The notes under the pieces were generated by a model. It was given only the letters and a program-made list of their open reading frames with translations, was not told the origin of the DNA and did no database searches. A DNA stretch of 64,000 nucleotides, taken from assembly GCA_021234155.1 (NCBI GenBank), contig JAJEKV010000053.1, forward strand, positions 4,926,488 through 4,990,487, read 5' to 3'. This DNA is from Isoetes taiwanensis. Its lineage: Eukaryota > Streptophyta > Lycopodiopsida > Isoetales > Isoetaceae. The translations under genes and the position numbers were made by a program. Below are positions 1 to 64,000 of the stretch, in pieces (position 1 is the first letter of the stretch; every line of letters starts with the position of its first letter).

Positions 1-13
1 TTGTCGCCCAAGA

Positions 14-1320
14 TTTTGAAACATGCAATATGAAGACTTGAGGCTCTATCAAAATAATTAATCTCCCAATAAGAATGCTTTAACCAATGCAACCAAGAAG
101 CTAACGTGTTTAGTTTTTCTATTGAATCTATGTTTTTTTCTACAATAACCCATTTAATTATTTTAGGGGTATGGTCTATGGTCTCAGGAATGGTGATTTT
201 ATGCATTCATATAAAATCCCCCTAGAACCCCATGTGATTGTGCTACTTATGATTGGGGGCACTATGATTTTGAAACATGAAATACAGGTTTGACTAAGGT
301 TTTGAAACATGCAATACGAAGACTCGAGCCTCTACAAAAATAATTCAATATCCTAATAAGAATGCTTTAACCAGTGGTCTTAAGAATGGTAATTTATGCA
401 TTTATATCAAATCCCCCTAGAACCCCCTGTGATTGTTCTATTTAATGATTGGGGGCACCTATTATTTTGAAATAGGAAATACAGGTTTGCCACAGGTTCT
501 GAAACATGCAATAAGAAGGCTCGAGCCTCTATCAAAATAATTCAATATCCTAATAAGGAAGCTTTAACCAATGCAATCAGCAAGTTAACATATATTGAAT
601 CTATATTTTCTTTTTCTTTTTTTCTTTTTTTTTTAGCTCATTCAATTGTCTCAGGGATGGTAAATTATGCATACATATCAAATCCCCCTGGAACCTCTAT
701 GATTGCGCTACATATTCTAAGCGAGGTACGCCCTGGACTACCTCAATCGTCGGATCCGTCCATCCTATGGTCCAGATGTATGTTGGGGCCTCTGGGCACC
801 TCTCATTTTGATTAAGCCACTTATGATTGGGCCACCTATGATTTTGAAATATAAATTACAGGTTCCCCTAAGGTTTTGAAATATGTAATATGAAGACTTA
901 GTGGCCCACCGAACTGGGAAAAATGCCGCCCACATTTGATATTATCAGATTTCTGGATTTTTTGAAGCCTACTTTCCAGATTTCTTTGGATTTTTTTGCA
1001 AAAATGACCGGAAAATTGCCTGAATTTTTTTTATCTAATCAAAAAATTTTAAGGATGGCCGGAGTTTTCGGAAGAAACCCCCGATTTTCGATCCATGCTC
1101 AAGCCTCTACCAAAATAATGCAATATGCTGATAAAAATTCTTTAACCAATGCAACCAGCAAGCTAACATGTTTATTTTTTCTATTGAATCTATGTTTCTT
1201 TTATGTAATAACCCAATCAATTGTTTTAGGGGTATGGTCTATAGTCTTCGGAATGGTGATTTATGCATCCATATCAAATCCCCTGGAACCCCCTGTGATT
1301 GTGCTACATATTGACATTAA
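14..1320. repeat. Decayed tandem array of about 285-bp units
   Basis: Four diverged copies begin near 14, 299, 497 and 875, each with a variant of TTTTGAAACATGCAATA. They run through AAGAATGCTTTAACCAATGCA and a segment like AAATCCCCCTAGAACCCC to the next copy. Copy 1 is about 285 bp, copy 2 is shortened, copy 3 carries extra sequence at about 716-835, and copy 4 is split by about 190 bp of unrelated sequence (899-1090). No coding content is recognisable; the open frame at 923-1336 lies inside copy 4 and is not credible as a gene. The array may continue to the left of the window. Confidence 0.75.
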
Positions 1321-1330
1321 CAACAGACAA

Positions 1331-2139
1331 GTGTGAGCAACATTTGCATGAGACCTTGCGAGAATGTAGCCTTTGAAGTGCATCATTAATTACGAAGTTA
1401 TATGCCTGGTAATTTTCTCCTTGGCCATCTTGCCAATGCAACTTAAATTATATTCAACCAAGTCTAGCAATCCAACTCCAACAAAAAGTCAATAAGTTTA
1501 ACCAACCTTAGTCTAAATATTAACGTGCCTATGAAAGCCGTATATAACACTAAGGTTGCTTTTATAGGATATGTGTTCAGGATGAATTAAAGTCGAAACC
1601 ATATGGATTCAACCCAGTCAACATACCTTCAATCAAGGTTTGAAATGTAATAACACCTTATCTATCACTAGCTAGAGAGACATTAATTGGAAACATTTGC
1701 TCCAATTGTCAAGGTGGGCACCAAAAGATTGATAATGGAAGTTGCATTTCACTAGAAATAAAGGGGGGAGGGGGGAAAGAGGTATCTATTAAATAAGAAA
1801 TATAAAACAAAATTTATAGATCATCTTGGACCAAGGGTTACTTGGTTCACTAGATTGAGTTCTATATGACCTCGGATCCCCATGAAGCATGCAATGGCAT
1901 GCAACGTAAAATGAATGGGAGCAGAACCTTTAGAGCCACAACACTATGAGGTGGTTTACATAATAAATAAAGCATGGAGACATTGAATTAGCTTAGTAAT
2001 AATTATTTGCTCTGCAAGGAGTTCATTGCAGATCCTATATAAATGATGGCTTTGGCCAAGAAAAGCCATAGATCCTACAAAAATTGATCAATTTGCTAGA
2101 AATCATGCAATTGGCATCAATACGCATATATATACATGA
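1331..2139. other. Intergenic, nothing recognised
   Basis: AT-rich DNA with short homopolymer runs, such as the G/A-rich run near 1761-1780. No coding frame, RNA gene or clear repeat could be supported. Confidence 0.5.
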
Positions 2140-2148
2140 TTAATGATA

Positions 2149-2233
2149 GGGAAAATTGTAAAATTGCCCCTGTATTTTTCTCTAATTGTAAAAATGACCT
2201 CATATCTAGAGTAATTGTCAAAATACCCTTTTT
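2149..2233 (+). repeat. MULE left terminal inverted repeat
   Basis: It pairs with 3010-3098 on the opposite strand. The outer 10 bases match except for the last, and the internal TTGCCC, ATGACC and ATACCC boxes keep the same spacing as in the right arm. Confidence 0.8.
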
Positions 2234-2637
2234 GTGCTTTTCACGGCAGTTCTTATCTTCTCTTCTCCCCTGTATCTTCTAGATCGCCTTCACTGCTTCT
2301 AGAATCTCCCGATTATAATGCAGACTCTTCCTCTAGTCTGCCGAATCAATCATCTGCAAGTCGAGTTCCTGTCTGCAGCAAATCGAAGTCAAAGCCCTTC
2401 CTCAAATCAACGCACTGCCGCTTTGCTTTCCGTTGTCTGCACTTGTCGCTTTCTGCACAGGCCACGCTACTTACAGGCTGCTTACAGACCGTTTCTATGA
2501 TAAGGACATCAACAGAGCAGATTCCAGTCCTATTCCGTCTCCCTACAACAGATTTTGCCCTCAAAGCTGAATCCATCATATTACAAAGTGATTTTTTTCT
2601 AGAATTCCACAGAGGTGGACGATCTAAAGTAATAGAG

Positions 2638-2739
2638 ATGTTCAATCTAGTGTGGTTTGGCAAAGCAGATGAGCTTTCAAAGTTACTAAAAGATAGTCCG
2701 AATATGGTGGCGGTGAAAAACAGTGAGAATAAGAGATAA
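2638..2739 (+). pseudogene. Possible captured ankyrin-repeat fragment inside the MULE
   Basis: The last 33 codons of an open frame (2215-2739) read like one ankyrin helix-turn-helix: a WFGKADELSKLLKDSPN core followed by a VKNSE-like loop. Plant ankyrin proteins often open with a similar 'small-hydrophobic, LxxLL, P-x-V' pattern. Only one partial repeat is visible and the frame stops at once, so this is a fragment at best. The upstream part of the frame (Ser-rich) is not recognised. The match is by eye to the family consensus and could be chance. Confidence 0.3.
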
Positions 2740-3009
2740 AATGGGTGGATCCACAAAGGACGGAACCCATCTGTAAGGAAACCAACAGATTTCTTCACAA
2801 CAGTATGTCTTTATTTTTTGCAAGTTTCTGTACTTATGGAACTGCCGATTTTGCCCATATACTAGAACGATTTGGTTGGATACATGTCCAAGCAAGTTGA
2901 GGATATTGTATTCGAGAGTTCACAGTTAAAACTTCTGTACAGTTGCGAAGATGGAAATTGTTTTCCCAAGTTGAATCCGATTTTGGGATTGACGCTTTTG
3001 GAGTCGTAT

Positions 3010-3098
3010 CCAATACAGGGGCATTTTAACAAATTCCAAAAATACAAGGGCATTATAACAATTTCAAACAAAAAGAAGGGCATTTTTAGAATTTTCCC
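3010..3098 (-). repeat. MULE right terminal inverted repeat
   Basis: Read on the minus strand it starts GGGAAAATTCTAAAAATGCC and parallels the left arm box by box (ATGCCC three times). Small indels separate the two arms. Confidence 0.8.
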
Positions 3099-3107
3099 TT
3101 AATGATA

Positions 3108-3475
3108 TCGATACAACAGAATAGTGAAATAGGTGATCAAGTTATATTCACAAAACCTTTAGGCATAGCCGAACAAGATCAGCAATTGGAATCAAACTTG
3201 GAGGCCAACGAGAAGTTACAACAATGAGATTCAAGCTTGAAGTTACCAGTTCACCCTTAATGGAAGCTTGACAGCAGTAGAGATAACCTTTATTTATCAG
3301 CATAACCGTAACCTTCCAACCATTGTCGTTTTCTTAACTGTAGCTGTTCAAGTTCAAGAGTTACTTTGCACGGATTTTCCAAAATTATGGATGTTGGTGT
3401 AAATACTTCCGCATGATAGTTTTAAGAAGGAATCTTATGCGCGTCATTAGGAGAATGTGTACTTCCTGTCAATTA
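3108..3475. other. Intergenic, downstream of the coiled-coil gene
   Basis: No gene recognised. This stretch must hold the 3' UTR and poly(A) region of the minus-strand gene that ends at 3476; no strong AATAAA signal in that direction was noted. Confidence 0.45.
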
Positions 3476-6400
3476 TTAAATTCCGTTTAAAGAACTCCTG
3501 ACCCTCGTGTAGGAGCTAATAATACGCTGCCGAATCTGGGTAATTAAAAAGTCAATTGCCTCGAGCAAACTTTGAGTCCCAGTTGCACTGCAAGCAACAG
3601 AACGTTCAACATACTCATCAGGCAACAAATTTCAAAAGAGAATCCTTTATATAATAATAACCACCTGTTCTCTCTAATAGCCTGCAAAATATCCTTTATG
3701 TCTATGTCTTCAGGCACAAGCTGCAAAATATAAAGAATCACAAATGGGATGTTCAAAGGATGAAGTAGAACATAGCATTTTGTAAGATAGTAGTGTACAA
3801 AATTTTGCATGGCAAGCTGCTTACCTTAACTTGTTGAAGAGATCGTGATTTATTGTCAATTTTGAGCTGTATCTGATGTGTAATGAACTCAGTATTAGAA
3901 ACTTCTCCAATAGGTTGGCTAAAGCAGCTTGGTAGAAAAGTCTTTAGCTGCAATTCCATGTATCCATTTGAAATTTCTTTCACCGATATTCCTTTCAAAG
4001 ATTCTAGGAAGCTAGTCTCTTGCTGGTACCTGCACCATAAAGTATCTTATATTGCTACTTCAGCAATGATATGCATCAAGCATGCTAATTTGGCAATGAA
4101 CAGCATACTTGTTTTTTATATTTTGTATCCTTTCAAGCTCCTTTAACTCTTTGCCTTTAGCCTCAATCTGCCACTCAACTTGTAACCTCTGTAAATAAAC
4201 TGATGATATAAGCCTGTGAAACAAGCTGAAGCATGTGCAATGACAGCTAGAAAGGGATGCATGCATCTACCAAGCAACCTCAGCATTTGTAGTAAAGAAT
4301 AGAATGGGTGAAACCTACATCAGGAATAGAAGTAAATGGAAATTTGAAAGTTTTCAATAATTCATAATGCATGACAATTATGAACTGCTATAAGATACTT
4401 CACAAAAGATGTTGAATTTTGGATATCAAGAATTTTGCTTGATTACACAGAGGAATGGTTCTTTGCCAGACTGTCATGACCATTTCCCTCGTTTTATAAA
4501 CTGCTCAAGGCATCACCACACCAGAATGTATTATTTGCCCAACTCAAGTAACTATGTGTTAATTCTTCAAAAGAATTATTTTCATTAAAGAAATTTTTCC
4601 TTCATTCAAAACTATTTACCGTGGTGTCAATACGATTATATTACCTAGTGCAATGCTATGACTTTTCTAGTCTCGATCACCTTTTCTAGTGTTCTTCATT
4701 TCGTATGCTAATTATAGTCTCCATCACTTTGCCGAATTTGGAACTCCAAATCATATAACTTAGAAGGCCAAGAAACATCAACATATAAATATGCAAAAGT
4801 GACACTACCTCCCAGTAGCAATCGTCAATTCTCTCCTTCAGTTGTGCAATCTCCTCATCAGTCTCATTTCCCGGATGCACAACAAAGCCCTATAAAAGTA
4901 AAGAAACTACAATGAGACTATCATTGAAATGCGCTTTGTTTTGAGTTTACTAAAGATGACATGTCTCACATCTAACAACAACATAGAATCTCGTGAAGCC
5001 GATCATAGATGCTCATATATATTCATACAAAATATCAAGTTCAGGCAGCTTTCCCCCAAAACTTTCTAGCCTCATCATAGAAAGCTGCGAGGGACCGTGG
5101 TTTTGCCATTCAAAAGACTAGCACCATGGGGTTCATTCTGTAACTACTTGCTAGATTTGCATGGCACCTTCAAAGCTAGGAGGACATTGAGGACGTTTCT
5201 AGATGATTTAGTCTCATAGACATAAAGCATCAACAAAATCGTTCTTTCTTTCTAGTGGGGTGGCATACAAGATGCTGATTCAGTGGCAATGACTCCCATC
5301 AAAACATTTTCATCACATCTTCTCCCATTTCCCATAATAAACCAGTCTTCTTCCAGGTACCCCTTCCTTTCTATGCATCAAGAACACATCACCTGCCTAG
5401 GGGCCAAATAAACAATGCAGTCTGAAGTAGCAACTGTGCCAATCCAGATTTTCATATTTAGGTTATTAAATAGAGTTGTCTGAAGCCCTTAACAACCACC
5501 TGAACAGTTATTCCTGCAACCATGAATAAGTAGCCCCAATACTGTTTATCCTGACATGAGGAGTGAACATGTAGCTCCTGTTACTCGTTAGCTAGTTTTC
5601 TCGTGGGTAAAGATAACATAGTTCTACTCTCTTTGAGCTATCTTCCAATCATCATGCATGTATTGATCTTTAAAGACTATCAGGTCCTCCTAAGCATGAC
5701 TTAGGTACCCAATATAAGCACGTTGCAAACCTTTTCATAGTCTTCTAAATATTGTCGACTCGACTTCAAAATTGCTTCCAAATTTTCTGCATCTGTAATT
5801 TTCGACAATGACCAGAGTATTGCCACTTAACAAATTCATTGATAGGCATCTAGATAAAAATTCGACCTTTTACAATTGTCTTTATTATATCCTGTATCTC
5901 CTGAGTCATATTACATGTGCTAGCTTTAGCAGTTTCAAGGCTCCTTTTCAAATCATTTGCATCTTCATCTGCACATGGCAACAAACTTGTCACGTATAAA
6001 GGGAACAGCACATCTACAAGATGCAACAATAATTGCCTTCAAATTGGAAATACCAGTCTAGCAGTGCAAACGAGGACCTTCATTGATATAAAGTTCATTA
6101 CATACAATGCATGACGATACCATACCAACACACACTATTTGAAATGCCATCAGTAAATGATAATAGTTGCTGGTTTCAATTTCGCCTACAAATTTGAACG
6201 TCTAAAATTCTAAAATCAGTGCAATTACTTTATCAGCACTGCACAGAAATATGAACTTCATAAGCTTCTTTTGCGACCTACTCATCCTTTTATAGTGCTA
6301 GAAATGTTTCAGATTCGCCTACCGTCATCATCAACAGAAGATCCATCACAAAAAGAACCTAATGTGCCTTCTTCCAAGTGCTTGATAAATAAGTCCCTTG

Positions 6401-6796
6401 CTGCGAGGTCAATGTATTCGGACTCGAGCTGTGAAATCTCATCCTACAAGAAAAAAACAACTGTTTGAAAGAAATGTAAAACTGCTAGATTTAGGTTCAT
6501 GCGAACAAGCTGGGCAGCTACCTTCAACCCTGTCAGGGTGGCACCATTGAACTGCATTTCAGCCTGCTGTTTTACAGCATCCAGTTTTACGAGGGTCCTG
6601 TGAACTTTAAATATTTCCTTAATCTAAGCGTTGGAAAAAAAAGGGCAATCCAATACCTCTCAGCGTTTTCCATTTCTTCCCTTAGTTTTGCAGCCTCTGT
6701 TTTGCTCTTATCATCTTCTGCTGACATCTTCGATGCTGAAAGCGTTAGTGAAATATCGTCAAAATTAAGGAGCCTTGCCTTTAGCGAGTCGTCCAT
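3476..6796 (-). CDS. Ten-exon gene for a 344-residue coiled-coil protein, kinetochore-like but unassigned
   Basis: I built this model by hand. Exons on the minus strand are 6657-6796, 6522-6597, 6323-6443, 5867-5968, 5731-5792, 4809-4889, 4109-4188, 3825-4029, 3665-3720 and 3476-3587. Every intron is GT-AG, the phases agree, and the total is 1035 nt (344 codons plus stop). Residues about 25-95 and 115-200 are rich in E, K, Q and L with heptad-like spacing, suggesting two coiled coils. The last 130 residues look globular: 'YMELQLKTFLPS', then 'LVPEDIDIKDIL', then a helix 'LLEAIDFLITQIRQRI'. Coiled coil followed by a small alpha/beta domain is the layout of RWD-type kinetochore proteins, but I could not match a named family. 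The ATG at 6796 is preferred because the in-frame extension upstream runs through an E2F-type promoter site. No frameshift or internal stop remains, so the gene looks intact. Confidence 0.78.
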
Positions 6797-6818
6797 GACG
6801 CTAGTTTCCTGAGAAGTA

Positions 6819-6830
6819 TTTGGCGCCAAA
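6819..6830. promoter_or_regulatory. Palindromic E2F-type site
   Basis: TTTGGCGCCAAA is a perfect 12-bp palindrome holding the plant E2F/DP consensus TTTSGCGC on both strands. It lies 23-34 bp upstream of the chosen ATG of the coiled-coil gene. E2F sites at this distance are typical of plant S-phase and cell-cycle genes. No binding data are implied. Confidence 0.6.
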
Positions 6831-6928
6831 TTTGAGAGCAAAGGGTAGAATGCCAAATACTGTATTCGGGTTACTCGGAATTTGTTATAGGGGTGGGAAT
6901 ATGCTCTTGATTTTTTAGTCTTGTTGTA

Positions 6929-7008
6929 GAAATATACTCTGGTCATTCAAAGTGAAAAAATATATTCAGAAATATACTCAGTCATTCAAACTGAAAAGTA
7001 TTTCTTTT
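6929..7008. repeat. Tandem duplication of a 40-bp unit
   Basis: GAAATATACTCTGGTCATTC at 6929 recurs at 6969 with a 2-base gap and a few changes. It lies 130-210 bp upstream of the coiled-coil gene start and may fall in its promoter. Confidence 0.7.
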
Positions 7009-8427
7009 CTTGTTTTTCTTCGTGTATTTCTTTGCTGCTGACATGTTGGAACCATTGAAATGAATCTACTGTTGGATGGCAGACAGACGTTGGTGTTCAT
7101 GGCATCACTTCAAGCATTGAACGGATTTTAAGCTAGTGCTACTGTTCATGGTGTATTTGCAGGCTTTTCCATGGATTCAAACAACTTGCAAATGACTAGG
7201 ATCAAAAATAATAAAAGGTAAATTTACGAAAACAACCAATGTGCAGCATTATTTTATTCAGGAGATATTTGTCGAGCAGATAAACTGATGAGCTCTCTTA
7301 GTGTCTAACTTGCAATAACTGGGGATTGCAGGTGATTGCAGTTGAACCTAGACGTACTCGGGTAGGCCATTTCTGATTAGGGTATACACAAAGTCTCTTT
7401 GATTTGTGATTAGATTACTCATAACATTCGACATTTTGTGCTTCATCTGATTGAGAAAGCAAAATCTGTGATAATGTGCTCTATTAATTGTCACCAAATT
7501 CTCAAGTAATGCTTTAGTACATCGCCATTTTCTTGATCAAGTTTAGGAACTGCAAATTGTAAGTGGTAAATTGCTTTTAAAGCACGCAATATTACTCAAC
7601 TTCTATCTTATGTCTTATTACGACCAGTAGTGATCTATATTAGAATCATTGCTCAGCCATTGTAGTGTTCATTTATTCTGCATCTTCTTATTATTTGTAG
7701 ATTGTGAAAGATTAGAGGCAACAAGTTGCAGCATTTGACACTAGAAGAAAGAAAGTATGGGCAGAATCTACATTTCCTTGCATTCTTTTTCTAAGATCGT
7801 ACAGTGTACCATTGCTTTCAGATGAAGGGCATAACCCATATGCTCCTGCATTGTTTGTTTTAAGATCAAGCAGTTATGGATATGCGAGTTCTTATATTGC
7901 GGGTAAAATATTCATTTTCGTCTATCATCGGCTTATAGCAGAATTTCTGCTGTATACTAATGTGGGCAGCTCAGACCTTTCTTCATATGCAGATCACTCT
8001 TGAATGACCTTAAAAGCCATGCGAAGAAAGGTATAAACTGAATAAATGCACGTATAGTATTCAACTCGTCATTGTATTAAGATATTTCATAATATTTACA
8101 CGTCTCATCACTTAGAACTGAAAAGGCTTGTCTAGTGGCACTGGCAATGGGCTTACGATTTCAGAAAACAGAAAATGAAGCAGCCAATGAAACTTCCCAC
8201 AAATAGGCAGAATGAAGTTCTCTAATGCCAGAATTGTCCTTGTCCAAGAGTACGAATATGGTCGAAGCAGCAAATGAAACTTCCTGTGCCCAGAATATCG
8301 ATAGAATCAAGCACCACAAATATTGGCATAGTCAAGTTTTAATAGTACATTATGAATTCTATGGTTGGCCTTTGAATTTGTGGAATGTTTCCGTATGGTC
8401 CAATATTATTGTGTCAAATATTCCATA
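7009..8427. other. Intergenic between two divergent genes
   Basis: This stretch separates the minus-strand coiled-coil gene from the plus-strand P450. Short open frames (for example 7812-8003 and 8225-8428) show no conserved motif. No repeat or RNA gene recognised. Confidence 0.5.
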
Positions 8428-8587
8428 ATATAATATCATGCCAGTTTAGATAACGTATTGGACCACAACTGTGTGTGCTATGTTGGTGTTGTGTGTGCTT
8501 CCGAGCTAACAAACACTATAAGTCTCTTCTTTTCTTTGCTTCTTCTTGTGTCTTTTAGGCTTTTGGATGTAGTGGATTATTGTTGCA
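8428..8587 (+). promoter_or_regulatory. Probable core promoter and 5' leader of the P450 gene
   Basis: An AT-rich TATA-like stretch (ATAATATAATATC, about 8427-8439) lies about 150 bp before the ATG, followed by a T/C-rich leader near 8520-8560. The position is sensible but the element is weak and the start site is a guess. Confidence 0.3.
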
Positions 8588-10243
8588 ATGGATCAAGCTT
8601 GGTTAGCCATTGGAGTGCTTTTCCTTTTCTTCCTCTCTTATGTTACTCTTGAACAAAGGAAAAAAAGAGCCCAAATTCCATCTCCTCCATCACTCCCTCT
8701 CATTGGCCATCTCCATCTCCTCTCTAATTTGCTTCATCATGATCTCGGTCGTCTTTCAATTCGTTATGGTCCCATCTTCTCCCTTCGTCTTGGCTTTGTC
8801 AATTGTGTGGTGGCTTCATCTCCTCAAATGGCCAAGGAATTTCTTAAGAACTATGATGTCAACTTCTCCTCTAGGCCCGTGCTTGATGTAGGTAGAATCC
8901 TTTTCTACAATTGTATGGACATGTTATTTTGTCAATATGGAGATCATTGGAAACATCTAAGAAAAATATGCGCCCAACAGCTATTTACCACAAAGCGACT
9001 AAAAGAAACAATGCAAATTAGAGTTGAAGAGATCTCTGCCACCCTACATTCTATTATGAATGCTAGTCTTGCAAATAGAGTTGTGGATCTAGACTTTGAA
9101 ATGTCTAACCTTGCCAATAATGTGATCACTAGGATGTCATTTGGCAAGAAATTCTTCAGACAAGGCAATGAAGAAGGTGCAAATCGGTTCAAGGAGATGG
9201 CACGTGAAGCATTTGATTTATTGGGTGCATTCAATATAGGGGATTATTTGCCATTTTTATTGAGGTTTGATATACAAGGATATAGACGGAAGATGCAGGC
9301 TTTGCACTTGGAATTAGATGTTGTTTTGCAAAAAATTCTTGATGACGAACTGCAAGCAATTATAAATGGCAAAACGGATGAAGCAGACAACTTGGTGAGG
9401 GTATTACTCCAAGTAGGTGACCAGGCAGGAGAAGTGAAGCTAGAGCATGCAGCAATTAAGGCAGTTATTGAAGTAAGCAGGAATCTTCTTTAAGTAACGA
9501 AGAACAAAAAAATAACTAATATTTATGTCTTACGGGATTTAACTAGTATTTATGTGGTACATACTTACAAAAATAAATTCTTCAAGTAATGGAGAACCAT
9601 AAATAACTAATATTTATGTGGTATTTACTTACAGGACATAATATTGGCTGGGACCGATACAGTATCTACAACTATACAATGGGCACTTGCAGAGCTCCTT
9701 CGATCTCCTTGGATAATGCAAAGGGCCCAACAAGAATTGGACAACGTGGTCGGATGTGAGCGTCCTGTAGAAGAAGATGACATTCATAACCTACCTTTTT
9801 TAATGGCCATTATGAAGGAAACATTTAGGCTTCATCCTGCAGGGCCTGTGTTAGGACCTCATGAATCAAGCCAGGATTGCATTGTAGAAGGTTATCATAT
9901 CCCAAAAGGCACCCGATTGATGGTGAACGTCTGGCAGATGGGAAGAGATCCCAAAGTATGGAAGAACCCCGAGGTATTTGATCCTGACAGATTTAGCAAC
10001 ATCAACATAGACGTGAAGGGTAGGGATTTTGAGCTTATTCCTTTTGGATCAGGAAAACGAATTTGCCCTGGTATGTCCTTAGGACATGCAATGGTGCATA
10101 TAGTTTTGGCTCGTCTACTACAAAGCTTCAACTGGAAAACTGTTGCAGAAGTTGATATGAGCGAGAGATTTGGTCTGTCAATGCGAATGGCAAAACCCTT
10201 GCTTACAATTGCAACGCCTCGTTCAAATTTCGTCTTATGCTAG
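8588..10243 (+). CDS. Cytochrome P450, CYP71 clan (A-type), two exons, 497 residues
   Basis: Exons are 8588-9472 (295 codons) and 9635-10243 (202 codons plus stop), joined by a phase-0 GT-AG intron just before the oxygen-binding I helix. This is the conserved intron position of plant A-type P450s. The start is the ATG at 8588, followed by a hydrophobic anchor (about residues 4-20), a basic stretch (RKKR), then the proline hinge PSPPSLPLIG (31-40), so the enzyme should sit on the cytosolic face of the ER. Key motifs are intact: C-helix W121-x3-R125, I-helix AGTDT (300-304), ExxR with E357 and R360, FDPDRF in the PERF region, and haem loop FGSGKRICPG (432-441) with C439 as haem ligand. Length is normal for the family. 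The gene should encode an NADPH-P450-reductase-dependent monooxygenase. Similarity is spread over CYP71, CYP75 and CYP82-type enzymes and the substrate cannot be told. No pathway neighbours are present. Confidence 0.95.
9486..9634 (+). repeat. Duplicated segment within the P450 intron
   Basis: The intron holds two copies of a unit beginning TTCTTTAAGTAACGAAGAAC (9486) and TTCTTCAAGTAATGGAGAAC (9579). ATAACTAATATTTATG and a TACTTACA acceptor-like end also recur. The first acceptor-like end reads ACTTACAA and the used one ACTTACAG, so only the second copy gives a good splice site. Confidence 0.7.
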
Positions 10244-11275
10244 CCATATATATTATCTATAGCATAGTGAGATGGGTAAAGTATCATTCTATAAGGTTTG
10301 ATCATATATGCTAAGTTGTATTGTGAGCCTCTCGATTATCTTATTACTATTAAGGTCTCAAAAAACCTTTTAACCTTTTGGGTTTTTTAACCCTGATACT
10401 AATATACTTATTGTTCTAATGTATTAAACTCCAATGTCCTTTTGGTCTTTATAGACACGGAAGCCATTCAATTCAATGTTGTTAACATCAATAACAATGC
10501 ATAGAGGGTTATTCAATTTTAACAGAGAATTATTTTGGAGGTTATTAGTTTGGGATAGTAATTCAAAAGTGGTGTTTTTGTGCCAAAACATTTGTTTCTC
10601 AATAAGAAGTTGTGAGTTTAAATCTTTTCTTATTTATTATGTGGACTCCATTATCACTTCGTAACAGCCTAAACAGATATCAACAAAAACAATAATAAGT
10701 TGATAGGCTTTTTTAAATTAAAAAAAAAAATTATTGTCCATGGAGATCAAAAGGTTCTGGACTCAAATACAAGTGTTGTGAGTTAAAATCTCTTTTCATT
10801 CATTTATGGACTTCATTATCTCTTTGCACAAATATGTTAAACAAAGACAATAGTTAATTGAAAAATGACCTGGCTGGTGACCTGAAGTTCAATGAGTCAT
10901 TTCTTATGATATGCCAATATATTCCCAATCCCACTGTGAGATAAGGATTTGATTTGACTAAGGAACCAATAAAACGACTAGCAGTAGGATAGACTTGGGG
11001 TAAAGGGAGCGCCATGTCAAGGCCGAAGAGTGAGGGTGCCACTCATCTAGATGGGACTTGCCACCCTAGTATGATGGAGAAATCTAAAGTTAGGACTTTT
11101 TAGTTTTTATTTTCCTTTGATGACTTTTAGAGATGCTTTTGAGGAATTGAAGACATTTGGATATTGATTTTTGTTATGTTGCAATGCCATGTTTATGACC
11201 TATTTTTGTAAATTTTGGAGCCTTTGAATACTTGAAGGTTCAATTTTGAAGAACTTGTCGGAACGTCGAGTAATT
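10244..11275. other. Intergenic downstream of the P450; possible old repeat pair
   Basis: No gene recognised. Two similar stretches, both starting with GTTGTGAGTT (10609 and 10774) and leading into a 'ggact(c/t)cattatc' motif, suggest an old duplicated element. The second is preceded by a tRNA-like GTCCATGGAGATCAAAAGG at 10737. The family is not identified. Confidence 0.35.
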
Positions 11276-11736
11276 TAAGGGGGAATAATGTAGATTTTTA
11301 TCTTGTGTGTGTAACATTTGGGGAAAATTGTAGAAAACACATTATCATTTGCTAGAATAGATGTGACAAGTATTGAGTATTTTACATAGACATTGTACTT
11401 GTTAGACCTGAAGGAGTATTAAAGTTCTATGTTATATATTTTAATGGTTGAGTATGTGGTGATTTGGCAAAATCCTATATATGTAGAGAAGTTATAGAGA
11501 TCATATGGTGAAGATTGCTTAGAAGATGAAGGGTTGAGATTTGTGATGTAAGTTTAAGAGGAGGAGTCATGTCTCCTCATTCTCTCCTGCTCACTCTTGC
11601 GTCTCTCCTGCTCCCTTGTTGTAGAGTATATATCCATGGAAGAATTAATAATAAAAGAAAAGGATGAGCCTCCTGCTTTCTCTTTTAATCTTGTTCATTT
11701 CTCTTCATTTTCTTTTTATCATGTTAATCCATTGCA
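11276..11736 (+). mobile_element. Probable LTR with preceding polypurine tract
   Basis: A purine run AAGGGGGAA (11277-11285) is followed by TG at 11289, as at the 3' end of a plant LTR retrotransposon. Downstream come a TATATAT stretch near 11628, a poly(A)-signal-like AATAATAAAAG (about 11647) and a possible terminal CA near 11736. Before the tract, 'gtcggaacgtcgag' resembles the usual leader into a polypurine tract. No matching second LTR or pol region is in the window, so this is a solo or remnant LTR; the 3' end is uncertain. Confidence 0.4.
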
Positions 11737-11844
11737 TAGACTTTGCAATTTGCTTATCTAGAGTTGTGATTGACATACTGCACACAAAAATCCGTCTATA
11801 AGAGTGGTAATAAAAAAAAAGGTGGTAATCAAATGTTCGAATTG

Positions 11845-12395
11845 CACCAAATATCAGGCCACCGTCTTTCTTAAACTTAAGGCACTCATTACTTATGTAC
11901 AGACTTAACTCTGGTACACATAATTGATGCCAATTACCCATATATGAGCTACATCTTGCATATGCAATCGGTGGATTAAGTTCGAACAAGACTATAGCTT
12001 CAAATTAGGGTGCATTCTCACACTTGAAAATCTAGCGTACTATACTTGTTACTTCACCATTGTCTAGACAGCATTCATTTGTCACACAACAAACAACAGA
12101 AAATGAAACGTAGAGAACCACTAAGCTGCAATTTCCTAAGAAAACAATAAAACAGAGTACTCAAAATTCTTGTTACTTCCTAATGCAATCTGCTACAACT
12201 TAAGAGTAAGACGTCCCCAAATTTCAAGCCACAGTGCCACTCAAGCTTCTCCATCCATTGTGGCAGTAAGTCATAACTCTGGTACGCGTAATTGGCACCA
12301 ATAATGGGTAGCGAGATTATGTCTTGCTACTGCAATGGACGAAGAAGATTAACACTACGGCTTGAAGTTAGGCGTTCTTCTCACTATTGAAGTCA
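11845..12395. repeat. Diverged direct duplication (about 11845-12025 and 12215-12395)
   Basis: Both copies share, in order, a 'caccaaatat/ccccaaattt' start, AACTCTGGTAC, a 'gtaattggcacc'-like box, a 'gcaatcggtgga/gcaatggacgaa' box and a 'tagcttcaaatt/ggcttgaagtt' end. They differ at many positions. No coding function recognised. Confidence 0.45.
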
Positions 12396-12399
12396 TAGG

Positions 12400-13872
12400 A
12401 GATTGCACTTGGAACTTCCACATTTACCGAGATTTCCCCTGCACTAGTCTTGGAGTCTCTCTGTGTAATGGGGCTTAGCAATAACTAACCTACATTGACC
12501 CAGAGAGGCATCCAGAAAGATGTAGAGAAAAACCTGCTCCTTCTAAAAGAGGTAACAAGAGTTCCTATGACTCTCTCTTATGAGCCCTAAGAAGATGCAG
12601 CCTAGGTAGTTAACATGCTTCACTCCTGACAATAACTAGCACTAGAGTACCATACAGAAGAATATAGTCACATTCAGTGAAAAGCTATTGACAATCAATT
12701 CAAAGAGAGTCCTCGAAACCCTTGTTACTTCTAGCTAGAAAGAAAGATTTCCACATGCCCCAATTTTTAGCACGCCAGCCCAACCTAGCCTACAACCTTT
12801 CTTGCAATTATAGCCTAGCCACGTAGCATGTCCACCTCATCAAAATATAAAGTGGCATACACCATTAAATCCCCAATTTTATAAATCGAAGAGTCAGCAA
12901 AATTAGAAAATAGCCAAGAAAATACAACGGAGATGGGAGGAAGCGCAATCTGAGTCTTTCAAAGCTTTCAAATTAGCGATGGCATGCAAAAGTAAGGCAA
13001 AAAGGTAAGTCTTGTACATGATAGTTTTCAAAATTAGCATTTCATAGTTTTCAAAACTAGCATTTCATGATTTTTTTTTCCTAATGTTGGCGATCGCGCT
13101 TCCTGTCTGACAATGAGCTAAGAAGAAATGGACGATTCCAAATATAGTGATGATGGTACATTGACCTTCCATAAATTTGATGTGGATCCGCAGGATCTTA
13201 CTCAAGTCTCGCTTTCATATATTTGAGCTTGCTAGAAGAAAAATAGAATGGTCAGTTTGCTTGCTGTTGACCTACTTTTTCAAGAAAAATATACTACTTC
13301 TAGTATGCTGGTTCTAATTAATTGTATTCTAGTCATTATGGCTCTCATAGTGAGGATCTGGCTACAAAGCAGTGCCTCAAGCATGACGTTTCGTGTTGCA
13401 AAACTTCCATTGCAGATGCAATGTTTGCCATTGTAAAATCACCACATGCCTGAACAAAGATACATTTTTTGAACGGACATCTTGAATCATAGTACAATGA
13501 AGCAAATTTGGATGTAAAATTGCATAACATTATGTGAAGCATCAAAGCTTTTAAGAATCCATATTGTATTTCTGAACATTCTGCTCAGGTCCCCTGCCAG
13601 TTTGCATTAAATTATGTTCAATGCTTCATTAGCTTGGCTTTTCTCAAAGTAAGACATGCTGTTTTTCTGACTCTCCAACTTCCCCATTGAAATTTTAAAC
13701 TCTTTAAAAGGCATTTTTGTGCCACTTGTCATGAAAGTTCATTTAGCATTTTGTACCAATCCATGGAGCTTAAAGTTGGACTCGTAAATACAGTCATAGA
13801 CTACTGCCCATGCTATAGAAAGAGCACTGCCCATGCCATGCCCATGCAATAGCAGGACCGTTACAAATTAAT
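12400..13872. other. Intergenic, nothing recognised
   Basis: The only structure seen is a short tandem duplication of TAGTTTTCAAAATTAGCATT near 13022-13070. Short open frames (13248-13436, 13345-13545 on the other strand) lack recognisable motifs. Confidence 0.5.
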
Positions 13873-14311
13873 ATAGCACATCGGACCATTGAAAGGGCAT
13901 CAAACATATTAAGAAATTGAACCATTGAATTAAACCCCCATGACCCCTCGACCCCTCCCCCATTTGTTTTTTGCTGATATTCGCGGGCGGGGCATCCATC
14001 GGGTAGGCTCGGACCGTTGGATGTATGTTTCGAACGATCCCAACCATCATTAGACGCAACTCGTTTTTAGTAAGTTTTAGTGTTAACTATCAGTTTCAAA
14101 TACACAATTGACCCAAACGTTGTGAGATGTATTGGACACATGTACGATACAAATATATTGGCGTATCTATTTGGGGCTCCTCACCAACCGTTAGATGCTC
14201 TGCACGAATATCAGCAAAAACAACTGGGGGGTCCGGGGGGTGGGGGGGTTTAATTCAATAGTTCAATTTCTTAATATGTTTGATGCCCCTTTCAATAGTT
14301 CGATGTGCTAT
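13873..14311. mobile_element. Foldback (MITE-like) element, 439 bp
   Basis: ATAGCACATCGGACCATTGA at 13873 is repeated inverted at the right end (TCAATAGTTCGATGTGCTAT to 14311). The arms are about 118 bp (13873-13990 and 14194-14311) and pair through AACATATTAAGAAATTGAAC, a C-rich run, and TTGCTGATATTCG. The loop is about 200 bp. No clean target duplication is visible at the edges, so the superfamily is open. The arms differ by scattered changes, so the insertion is not very recent. Confidence 0.75.
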
Positions 14312-14584
14312 CTGAATATATATATTCTTATAGAGTGCTGCCTGATCGCTGATAATTGGGGCCATCTGAGCCTTCTAAATTGCCACGTGGCATAATGGAC
14401 GGCTGTGATGACTTGGTTATTTTTTTTTTCTGCGACATGCTTCCCCGCTATGATTTGTTGATTCCGTTACTGAGCGCCAAGCTTGGTGTCAATGCTCCAG
14501 TAATTGCTTGGACGACATCTATCTTTGTGGAATCTGCCTCACGATATGGTGAATATGGCTAGAACCGACTAAATGGAAGGCTTT
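14312..14584. other. Last unique DNA before the giant array
   Basis: An open frame at 14356-14562 (68 codons) has no recognised motif. The sequence is not found in any array unit, so the left edge of the array is at about 14585. Confidence 0.5.
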
Positions 14585-17500
14585 AAATCATATGATGGCA
14601 TTTCTTTTTACCCTAAGGTCGCTTCTGTCGCGAAAATTTCGCAAACATAAAAAACAGATGGAGGCGACCATACCGCAAGTTCCGGCTGCAAAAATCGGAT
14701 GGAGGCGGTTTTTTGGGGTGATTCGGGTGCACATGCTTTCGGATATCATCGATATCATGCCGATTCATGGCCGCCAACACTCCAATGAGAAAAAATCAAT
14801 GCGGGATATGTTTGGCAAGGAGTCAAGACGCGGCAATTGCTCAAGGTGAATACAATTTTCTTTGTATTCTATCGAAATAGGAGATAATCCGGGCAAAGTT
14901 ATAGCTATGCGGGTTTATGAATTCAAGATATTTATTATTTGGATTTCCATCTCTTGGTTACAAGCCCATTCCTTTTTCATAAGCAATGAGAGATAAGGTA
15001 TAGAATCTATTAGTTTCATGCAAAAATCCTTTGTTCTTTCTAGATTCTAGGATGTATTGCTCCTGTTCTATCCTCTGGAATGAAAATTTGATGCTATAAA
15101 ATGGACAGATCGGTATTTTGATAAATGTAGATCTGCCTTGCCACAGCATCAGAGCATCTATATAATGACAGAGGATATAGGCAAATCGAACTATATATTC
15201 AACCTGGTTCATTAATTTATTAGTTATTAAGTTATCTATTTGCAGAAATTAAGATAACATGAAGGAAAGTTGCAAATATAGTTTAATTTTTGTGGTGTAA
15301 TGAGAATTGACATCAAAGATTCTTGATGCTTGTGTGAAGGCAACTGCATCCATGCTGAAGTCTTTACTAAAACAGTAGAATATGACATTTTTGTGGGGAA
15401 CGCTATTGTTAATATGTATGGTAAGTGTAGATGTTTGGAATCTGCAAAAGGTATATTTGATAGAATGCCCGTGCGAAATGTGATTACGTGGACTGCCATG
15501 GTTTCAGCATATGCACAATATGGACATGGATATTGGAAAGATGCACTTCAACTCTTACAAGAAATGCAAGGAACAGACAATTCTCCAAGTGGAGTTACTT
15601 GGATCACCGTTTTAGATGCATGTGCTGGGCAAGCAAACCTACTTGGAGGCAAGTTTTTGCATGCTATTCTAGTGAGACGTAAACTGGATCTAGATATAAT
15701 CATATGGACTGCTAAACGATGCTTGCTTATTATTTAATTTCATACTTATTCGTAATGTTGCATCATGGAACACCATGCTTGCAGTTTTTTGTCTGGCAGA
15801 TGGTCATTTGTCTTGAGGTCACGAGAACTTCTTTATCGAATGCCATTGGAGGAGCTATGCCTAACAAGGTTAGCTTTATCAATGTTCTTTCTTCCCTGAC
15901 CATCTTTGGGGCTGGCCGTGCTTAATGCCTACTGTGAGAATGTATGATGATACGAAACATGGAAAGCATCTTTTGCAAAGTGTGCTCTTGAATATAATAA
16001 ACAGAGGATGCAACATATGTTTTGCTATTAAATATTTATGCATCATTATGCAGGTGGGGTATTATCTCTGAAATATAAAGAAGAATTGATTCCCATGTTA
16101 CTTTGACCCAGTGAAGGAGACGGTTTTTTTACAATTTACAGGGCCCTTCCCATTATTGCGTAATGAACTTCATCTTGCTGCTGTTTGACCGTTTTGTTGT
16201 GCATCTCAAAAGGTAGGCATTTACCTATATTAGAAGTAGCGAATAGTAACTTTTTGCCTTCCTAGTGTCACCTGCTTTTCAGGAATGTAATTGCTGATCG
16301 GGTCCCAATCCAGCATGAATTAGGTTATCGGCCTTGGTAATATCGACATAGTGGACATATGTTAGTAATGCATTTGAGATCAAGTGCATCTTTGGATGGA
16401 GCGGTTTATGGAGGGGTTTATAAAAACAACTGATTCTGAGGTTAAAGGTTTTGGTGCTGTTTATTCAAAATATGCTCAACATAATTCGTGAAATAGCCAA
16501 AGCACATGGGCAAGTGTGAAATGTTTTTTTAGACAGGGTAAACGGCCATGACTTTGCCATGTGGCATGCAGCTGGATTAAATTGCATAACATCAACAGCT
16601 ATAAATTTGTCGTTTGACATCTAACAAGTTGACTTACATACCTTGAAGAAGCTTGAGAGATGAACAGGAATGCTTTTCTTGCACTTGAAGAGATTGGGAC
16701 AAAGATATTTGCAAAGCATTCCTTGCCTTTGCTTTCTTAAGAAGAGCAAGAGGAGATGAGAAAATAAATAGGATGCAGTACTTACATAAAATGCAATTAA
16801 AAGCAGGTAGCATTGTGGCTCCCGAAAGCAGTCTAATGCTAGTATCAAATTTATCCTGAATTAAGAAAAACTTTCACCTATCTTATAGCCTTAGGCTCTA
16901 CGTATGGTTGCTGGACCCTATTGTTAGAGGTGCGTCGACATGTAAACAACCCTATCCATGCTATGATTGTATGCTATTGCATGCATGTCTTAGGCAAACA
17001 AAGAGCCCTACTTGTTTTGTAGCGGGTGCAAACTCATAAGCATTTCATCTGAATCCAGCTTGGATATTGGATACATTACTAAGATATCCCCTTTCACGCA
17101 TTTACCTTGACATTCTGAATCTCATTGTCTTATGGCTTCCTAGGAAATAATCAATAGAGACGAAATAGCTCTCATATATAGCCACCCCCCCTCCCCAAAA
17201 GAAAAAAAAGGGACATGCGTGCACCTAACCTTGTCACCACATTAATAACACAGCAATCATTTTAAACCTTAAATCAATTTTACACAATGATCATCTTATA
17301 CCTTAATCAATTCAACATTACAACAACATTTTTTGCATAACTTTGTGTTGGCCTACTACCACCTTGAGACTATATGATTCTAGAGGTGCTTTCCCAAACT
17401 TCACATGCATGAACACCATCCTTCAATGGTATTTTATAATGTTCTGGAGTTGAGTAAGAATGGTCATATTAAACGTTGCTACTCAGCTACCCCATTTGTG

Positions 17501-18680
17501 CAAGCTCATCAACACATTGCTGTGGTCAACTACAAATGTTCTTTGCCTTATCCATGCATCATGCATCAGCCCAAAAGTATACGCTAGCAATAGTGTAATC
17601 CACGAATAGTAATCTATGGGAATCTACACAATATCGCGAAGAATCTATACGAACCTTCATAAAGTCCTTGGGACCCAACTTCAGCTAAAATTGGAACACG
17701 CACCATAACAATAATGATGGCACCTTCATTGAATTTAAGGGAAACATCATGATTAACTTTATTTTCAAAAGTATTTAATGCACTACATTAGAGTTGTCTC
17801 GGTGATCATTTCTGGTTCATGGACCAGAAATGGTCCACCATACCCCCTGCCACTTAAACCCATATATCTCATAAGAGAAATTTTATTTTTAAAATATAAC
17901 ACCACTATTTGAGTCCTCACTTGATTTTAACGATATGTGAGAATTTCATGGCCACTGGATTCTCCTTTATGTTGGTATGATTGCTCAAACTTTAGAGAAT
18001 TTGGCAGTTTTTACAGCACTCTAGAACTACATTCTTCAATTTTCTAGCACAAAAGTGTCTAAACCTTGCTAAATATGAAAGTAATTGATATATTATGATA
18101 AAACATATCGATTTACATGTTTCCATGTTTGGCCACTATCATTTAATATCAATTGAAGTCGCAAAACCTTATTTTGCTTAAACATGCTGCATGAGGTTCA
18201 AGAATTATTTCTCTGTTATTATTACAAGTTTTGTCTTAATTTTTTTGATAATGAGTCCTTAACAAGACAAGCTATAATCCAAGGAATTTTTTAGATGTTT
18301 ATATGTTATATTAGTATCGTTATTAACTAAAAAATTATTGTACAAAATTCAAAATAAAAATATAGGTTAAAATGCTCCAATAAACCACATCTATAAGTCT
18401 CATAAGGGTAGTAAATGATACATTCTAATTAACTCTACATAGGAATTTACTTTATCAACATAAATATAGTGTAACTAGAGTATAACCATGCATTATCTAG
18501 ATCTAAACAAGATGTAATTTATCAGGATGAATACATTGAAAGGTTCAAAAGTGCATTGATTATACTCTTATAGGTCTAAAACACAACAATGGTGTATCTA
18601 GTGATGTTTATTGATGAATGGAGGACAATATCACGATGTTTAGCCATGACTTTAAATAAATAGATCATAAGACTTTCCGT
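14585..18680 (+). repeat. Array unit A (left-truncated)
   Basis: Starts within the spacer before the PPR fragment. At about 17743, GAATTTAAGGGAA joins directly to ACATCATGATTAAC. This removes the stretch that in unit B spans about 24560-27505 (A-tract, minisatellite, TATA box, GGAA run, LINE, copia). It keeps the second AT-rich block (17744-18680). This deletion differs from that of units C-E. Confidence 0.85.
15330..16078 (+). pseudogene. PPR protein fragment, unit A
   Basis: Open from a non-ATG codon to 15737 (135 codons) with GKCRCLESAKGIFDRMP and RNVITWTAMVSAYAQYG motifs of the PLS-type PPR family. After WTA the 32-bp deletion shifts the frame to a quick stop. The remaining part (to the ISEI-stop at 16078) reads on in other frames and is altered near 15,790-15,960. 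No start codon, targeting peptide or DYW domain. Intact relatives bind organellar RNA; this copy cannot make a normal protein as written. Confidence 0.85.
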
Positions 18681-20104
18681 ACCTGTTTTTCTAGCCCATC
18701 TAAAATATTAACTTATTGCACTATATTTCTCCCACGAACTTTTTAAATGGCACAATATATGATAAAAAGGAATATTGAGGTCCTTGGTGTGGTCTTATTA
18801 GGAAACAAAATGAAGAAACCTACTTACTTTCCACTATATATTATATACAAGATTTGAATATAAATAAGCATGAACTAATTTATAGATCCAGGATTAAACC
18901 AACTGGATTGAGAAAATTTCTCTATATATTTGCCCTGACTCTATTCATTTTGTCCCCTACAACGATATTATGAATTCTCATTTTCTATGAGATAATCTTT
19001 GAAATGTGTAAGTGGACTTCCTCATACATTCAAAGTAGCCCTTAACTACTTAATTTTTGTACTTCAATATCACCCTTTAGATAGACAATCTTTCGTAACC
19101 AACTAATGATGTCATATATAATGTGGTATATTTGAACTATATTCTAAACAACTGATTAAGATGATGATGTTTTTGACTTTTAAATGAGAGGTCATGTGGA
19201 TCAATAATCGGCATCGACATAGCAGTCTATCTTGATCTGTTTGAAGTTCATCCTCAAGGCACAAATCTAGAGATCAAATATGAAAAACATTTGATGATTA
19301 CTTGGAATTAATACTAAAAGTTTCAGCCCAAACCTAGATATTTTTTATTGATAGAGGGACTTATGAAATATTAATATCCTAAAGTTCAACTTGAGATTGA
19401 CTAAGGTAAAGAAGTTGTTGATTTAAAATGTACCTATGGACCAGTAATGGTCTTAAGTATAGAAACCTTTCTTGATTTATCATGATCATGCATTTTGCTC
19501 TTTTTCTTTACTTGTTTTTTCATTAGTCTCATATCCACACAAGCATTCATATATGATTTTTTCAATGATATATTATTTCAATAAATTTCCTTCAAAATTA
19601 ACAAATTAAACATCAATTAAAAGTCACTTAAGATTGTAACTATAAGTCAAAGCTGAACCTTCAAATTAAGTCAACAATTTTTTTTTATGCATGAACCAAT
19701 TAATCAACTTTTTATATGTCAAATTTGAAGTAAAAAATCATTTCCATGCAAAAATTGTAGAATTTTAATTGAAATAGCCTTCTGGAACCATTATTGATCC
19801 ACAAAAGATGTAAAACCTTTTGATTGGTTCGGCTATATCTTCCTTCCTAGACTTCAGATTGGAACAAGATTTTTTTTGTATTCATCCTTATCTCGTATAG
19901 AAAAGTACCATTACAATGAAAAAAAATAAAAATAAAGAGTCTTTTTATTGAGGCAGTTTTACATTATGTAAAGATGAGCAAATTAGACTTGATCCCCCTT
20001 GATTCACCTAAGCATAACTTCCAATTTTAGGATTATATGCATTTTTAACTATTTTTTCTGTGTAACATGACTGCCATATATTAATGTATACAAAGGGTTT
20101 AACT
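18681..20104. other. First AT-rich block, unit B
   Basis: Strongly AT-rich, without coding frames longer than 60 codons. The same block is at 31048-32559, 37751-39227, 44454-45939, 51058-52534 and 60895-62399. It has few CAG/CTG sites and is the best conserved part of the units. Function unknown. Confidence 0.6.
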
Positions 20105-20320
20105 GAATTTTATGCCGGCATATGCTTAGCATATGCCGGTGACTGCTCTGGCTGCTGCCTGTAAACTCTCGGTCATCCAGCCCCATTCCTTCGCAGGCGT
20201 GGCTATGGCGCAGCTCGACCCTTCTTCTTCTTCTGTGCTGAGGACGATCCTAGAGCCGAAACGTGCATGCATCATTTTAGGGGCAAAAGGGCATGATCCC
20301 ACATTATTTTCATAGATTGC
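20105..20320. other. Hairpin plus GC-richer block, unit B
   Basis: Opens with CCGGCATATG and its inverse CATATGCCGG separated by 4-6 bases, a strong small hairpin. A GC-richer stretch with a CTTCTTCTTCTTC run follows. Both strands are open for 60 codons or more in several units. No known protein matches, and the openness may simply reflect high similarity between copies. Confidence 0.5.
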
Positions 20321-22092
20321 AGATCTGCTATGCCAGGTCCGCTTTCCGGCGATAATGGGTCCATTTTGCCTCCTCTTGAATACTCTGGTTATAATGGGAT
20401 CGCCCTTCCCACTTGCTCATCCACATTCTTCTTTGCCCCTTTTTTGAACCATCTCTTTGTTTTTCTCCTGCTCAGAGGCCAGGTTGGATAATAGTTTGCA
20501 GAAATTGGAATCTATTTCAAGGTGGATGCTAAGCTCATTTGGAGCCCTTCATTGATGCGAAATGTAGCTTCTGGTGTTTTTTTTTGAAACAGAACATTGA
20601 AAACTTCTTGCCGAGAAAAAATTTGCCCGGTATTGCAAAATCTTATAGGTTTTCTTACGCACTTGGGTGGTCTCGATTGTAAGGGCCGATTGTTGGTGTT
20701 ACGGTTATACCATTCGGTTCTTCATTCGTTGCAATAGTTTTGCGATATAATGGCGTTAATCAGCAATAACTTTTTAGCATGAATCAATAAGTTGTGCGGC
20801 CGGTGGTGTTGCGACAGTGTTGTACTTGATGCTAAAAAACGATTCAAGACACATTGTTTTCTCTCTGTGCTTCGGCGGACTTTCATCCGATAAGGTACTC
20901 ACGTTGATAAGCGGTATTACGGAGAAACCCACCTTCTTTTGCTTATAATTTACGTCAAAATGATACGAAATAGCCTACAAGCGACCTACGAAGTGGGCAA
21001 AGCTCGAATCTCTTGCTTTCCATTTGGATGATCTAGTAATGATATACTAGAATATCTAATGTTCCTTGCATAAAAGCGGAGAAGGAGAAATATGCCTTTA
21101 TATCTTTGCACAAACTTTTTTATGTCTTTAGTTCGAATGCAATCTCTCTTTGCATTTTAAGCATGTGGGCGATGGGCAAAAGCATCCGGTTTTAAGTTAA
21201 AGATGCACGGATGATACTCATCTTTGCTTCACGATAGGGGCAATCCACTTGTTCAAAAATCATCTGCTTGGCTACATCGAGAATCAAGCGAGACATGATT
21301 TCTGAGAGCTCCACAAAGAAAATGCATGCGCCATTTTCATAGGCCATTCTTTCCGGTAAAATCATATGATGGCATTTCTTTTTACCCTAAGGTCGCTTTG
21401 CTGCAAATTTCGCACATAAAAAAGATGGAGGCGGCCATCTTGCAAGTTCCGGGCTGCAAAAATCAGATGGAGGCAGTTTTTGGGGTGATTGGTGCACTGG
21501 CGCTCGGATATCATCGATATCATGCCGATTCATGGCCGACAACACTCCAATCGAGAAAAATCAATGCGAGGATATGTTTGGCAAGGAGTCAGGAAACGGC
21601 AATTGCTCAAGGTGAATACAATTTTCTTTGTATTCTATCGAAATAGGAGATAATCGGCGGTATAGCTATGCGGGTTTATGAATTCAAGATATTTATTAGC
21701 TGGATTTCCATCTCTTGGTTCTCAAGCCCATTCCTTTTTCATAAGCAATGAGAGATAAGGTATAGAATCTATTAGTTTCATGCAAAAAATCCTTTGTTCT
21801 TTCTAGATTCTAGGATGTATTGCTCTGTTCTATCCTCTTCCGGAATGAAAATTTGATGCTATGAAATGGACAGATCGGTATTTTGATAAATGTAGATGCC
21901 TTGCCACAGCATCAGAGCATCTATATAATGACAGAGGATATAGGCAAATCGAACCATATATTCAACCTGGTTCATTAATTTATTAGTTATTAAGTTATCT
22001 ATTTGCAGAAATTAAGATAACATGAAGGAAAGTTGCAAATATAGTTTAATTTTTGTGGTGTAATGAGAATTGACATCAAAGATTCTTGATGC

Positions 22093-22844
22093 TTGTGTGA
22101 AGGCAACTGCATCCATGCTGAAGTCTTTACTAAAACAGTAGAATATGACATTTTTGTGGGGAACGCTATTGTTAATATGTATGGTAAGTGTAGATGTTTG
22201 GAATCTGCAAAAGGTATATTTGATAGAATGCCCGTAAGGAAATGTGATTACGTGGACTGCCATGGTTTCAAAGCATATGCACAATATGGACATGGATATT
22301 GGAAAGATGCACTTCAACTCTTACAAGAAATGCAAAGGAGCAGACAATTCTCCAAGTGGAGTTACTTGGATCACCGTTTTAGATGCATGTCTTTGGGCAA
22401 AGCAAACCTACTTGGAGGCAAGTTTTTGCATGCTATTCGGTGAGACGTAAACCGGATCTAGATATAATCATATGGACTGCTAAACGATGCTTGCTTATTA
22501 TTTAATTTCATACTTATTAAGTAATGTTGCATCATGGAACACCATGCTTGCGATTTTTGTGCAAACATGGTCATTTGTCTTGAGGTCCGAGAACTTCTTT
22601 ATCGAATGCCATTGGAGGGAGCTATGCCTAACAAGGTTAGCTTTATCAATGTTCTTTCTTCCTACAGCCATCTTTGGGGGACTACTTTGTGCTTAATGCC
22701 TACGTAATGAATGTGATGATCCGAAACATGGAAAGCATTTGCAAAGTGTGCTCTTGAATATAGCCAAACAGAGGATGCAACATATGTTTTGCTATTAAAT
22801 ATTTATGCATCATTATGCGGTGGGGTATTATCTACGAAATATAA
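22093..22844 (+). pseudogene. PPR protein fragment, unit B
   Basis: Same content as unit A with the 32-bp deletion, plus small indels in the first half (for example CCGTAAGGAAATG where unit C has CCGTGCGAAATG). These break the frame at residue 50. Most extra breaks sit at former CAG/CTG or neighbouring C/G sites and may be sequence error. Confidence 0.85.
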
Positions 22845-24896
22845 AGAAGAATTGATTCCCATGTTACTTTGACCCGATGAAGGAGACGGTTTTTACAATT
22901 TACTGGGGCCCTTCCCATTATTGCGTAATGAACTTCATCTTCTTTTCTTTGTTTGACCCGTTTTGTTGTGCATGTCAAAAGGTAGGCATTTACCTATATT
23001 AGAAGTAGTGAATAGTAACTTTTGCCTTCCTAGTGTCACACCTTTTCGGGGAATGTAATTGCTGATCGGGTCCCAATCCGGCATGAATTAGGTTATCGGC
23101 CTTGGTAATATCGACATAGTGGACATATGTTAGTAATGCATTTGAGATCAAGTGCATCTCTGGATGGAGCGGTTTATGGAGGGTTTATAAAACAACCGAT
23201 TCGAGGTTAAAGGTTTTGGTGCTTTTTATTCAAAATATGCTCAACATAATTCCTGAAATAGCCAAAGCACATGGGCAAGTGTGAAATGTTTTTTTTTAGA
23301 CAGGGTAAACGGCCATGACTTTGCCATGTGGCATGCAGCTGGATTAAGTTGCATAATATCAACAGCTATAAATTTGTCGTTTGGCATCTAACAGGTTGAC
23401 TTACATACCTTAAAGAAGCTTGAGAGATGAACAAGAATGTTTTTCTTGCACTTGAAGAGATTGGGACAGACATATTTGCGGCATTCCTTACCTTTGCTTT
23501 CTTAAGAAGAGCAAGAGGAGATGACAAAATAAATAAGAGCGAGTACTTACATAAAATGCAATTAAAAGCAGTTAGCATTGTGGCTCCCGAAGCAGTCTAA
23601 TGCTAGTATCAAATTTATCCTGAATTAAGAAAAACTTTCACCTATCTTATAGCCTTAGGCTCTACATTATGGTTCTTTGGACCCTATTGTTAGAGGGCGT
23701 CGACATGTAAACAACCCTATCCATGCTATGATTGTATGCTATTGCATGCATGTCTTAGGCAAACAAAGAGCCCTACTTTGGTATAATTGTTTTGTAGCGG
23801 GTGCAAACTCATAAGCATTTCATCCGAATCGGCTTGGATATTGGATACATTACTAAGATATCCCCTTTCACGCATTTACCTTGACATTCTGAATCTCATT
23901 GTCTTATGGCTTCCTAGGAAAGAATCAATAGAGACGAAATAGCTCTCACATATAGCCACCCCCTCCCAAAAAAAAAAAAAAAAAAAAGGGAGAGAAGAGG
24001 AAAAGAAAAAAGGCGGCTTCCATCTCCAACATGCGTGCACCTAACCTTGTCACCACATTAATAACACAGCAATCATTTTAAACCTTAAATCAATTTTACA
24101 CAATGATCATCTTATACCTTAATCAATTCAACATTACAACAACATTTTTTGCATCAACTTTGTGTTGGCCTACTACCACCTTGAGACTATATGATTCTAG
24201 AGGTGCTTTCCCAAACTTCACATGCATGAACACCATCCTTCAATGGTATTTTATAATGTTCTGGAGTTGAGTAAGAATGGTCATATTAAACGTTGCTACT
24301 CAGCTACCCCATTTGTGCAAGCTCATCAACACATTGCTGTGGTCAACTACAAATGTTCTTTGCCTTATCCATGCATCATGCATCAGCCCAAACGTATACG
24401 CTAGCAATAGTGTAATCCACGAATAGTAATATATGGGAATCTACACAATATCGCGAAGAATCTATACGAACCTTCATAAAGTCCTTGGGACCCAACTTCA
24501 GCTAAAATTGGAACACGCACCATAACAATAATGATGGCACCTTCATTGAATTTAAGGGAATCTCCATAGAATCTAAGAAAATCTCGCAAAATGTAAGAGA
24601 ATCTAAGGGAATCCTATAATAAGGAAATCTCATAAAAAGGGATCACTCCTGAAACATACTGAAACATACACACACTAGAATATGCACCGTAGGATCGATT
24701 AAAAAACTTGTATTAATATATTATTATTAATAAGCTACATAATCTGTGCAGAATAAATATAAATGTTGTACGAAATATGTGTGGATGTGTACGAATACGA
24801 AAATTTAAAAAAAAAACAAAGACGGCCCTCTCCTTTCATACACCATTGCCATTTGTCGAGACCAAAGTTAGCTAAAGTCAACATGCCAAGGTGGCT

Positions 24897-24944
24897 TACC
24901 ATTCTTTTAATATATTGATGACACAGTTCTTCAAAAAAAAAAAA
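24897..24944 (+). mobile_element. Tiny 5'-truncated L1-type LINE 3' end, unit B
   Basis: Only 36 bp (TTAATATATTGATGACACAG core) plus a 12-base A tail remain. It is framed by a 16-bp direct repeat ACATGCCAAGGTGGCT (24881-24896 and 24945-24960). TTAATATATTGATgacacag before poly(A) resembles plant L1 3' ends, and a long target duplication plus A tail fits target-primed reverse transcription. The direct repeat is also one minisatellite unit, which is an alternative origin. Confidence 0.5.
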
Positions 24945-25073
24945 ACATGCCAAGGTGGCTCAAACATGCCACCTAGGCTCCAACATGCCACCTAGGATCC
25001 AACATGACACCTAGGCCCAAACATGCCAAGGTGGCTCAAACATGCCACCTAGGCTCCAACATGCCACGCGGGG
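24945..25073 (+). repeat. 19-bp minisatellite, unit B
   Basis: Seven units of ACATGCCAAGGTGGCTCAA or ACATGCCACCTAGGCTCCA type, all opening ACATG(C/A)CA, the last one partial and ending GCGGGG. It lies directly upstream of a TATA box, so it could act as repeated promoter elements. Confidence 0.85.
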
Positions 25074-25099
25074 CAACCTATTTTGCATGTATGTAGCAG

Positions 25100-25107
25100 T
25101 ATAAATA
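25100..25107 (+). promoter_or_regulatory. TATA box, unit B
   Basis: TATAAATA followed by GCTTCTTCC, about 27 bp after the minisatellite. It matches the canonical plant TATA box and is kept unchanged in B-F, so each unit has a candidate promoter pointing toward the LINE/copia segment or the next unit. Confidence 0.45.
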
Positions 25108-25419
25108 GCTTCTTCCCATAAATAATTTGACAATCCTATATGTTTTAGCATTGCTCTTGTTACATCCAAAATGGTTCTATTTTTTTGCTCTGCTACTCCA
25201 TTTTGTTAAGGAAGGAAGGAAGGAAGGTACTTTTATCGTCCACGGAGACCAATCGGTCTATGGGACCCAATACAAAAACGCAGCAAGTGGATTACTGCCC
25301 GGATTAAAACCCCCGCCCAAGGGTTTCGAGGGAAAAACCGTGGCAAAGAATCACCCTGTGACAAAACCGCCCTAACATATAAAATGCGAAACACCCAAAT
25401 ATATACTGATCATGCACCA

Positions 25420-26759
25420 CAGGCGGCCCGGTGGGGCAAAGGTGACCTCGCAGTCCAATTACCTCTGAATGTATGACCCTGTGGCACGTGATCGACGGTG
25501 TGTTCATCGGCAAATGCAAGGGCAAGTCCTGGGCCGTACTAAGGGGCGTGATCCGCCGGATCGGTGAGCGTGGGCAACTCACGGAAAGTGTGAGACTCAT
25601 CCTCAATGGCACCCGTTTGACAAAGCGACAGAGCTCCGCCCCGGGCGGGGCTCCCCAATCCACCGCCTGCCTCGATCGCGAAGATGGTGGGCACTTGTAT
25701 GCGAATGGAGGCAATGAGAGTCGCGCTTTTGAAGGGCATTTGGGAACGCAGTAGAGCCGTGGACCCCGGGCTAACACGGGTTGATGTGCTCCTTGTAATG
25801 GGCCATTTTGACACGCTCTAGAGCCGTAGGGGTCCCGAGCTTGCCAAAGGAAACAAGCATCTAGGTACTCCAGTCATCACGATCGGCATTTGTGCCCCAC
25901 AATGACATCGTGCTCACCTCGCGACGTTCCATCTGGCGAACCAGCGATCTCTCTTACCCCTCCAACAGGGCCCTAAGCGGCTGCGGACCCATGGCCGCAG
26001 TGTAAGCGGGTCGCGGGCCGAGCATCACCCATAGTAACCACTTTACGAAAATAGGCGATGTGTCTATCAAGGGGCTGCCGTGAAGTGGCAAGAATCCGAT
26101 TTCTACTTGAGTGAGAATCGATAGGGGTGAAGGTTTCACCCAAGTGCCCGTGCCAAAAATGCCTTCGCACCTACTCCAAGTCATTCCGTGTCGCCAAAGA
26201 GCGGGTAGGCCCCAAACCTCGACCCGTCTGAAGGACGGAGCTCGACGAGAGCCTAAACGATGATGTGACCGATGGCCCCAATCATAGAGCTCTACGCACG
26301 GTGACTATTGTTCTCAGATGGCATAAAGCGCTTTCCGGCCTTTGTCACACCATAGCGGATAGACGCCTCCCAGCAGAGAGAGGAGGGGAACTCCACCCCT
26401 AGGTACTTGTAGGTGGGCGTGACGTCCACAGGCTGTCCCCGATATGTGAGTGCAGGAGGCATGGGGTGACGTGAAGAGGATATGAGAACCACCGGTCTTG
26501 GCAGATTGACGCCAAGCATGTCTCCAGAAACTCGAAAAAATGTGTCTAGGGCATCCAGTGAGATCGCATAGCAAGGGGGTGTGGGCAAGCAGGCCAACAT
26601 CGCCCGCGATAGATGAGTGGCGGATGACCCGGTGCAAAAGTCGTATGCCATCCCCCATGCTTTCGGTAAGCGGGGCTCTAACTGATCAATGTAGAGGCCA
26701 AAAAGTGTTGGCGAGAATACCTGCAAGTTAGTTGCCATTTGATTCCCCTTTTTAATCAA
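25420..26759 (-). mobile_element. LINE (non-LTR) reverse transcriptase remnant, unit B
   Basis: On the minus strand, 26759-26292 reads VFSPTLFGLYIDQLE (RT motif after the QG-C-LSP box), LDALDTFF and TYKYLGVEFPSSL, the thumb-side motifs of plant LINE polymerases. The catalytic Y-x-DD region (about 26,590) is damaged in this copy (IAGDVGLLAHTP). Further down (about 25,560-25,640), LCQTGAIEDESHTF matches the Cys/His C-terminal box of LINE ORF2. Several frame changes make it non-functional as written. No 5' part with endonuclease is present, and no target duplication was found. Confidence 0.8.
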
Positions 26760-27480
26760 TTTTTTAAAACTCCTGAAAGGTACTCTCCACCTCGGTTAGA
26801 CCTCAAACATTTAATTTCCCTATTGGTTTTCCTCTCCATTTCAGCTTCAAATATTTTGAATGTCAGTAAATGCTTGATCTTTTGGATTTTTAGAGTGTAG
26901 CATTTTGTTTTTAAAAGTGTAAAGTACTCCCTTCCATGCAAGCTTCTCACATTTAAGAATAGAATGGATCACAAAGATCCGTATACACAAGATCTAGAGC
27001 TTTGATCTGCCAAATACTAATCTAGTGTGCTTTCCTAGTTTATATGTAATGCATGTAAATTGTTCATCACCTTCATCAAAAGCATCATTCTTTCTCTTTT
27101 TTATCAAGTATTTCACATTATTAGAATGTGCATGGCTCAATCTTTCATGTCAAATTTTTATGGATGGCAAAGATACAACATTAGCCCAATTTGTCAGAGC
27201 AGCATTATGGAAACTAAAAAGATTGCCCATACGTTTTGCCAAAAATCTTATTTCATTATTGTGAAACATTTTATGCTTATCAAAACACACTCTGTAACCT
27301 AAGTCAACCAACTGACTGATAAAAATAAGATTTTTAACAATCTTTGGAACACACAATACATAACTCACTACGTTTCCTTGCAAATCAAATCACATTCCAG
27401 CTTCCTCCACTCTCTCATTAGCAGATAGCGAGAAACTTTGGCACTTCCTTGTTTAAATTCGATCGGGCTACTTGACTATG
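26756..27480 (-). mobile_element. Ty1/copia remnant (GAG-pre-integrase and integrase start), unit B
   Basis: On the minus strand, 27383-27150 reads YVLCVPKIVKNLIFISQL, DLGYRVCFDKHK and GNLFSFHNAAL, the GAG-pre-integrase signature. Downstream, 26950-26756 reads FKIFEAEMERKTNREIKCLR then SNRGGEYLSGVLKN, the integrase core around its second acidic residue. The piece between (about 26,950-27,150) is partly out of frame. It ends abruptly where the LINE begins. No LTR, protease or reverse transcriptase of this element is seen. Confidence 0.85.
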
Positions 27481-27504
27481 CTTCTCTCAACTCCACTATC
27501 TCAA

Positions 27505-28009
27505 ACATCATGATTAACTTTATTTTCAAAAGTATTTAATGCACTACATTAGAGTTGTCTCGGTGATCATTTTACGGTTCATGGACGTAAATGGTCCACC
27601 ATACCCCCTGCCATTTAAACCCATATATCTCATAAGGGAAATTTTATTTTTAAAATATAACACCACTATTTGAGTCCTCACTTGATTTTAACGATATGTG
27701 AGAATTTCATGGCCACTGGATTCACCTTTATGTTGGTATGATTGCTCAAACTTTAGAGAATTTGGCAGTTTTTACAGCACTCTAGAACTGCATTCTTCAA
27801 TTTTCTAGCACAAAAGTGTCTAAACCTTGCTAAATATGAAAGTAATTGATATATTATGATAAAACATATCGATTTACATGTTTCCATGTTTGGCCACTAT
27901 CATTTAATATCAATTGAAGTCGCAAAACCTTATTTTGCTTAAACATGCTGCATGAGGTTCAAGAATTATTTCTCTGTTATTATTACAAGTTTTGTCTTAA
28001 TTTTTTTGA
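27505..28009. other. Second AT-rich block, first half, unit B
   Basis: Matches 17745-18247 and 59,963-60,467. No coding content. It is interrupted at 28009 by the insert and resumes at 30643. Confidence 0.6.
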
Positions 28010-30182
28010 ATATGTAGCATTATAACAGGGGGTTTTTTTTGTAATTTTATACGCTTTTTGGCATGGTTTTCATATGATTTCATGGGCGTATTGCATGAGG
28101 CATACTAATCAGTATATCTAGAGTGCACATTGGATTTTTATATTTGAATGGCGTTTTAGCTATGGTTTTGCAATGGTTGCGCATTATATAGTTCCTATTC
28201 ACAAAAGAATTATTTGTATTAATTTCTTGAACAGCATGCAAGCATCGGGGATCTCTGCTTTAGGGTTTATGTCGATCTCGCTCTAGGGTTTGTGTAGGAA
28301 AGGGTTTTGCGGCAATTCATGGGATCTCATAATAGATGGCAAAGGCGGGACACCATCGAACTTCGTCTGTGGCGGGCACACATGGGGCTTGGTTTGTGTT
28401 TCAATGGGTTGTGGGAAAACCATCATAATCGGTCCAAATTATGCTTCCAAAGAAACTTCGCAGCAAAAAAGCAACACTTGCTAAGGATTATGGTATCTAT
28501 CCACCTCCGGGTTGTGGCGATTTTGAATCTGTACCGCACCTAATCCATAAAATCATGCTATACATATCCATTAAAGCGATAAACTTTTTGAATGGGCATT
28601 GCCGCAATGAAGAGAAGGCAATGCCAGATCGCGGCATTAGCGGATGCATCGGCCACGGCGAAGATCGCGGCATTAGGGGATGCGGTCGAGAAGCTTTATC
28701 ATTTGCCTTAACAAAGGCAACATCGAAATGTTGATTCGGGATTATCTTGTTGTTAGTCGAGGCGGGTCTCGGAGTTTCTTCTATTTGAAGCCGAACTCCA
28801 ACTATCTAATATCCGGTATAGCTTTGTTTCTATGGGTTTGAATATCGATATGTTTATATCTTGAAGAGTCGCTAATGATATTCGTGGGACTCCTTGTGTT
28901 CGTAAAGAAATGGCATCAATATCTTGTTCGGATCTTATTCCAATGTCGATTATACTCTAGAGTTTCATGATTCCAATTTCATATACTACCTACTGAGACC
29001 CGTTTTCATTATTGTCCTTATTTTGTAGATGGTCGCCACTATCGTATGTTTTCGGGCGGGCAAAGAAGAAACACCTAGACAACTAAAGGATGTTATACTT
29101 GTGTCATATGAGATTCGCAACAACAAAGATTTAGCCGCTTGTGAGAGAATGAAGTGGCGAAGGTATTTCATGTCAAGTTTTATAACTTGTTGTCTATTTG
29201 ATCTTATGGGTTGTATCATTTGGTCTTTGCACTGTTTAATCTAGATGCATTTCTGATCGGGGGTTTATGATGCACAACGTGAGCTCGTTGTTGTTGGGGG
29301 GCGCTTGGTGGCGACATTGGGCTTTGATCTGAATATTCATCATTCATACAAACCATCGGTTGCAGCTATCAAGAAGTTCAAAATTGCCCAAAATGCTGCC
29401 CTAGCACAAGTGGCATGGAACTTTCTCAATGACGGGTAAGTAATTTGATTTGCACAGATGGGCAATTCCTTCGCTTATTAGCGTCACGTCCAACCAAAGT
29501 AAAAGGAAGGAAGTTCTTTCCTTTAATTTTAGCCTCTTGGAATGAAGCGGTGTAAGGGATGTCGCAGAATCGCTCTGCTGCGATTTAAACCTCACCACAT
29601 TCTTTGCCGATGCCATCTTCCTAGCGGCTAAGTTCTGAAGCTGCCATCGATGGGAAGAAGGATTGGTGCCAAGAATTTGGGGAATATGGAATACTAGTTT
29701 CTAGTTTTTGTAGTCTGTGCTTGTTTGGTGCACTGCTTTGGAGTCTTTTTTATATTGCAACCAAGTTCATTGCATGAATTTCCTTTTTGTGAGATCCCTT
29801 CTTATAAAAGCATTGTTAGAGGACCTTTCTTCTTAATACTTAATAGTATGTATCGTGTGCTCCTTTATATATATTTATTATTACATGTTTGTGTATTGCT
29901 AGTGGCAACATGCACCATAGGCATGCATATATCTTTAATGGGCCTTGGAGTAACCTGGGTTCGATTCCCCGGAGGCCTTCAACTCTTACATAGCCATTAT
30001 ATATCCTAATAATTGTTATATGTTTGTTCTATCATATTATTATTATGATCATCTTAGTTAAATATGTATTATGGTTGTTTTTTTTTATCAAGCTTCTTCG
30101 TAATTAAGTCCACATGCAAATATGCTATCCTTAGTGCTCGAAGGCCTTTCTTAGGGCCCGAAGGGCCCAAATTTTTTTTTAA
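28010..30182 (+). other. Insert private to unit B
   Basis: Interrupts TTTTTTGA...GCTATAATCC of the second AT-rich block and replaces about 22 bp (TAATGAGTCCTTAACAAGAC and neighbours) kept in units A and F. It carries a cyclin-T fragment and, at its right end, a foldback element. The start (28,200-28,300) has two TAGGGTTT motifs, common in plant 5' leaders. The edges show no clean target duplication. Confidence 0.75.
29029..29700 (+). pseudogene. Cyclin-T gene fragment (three exon pieces)
   Basis: Three plus-strand pieces read as the cyclin box of plant cyclin T, the CDK9-type partner in P-TEFb. Piece 1 (29029-29165) has [19 protein letters not shown]. Piece 2 (29263-29435) has [29 protein letters not shown] and [12 protein letters not shown], ending at a GG|GTAAGT donor. 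Piece 3 (about 29,571-29,690) has RFKPHHI and then a frame-shifted LPS...EFG region. Introns are retained, so this is a genomic copy, not a processed pseudogene. Frame breaks sit at likely former CTG sites: TTTTCGGGCGGGC where TTTCTGGCGGGC is expected, TCGATGGG for TCTGATGGG. N- and C-terminal parts were not found; 28,290-28,735 is open in places but unrecognised. Confidence 0.8.
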
Positions 30183-30642
30183 TATAGCAATCAACACACA
30201 ACTACCATTAACATTATTAACACAAACCATTGCATTTAACACATTTAAATTAAAATCCCCCTTAAACCCCCTTTGGTTTGGGTGCATATTCACACGGGGG
30301 GTTACGTAGGGCAGCGAGAGCCCCAAAAAATTTACAATACATGTACAAAATTAACACCATTGAGTACATTCTCTCAAACCTTATAGTATTTTACAAACTT
30401 TAATATACAGTATACAAAAAACTTGTACATGCATACCCCACAAACGAGGATCGTTATGTACGGTCCAGATCTTGGAATAAAGGGCAAATATGCCCATCCG
30501 ACAGCTCTCGTTGCCCGAAGTAACCCCCCGTGCGAATATGCACCCAAACCAAAGGGGGTTTAAGGGGGATTTTAATTTAAATGTGTTAAATGCAATGGTT
30601 TGTGTTAATAATGTTAATGGTAGTTGTGTGTTGATTGCTATA
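30183..30642. mobile_element. Foldback element with 139-bp near-perfect arms, unit B
   Basis: TATAGCAATCAACACACAAC at 30183 is mirrored by GTTGTGTGTTGATTGCTATA ending at 30642. Arms 30183-30321 and 30504-30642 differ at only a few bases near their inner ends, with a 182-bp loop. The outer right end coincides with the GCTATA of the host repeat, so the breakpoint could lie up to 6 bp earlier. No target duplication seen. The near identity of the arms suggests a young structure. Confidence 0.8.
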
Positions 30643-32559
30643 ATCCAAGGAATTTTTTAGATGTTTATATGTTATATTAGTATCGTTATTAACTAAAAAA
30701 TTATTGTACAAAATTCAAAATAAAAATATAGGTTAAAATGCTCCAATAAACCACATCTATAAGTCTCATAAGGGTAGTAAATGATACATTCTAATTAACT
30801 CTACATAGGAATTTACTTTATCAATATAAATATAGTGTAACTAGAGTATAACCATGCATTATCTAGATCTAAACAAGATGTAATTTATCAGGATGAATAC
30901 ATTGAAAGGTTCAAAAGTGCATTGATTATACTCTTATAGGTCTAAAACACAACAATGGTGTATCTAGTGATGTTTATTGATGAATGGAGGACAATATCAC
31001 GATGTTTAGCCATGACTTTAAATAAATAGATCATAAGACTTTCCACTTTTTGTTTTTCTAGCCCATCTAAAATATTAACTTATTGCACTATATTTCTCCC
31101 ACGAACTTTTTAAATTGCACAATATATGATAAAAAGGAATATTGAGGTCCTTGGTGTGGTCTTATTAGGAAACAAAATGAAGAAATCTACTTACTTTCCA
31201 CTATATATTATATACAAGATTTGAATATAAATAAGCATGAACTATTTATAGATCCAGGATTAAACCAACTGGATTGAGAAAATTTCTCTATATATTTGCT
31301 TCGACGACTCTATTCATTTTGTCCCCTACAACGATATTATGAATTCTCATTTTCTATGAGATAATCTTTGAAATGTGTAAGTGGACTTCCTCATACATTC
31401 AAAGTAGCCCTTAACTACTTAATTTTTGTACTTCAATATCACCCTTTAGATAGACAATCTTTCCTAACCAACTAATGATGTCATATATAATGTGGTATAT
31501 TTGAACTATATTCTAAACAACTGATTAAGATGATGATGTTTCTGACTTTTAAATGAGAGGTCATGTGGATCAATAATCGGCATCGACATATAGAGTCTAT
31601 CTTGATCTTCTTTAGTCATAGCTTTTCATATTTTTTCTTGGTTCATCGTGCATTTCTTTCTTAACTTTGGGAAGCTTTGAAATATGGTGTTTGAAGTTCA
31701 TCCTCAAGGCACAAATCTAGAGATCAAATATGAAAAACATTTGATGATTACTTGGAATTAATACTAAAAGTTTCAGCCCAAACCTAGATATTTTTATTGA
31801 TAGAGGGACTTATGAAATATTAATATCCTAAAGTTCAACTTGAGATTGACTAAGGTAAAGAAGTTGTTGATTTAAAATGTACCTATGGACCAAGAATGGT
31901 CTTAAGTATAGAAACCTTTCTTGATTTATCATGATCATGCATTTTGCTCTTTTTTTTCTTTACTTGTTTTTTCATTAGTCTCATATCCACACAAGCATTC
32001 ATATATGATTTTTTCAATGATATATTATTTCAATAAATTTCCTTCAAAATTAACAAATTAAACATCAATTAAAAGTCACTTAAGATTGTAACTATAAGTC
32101 AAAATTTGAACCTTCAAATTAAGTCAACAATTTTTTTTTTTTTATGCATGAACCAATTAATCAACTATTTATATGTCAAATTTGAAGTAAAAAATCATTT
32201 CCATGCAAAAATTGTAGAATTTTAATTGAAATAGCCTACGGAACCATTATTGATCCACGAGAAGACGTAAAACTTTTTTTGATTGGTGACTATATCTTCC
32301 TTCCTAGACTTGATTGGAACAAGATTTTTTTTGTATTCATCCTTATCTCAGTATAGAAAAGTACCATTACAATGAAAAAAAAAAAAAAATAAAGAATCTT
32401 TTATTGAGGGTTTTTTACATTATGTAAAGATGAGCAAATTAGACTTGATCCCCCTTGATTCACCTAAGCATAACTTCCAATTTTAGGGTTATATGCATTT
32501 TTAACTATTTTTTCTGTGTAACATGACTGCCATATATTAATGTATACAAAGGGTTTAAC

Positions 32560-32790
32560 TGAATTTTATGCCGGCATATGCCTAGCATATGCGGTGGATC
32601 GCCGAGGCGGGTGCGCCGCTCAGAACTCTCGGTCATCCAGCCCCATTCCTTCGCAGGTGTGGCTATGGCGCAGCTCGACCCTTCTTCTTCTTCTGTGCTG
32701 AGGACGATCCTAGAGCCGAAACGTGCATGTATCGTTTTAGGGGCAAAAGGGCATGATCCCACATTATTTTCATAGATTGCAGATCTGCTA
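32560..32790. other. Hairpin plus GC-richer block, unit C
   Basis: The hairpin's right arm is damaged (CATATGCGGTGG). The minus strand is open for 126 codons across 32505-32885, the longest open frame over this block in the array. No family recognised. Confidence 0.45.
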
Positions 32791-34561
32791 TGCCAGGTCC
32801 GCTTTCCGGCGATAATGGGTCCATTTTGCCTCCTCTTGAATACTCTGGTTATAATGGGATCGCCCTTCCACTTGCTCATCCACATTCTTCTTTGCCCCTT
32901 TTTTGAACCATCTCTTTGTTTTTCTCCTGCTCAGAGGCCCTGCTTGGTAAAAGGTTGGATAATAGTTTGCAGAAATTGGAATCTATTTCAAGGTGGATGC
33001 TAAGCTCATTTGGAGCCCTTCATTGATGCGAAATGTAGCTTCCGGTTTTTTGAAAGCGAACATTGAAAACTTAATGCCTGAGAAAAATTTGCCCGGGTAT
33101 TGCAAAATCTCATAGGTTTTCTTCGCGACTTCTTTGGTCTCGATTGTAAGGGCGATTGTTGGTGTTACGGTTATACCATTCAGTTCTTCATTCAATTTGC
33201 AATAGTTTGCGGTATAATGGCGTTAATCAAAGCAATAACTTTTAGCATGAATCAATAAGTTGCAAAGCGGTGGTGGTGTTGCGGCGTTGTGTTGTAGCGG
33301 TGCTAAAGAACGCATTCAATTACACATTGTTTACTCATTAGCCCCGGCGGACTTTCATCGATAAGGTACTCCTTGCCGATAGACGGTATTCGAGAAACTT
33401 CGCCTTCTTTTGCTTATAATTTCTGTCAAAATGATACAGAAATAGCCTACAAGCAGCCTCTGAAGTGGGCAAAGCTCCGTCTCTTGCTTTCCATTTGGAT
33501 GATCTAGTAATGATATACTAGAATATCTAATGTTCCTTGCATAAAACGGAGAAGGAGAAATATGCCTTTATATCTTTGCACAAACTTTTTTATGTCTTTA
33601 GTTCTGAATGCAATCTCTACTGCATTTTAAGCATGTGGGCGATGGGCAAAAAGCATCGGGTTTTAAGTTAAAGATGCACGGATGATACTCATGCTGCTCT
33701 GATAGGGGCAATCCACTTGTTCAAAAATCATCTGCTTGGCTGTCAGAATCAAGCGAGACATGATTTACAGAGAGCTCACAAAGAAAATGCATGCGCCATT
33801 TTCATAGGCCATTCTTTCCGGTAAATCATATGATGGCATTTCTTTTTACCCTAAGGTCGCTTGCTGCAAATTTCGGCAGCATAAAAACAGATGGAGGCGG
33901 CCATACTGCAAGTTCCGGCTGCAAAAAATCAGATGGAGGCAGTTTTTGGGGTGATTCGGGTGCACATGCGCTCGGATATCATCTGATATCATGCCGATTC
34001 ATGGCCAGCAACACTCCAATCTGAGAAAAAATCAATGCAGGATATGTTTGGCAAGGAGTCCGGGCACTGGCAATTGGTCAAGGTGAATACAATTTTGCTG
34101 TATTCTATCGAAATAGGAGATAATCTGGCAGTATAGCTATGCAGGTTTATGAATTCAAGATATTTATTAGCTGGATTTCCATCTCTTGGTTCTGAAGCCC
34201 ATTCCTTTTTCATAAGCAATGAGAGATAAGGTATAGAATCTATTAGTTTCATGCAAAAATCCTTTGTTCTTTCTAGATTCTAGGATGTATTGCTCCTGTT
34301 CTATCCTCTGGAATGAAAATTTGATGCTATAAAATGGACAGATCGGTATTTTGATAAATGTAGATCTGCCTTGCCACAGCATCAGAGCATCTATATAATG
34401 ACAGAGGATATAGGCAAATCGAACTATATATTCAACCTGGTTCATTAATTTATTAGTTATTAAGTTATCTATTTGCAGAAATTAAGATAACATGAAGGAA
34501 AGTTGCAAATATAGTTTAATTTTTGTGGTGTAATGAGAATTGACATCAGCATTCTTGATGC

Positions 34562-35300
34562 TTGTGTGAAGGCAACTGCATCCATGCTGAAGTCTTTACT
34601 AAAACAGTAGAATATGACATTTTTGTGGGGAACGCTATTGTTAATATGTATGGTAAGTGTAGATGTTTGGAATCTGCAAAAGGTATATTTGATAGAATGC
34701 CCGTGCGAAATGTGATTACGTGGACTGCCATGGTTTCAGCATATGCACAATATGGACATGGATATTGGAAAGATGCACTTCAACTCTTACAAGAAATGCA
34801 AGGAACAGACAATTCTCCAAGTGGAGTTACTTGGATCACCGTTTTAGATGCATGTGCTGGGCAAGCAAACCTACTTGGAGGCAAGTTTTTGCATGCTATT
34901 CTAGTGAGACGTAAACTGGATCTAGATATAATCATATGGACTGCTAAACGATGCTTGCTTATTATTTAATTTCATACTTATTCGTAATGTTGCATCATGG
35001 AACACCATGCTTGCAGTTTTTGTGCAGCATGGCTGTTGTCTTGAGGTCACAGAACTTCTTTATCGAATGCCATTGGAGGGAGCTATGCCTAACAAGGTTA
35101 GCTTTATCAATGTTCTTTCTTCCTACAGCCATGCTGGGACTGCTGTGCTTAATGCCTACAGAATGTATGATGATCTGAAACATGGAAAGCATGCTGCAAA
35201 GTGTGCTCTTGAATATAGCCAAACAGAGGATGCAACATATGTTTTGCTATTAAATATTTATGCATCATTATGCAGGTGGGGTATTATCTCTGAAATATAA
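34562..35300 (+). pseudogene. PPR protein fragment, unit C
   Basis: The first 135 codons equal those of unit A. The second half (35007-35300) is open in another frame and reads PLEGAMPNKVSFINVLSS and the E-motif-like RMYDDLKHGKHAAKCALE. The two halves are separated only by the 32-bp deletion at about 34,945; apart from that this copy is clean. Confidence 0.88.
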
Positions 35301-36142
35301 AGAAGAATTGATTCCCATGTTACTTTGACCCAGTGAAGGAGACGGTTTTTTTACAATTTACAGGGCCCTTCCCATTATTGCGTAATGAACTTCATCTTGC
35401 TGCTGTTTGACCGTTTTGTTGTGCATCTCAAAAGGTAGGCATTTACCTATATTAGAAGTAGTGAATAGTAACTTTTTGCCTTCCTAGTGTCACCTGCTTT
35501 TCAGGAATGTAATTGCTGATCGGGTCCCAATCCAGCATGAATTAGGTTATCGGCCTTGGTAATATCGACATAGTGGACATATGTTAGTAATGCATTTGAG
35601 ATCAAGTGCATCTTTGGATGGAGCGGTTTATGGAGGGGTTTATAAAAACAACTGATTCTGAGGTTAAAGGTTTTGGTGCTGTTTATTCAAAATATGCTCA
35701 ACATAATTCGTGAAATAGCCAAAGCACATGGGCAAGTGTGAAATGTTTTTTTAGACAGGGTAAACGGCCATGACTTTGCCATGTGGCATGCAGCTGGATT
35801 AAATTGCATAACATCAATGTGACTATAAATTTGTCGTTTGGCATCTAACAAGTTGACTTACATACCTTGAAGAAGCTTGAGAGATGAGCAGGGAATGTTT
35901 TTCTTGCACTTGAAGAGATTGGGACAAGCATATTTGCGGCATTCCTTGTAATTTGCTTTCTTAAGAAGAGCAAGAGGAGATGAGAAAATAAATAGGAGCG
36001 AGTACTTACATAAAATGCAATTAAAGCGAGGGTAGCATTGTGGCTCGAAGCAAGTCTAATGCTAGTATCAAATTTATCCCTGAATTAAGAAAAACTTTCA
36101 CCTATCTTATAGCCTTAGGCTCTACGTATGGTTGCTGGACCC

Positions 36143-36171
36143 TATCTTATCTTATCTTATCTTATCTTATG
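36143..36171 (+). repeat. CTTAT microsatellite, unit C
   Basis: Five CTTAT units between two copies of GGACCCTAT. Units A, B, E and F have a single GGACCCTATTG here, so the run and duplicated flank are derived. Confidence 0.8.
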
Positions 36172-37389
36172 GACCCTATTGTTAGAGGTGCGTCGACATG
36201 TAAACAACCCTATCCATGCTATGATTGTATGCTATTGCATGCATGTCTTAGGCAAACAAAGAGCCCTACTTTGGGATAATTGTTTTGTAGCGGGTGCAAA
36301 CTCATAAGCATTTCATCTGAATCCAGCTTGGATATTGGATACATTACTAAGATATCCCCTTTCACGCATTTACCTTGACATTCTGAATCTCATTGTCTTA
36401 TGGCTTCCTAGGAAAGAATCAATAGAGACGAAATAGCTCTCACATATAGCCACCAAAAAAAAAAAAAAAAAAAAAAAAAAAGGGAGAGAAGAGGAAAAGA
36501 AAAAAGCGGCTTCCATCTCCAACATCGTGCACCTAACCTTGTCACCACATTAATAACACAAACAATCATTTTAAACCTTAAATCAATTTTACACAATGAT
36601 CATCTTATACCTTAATCAATTCAACATTACAACAACATTTTTTGCATCAACTTTGTGTTGGCCTACTACCACCTTGAGACTATATGATTCTAGAGGTGCT
36701 TTCCCAAACTTCACATGCATGAACACCATCCTTCAATGGTATTTTTATAATGTTCGGAGTTGAGTAAGAATGGTCATATTAAACGTTGCTACTCAGCTAC
36801 CCCATTTGTGCAAGCTCATCAACACATTGCTGTGGTCAACTACAAATGTTCTTTGCCTTATCCATGCATCATGCATCAGCCCAAAAGTATACGCTAGCAA
36901 TAGTGTAATCCACGAATAGTAATCTATGGGAATCTACACAATATCGCGAAGAATCTATACGAACCTTCATAAAGTCCTTGGGACCCAACTTCAGCTAAAA
37001 TTGGAACACGCACCATAACAATAATGATGGCACCTTCATTGAATTTAAGGGAATCTCCATAGAATCTAAGAAAATCTCGCAAAATGTAAGAGAATCTAAG
37101 GGAATCCTATAATAAGGAAATCTCATAAAAAGGGATCACTCCTGAAACATACTGAAACATACACACACTAGAATATGCACCGTAGGATCGATTAAAAAAA
37201 TTGTATTAATATATTATTATTAATAAGCTACATAATCTGTGCGGAATAAATATAAATGTTGTACGAAATATGTGTGGATGTGTACGAATATGAAAATTAA
37301 AAAAAAAAACAAAGACGGCCCTCTCCTTTCATACACCATTGCCATTTGTCGAGACCAAAGTTAGCTAAAGTCAACATGCCAAGGTGGCT

Positions 37390-37447
37390 TACCATTCTTT
37401 TAATATATTGATGACACAGTTCTTCAAAAAAAAAAAAAAAAAAAAAA
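37390..37447 (+). mobile_element. L1-type 3' end relic, unit C
   Basis: Same insertion as in unit B with a longer A tail (about 22). Confidence 0.5.
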
Positions 37448-37576
37448 ACATGCCAAGGTGGCTCAAACATGCCACCTAGGCTCCAACATGCCACCTAGGA
37501 TCCAACATGACACCTAGGCCCAAACATGCCAAGGTGGCTCAAACATGCCACCTAGGCTCCAACATGCCACGCGGGG
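37448..37576 (+). repeat. 19-bp minisatellite, unit C
   Basis: Seven units in the same order as unit B, with no change in copy number. Confidence 0.85.
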
Positions 37577-37612
37577 CAACCTATTTTGCATGTATGTAGC
37601 GGTATAAATAGC

Positions 37613-37620
37613 TTCTTCCC
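37613..37620 (+). promoter_or_regulatory. TATA box, unit C
   Basis: TATAAATA; in this short unit it points directly into the AT-rich block of unit D. Confidence 0.45.
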
Positions 37621-39227
37621 ATAAATAATTTGGCAATCCTATATGTTTTAGCATTGCTCTTGTTACATCCAAAATGGTTCTATTTTTTTGCTCTGCTACT
37701 CCATTTTGTTAAGGAAGGAAGGAAGGAAGGAAGGAAGGTACTTTTATCGTACCTGTTTTTCTAGCCCATCTAAAATATTAACTTATTGCACTATATTTCT
37801 CCCACGAACTTTTTAAATTGCACAATATATGATAAAAAGGAATATTGAGGTCCTTGGTGTGGTCTTATTAGGAAACAAAATGAAGAAACCTACTTACTTT
37901 CCACTATATATTATATACAAGATTTGAATATAAATAAGCATGAACTATTTATAGATCCAGGATTAGACCAACTGGATTGAGAAAATTTCTCTATATATTT
38001 GCCCTGACTCTATTCATTTTGTCCCCTACAACGATATTATGAATTCTCATTTTCTATGAGATAATCTTTGAAATGTGTAAGTGGACTTCCTCATACATTC
38101 AAAGTAGCCCACCCTTTAGATAGACAATCTTTCCTAACCAACTAATGATGTCATATATAATGTGGTATATTTGAACTATATTCTAAACAACTGATTAAGA
38201 TGATGATGTTTCTGAGTTTTAAATGAGAGGTCATGTGGATCAATAATCGGCATCGACATAGCAGTCTATCTTGATCTTCTTTAGTCATAGCTTTTCATAT
38301 TTTTTCTTGGTTCATCGTGCATTTCTTTCTTAACTTTGGGAAGCTTTGAAATATGGTGTTTGAAGTTCATCCTCAAGGCACAAATCTAGAGATCAAATAT
38401 GAAAAACATTTGATGATTACTTGGAATTAATACTAAAAGTTTCAGCCCAAACCTAGATATTTTTTATTGATAGAGGGACTTATGAAATATTAATATCCTA
38501 AAGTTCAACTTGAGATTGACTAAGGTAAAGAAGTTGTTGATTTAAAATGTACCTATGGACCAGTAATGGTCTTAAGTATAGAAACCTTTCTTGATTTATC
38601 ATGATCATGCATTTTGCTCTTTTTCTTTACTTGTTTTTTCATTAGTCTCATATCCACACAAGCATTCATATATGATTTTTTCAATGATATATTATTTCAA
38701 TAAATTTCCTTCAAAATTAACAAATTAAACATCAATTAAAAGTCACTTAAGATTGTAACTATAAGTCAAAGCTGAACCTTCAAATTAAGTCAACAATTTT
38801 TTTTTATGCATGAACCAATTAATCAACTATTTATATGTCAAATTTGAAGTAAAAAATCATTTCCATGCAAAAATTGTAGAATTTTAATTGAAATAGCCTT
38901 CTGGAACCATTATTGATCCACAAAAGACAGAAAACTGTTTTGATTGACTGACTATATCTTCCTTCCTAGACTTCAGATTGGAACAAGATTTTTTTTGTAT
39001 TCATCCTTATCTCGTATAGAAAAGTACCATTACAATGAAAAAAAATAAAAATAAAGAATCTTTTTATTGAGGCAGTTTTACATTATGTAAAGATGAGCAA
39101 ATTAGACTTGATCCCCCTTGATTCACCTAAGCATAACTTCCAATTTTAGGGTTATATGCATTTTTAACTATTTTTTCTGTGTAACATGACTGCCATATAT
39201 TAATGTATACAAAGGGTTTAACTGAAT

Positions 39228-39450
39228 TTTATGCCGGCATATGCCTAGCATATGCCGGTGACTGCTCAGAACTGGCTGCTGCCTGTAAACTCTCGGTCAT
39301 CCAGCCCCATTCCTTCGCAGGCGTGGCTATGGCGCAGCTCGACCCTTCTTCTTCTTCTGTGCTGAGGACGATCCTAGAGCCGAAACGTGCATGTATCGTT
39401 TTAGGGGCAAAAGGGCATGATCCCACATTATTTTCATAGATTGCAGATCT
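39228..39450. other. Hairpin plus GC-richer block, unit D
   Basis: Cleanest version: both hairpin arms are complete (CCGGCATATG at 39234, CATATGCCGG at 39249). It serves as a reference for the block in the other units. Function unknown. Confidence 0.5.
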
Positions 39451-41224
39451 GCTATGCCAGGTCCGCTTTCCGGCGATAATGGGTCCATTTTGCCTCCTCT
39501 TGAATACTCTGGTTATAATGGGATCGCCCTTCCCACTTGCTCATCCACATTCTTCTTTGCCCCTTTTTTGAACCATCTCTTTGTTTTTCTCCTGCTCAGA
39601 GGCCCTGCTTGGTAAAAGGTTGGATAATAGTTTGCAGAAATTGGAATCTATTTCAAGGTGGATGCTAAGCTCATTTGGAGCCCTTCATTGATGCGAAATG
39701 TAGCTTCTGGTGTTTTTTTTTGAAACAGAACATTGAAAACTTACTGCCCAGAAAAAATTTGCCCAGGTATTGCAAAAATCTCATAGGTTTTCTTCTGCAC
39801 TGCTGGGTCTCGATTGTAAGGGCCGATTGTTGGTGTTACGGTTATACCATTCAGTTCTTCATTCGTTGCAATAGTTTGCAGTATAATGGCGTTAATCAGC
39901 AATAACTTTTTAGCATGAATCAATAAGTTGTGCAGCAGTGGTGTTGCGACAGTGTTGTAGCAGTGCTAAAGAACAGATTCAGTACACATTGTTTACTCTC
40001 TGTGCTTCGGCGGACTTTCATCTGATAAGGTACTCACGCTGATAGACAGGTATTCTGGAGAAACTCGCCTTCTTTTGCTTATAATTTCTGTCAAAATGAT
40101 ACAGAAATAGCCTACAAGCAGCCTCTGAAGTGGGCAAAGCTCCGTCTCTTGCTTTCCATTTGGATGATCTAGTAATGATATACTAGAATATCTAATGTTC
40201 CTTGCATAAAACGGAGAAGGAGAAATATGCCTTTATATCTTTGCACAAACTTTTTTATGTCTTTAGTTCTGAATGCAATCTCTACTGCATTTTAAGCATG
40301 TGGGCGATGGGCAAAAAGCATCGGGTTTTAAGTTAAAGATGCACGGATGATACTCATGCTGCTCTGATAGGGGCAATCCACTTGTTCAAAAATCATCTGC
40401 TTGGCTGTCAGAATCAAGCGAGACATGATTTCTGAGAGAGCTCACAAAAGAAAATGCATGCGCCATTTTCATAGGCCATTCTTTCCAGGTAAATCATATG
40501 ATGGCATTTCTTTTTACCCTAAGGTAAACTTCTTTGCAAATTTCGGCAAACATAAAAGCAGATGGAGGCGGCCATCGCAAGTTCCGGCTGCAAAAATCAG
40601 ATGGAGGCATTTTTTGGGGTGATTCGGTGCACATGTGCTCGGATATCATCGATATCATGCCGATTCATGGCCAGCAAACACTCAATCGAGAAAAAAATCA
40701 ATGCGGGATATGTTTGGCAAGGAGTCAGAACGGCAATTGGTCAAGGTGAATACAATTTTGCTGTATTCTATCGAAATAGGAGATAATCTGGTAGTATAGC
40801 TATGCAGGTTTATGAATTGAAGATATTTATTAGCTGGATTTCCATCTCTTGATTCTGAAGCCCATTCCGTTTTCATAAGCAGCCAGAGATAAGGTATAGA
40901 ATCTATTAATTTCATGCAAAAATCCTTTGTTCTTTCTAGATTCTAGGATGTATTGCTCTTGTTCTATCCTCTGGAATGAAAATTTGATGCTGGAAAATGG
41001 ACAGATCAGTATTTTGATAAATGTAGATCTGCTTTGCCACAGCATCAGAGCATCTATATAATGACAGAGGATATAGACGAATCGAACTATATATTCAACC
41101 CGGTTCATTAATTTATTAATTATTAAGCTATCTATTTGCAGAAGTTAAGATAACATGAAGGAAAGTTGCAAATATAGTTTAATTTTTGTGGTGTAATGAG
41201 AATTGACATCGGCATTCTTGATGC

Positions 41225-41995
41225 TTGTGTGAAGGCAACTGCATCCATGCTGAAGTCTTTACTAAAACAGTAGAATATGACATTTTTGTGGGGAACACCA
41301 TTGTTAATATGTATGGTAAGTGTAGATGTTTGGAATCTGCAAAAGTTATATTTGATAGAATGCCCATGCGAAATGTGATTACATGGACTGCCATGGTTTC
41401 AGCATATGCACAATGTGGACATGGATATTGGAAAGATACACTTCAACTCTTACAAGAAATGCAAGGAACAGACAATTCTCCAAGTGGAGTTACTTGGATC
41501 ACCGTTTTAGATGCATGTGCTGGGCAAGCAAACCTACTTGGAGGCAAGTTTTTGCATGCTATTCTAGTGAGAAGTAAACTGGATCTAGATATAATCATAT
41601 GGACTGCTCTTGTCAACATGTATGGTAAATGTGGCAATATAAACGATGCTTGCTTATTATTTAATTTCATACCTATCCGTAATGTTGTATCATGGAACAC
41701 CATGCTTGCAATTTTTGCCCAGCATGGCTGTTGTCTTGAGGCCACAGAACTTCTTTATCGAATGCCATTGGAGGGAGCTATGCCTAACAAGGTTAGCTTT
41801 ATCAATGTTCTTTCTTCCTGCAGCCATGCTGGGACTGCTGTGCTTAATGCCTGCAGAATGTATGATGATCTGAAACATGGAAAGCATGCTGCAAAGTGTG
41901 CTCTTGAATATAGCCAAACAGAGGATGCAACATATGTTTTGCTATCAAATATTTATGCATCATTTTGCAGGTGGGGTCTTATCTCTGAAATATAA
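41225..41995 (+). CDS. PPR protein fragment, unit D: the only copy with one unbroken frame
   Basis: 256 codons, opened by a TTG and not by ATG, with no upstream ATG in frame nearby, so a gene fragment, not a full gene. It carries PLS-class PPR motifs: NTIVNMYGKCRCLESAKVIF (24-43), RNVITWTAMVSAYAQCG (49-65), PSGVTWITVLDACAG (86-100), WTALVNMYGKCGNINDA (126-142), RNVVSWNTMLAIFAQHG (152-168) and NKVSFINVLSSCSHAG (188-203). An E-motif-like tail DDLKHGKHAAKCALE (214-228) and YVLLSNIYAS (237-246) follow. Between SHAG and the tail, about 90 residues usual in the family are missing, so an ancestral deletion is likely. Bases 41609-41640 are the 32 bp absent from the other copies. Family members bind RNA in plastids or mitochondria; whether this is transcribed is unknown. 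Confidence 0.75.
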   Translation: MCEGNCIHAEVFTKTVEYDIFVGNTIVNMYGKCRCLESAKVIFDRMPMRNVITWTAMVSAYAQCGHGYWKDTLQLLQEMQGTDNSPSGVTWITVLDACAGQANLLGGKFLHAILVRSKLDLDIIIWTALVNMYGKCGNINDACLLFNFIPIRNVVSWNTMLAIFAQHGCCLEATELLYRMPLEGAMPNKVSFINVLSSCSHAGTAVLNACRMYDDLKHGKHAAKCALEYSQTEDATYVLLSNIYASFCRWGLISEI

Positions 41996-42832
41996 AGAAT
42001 TGACTCCCATGTCATTTTGACCCGATGAAGGAGCGGTTTTTTACAATTTCTGAGGGCCCTTCCCATTATTGCGTAATGAACTTCATCTTCTTTCGCTGTT
42101 TGACCGTTTTGTTGTGCATGTCAAAAGGTAGGCATTTACCTATATTAGAAGTAGTGAATAGTAACTTTTTGCCTTCCTAGTGTCACCTGCTTTTCAGGAA
42201 TGTAATTGCTGATCGGGTCCCAATCCAGCATGAATTAGGTTATCGGCCTTGGTAATATCGACATAGTGGACATATGTTAGTAATGCATTTGAGATCAAGT
42301 GCATCTTTGGATGGAGCGGTTTATGGAGGGGTTTATAAAAACAACTGATTCTGAGGTTAAAGGTTTTGGTGCTGTTTATTCAAAATATGCTCAACATAAT
42401 TCGTGAAATAGCCAAAGCACATGGGCAAGTGTGAAATGTTTTTTTAGACAGGGTAAACGGCCATGACTTTGCCATGTGGCATCTTGTTTGGATTAAATTG
42501 CATAACATCAACAAACTATAAATTTGTCGTTTGGCATCTAACAAGTTGACTTACATACCTTGAAGAAGCTTTGAGAGATGAGCGGGGAATGTTTTTCTTG
42601 CACTTGAAGAGATTGGGACAGCATATTTGCAGCATTCCTTGCACTGCTTTCTTAAGAAGAGCAAGAGGAGATGAGAAAATAAATAGGAGCGAGTACTTAC
42701 ATAAAATGCAATTAAAAGCAGGTAGCATTGTGGCTCCCGAAGCAGTCTAATGCTAGTATCAAATTTATCCTGAATTAAGAAAAACTTTCACCTATCTTAT
42801 AGCCTTAGGCTCTACGTATGGTTGCTGGACCC

Positions 42833-42861
42833 TATCTTATCTTATCTTATCTTATCTTATG
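42833..42861 (+). repeat. CTTAT microsatellite, unit D
   Basis: Same number of CTTAT units and same duplicated GGACCCTAT as unit C, so C and D share this event. Confidence 0.8.
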
Positions 42862-44093
42862 GACCCTATTGTTAGAGGTGCGTCGACATGTAAACAACCC
42901 TATCCATGCTATGATTGTATGCTATTGCATGCATGTCTTAGGCAAACAAAGAGCCCTACTTTGGTATAATTGTTTTGTAGCGGGTGCAAACTCATAAGCA
43001 TTTCATCTGAATCCAGCTTGGATATTGGATACATTACTAAGATATCCCCTTTCACGCATTTACCTTGACATTCTGAATCTCATTGTCTTATGGCTTCCTA
43101 GGAAAGAATCAATAGAGACGAAATAGCTCTCACATATAGCCACCCCCAAAAAAAAAAAAAAAAAAAAAAGGGAGAGAAGAGGAAAAGAAAAAAGGCGGCT
43201 TCCATCTCCAACATGCGTGCACCTAACCTTGTCACCACATTAATAACACAGCAATCATTTTAAACCTTAAATCAATTTTACACAATGATCATCTTATACC
43301 TTAATCAATTCAACATTACAACAACATTTTTTTTGCATCAACTTTGTGTTGGCCTACTACCACCTTGAGACTATATGATTCTAGAGGTGCTTTCCCAAAC
43401 TTCACATGCATGAACACCATCCTTCAATGGTATTTTATAATGTTCGGAGTTGAGTAAGAATGGTCATATTAAACGTTGCTACTTTCGGCTACCCCATTTG
43501 TGCAAGCTCATCAACACATTCTTTGTGGTCAACTACAAATGTTCTTTGCCTTATCCATGCATCATGCATCAGCCCAAAAGTATCGCTAGCAATAGTGTAA
43601 TCCACGAATAGTAATCTATGGGAATCTACACAATATCGCGAAGAATCTATCTGAACCTTCATAAAGTCCTTGGGACCCAACTTGACTAAAATTGGAACAC
43701 GCACCATAACAATAATGATGGCACCTTCATTGAATTTAAAGGGAATCTCCATAGAATCTAAGAAAATCTCATAAAATGTAAGAGAATCTAAGGGAATCCT
43801 ATAATAAGGAAATCTCATAAAAAGGGATCACTCACGAAACATCTTGAAACATACACACACTAGAATATAATTAAGTAGGATCGATTAAAAAATTGTATTA
43901 ATATATTATTATTAATAAGCTACATATAACAATGCGGAATAAATATAAATGTTGTGCGACGAAATATGTGTGGATGTGTATGCAGAATCACTAAAAATTT
44001 AAAAAAAAAAACAAAAGGCGGCCCTCTCCTTTCATACACCATTGCCATTTTGTCGAGACCAAAGTTAGCTAAAGTCAACATGCCAAGGTGGCT

Positions 44094-44154
44094 TACCATT
44101 CTTTTAATATATTGATGACACAGTTCTTCAAAAAAAAAAAAAAAAAAAAAAAAA
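44094..44154 (+). mobile_element. L1-type 3' end relic, unit D
   Basis: Same site and direct repeat as unit B; the longest A tail of the five (about 25). Confidence 0.5.
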
Positions 44155-44283
44155 ACATGCCAAGGTGGCTCAAACATGCCACCTAGGCTCCAACATGCCA
44201 CCTAGGATCCAACATGACACCTAGGCCCAAACATGCCAAGGTGGCTCAAACATGCCACCTAGGCTCCAACATGCCACGCGGGG
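44155..44283 (+). repeat. 19-bp minisatellite, unit D
   Basis: Seven units, same order and number as unit B. Confidence 0.85.
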
Positions 44284-44309
44284 CAACCTATTTTGCATGT
44301 ATGTAGCGG

Positions 44310-44317
44310 TATAAATA
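44310..44317 (+). promoter_or_regulatory. TATA box, unit D
   Basis: TATAAATA; context GCGGTATAAATAGC. Confidence 0.45.
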
Positions 44318-45939
44318 GCTTCTTCCCATAAATAATTTGGCAATCCTATATGTTTTAGCATTGCTCTTGTTACATCCAAAATGGTTCTATTTTTTTGCTC
44401 TGCTACTCCATTTTGTTAAGGAAGGAAGGAAGGAAGGAAGGTACTTTTATCGTACCTGTTTTTCTAGCCCATCTAAAATATTAACTTATTGCACTATATT
44501 TCTCCCACGAACTTTTTAAATTGCACAATATATGATAAAAAGGAATATTGAGGTCCTTGGTGTGGTCTTATTAGGAAACAAAATGAAGAAACCTACTTAC
44601 TTTCCACTATATATTATATACAAGATTTGAATATAAATAAGCATGAACTATTTATAGATCCAGGATTAAACCAACTGGATTGAGAAAATTTCTCTATATA
44701 TTTGCCCCGACTCTATTCATTTTGTCCCCCTAGCGATATTATGAATTCTCATTTTCTATGAGATAATCTTTGAAATGTGTAAGTGGACTTCCTCATACAT
44801 TCAAAGTAGCCCACCCTTTAGATAGACAATCTTTCCTAACCAACTAATGATGTCATATATAATGTGGTATATTTGAACTATATTCTAAACAACTGATTAA
44901 GATGATGATGTTTTCGAGTTTTTAAATGAGAGGTCATGTGGATCAATAATCGGCATCGACATAGCAGTCTATCTTGATCTTCTTTAGTCATAGCTTTTCA
45001 TATTTTTTCTTGGTTCATCGTGCATTTCTTTCTTAACTTTGGGAAGCTTTGAAATATGGTGTTTGAAGTTCATCCTCAAGGCACAAATCTAGAGATCAAA
45101 TATGAAAAACATTTGATGATTACTTGGAATTAATACTAAAAGTTTCAGCCCAAACCTAGATATTTTTTATTGATAGAGGGACTTATGAAATATTAATATC
45201 CTAAAGTTCAACTTGAGATTGACTAAGGTAAAAAGTTGTTGATTTAAAATGTACCTATGGACCCGATGTAATGGTCTTAAGTATAGAAACCTTTCTTGAT
45301 TTATCATGATCATGCATTTTGCTCTTTTTTTCTTTACTTGTTTTTTCATTAGTCTCATATCCACACAAGCATTCATATATGATTTTTTCAATGATATATT
45401 ATTTCAATAAATTTCCTTCAAAATTAACAAATTAAACATCAATTAAAAGTCACTTAAGATTGTAACTATAAGTCAAAATTTGAACCTTCAAATTAAGTCA
45501 ACAATTTTTTTTTTTATGCATGAACCAATTAATCAACTATTTATATGTCAAATTTGAAGTAAAAAATCATTTCCATGCAAAAATTGTAGAATTTTAATTG
45601 AAATAGCCTTCTGGAACCATTATTGATCCACAGAAGACAGAAAACTGTTTTGATTGACTGACTATATCTTCCTTCCTAGACTTCAGATTGGAACAAGATT
45701 TTTTTTGTATTCATCCTTATCTCGTATAGAAAAGTACCATTACAATGAAAAAAAATAAAAATAAAGAATCTTTTTATTGAGGCAGTTTTACATTATGTAA
45801 AGATGAGCAAATTAGACTTGATCCCCCTTGATTCACCTAAGCATAACTTCCAATTTTAGGGTTATATGCATTTTTAACTATTTTTTCTGTGTAACATGAC
45901 TGCCATATATTAATGTATACAAAGGGTTTAACTGAATTT

Positions 45940-46170
45940 TATGCCGGCATATGCCTAGCATATCTTGGGTGGCTGGCTTCGAAGCATTTTTGCACGTAAA
46001 CTCTCGGTCATCGGCCCCATTCCGCCAGCAGGCGTGGCTATGGCGCGGCTTCGACCCTTCTTCTTCTTACGTCTTTGAGGGCGATCCTAGAGCCGAAGCG
46101 TGCATGTATCGTTTAGGGGCAAAGGGCATGATCCCACATTATTTTCATAGATTGCGGATCTGCTATGCAG
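45940..46170. other. Hairpin plus GC-richer block, unit E
   Basis: The right hairpin arm is lost (CATATCTTGGGTGG). The block carries many one-base changes at former CAG/CTG sites, such as GCGCGGCTTCGACCC for GCGCAGCTCGACCC. Confidence 0.45.
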
Positions 46171-47924
46171 TCCGCTTTCCGCGATAATGGGTCCATTTTG
46201 CCTCCTCTTGAATACTACGGTTATAATGGGATCGCCCTTCCCACTTGCTCATCCACATTCTTCTTTGCCCCTTTTTTGAACCATCTCTTTGTTTTCTCAC
46301 CTTTCGGAGGCCACGCTTGGTAAAAGGTTGGATAATAGTTTTCAGAAATTGGAATCTATTTCAAGGTGGATGCTAAGCTCATTTGGAGCCCTTCATTGAT
46401 CGCGAAATGTAACCACGGTTTTTTTTTTGAAGCGAGAACATTGAAAACTTCTTGCCCGGAAAAAATTTGCCCGGTATTGCAAAAATCTCATAGGTTTTCT
46501 TACGCTTCTTTGGGTCTCGATTATTAAGGGGCGATTGTTGGTGTTACGGTTATACCATTGGTTCTTCATTCGTTGCAATAGTTTGCGGTATAATGGCGTT
46601 AATCAGCAATAACTTTTTAGCGTGAATCAATAAGTTGTGCGGCGGTGGTGTTGCGGCGGTGTTGTAGCGGTGCTAAAAACGGTCGGTACACATTGTTTAC
46701 TCTACGTTAGCGGCGGACTTTCATCGATAAGGTACTCACGATGATAGACGGGTATTCGGAGAAACTTCGCCTTCTTTTTGCTTATAATTTACTGTCAAAA
46801 TGATCTGAGAAATAGCCTACAAGCGACCTACGAAGTGGGCAAAGCTCCGAGTCTCTTGCTTTCCATTTGGATGATCTAGTAATGATATACTAGAATATCT
46901 AATGTTCCTTGCATAAAAAGCGGAGAAGGAGAAATATGCCTTTATATCTTTGCACAAACTTTTTATGTCTTTAGTTTGAATGCAATCTCTTGCATTTTAA
47001 GCATGTGGGCGATGGGCAAAAAGCATCGGGTTTTAAGTTAAAGATGCCGCGGATGATACTCATCTTTGCTACGATAGGGGCAATCCACTTGTTCAAAAAT
47101 CATGCTTGGTACATCGAGAATCAAGCGAGACATGATTCTGAGAGCTCACAAAGAAAATGCATCGCCATTTTCATAGGCCATTCTTCCGGTAAATCATATG
47201 ATGGCATTTCTTTTTACCCTAAGGTCACTAACGCAAATTTTTCGGACATAAAAGCAGATGGGCTGACCCATCTTGCAAGTTCGCTGCAAAAAATCAGATG
47301 GAGGCATTTTTTGGGGTGATTCGGGTGCCTGGCTTTCCGGATATCATCGATATCATCCGATTCATGGCAACAACACTCAATCGAGAAAAAATCAATGCGA
47401 GGATATGTTTGGCAAGGAGTCAGAGACGGCAATTGCTCAAAGGTGAATACAATTTTCTTTGTATTCTCTATCGAAATAGGAGATAATCTGGCGATATAGC
47501 TATGCGGGTTTATGAATTCAAGATATTTATTATTTGGATTTCCATTTTTTGGTTTGAAGCCCATTCCTTTTTCATAAGCAATGAGAGATAAGGTATAGAA
47601 TCTATTAGTTTCATGCAAAAATCCTTTGTTCTTTCTAGATTCTAGGATGTATTGCTCTGTTCTATCCTCTGGAATGAAAATTTGATGCTATAAAATGGGC
47701 CGGTCGGTATTTTTGATAAATGTAGATGCCTTGCCACAACATCGAGCATCTATATAATGGCCGGAGGATATAGGCAAATCGAACTATATATTCAACTTTG
47801 GTTCATTAATTTATTAGTTATTAAGTTATCTATTTGCGAGAAAATTAAGATAACATGAAGGAAAGTTGCAAATATAGTTTAATTTTTGTGGTGTAATGAG
47901 AATTGACATCGGCATTCTTGATGC

Positions 47925-48678
47925 TTGTGTGAAGGCAAGCTGCATCCATCTTTGAAGTCTTTACTAAAAGCAGTAGAATATGACATTTTTGTGGGGCAGC
48001 TATTGTTAATATGTATGGTAAGTGTAGATGTTTGGAATCGCAAAAGGTATATTTGATAGAATGCCCGTGCGGAAATGTGATTCGTGGGCTGCCATGGTTT
48101 AAAACATATGCACAATATGGACATGGATATTGGAAAGATGCACTTCAACTCTTACAAGAAATGCAAAGGAGCAGACAATTCTCCAAGTGGAGTTACTTGG
48201 ATCACCGTTTTAGATGCATGTCTTTGGGCAAGCAAACCTACTTGGAGGCAAGTTTTTGCATGCTATTCTAGTGAGGCGTAAAACTGGATCTAGATATAAT
48301 CATATGAATTTGCTAAGCGATGCTTGCTTATTATTTAATTTCATACTTATTCGTAATGTTGCATCATGGAACACCATGCTTGCGGTTTTGTGCGACATAT
48401 GGCTGTTGTCTTGAGGTCCTGAGAACTTCTTTATCGAATGCCATTGGAGGGAGCTATGCCTAACAAGATTAGCTTTATCAATGTTCTTTCTTCCCTACAG
48501 ACCATCTTTGGGGCTAGCGTGCTTTAATGCCTCTGAGAATGTATGATGATCACGAAACATGGAAAGCATCTTTGCAAAGTGTGCTCTTGAATATAGCCAA
48601 GCAGGAGGATGCAACATATGTTTTGCTATTAAATATTTATGCATCATTATGCGGTGGGGTATTATCTCTGAAATATAA
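47925..48678 (+). pseudogene. PPR protein fragment, unit E
   Basis: The most altered copy. MYGKCRCLES is readable at 48,011, then several 1-2 base indels move the frame (for example CCGTGCGGAAATG at 48,065 and GCATGTCTTTGGG at 48,215). The 32-bp deletion is present at about 48,310. ATCTTTGAAG replaces ATGCTGAAG near 47,950. Confidence 0.85.
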
Positions 48679-50701
48679 AGAAGAATTGATTCCCATGTTA
48701 CTTTGACCCGATGAAGGAGCGGTTTTTTACAATTTCTGGGGCCCTTCCCATTATTGCGTAATGAACTTCATCTTTCTTTGTTTGACCTATCTGTAGTTGA
48801 TGGAAGGTAGGCATTTACCTATATTAGAAGTAGCGAATAGTAACTTTTTGCCTTCCTAGTGTCTGCTTTTCGGGGAATGTAATTCTTGATCGGGTCCCAA
48901 TCCAACATGAATTAGGTTATCGGCCTTGGTAATATCGACATAGTGGACATATGTTAGCAATGCAGTTTGAGATCAAGTGCATCTCTGGATGGAGCGGTTT
49001 ATGGAGGGTTTATAAAACAAGCGGATTCTCGAGGTTAAAGGTTTTGGTGCTGTTTATTCAAAATATGCTCAACATAATTCGTGAAATAGCCAAAGCACAT
49101 GGGCAAGTGTGAAATGTTTTTTTAGACAGGGTAAACGGCCATGACTTTGCCATGTGGCATGCAGCTGGATTAAATTGCATAACATCAACAGCTATAAATT
49201 TGTCGTTTGGCATCTAACAAGTTGACTTACATACCTTGAAGAAGCTTGAGAGATGAACAGGAATGTTTTTCTTGCACTTGAAGAGATTGGGACAGCATAT
49301 TTGCAGCATTCCTTGCACTGCTTTCTTAAGAAGAGCAAGAGGAGATGAGAAAATAAATAGGAGCGAGTACTTACATAAAATGCAATTAAAAGCAGGTAGC
49401 ATTGTGGCTCCCGAAGCAGTCTAATGCTAGTATCAAATTTATCCTGAATTAAGAAAAACTTTCACCTATCTTATAGCCTTAGGCTCTACGTATGGTTGCT
49501 GGACCCTATTGTTAGAGGTGCGTCGACATGTAAACAACCCTATCCATGCTATGATTGTATGCTATTGCATGCATGTCTTAGGCAAACAAAGAGCCCTACT
49601 TTGGTATAATTGTTTTGTAGCGGGTGCAAACTCATAAGCATTTCATCTGAATCCAGCTTGGATATTGGATACATTACTAAGATATCCCCTTTCACGCATT
49701 TACCTTGACATTCTGAATCTCATTGTCTTATGGCTTCCTAGGAAAGAATCAATAGAGACGAAATAGCTCTCACATATAGCCACCCCCAAAAAAAAAAAAA
49801 AAAAAGAGAAGAGGAAAAGAAAAAAAAGGCGACTTCCATCTCCAACATCGTGCACCTAACCTTGTCACCACATTAATAACCAAAGCAATCATTTTAAACC
49901 TTAAATCAATTTTACACAATGATCATCTTATACCTTAATCAATTCAACATTACAACAATTTTTTTTGCATCAACTTTGTGTTGGCCTACTACCACCTTGA
50001 GACTATATGATTCTAGAGTGCTTTCCCAAACTTCACATGCATGAACACCATCCTTCAATGGTATTTTATAATGTTGCGGGTTGAGTAAGAATGGTCATAT
50101 TAAGCGTTGCTACTCGGCTACCCCATTTGTGCAAGCTCATCAACACATTCTTTGTGGTCAACTACAAATGTTCTTTGCCTTATCCATGCATCATGCATCA
50201 GCCCAAAAGTATCACGCTAGCAATAGTGTAATCCACGAATAGTAATCTATGGGAATCTACACAATATCGCGAAGAATCTATCACGAACCTTCATAAAGTC
50301 CTTGGGACCCAACTTAAAATTGGAACCGCACCATAACAATAATGATGGCACCTTCATTGAATTTAAGGGAATCTCCATAGAATCTAAGAAAATCTCGCAA
50401 AATGTAAGAGAATCTAAGGGAATCCTATAATAAGGAAATCTCATAAAAAGGGATCACTCCTGAAACATACACACACTAGAATATGCACCGTAGGATCGAT
50501 TAAAAAACTTGTATTAATATATTATTATTAATAAGCTACATAATCTGTGCGGAATAAATATAAATGTTGTACGAAATATGTGTGGATGTGGATGCAATCG
50601 AATACGAAAAAAAAAAAAAAAAAAAGGCGGCCCTCTCCTTTCATACACCATTGCCATTTGTGGAGACCAAAGTTAGCTAAAGTCAACATGCCAAGGTGGC
50701 T

Positions 50702-50757
50702 TACCATTCTTTTAATATATTGATGACACAGTTCTTCAAAAAAAAAAAAAAAAAAAA
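50702..50757 (+). mobile_element. L1-type 3' end relic, unit E
   Basis: Same insertion; the first two bases (AC) of the right direct repeat are lost into the A tail. Confidence 0.5.
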
Positions 50758-50883
50758 TGCCAAGGTGGCTCAAACATGCCACCTAGGCTCCAACATGCCA
50801 CCTAGGATCCAACATGACACCTAGGCCCAAACATGCCAAGGTGGCTCAAACATGCCACCTAGGCTCCAACATGCCACGCGGGG
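50758..50883 (+). repeat. 19-bp minisatellite, unit E
   Basis: Seven units, the first lacking its initial bases. Confidence 0.85.
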
Positions 50884-50909
50884 CAACCTATTTTGCATGT
50901 ATGTAGCGG

Positions 50910-50917
50910 TATAAATA
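50910..50917 (+). promoter_or_regulatory. TATA box, unit E
   Basis: TATAAATA; context as in unit D. Confidence 0.45.
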
Positions 50918-52534
50918 GCTTCTTCCCATAAATAATTTGGCAATCCTATATGTTTTAGCATTGCTCTTGTTACATCCAAAATGGTTCTATTTTTTTGCTC
51001 TGCTACTCCATTTTGTTAAGGAAGGAAGGAAGGAAGGAAGGAAGGTACTTTTATCGTACCTGTTTTTCTAGCCCATCTAAAATATTAACTTATTGCACTA
51101 TATTTCTCCCACGAACTTTTTAAATTGCACAATATATGATAAAAGGAATATTGAGGTCCTTGGTGTGGTCTTATTAGGAAACAAAATGAAGAAACCTACT
51201 TACTTTCCACTATATATTATATACAAGATTTGAATATAAATAAGCATGAACTATTTATAGATCGAGGATTAAACCAAGCTGGATTGAGAAAATTTCTCTA
51301 TATATTTGCTTACGACTCTATTCATTTTGTCCCCTAGCGATATTATGAATTCTCATTTTCTATGAGATAATCTTTGAAATGTGTAAGTGGACTTCCTCAT
51401 ACATTCAAAGTAGCCCACCCTTTAGATAGACAATCTTTCCTAACCAACTAATGATGTCATATATAATGTGGTATATTTGAACTATATTCTAAACAAGCTG
51501 ATTAAGATGATGATGTTTTCGAGTTTTAAATGAGAGGTCATGTGGATCAATGTCGGCATCGACATAGCGAGTCTATCTTGATCTTCTTTAGTCATAGTTT
51601 TTCATATATTTTTCTTGGTTCATCGTGCATTTCTTTCTTAACTTTGGGAAGCTTTGAAATATGGTGTTTGAAGTTCATCCTCAAGGCACAAATCTAGAGA
51701 TCAAATATGAAAAACATTTGATGATTACTTGGAATTAATACTAAAAGTTTCAGCCCAAACCTAGATATTTTTTATTGATAGAGGGACTTATGAAATATTA
51801 ATATCCTAAAGTTCAACTTGAGATTGACTAAGGTAAAGAAGTTGTTGATTTAAAATGTACCTATGGACCCGGTAATGGTCTTAAGTATAGAAACCTTTCT
51901 TGATTTATCATGATCATGCATTTTGCTCTTTTTCTTTACTTGTTTTTCATTAGTCTCATATCCACACAAGCATTCATATATGATTTTTTCAATGATATAT
52001 TATTTCAATAAATTTCCTTCAAAATTAACAAATTAAACATCAATTAAAAGTCACTTAAGATTGTAACTATAAGTCAAAGCTGAACCTTCAAATTAAGTCA
52101 ACAATTTTTTTATGCATGAACCAATTAATCAACTATTTATATGTCAAATTTGAAGTAAAAATCATTTCCATGCAAAAATTGTAGAATTTTAATTGAAATA
52201 ATATACGGAACCATTATTGATCCAATGAAGGAGTAAAAGCTGTTTTGATTAGTGACTATATCTTCCTTCCTAGACTTGATTGGAACAAGATTTTTTTGTA
52301 TTCATCCTTATCTCGTATAGAAAAGTACCATTACAATGAAAAAAAATAAAAATAAAGAATCTTTTTATTGAAGGTTTTACATTATGTAAAGATGAGCAAA
52401 TTAGACTTGATCCCCTTGATTCACCTAAGCATAACTTCCAATTTTAGGGTTATATGCATTTTTTTAACTATTTTTTACGTGTAACATGACCGCCATATAT
52501 TAATGTATACAAAGGGTTTAAGCTGAATTTTTAT

Positions 52535-52760
52535 CCGGCATATGCCTAGCATATGCCGATGATGGCTACCGGGTAAGGGCGCGCACGTAAACTCTCGGTC
52601 ATCGGCCCCATTCCAGCGGCGTGGCTATGGCGCAGCTTCGACCCTTCTTCTTCTTACGTGGAGGGGGCGATCCTAGAGGCGAAGCGTGCATGTATCGTTT
52701 TAGGGGCAAAAGGGCATGATCCCACATTATTTTCATAGATTGCGGTCTGCTATGCAGTCC
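52535..52760. other. Hairpin plus GC-richer block, unit F
   Basis: Hairpin partly kept (CCGGCATATG, then CATATGCCGATG). About 8 bp of the CATTCCTTCGCAGGCG region is lost compared with unit D. Confidence 0.45.
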
Positions 52761-54517
52761 GCTTTCCGCGGCGATAATGGGTCCATTTTGCCTCCTCTTG
52801 AATAACTCGGTTATAATGGGATCGCCCTTCCCACTTGCTCATCCACATTCTTCTTTGCCCCTTTTTTGAACCATCTCTTTGTTTTTTCTCCCTTTCGGAG
52901 GCCCGCTTGGTAAAAGGTTGGATAATAGTTTGCGAGAAATTGGAATCTATTTCAAGGTGGATGCTAAGCTCATTTGGAGCCCTTCATTGATCGCGAAATG
53001 TAGCCACGGTGTTTTTTTTGAAGCAGAACATTGAAAACTTCTTGAGAAAAAATTTGCCCGGTATTGCAAAAATCTCATAGGTTTTCTTACGCTTGCCGTC
53101 TGGTCTCGATTGTAAGGGGCGATTGTTGGTGTTACGGTTATACCATTCAGGTTCTTCATTAGATTTGCAATAGTTTGCGGTATAATGGCGTTAATCGGCC
53201 AATAACTTTTTAGCATGAATCAATAAGTTGTGCGGCGGTGGTGTTGCGGCGGTGTTGTAGCGATGCTAAAGAACGATTGATACACATTGTTTACTCTCGT
53301 GCTTGCCGGACTTTCATCGATAAGGTACTCGCGCCGATAGCGGGTGATACGGAGAAACCCACCTTCTTTTTGCTTATAATTTACGTCAAAATGATACGAA
53401 ATAGCCAACAAGCGACCCTCTGAAGTGGGCAAAGCTCCGTCTCTTGCTTTCCATTTGGATGATCTAGTAATGATATACTAGAATATCTAATGTGCCTTGC
53501 ATAAAAGCGAGAAGGAGAAATATGCCTTTATATCTTTGCACAAACTTTTTTATGTCTTTAGTTACGAATGCAATCTCTCTTGCATTTTAAGCATGTGGGC
53601 GATGGGCAAAAAGCATCCGGTTTTAAGTTAAAGATGCACGGATGATACTCATCTTTGCTCGATAGGGGCAATCCACTTGTTCAAAAATCATCGCTTTGTC
53701 GGAATCAAAGCGAGACATGATTTGAGAGAGCTCACAAAGAAAATGCATCGCCATTTTCATAGGCCATTCTTTTCAGGTAAATCATATGATGGCATTTCTT
53801 TTTACCCTAAGGTAAACTTTTGCAAATTTCGGCAAACATAAAAGCAGATGGAGGCGGCCATCTTTGCGCAAGTTTCGGCTGCAAAAATCAGATGGAGGCA
53901 GTTTTTGGGGTGATTCGGATGCACATGCGCTCGGATATCATCGATATCATCGATTCATGGCCAGCAACACTCCAATCTGAGAAAAAATCAATGCAGGATA
54001 TGTTTGGCAAGGAGTCCGGGCGGCAATTGCTCAAGGTGAATACAATTTTGCTGTATTCTATCGAAATAGGAGATAATCTGGCGATTATAGCTATGCGGGT
54101 TTATGAATTCAAGATATTTATTATTTGGATTTCCATCTCTTGGTTCACGAAGCCCATTCCTTTTTCATAAGCAATGAGAGATAAGGTATAGAATCTATTA
54201 GTTTCATGCAAAAATCCTTTGTTCTTTCTAGATTCTAGGATGTATTGCTCTGTTCTATCCTCACGGAATGAAAATTTGATGCTATAAAATGGGCCGGTCG
54301 GTATTTTGATAAATGTAGATCTGCCTTTGCCACAACATCGAGCATCTATATAATGACGGAGGATATAGGCAAATCGAACTATATATTCAACTTTGGTTCA
54401 TTAATTTATTAGTTATTAAGTTATCTATTTGCAGAAATTAAGATAACATGAAGGAAAGTTGCAAATATAGTTTAATTTTTGTGGTGTAATGAGAATTGAC
54501 ATCGGCATTCTTGATGC

Positions 54518-55275
54518 TTGTGTGAAGGCAAGCTGCATCCATCTTTGAAGTCTTTACTAAAAGCAGGTAGAATATGACATTTTTGTGGGGAGCGCTATTG
54601 TTAATATGTATGGTAAGTGTAGATGTTTGGAATGCGCAAAAGGTATATTTGATAGAATGCCCGTGCGAAATGTGATTACGTGGGTTTGCCATGGTTTCAA
54701 AGCATATGCACAATATGGACATGGATATTGGAAAGATGCACTTCAACTCTTACAAGAAATGCAAAGGAACAGACAATTCTCCAAGTGGAGTTACTTGGAT
54801 CACCGTTTTAGATGCATGTCTTTGGGCAAAAGCAAACCTACTTGGAGGCAAGTTTTTGCATGCTATTACGGTGAGGCGTAAACTGGATCTAGATATAATC
54901 ATATGGACTGCTAAACGATGCTTGCTTATTATTTAATTTCATACTTATTAGTAATGTTGCATCATGGAACACCATGCTTGCGGTTTTTTGTGCAAACATG
55001 GGCTGTTGTCTTGAGGTCCTGAGAACTTCTTTATCGAATGCCATTGGGGAGCTATGCCTAACAAGGTTAGCTTTATCAATGTTCTTTCTTCCCTCTGACC
55101 ATCTTTGGGGCTATTTGTGCTTAATGCCTCTGAGAATGTATGATGATCTGAAACATGGAAAGCATCCCGCAAAGTGTGCTCTTGAATATAGCCAAGCGAG
55201 AGGATGCAACATATGTTTTGCTATTAAATATTTATGCATCATTATGCGAGGTGGGGTATTATCTCCGAAATATAA
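54518..55275 (+). pseudogene. PPR protein fragment, unit F
   Basis: Like unit E in its changes (GGCAAGCTGCATCCATCTTTG near 54,527-54,547), with the 32-bp deletion at about 54,909. IVNMYGKCRCLE is readable from 54,597. Frame breaks cluster at CAG/CTG positions. Confidence 0.85.
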
Positions 55276-57343
55276 AGAAGAATTGATTCCCATGTTACTT
55301 TGACCCGATTGAAGGAGGCGGTTTTACAATTTACAGGGCCCTTCCCATTATTGCGTAATGAACTTCATCTTGCTGCTGTTTGACCGTTTTGTTGTGCATC
55401 TCAAAAGGTAGGCATTTACCTATATTAGAAGTAGTGAATAGTAACTTTTTGCCTTCCTAGTGTCACCGCTTTTTCGGGGAATGTAATTCTTGATCGGGTC
55501 CCAATCCGGCATGAATTAGGTTATCGGCCTTGGTAATATCGACATAGTGGACATATGTTAGCAATGCAGTTTCAGATCAAGTGCATCTCTGGATGGAGCG
55601 GTTTATGGAGGGTTTATAAAACAAGCGATTCTCGAGGTTAAAGGTTTTGTCTTTGTTTATTCAAAATATGCTCAACATAATTGCTGAAATAGCCAAAGCA
55701 CATGGGCAAGTGTGAAATGTTTTTTTTAGACAGGGTAAACGGCCATGACTTTGCCATGTGGCATGCAGCTGGATTAAGTTGCATAACATCAACAGCTATA
55801 AATTTGCCGTTTGGCATCCAACAGGTTGATTTACATACCTTAAAGAAGCTTGAGAGATGAACATGAATGTTTTTCTTGCACTTGAAGAGATTGGGACAGC
55901 ATATTTGCAGGGTTCCTTACACTGCTTTCTTAAGAAGAGCAAGAGGAGATGAGAAAATAAATAGGAGCAAGTGCTTACATAAAATGCAATTAAGCGGTAG
56001 CATTGTGGCTCCCGAAGCAGTCTAATGCTAGTATCAGATTTATCCTGAATTAAGAAAAACTTTCACCTGTCTGTGTTCACTTTCACATTTGTCCTAATGT
56101 TGTGTATATAGCCTTAGGCTCTACGTATGGTTGCTGGACCCTATTGTTAGAGGTGCGTCGACATGTAAACAACCCTATCCGTGCTATGATTGTATACTTT
56201 GCATGCATATCTTAGGCAAACAAAGAGCCCTACTTTGGTATAATTGTTTTGTAGCAAATGCAAACTCATAAGCATTTCGTCTGAATCCAACTTGGATATT
56301 GGATACATTACTAAGATATCCCTTTTCACGCATTTACCTTGACATTCTGAATCTCATTGTCTTATGGCTTCCTAGGAAAGAATCAATAGAGGCGAAATAG
56401 CTCTCACATATAGCCCCCAAAAAAAAAAAAAAAAAAAGGAAGAGAAAAGAAAAAAAAAGGCTTCCATCTCCAACATCGTGCACCTAACCTTGTCACCACA
56501 TTAATAACACAAAGCAATCATTTTAAACCTTAAATCAATTTTACACAATGATCATCTTATACCTTAATCAATTCAACATTACAACAACATTTTTTGCATC
56601 AACTTTGTGTTGGCCTACTACCACCTTGAGACTATATGATTCTAGAGGTGCTTTCCCAAACTTCACATGCATGAACACCATCCTTCAATGGTATTTTATA
56701 ATGTTGCAGAGTTGAGTAAGAATGGTCATATTAAACGTTGCTACTCAGCTACCCCATTTGTGCAAGCTCATCAACACATTGCTGTGGTCAACTACAAATG
56801 TTCTTTGCCTTATCCATGCATCATGCATCAGCCCAAAAGTATACGCTAGCAATAGTGTAATCCACGAATAGTAATCTATGGGAATCTACACAATATCATG
56901 AAAAAGAATCTATACTGAACCTTCATAAAGTCCTTGGGACCCAACTTCACTAAAATTGGAACACGCACCATAACAATAATGATGGCACCTTCATTGAATT
57001 TAAGGGAATCTCCATAGAATCTAAGAAAATCTCTTAAAATGTAAAGAGAATCTAAGGGAATCCTATAATAAGGAAATCTCATAAAAGGGATCACTCCTGA
57101 AACATACTAAACATACACACACTAGAATATGCACCGTAGGATCGATTAAAAAACTTGTATTAATATATTATTATTAATAAGCTACATAATCTGTGCGGAA
57201 TAAATATAAATGTTGTACGAAATATGTGTGGATGTGTACGAATACGAAAATTTAAAAAAAAAACAAAGACGGCCCTCTCCTTTCATACACCATTGCCATT
57301 TGTCGAGACCAAAGTTAGCTAAAGTCAACATGCCAAGGTGGCT

Positions 57344-57400
57344 TACCATTCTTTTAATATATTGATGACACAGTTCTTCAAAAAAAAAAAAAAAAAAAAA
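57344..57400 (+). mobile_element. L1-type 3' end relic, unit F
   Basis: Same insertion, A tail about 21; direct repeat intact on both sides. Confidence 0.5.
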
Positions 57401-57529
57401 ACATGCCAAGGTGGCTCAAACATGCCACCTAGGCTCCAACATGCCACCTAGGATCCAACATGACACCTAGGCCCAAACATGCCAAGGTGGCTCAAACATG
57501 CCACCTAGGCTCCAACATGCCACGCGGGG
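57401..57529 (+). repeat. 19-bp minisatellite, unit F
   Basis: Seven units, same order as unit B. Confidence 0.85.
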
Positions 57530-57555
57530 CAACCTATTTTGCATGTATGTAGCAG

Positions 57556-57563
57556 TATAAATA
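57556..57563 (+). promoter_or_regulatory. TATA box, unit F
   Basis: TATAAATA; context GCAGTATAAATAGC as in unit B, where the short units have GCGG. Confidence 0.45.
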
Positions 57564-57859
57564 GCTTCTTCCCATAAATAATTTGACAATCCTATATGTT
57601 TTAGCATTGCTCTTGTTACATCCAAAATGGTTCTATTTTTTTGCTCTGCTACTCCATTTTGTTAAGGAAGGAAGGAAGGAAGGAAGGTACTTTTATCGTC
57701 CACGGAGACCAATCGGTCTATGGGACCCAATACAAAAACGCAGCAAGTGGATTACTGCCCGGATTAAAAAACCCCGCCCCGAAGGGTTTTCGAGGGAAAA
57801 ACCGTGGCAGCAATCAGCCTGCTGACAAACTGTCCTAACATATAAAATGCAGAAACACC

Positions 57860-59214
57860 CAAATATATCTGATCATGCACCACACCCGTAGTGCCTAATC
57901 GGTGAGCAGCCGGCGAGGGGCAAAGGTGACCTCGCGAGGTCCGATTACCTCTGAATGTATGACCCTGTGGGCGCGTCTTGGCGGTGTGTTCATCGGCAAA
58001 TGCAAGGGCAAGTCGGTACCGTACTAAGGGGGCGTATCGCCCCGGATCGGATTGAACTTATTTGGGCAACTCTGGAAAGTGTGAGACTCATCCTCAATGG
58101 CACCGTTTGACAAAGACGGACAGAGTCTGTCACCCGGGGGGCTCCCAATCCCACCTCCCGGCCTCGATGCGAAGATGGTGGGCACACAATGAATGGAGGC
58201 AATGAGTCTGCGCTTTTTTCGGGGGAACGAGGTAGAGGCTGTGGGCCCCGCTAACACGGGGTTGATGTGCTCCTTGTAATGGGCCATTTTGACCTGCTCT
58301 AGAGCGTAGGGGTCCCGAGCTTGCCAAGGAAACAAGCATCTAGGTACTCCGCAGTCATCCACGATCGGCCGACATTGCCCACCAGACGATCGGTGCTCAC
58401 CTGCGTTCCATCTGGCGAACCGATCTCTCTTACCCCTCCAACAGGGCCCTAAGCATTTGCGGACCCATGGCCCACAGTGTAAGCCCGGTGCGGGGAGCCG
58501 AGCATCACCCATAGTAACCACTTTCGAAAATAGGCGATGTGTCTATCAAGGGCTGCCGTGGCGGCAAGAATCCGGTTCCTGCAGCGAGAATCGATAGGGG
58601 ACTGAAGGTTTCATCCCAAGTGCCCGTGCCAAAATGCCTTACGCACCTGCTCCAAGTCATTCCAGGTCGCCAAAGAGGCGGCCGGGCCCCAAACCTCGAC
58701 CCGTCTGAAGGGCCGGGCTCGACCGAGCCAGGAACGGATGTATGTTGATGGCCCCAATCATAGAGCTCGCACGGTGACTATTGTTACGCATGGCATAAAG
58801 CTTTCCTTCTTTGTCACCCATAGCGGATAGAGCGCCTCCCAGTGAGAGAGAGGAGGGGAACTCCACCCCTAGGTACTTGTAGGTGGGCGTGGCGTCCACA
58901 GCCGCCCCCGATATGTGAGTCACGGGAGGCATGGGGTGGCGTGAAGAGGATATGAGAACCACCCCGGTCTTGGCGGATTGACGCATGTGTCGTACCCCGA
59001 CAAAATGTGTCTAGGGCATCCAGTGTGACCGCATAGCTTCGGGGTGTGGGCCAGGCCAACATCGTCATAGATGAATTTGGCGGATGACCAGTGCAAAAGG
59101 CCGTATGCCATCCCCATGCTCGATAAGCCGGGGCTCTAAGCGATCAATGTAGAGGCCAAAAAGTGTTGGCGAGAATACACCGCAAGTTAGTTGCCATTTG
59201 ATTCCCCTTTTTAA
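57860..59214 (-). mobile_element. LINE (non-LTR) reverse transcriptase remnant, unit F
   Basis: Copy of the unit B remnant. Here the catalytic region reads IYDDVGL (about 59,050), keeping the aspartates but missing the alanine of YADD. The GAIEDESHTFQSCPN box is clearer than in unit B (about 58,070-58,115). It differs from unit B at many CAG/CTG sites, while the adjoining copia piece is almost identical. Confidence 0.8.
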
Positions 59215-59937
59215 TCAATTTTTTAAAACTCCTGAAAGGTACTCTCCACCTCGGTTAGACCTCAAACATTTAATTTCCCTATTGGTTTTCCTCTCCATTT
59301 CAGCTTCAAATATTTTGAATGCTGTAAATGCTTGATCTTTGGATTTTAGAGTGTAGCATTTTGTTTTTAAAAGTGTAAAGTACTCCCTTCCATGCAAGCT
59401 TCTCACATTTAAGAATAGAATGGATCACAAAGATCCGTATACACAAGATCTAGAGCTTTGATCTGCCAAATACTAATCTAGTGTGCTTTCCTAGTTTATA
59501 TGTAATGCATGTAAATTGTTCATCACCTTCATCAAAAGCATCATTCTTTCTCTTTTTTATCAAGTATTTCACATTATTAGAATGTGCATGGCTCAATCTT
59601 TCATGTCAAATTTTTATGGATGGCAAAGATACAACATTAGCCCAATTTGTCAGAGCAGCATTATGGAAACTAAAAAGATTGCCCATACGTTTTGCCAAAA
59701 ATCTTATTTCATTATTGTGAAACATTTTATGCTTATCAAAACACACTCTGTAACCTAAGTCAACCAACTGACTGATAAAAATAAGATTTTTAACAATCTT
59801 TGGAACACACAATACATAACTCACTACGTTTCCTTGCAAATCAAATCACATTCCAGCTTCCTCCACTCTCTCATTAGCACATAGCGAGAAACTTTGGCAC
59901 TTCCTTGTTTAAGCTGATCAGGCTACTTGACTATGCT
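59212..59937 (-). mobile_element. Ty1/copia remnant, unit F
   Basis: Nearly base-for-base the same as in unit B, including both open segments (59839-59606 and 59406-59215) and the junction with the LINE. One short change lies near 59,320-59,350. Confidence 0.85.
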
Positions 59938-60894
59938 TCTCTCAACTCCACTATCTGAAACATCATGATTAACTTTATTTTCAAAAGTATTTAATGCACT
60001 ACATTAGAGTTGTCTCGGTGATCATTTCTGGTTCATGGACCAGAAATGGTCCACCATACCCCCTGCCATTTAAACCCATATATCTCATAAGGGAAATTTT
60101 ATTTTTAAAATATAACACCACTATTTGAGTCCTCACTTGATTTTAACGATATGTGAGAATTTCATGGCCACTGGATTCACCTTTATGTTGGTATGATTGC
60201 TCAAACTTTAGAGAATTTGGCAGTTTTTACAGCACTCTAGAACTGCATTCTTCAATTTTCTAGCACAAAAGTGTCTAAACCTTGCTAAATATGAAAGTAA
60301 TTGATATATTATGATAAAACATATCGATTTACATGTTTCCATGTTTGGCCACTATCATTTAATATCAATTGAAGTCGCAAAACCTTATTTTGCTTAAACA
60401 TGCTGCATGAGGTTCAAGAATTATTTCTCTGTTATTATTACAAGTTTTGTCTTAATTTTTTTGATAATGAGTCCTTAACAAGACAAGCTATAATCCAAGG
60501 AATTTTTTAGATGTTTATATGTTATATTAGTATCGTTATTAACTAAAAAATTATTGTACAAAATTCAAAATAAAAATATAGGTTAAAATGCTCCAATAAA
60601 CCACATCTATAAGTCTCATAAGGGTAGTAAATGATACATTCTAATTAACTCTACATAGGAATTTACTTTATCAACATAAATATAGTGTAACTAGAGTATA
60701 ACCATGCATTATCTAGATCTAAACAAGATGTAATTTATCAGGATGAATACATTGAAAGGTTCAAAAGTGCATTGATTATACTCTTATAGGTCTAAAACAC
60801 AACAATGGTGTATCTAGTGATGTTTATTGATGAATGGAGGACAATATCACGATGTTTAGCCGACTTTAAATAAATAGATCATAAGACTTTCCGT

Positions 60895-63800
60895 ACCTGT
60901 TTTTCTAGCTCATCTAAAATATTAACTTATTGCACTATATTTCTCCCACGAACTTTTTAAATTGCACAATATATGATAAAAAGGAATATTGAGGTCCTTG
61001 GTGTGGTCTTATTAGGAAACAAAATGAAGAAACCTACTTACTTTCCACTATATATTATATACAAGATTTGAATATAAATAAGCATGAACTATTTATAGAT
61101 CCAGGATTAAACCAACTGGATTGAGAAAATTTCTCTATATATTTGCCCTGACTCTATTCATTTTGTCCCCTACAACGATATTATGAATTCTCATTTTCTA
61201 TGAGATAATCTTTGAAATGTGTAAGTGGACTTCCTCATACATTCAAAGTAGCCCTTAACTACTTAATTTTTGTACTTCAATATCACCCTTTAGATAGACA
61301 ATCTTTCCTAACCAACTAATGATGTCATATATAATGTGGTATATTTGAACTATATTCTAAACAACTGATTAAGATGATGATGTTTCTGAGTTTTAAATGA
61401 GAGGTCATGTGGATCAATAATCGGCATCGACATAGCAGTCTATCTTGATCTTCTTTAGTCATAGCTTTTCATATTTTTTCTTGGTTCATCGTGCATTTCT
61501 TTCTTAACTTTGGGAAGCTTTGAAATATGGTGTTTGAAGTTCATCCTCAAGGCACAAATCTAGAGATCAAATATGAAAAACATTTGATGATTACTTGGAA
61601 TTAATACTAAAAGTTTCAGCCCAAACCTAGATATTTTTTATTGATAGAGGGACTTATGAAATATTAATATCCTAAAGTTCAACTTGAGATTGACTAAGGT
61701 AAAGAAGTTGTTGATTTAAAATGTACCTATGGACCAAGAATGGTCTTAAGTATAGAAACCTTTCTTGATTTATCATGATCATGCATTTTGCTCTTTTCTT
61801 TACTTGTTTTTCATTAGTCTCATATCCACACAAGCATTCATATATGATTTTTTCAATGATATATTATTTCAATAAATTTCCTTCAAAATTAACAAATTAA
61901 ACATCAATTAAAAGTCACTTAAGATTGTAACTATAAGTCAAAATTTGAACCTTCAAATTAAGTCAACAATTTTTTTTTTTTTATGCATGAACCAATTAAT
62001 CAACTATTTATATGTCAAATTTGAAGTAAAAATCATTTCCATGCAAAATTGTAGAATTTTAATTGAAATAGCCTTACGGAACCATTATTGATCCACGTAA
62101 AGGCGTAAAACCTGTTTTGATTGATGACTATATCTTCCTTCCTAGACTTGATTGGAACAAGATTTTTTGTATTCATCCTTATCTCGTATAGAAAAGTACC
62201 ATTACAATGAAAAAAAATAAAAATAAAGAATCTTTTTATTGAGGCGCTTTTACATTATGTAAAGATGAGCAAATTAGACTTGATCCCCCTTGATTCACCT
62301 AAGCATAACTTCCAATTTTAGGGTTATATGCATTTTTAACTATTTTTTCTGTGTAACATGACTGCCATATATTAATGTATACAAAGGGTTTAAGCTGAAT
62401 TTTATCTTAGGCATATGCCTAGCATATCCGGGTGATCGCCAACCTGGCCGCTGCGCTGTAAACTCTCGGTCATCGCCCCATTCAGCCGGCGTGGCTATGG
62501 GCGCGGCTCGACCCTTCTTCTTCTTCTGGCCGAGGGCGATCCTAGAGCCGAAAAGCGTGCATGTATCGTTTTAGGGGCAAAAGGGCATGATCCCACATTA
62601 TTTTCATAGATTGCAGATCTGCTATGCCAGGTCCGCTTTCCGGCGATAATGGGTCCATTTTGCCTCCTCTTGAATACTCTGGTTATAATGGGATCGCCCT
62701 TCCCACTTGCTCATCCACATTCTTCTTTGCCCCTTTTTTGAACCATCTCTTTGTTTTTCTCACGCTTTCCGGAGGCCCCGCTTGGTAAAAGGTTGGATAA
62801 TAGTTTGCGAGAAATTGGAATCTATTTCAAGGTGGATGCTAAGCTCATTTGGAGCCCTTCATTGATCACGAAATGTAGCTTCGGTGTTTTTTTGAAACGA
62901 GAACATTGAAAACTTCTATTGCCGAGAAAAAATTTGCCCGGTATTGCAAAAATCTCATAGGTTTTCTCGCGCTGCTAAGGGTCTCGATTGTAAGGGCCGA
63001 TTGTTGGTGTTACGGTTATACCATTGAGTTCTTCATTAGATTTGCAATAGTTTGCGTGTATAATGGCGTTAATCAGCAATAACTTTTAGCATGAATCAAT
63101 AAGTTGTGCGGCGGTGGTGTTGCGGCGGTGTTGTAGCGGTGCTAAAGAACGTATTCAAGACACATTGTTTACTCTGCATTAGCCCGGCGGACTTTCATCG
63201 ATAAGGTACTCACGCGCGAGACGCGGTATTCGGAGAAACTCACCTTCTTTTGCTTATAATTTCGTCAAAATGATCTGAGAAATAGCCTACAAGCGACCTA
63301 CGAAGTGGGCAAAGCTCGAGTCTCTTGCTTTCCATTTGGATGATCTAGTAATGATATACTAGAATATCTAATGTTCCTTGCATAAAAGCGGAGAAGGAGA
63401 AATATGCCTTTATATCTTTGCACAAACTTTTTTATGTCTTTAGTTTGAATGCAATCTCAACCATTCTTCCAGGTAAATCATATGATGGCATTTCTTTTTA
63501 CCCTAAGGTAAACTTGCTGCAAATTTGGCAAACATAAAAGCAGATGGAATGCCATATCGCAAGTTCCGGCTGCAAAAATCAGATGGAGGGCGTTTTTGGG
63601 GTGATTCGGTGCACATGTGATTTCCGGATATCATCGATATCATGCCGATTCATGGCCGGCAACACTCCAACCGAGAAAAATCAATGCGGGATATGTTTGG
63701 CAAGGAGTCCGGGCAACGGCAATTGCTCAAGGTGAATACAATTTTCTTTGTATTCTATCAAAATAGGAGATAATCTGCGGCAAATATAGCTATGCGGGGT

Positions 63801-64000
63801 TTATGAATTCAAGATATTTATTAATTTGGATTTCCATCTCTTGGTTCTGAAGCCCATTCCTTTTTCATAAGCAATGAGAGATAAGGTATAGAATCTATTA
63901 GTTTCATGCAAAAATCCTTTGTTCTTTCTAGATTCTAGGATGTATTGCTCCTGTTCTATCCTCTGGAATGAAAATTTGATGCTATAAAATGGACAGATCG
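60895..64000 (+). repeat. Array unit G (cut by window end)
   Basis: AT-rich block, hairpin, GC-richer block and spacer are present. About 190 bp found in the other units is missing at 63,458 (CAATCTC joined to AACCATTCTTCC). The PPR fragment would begin beyond the window. It keeps the 30 bp missing from D-F. Confidence 0.85.
62400..62625. other. Hairpin plus GC-richer block, unit G
   Basis: Hairpin damaged on both arms; the CTTCTTCTTCT run and the CCTAGAGCCGAAA box are still clear. Confidence 0.45.

Follow-up and report, generated by a model that had tools for sequence, protein, structure and literature searches.

Consensus errors at methylated motifs have been documented in a Klebsiella benchmark, according to which ~70% of the consensus errors made with the then-current ONT callers lay in the Dcm motifs CCAGG/CCTGG, whose inner mC falls in CAG/CTG (Wick et al. 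2019, PMC6591954). The error that we describe here would be of the same kind, with 5mC in CAG/CTG absent from the training data and errors surviving long-read consensus; it differs from the account given in that benchmark by involving CAG/CTG in general, together with CG, by occurring in a plant, and by lying where short reads are not uniquely placeable. General ONT callers are reported to be less accurate on plant DNA and to gain from species-specific training (Ferguson et al. 2022, PMC9749173), and plant methylation was suggested there, as here, as a likely cause of the accuracy loss. Unlike that study, whose main text names neither CHG nor CAG nor CTG, we resolve the motif, the products and the places of the error. 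A further likeness is to modification-mediated nanopore errors, in which consensus quality suffers from modifications that the model was not trained on and for which amplification and reference-based correction are described as remedies (PMC10687267). Telomere repeats also suffer repeat-specific systematic miscalls; that work covers telomere repeats in many organisms and on several platforms, and the available part of its text does not mention the CHG motif (PMC9414165). A literature search revealed, among the matches listed, no title or abstract opening recognisable as a report that finished plant assemblies contain consensus errors specific to CHG. The telomere miscalls are reportedly caused by similar current profiles, and the modification-mediated errors were reportedly studied in bacterial isolates.

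We located the units of a tandem array by self-BLAST in the window (the whole stretch of 64,000 nucleotides of Isoetes taiwanensis DNA analysed here) and then aligned them, units A-F (n=6) with their inserts taken out. Seven units of ~6.7 kb, each with a PPR gene copy, occupied most of the window (Table 1), and no additional full unit was detected in the next 24 kb past unit G. The PPR copies in units A, B, E, F and G had 1-5 base indels beyond the 32-base absence described below. The array itself is real, but most of the fine-scale differences among its units very probably are not. All nine strings quoted in an earlier note on this DNA were present; the first starts at 40,042, not at 40,043 as given there, and recurs at 69,675 beyond the window. 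The unit letters of that note matched units A-G inconsistently.

Table 1. Features of the window, with the state of CAG/CTG sites (intact/scored) and CAG+CTG density in each array unit.
Feature	Position	Strand	CAG/CTG intact	CAG+CTG per kb	Basis or remark
Cytochrome P450 gene, two open frames, non-array	8573..10243	+			within the 3.4-10.3 kb comparison region
Array unit A	14584..21358	+	100/190	17.4	self-BLAST, alignment
Insert between two parts of unit A	17751-18677				
Array unit B	21359..33821	+	87/199	13.1	self-BLAST, alignment
Insert in unit B	25240-31050				
Array unit C	33822..40489	+	154/199	23.1	cleanest unit
ATAGACAGGTATTCTGGAG	40042..40060	+			clean-site example of the earlier note
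Array unit D	40490..47189	+	97/199	14.6	start cleaner, end dirty
PPR frame of unit D, open, with PPR repeats and E motif	41222..41995	+			
Array unit E	47190..53777	+	62/198	9.6	most damaged unit
Array unit F	53778..63473	+	80/191	12.5	self-BLAST, alignment
Insert in unit F	57700-60891				
Array unit G, start	63474..64000	+	112/199 (full length)	17.0	runs on to 70117 beyond the window (L001)

The earlier note had claimed that the units differ almost only at CAG/CTG trinucleotides. Since errors can be the majority and a majority consensus is then biased, we took each unit in turn as reference. With unit C as reference, CAG/CTG was discordant in 434 of 751 cells (0.578) versus 0.113 overall and CCG/CGG came second (63/217, 0.290), which confirmed the concentration at CAG/CTG; "almost only" proved too strong, however, as CG trinucleotides far from CAG/CTG still had a discordance of 0.17-0.28. 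CAG/CTG ranked first also when unit A or the majority consensus served as reference, while with B, D, E or F (four of the six single-unit references) one to three CG-containing trinucleotides outranked it, as would be expected of dirty references if many such CG are false calls. Pooled over the seven units, CAG/CTG ranked highest (506/1129, 0.448), ahead of CCG/CGG at 0.429 (269/627); ATA/TAT was lowest (87/2706, 0.032). In the insert pair of B and F, CAG/CTG (47/109) was third behind CGC (52/96) and CCG (68/134).

The variable columns of units A-F formed 271 clusters, 200 complex or indel and 71 single-base. Complex/indel clusters had CAG/CTG in at least one unit in 120 of 200 cases versus 38.1 at random positions (ratio 3.11), closely followed by CCG/CGG with 75 versus 23.8 (ratio 3.09). 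Among the single-base clusters, 52 of 71 were transitions and CAG/CTG was outside the top eight trinucleotides. Real divergence is also present, namely these 71 simple SNVs and the 32 bases that the PPR frame of unit D has and all six other units lack. Columns at most 5 away from any unit's CAG/CTG (2,373 of 7,020) held 1,537 of the 2,126 minority cells, a minority rate of 0.0949 versus 0.0187 elsewhere.

The spectrum of change was determined at 168 of 200 sites. CAG>CAA (CTG>TTG) accounted for 72 of 498 disrupted cells and CAG>TAG for only 8, so that C-to-T did not occur in similar number on both motif strands. Some apparent C-to-T is thus present, in the CAG>CAA cells, although the earlier note had described the changes as not the C-to-T expected from deamination. 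CpG was gained near disrupted CAG/CTG in 267 of 503 cells and lost in 3; for 13 other motifs the gain was 0.12-0.48, higher in those able to overlap CAG/CTG or CG. The comparison of the array with the genes at 3.4-10.3 kb, which the earlier note had proposed, gave 9.6-23.1 CAG+CTG per kb in the units versus 26.2 in the genes (bases 1-3400, 21.2; 10.3-14.6 kb, 17.5). The observed/expected ratio was 0.63 for both CpG and CAG+CTG in the array, and 0.43-0.49 for CpG and 0.83-0.90 for CAG+CTG in two 3.35 kb intervals that make up most of unit C.

Because the sequence of 5S rDNA is strongly constrained, we used it as an independent check, the constrained 5S rRNA genes and their intact copies serving as a proxy for independent accurate sequence. 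At one CTG site of the main 5S array (C13), 31 of 50 matches were altered (29 CG and 2 CCG, with 19 intact), while the control GGAGGTC-A-CCCATCC of the same array was intact in 71 of 71 matches; these exact-flank patterns miss flank-damaged copies, which gave 50 matches for the CTG site and 71 for the control. One exact-flank pattern matched 218 places, of which the first is listed. The ten-base stretch GAGGTCACCC had no change in 65 of 65 aligned copies. The cytosines of the control stretches are in CHH context only. Over the 65 copies (11 of 76 rows, aligned over less than about 101 of the 119 bases, were removed), the four CAG/CTG sites were broken in 163 of 260 cells, unequally: one CAG was intact in 42 of 65 copies and the others in 13, 19 and 23. 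Per-base discordance was 0.222 at CAG/CTG, 0.223 at CCG/CGG, 0.310 at other CG and 0.122 in the rest. By trinucleotide, AGA/TCT and, in one copy set, GCC/GGC outranked CAG/CTG, partly because they overlap damaged sites. A second set of 44 copies was obtained by removing 6 BLAST rows that were too short or truncated at the end of a locus, along with overlapping-locus repeats. Outside the main array, CTG was kept in 37 of 40 pattern matches, and two of the three others had a new CG. Both in the array and in 5S, errors were concentrated in the methylation motif, with CG motifs sometimes hit equally.

As a control on dispersed repeats we used eight Copia loci, hand-picked for open frames >1,300 residues, a choice that favours clean sequence. 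All eight LTR pairs of these loci were 98.5-100% identical, with 26 differences in all, and even here CAG/CTG was raised (8/174 vs 0.012). CAG/CTG was at 0.95-1.07 of expectation in seven of the eight loci (0.75 in L016), and CpG observed/expected was 0.19-0.55 across them. Together with the 5S matches outside the main array, these limited controls support a rarity of the error in dispersed copies.

The likely assembly pipeline for Isoetes taiwanensis consisted of a ligation library, ONT R9.4.1, Guppy 3.1 flip-flop, miniasm, racon, pilon and LR_Gapcloser, the last run twice with pilon polishing between the runs; Illumina reads of the plant have been described (PMC8566536). The array, the 5S genes and this pipeline all fit a CHG-centred systematic base-calling error in a nanopore plant assembly. 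We consider it likely that the caller misread 5mC in CHG (and CG) context and that near-identical repeats escaped short-read correction. With R9.4.1 reads of plant DNA and an early flip-flop caller, CHG-methylated cytosines (CAG/CTG foremost, also CCG and CG-dense motifs) would have given a current unfamiliar to the caller, which would often have written either CpG (as in CAG>CGG or CTG>CCG/CG) or a run of the form CAAAG/CTTTG. Since the same error would recur in most reads, long-read consensus would keep it, and short-read polishing would fix it only where reads could be placed, hence patchily in near-identical tandem repeats. The earlier note had likewise read the pattern as a systematic error in CHG-methylated repeats. 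The CHG-centred miscalling is supported by the array and by 5S; CG contexts were also affected, so that the error is not CHG-exclusive, and 5mC is its presumed trigger. Much of the apparent diversity of this genome's tandem repeats is thus probably error rather than evolution.

Clean and dirty patches alternated along and among the units, with 454 switches versus 609 ± 14 over the 183 sites used. Indels far from CAG/CTG and CG rose in dirty patches (rho -0.37 with intact fraction), whereas substitutions were flat (rho -0.06). Patch alternation together with coupled indels but not substitutions indicates that the unit differences mainly record polishing, and it is what patchy polishing leaves; pilon may have made the patches. 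The suggestion that the error map is a methylation footprint is weakened accordingly. Alternatively, the dirty stretches could be unpolished read sequence from LR_Gapcloser rather than assembled sequence beyond pilon's correction. We regard this as unlikely: two LR_Gapcloser runs with pilon polishing between them and the richness of dirty patches in indels would agree with it, but columns away from CAG/CTG were 1.9% discordant, like a consensus and unlike a single R9.4.1 read, and patches switched inside units and between 5S copies.

The nanopore errors could alternatively stem from ambiguous signals of the k-mers that surround CAG/CTG and CG instead of from methylation. Nanopore callers frequently miscall telomere repeats, as reported for that system (PMC9414165), one 5S CAG site was far less affected than the other 5S sites, and two 5-mers lay below the mean damage (GCAGA 12/61 and CCAGG 6/21, both on few cells). 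On the other hand, the CAG/CTG rate split by a single flanking base stayed within 0.43-0.48 on either side, which suggests an effect of the motif and not of a single pore k-mer. In addition, the affected motifs (CAG, CTG, CCG, CG) are the ones that symmetric 5mC occupies in plants, the CHH-only 5S stretches were untouched and the wrong calls frequently created CpG. We therefore regard a k-mer rule as weakened and ambiguity of this kind as improbable. True divergence, in which old duplicates accumulated mutations focused on methylated CHG by deamination or a RIP-like process, was also judged very improbable, because the clean, mostly transitional single-base differences and a CpG depletion in the Copia loci that fits deamination at CG are outweighed by the spectrum (CAG>TAG and CAG>CAA too unequal for a symmetric process, and the bulk of changes to CGG, other trinucleotides or indels), by the same changes in constrained 5S rRNA genes and by the Copia loci, with their near-identical LTR pairs and CAG/CTG near expectation in all but L016.

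Under the preferred reading of methylation-triggered miscalls, users of the assembly would overestimate how far tandem copies have diverged, annotate frameshifts that are not real and find CpG gains accompanied by losses of CAG/CTG. The effect reaches a standard reference gene: in the C13 array, 5 of the 65 5S copies that were aligned matched the intact sequence exactly. The joint signature of CAG/CTG loss, CpG gain and coupled indels could serve as a screen of other R9 assemblies made from native plant DNA; losing CAG/CTG is insufficient by itself for this, since positions 10051-13400, outside the array, also had a low CAG/CTG observed/expected of 0.56. It is possible, though rather doubtful, that local CAG/CTG loss and CpG gain, in those arrays of finished plant nanopore assemblies that short-read polishing missed, are a fossil record of which repeats were CHG-methylated in the plant sequenced, readable without raw signal. 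The genome has a candidate chromomethylase-like gene (L027), with collinear exons on one strand that match BAH (weakly; E 0.0012, 19.2 bits, below the cut-off of 30.8), Chromo (just below the cut-off; E 2.2e-5, 24.7 bits vs 25.1) and DNA_methylase (above the cut-off; E 4.1e-9). Another of its exons carries a putative methylase motif I, and the domain scan gave no such match for that exon. By peptide match, a second locus (L029) carries the same peptides as L027.

The tandem array comprises seven units (A-G), the last of which ends at 70117 in extended coordinates (window numbering carried on past 64000), and no further full unit was found in the 24 kb beyond it. A genome-wide search of the assembly (1,658,258,908 bases, 1,110 contigs) with half a unit identified, among the matches listed, these seven units and elsewhere partial copies only. 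The genome paper reports 1658.30 Mb in 204 scaffolds and 909 contigs, with numerous PPR genes (PMC8566536).

Coordinates of the array, its inserts and the preceding sequence
Feature	Position	Remark
Non-array sequence	first 14.6 kb of window	includes P450 gene in two open frames
Tandem array, ~6.7 kb units A-G	starts 14584, 21359, 33822, 40490, 47190, 53778, 63474	
Insert in unit A	17751-18677	
Insert in unit B	25240-31050	
Insert in unit F	57700-60891	

The earlier note had claimed that the units differ almost only at CAG/CTG. All nine strings that it quoted were present in the sequence (9/9), the first offset by one base. CAG/CTG was the most discordant trinucleotide when unit C (434/751 against 0.113 overall), unit A or the majority consensus served as the reference, whereas with B, D, E or F one to three CG-containing trinucleotides ranked above it. 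When the seven units were pooled (sites intact in at least two), CAG/CTG came first (506/1129) with CCG/CGG close behind (269/627). Complex clusters contained CAG/CTG in 120 of 200 cases (38.1 expected) and CCG/CGG in 75 (23.8 expected), and 1,537 of the 2,126 minority cells fell in columns at most 5 from a CAG/CTG; among 71 simple SNVs, CAG/CTG lay outside the top eight trinucleotides. "Almost only" overstates this: CG trinucleotides away from any CAG/CTG were still raised (0.17-0.28), partly through ordinary C-to-T changes (CGC>CGT, CGA>TGA). In the B/F insert pair (90% identity), CGC (52/96) and CCG (68/134) preceded CAG/CTG (47/109). Adjoining the right end of the array, 70118-77050 (extended; G000:C1060 about 4996605-5003537) is a strongly CpG-depleted block with normal CHG (CpG observed/expected 0.08 over 6.9 kb; CAG+CTG 1.10 of expectation).

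We used the short, strongly constrained 5S rRNA genes of the same assembly as ground truth. In C13, the contig with the main 5S array, GTTCTGATGG was changed to GTTCGATGG in 29 of 50 matches and to GTTCCGATGG in 2 of 50, while the controls GGAGGTCACCCATCC and GGTATGACCGCAC were intact in 71/71 and 58/58 matches and the ten bases GAGGTCACCC were unchanged in 65/65 aligned copies. A genome-wide pattern search, which copies with damaged flanks escape, gave 90 places. Of these, 50 lay in C13; the 40 outside it read CTG in 37, CAG in 1 and a longer form with a new CG in 2. The 5S copies of the array on contig C907 were damaged as well. Only 5 of the 65 C13 copies matched the intact sequence throughout, and over all 65 the four CAG/CTG sites were broken in 163/260 cells. 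Damage per base was 0.222 at CAG/CTG, 0.223 at CCG/CGG, 0.310 at other CG and 0.122 in the rest, a class that takes in bases shifted by neighbouring errors. Since CAG/CTG fared no worse per base than CCG/CGG and other CG, the 5S damage involves 5mC-type contexts generally, beyond CAG/CTG. Three of the four sites were broken or intact together (r 0.43-0.73) and the fourth did not go with them (r 0.01-0.13); adjacent copies were alike (lag-1 r 0.31, p 0.006).

The errors were patchy. The intact fraction over 200 CAG/CTG sites was 0.53, 0.44, 0.77, 0.49, 0.31, 0.42 and 0.56 in units A to G, and intact sites occurred in runs, with 454 switches against 609 +/- 14 when labels were permuted within sites (183 sites, 2,000 permutations). 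Across 124 window-units, a lower intact fraction went with more indels at a distance from CAG/CTG and CG (rho -0.37, p 2e-5) and, across 96 window-units, with more discordance close to CG (rho -0.35); plain substitutions showed no correlation with it (rho -0.06). Since indels follow CAG/CTG damage and substitutions do not, what distinguishes the patches is their overall load of read errors, which is the sign of partial polishing. The published description gives a ligation library on an R9.4.1 flow cell called with Guppy 3.1 flip-flop, and assembly by miniasm, racon, pilon, Bionano and two rounds of LR_Gapcloser (PMC8566536). The error map had been read as a methylation footprint; partial polishing suffices for the patches, and a methylation difference between them could add to it without being needed.

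A second count of 503 disrupted CAG/CTG cells showed CpG gained nearby in 267 and lost in 3, and a CAAA/CAAG/AAAG run as product in 113. For 13 other motifs the CpG gain in disrupted cells was 0.12-0.48, with the larger gains in motifs able to overlap CAG/CTG or CG. A probable reading is that a caller whose training included CpG methylation writes CpG on meeting 5mC. The motif set, the flat pooled flank effect (0.43-0.48), the CpG-creating products and the untouched CHH stretches favour 5mC as the likely trigger, as does the precedent of nanopore errors at Dcm motifs (PMC6591954). Counting against it are one much less affected 5S CAG site, the CG motifs that are hit too, and the low CAG/CTG content of 10051-13400, outside the array (CAG+CTG just 0.56 of expectation). 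A chromomethylase-like gene lies on two contigs with near-identical peptides, at G000:C1026:7440000-7446000 (L027) and C61:38500-44500 (L029), the smaller of which may be a haplotig; a Pfam scan of L027 gave a DNA_methylase exon together with BAH-like and Chromo exons that score below the Pfam cut-offs. Additional DNA_methylase loci in the genome appear DRM-like and MET1-like from their motifs; a Pfam scan of the MET1-like piece gave zero matches.

A CHG-focused mutation process is a very unlikely source of the differences. Deamination of a symmetric CHG site is expected to give TAG about as often as CAA, and the 498 disrupted CAG/CTG cells (CAG strand) read CGG in 85, CAA in 72, TAG in 8 and another trinucleotide in 180, with 82 deletions and 71 insertions. 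Eight dispersed Copia elements, selected because their open frames are long (a choice biased towards clean sequence), showed 98.5-100% identity between paired LTRs and 26 differences. CAG/CTG was discordant there in 8/174 against 0.012 overall, with single CGG, CCG, CG and CGC products, an excess that may be residual error. These elements are CpG-depleted (observed/expected 0.19-0.55), and in 7/8 CAG/CTG is retained at 0.95-1.07 of the expected level (0.75 in the element L016), so that no CHG-focused mutation process is visible there.

It is unsafe to date divergence, call pseudogenes or use CpG content as a proxy for methylation in the two tandem arrays studied here, and the same analyses should be checked in other tandem arrays. 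A copy of a PPR gene is present in every unit. In unit D an open frame of 257 residues (41222-41995) contains PPR repeats plus an E motif; relative to it, the copies in units A, B, E, F and G have several 1-5 base indels that would be annotated as frameshifts. A 32-base stretch of this frame, present in unit D and absent from the six other units, is probably a real difference. The unit A insert and its copy at 59967-60891 are 99.4% identical, against ~93% between array units; the copies 25240-28014 and 57700-60469 are only 78-89% identical over the first 1.6 kb and 96-100% over the remainder. Self-complementary stretches lie beside the array start (13862-14322) and within the unit B insert (30169-30656), as inverted repeats of 68% and 77%, and relatives of the latter occur near 78.5 kb (extended). 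At positions 1-1312 the sequence is locally duplicated in tandem with a period of 197 bases, and further diverged copies are present.
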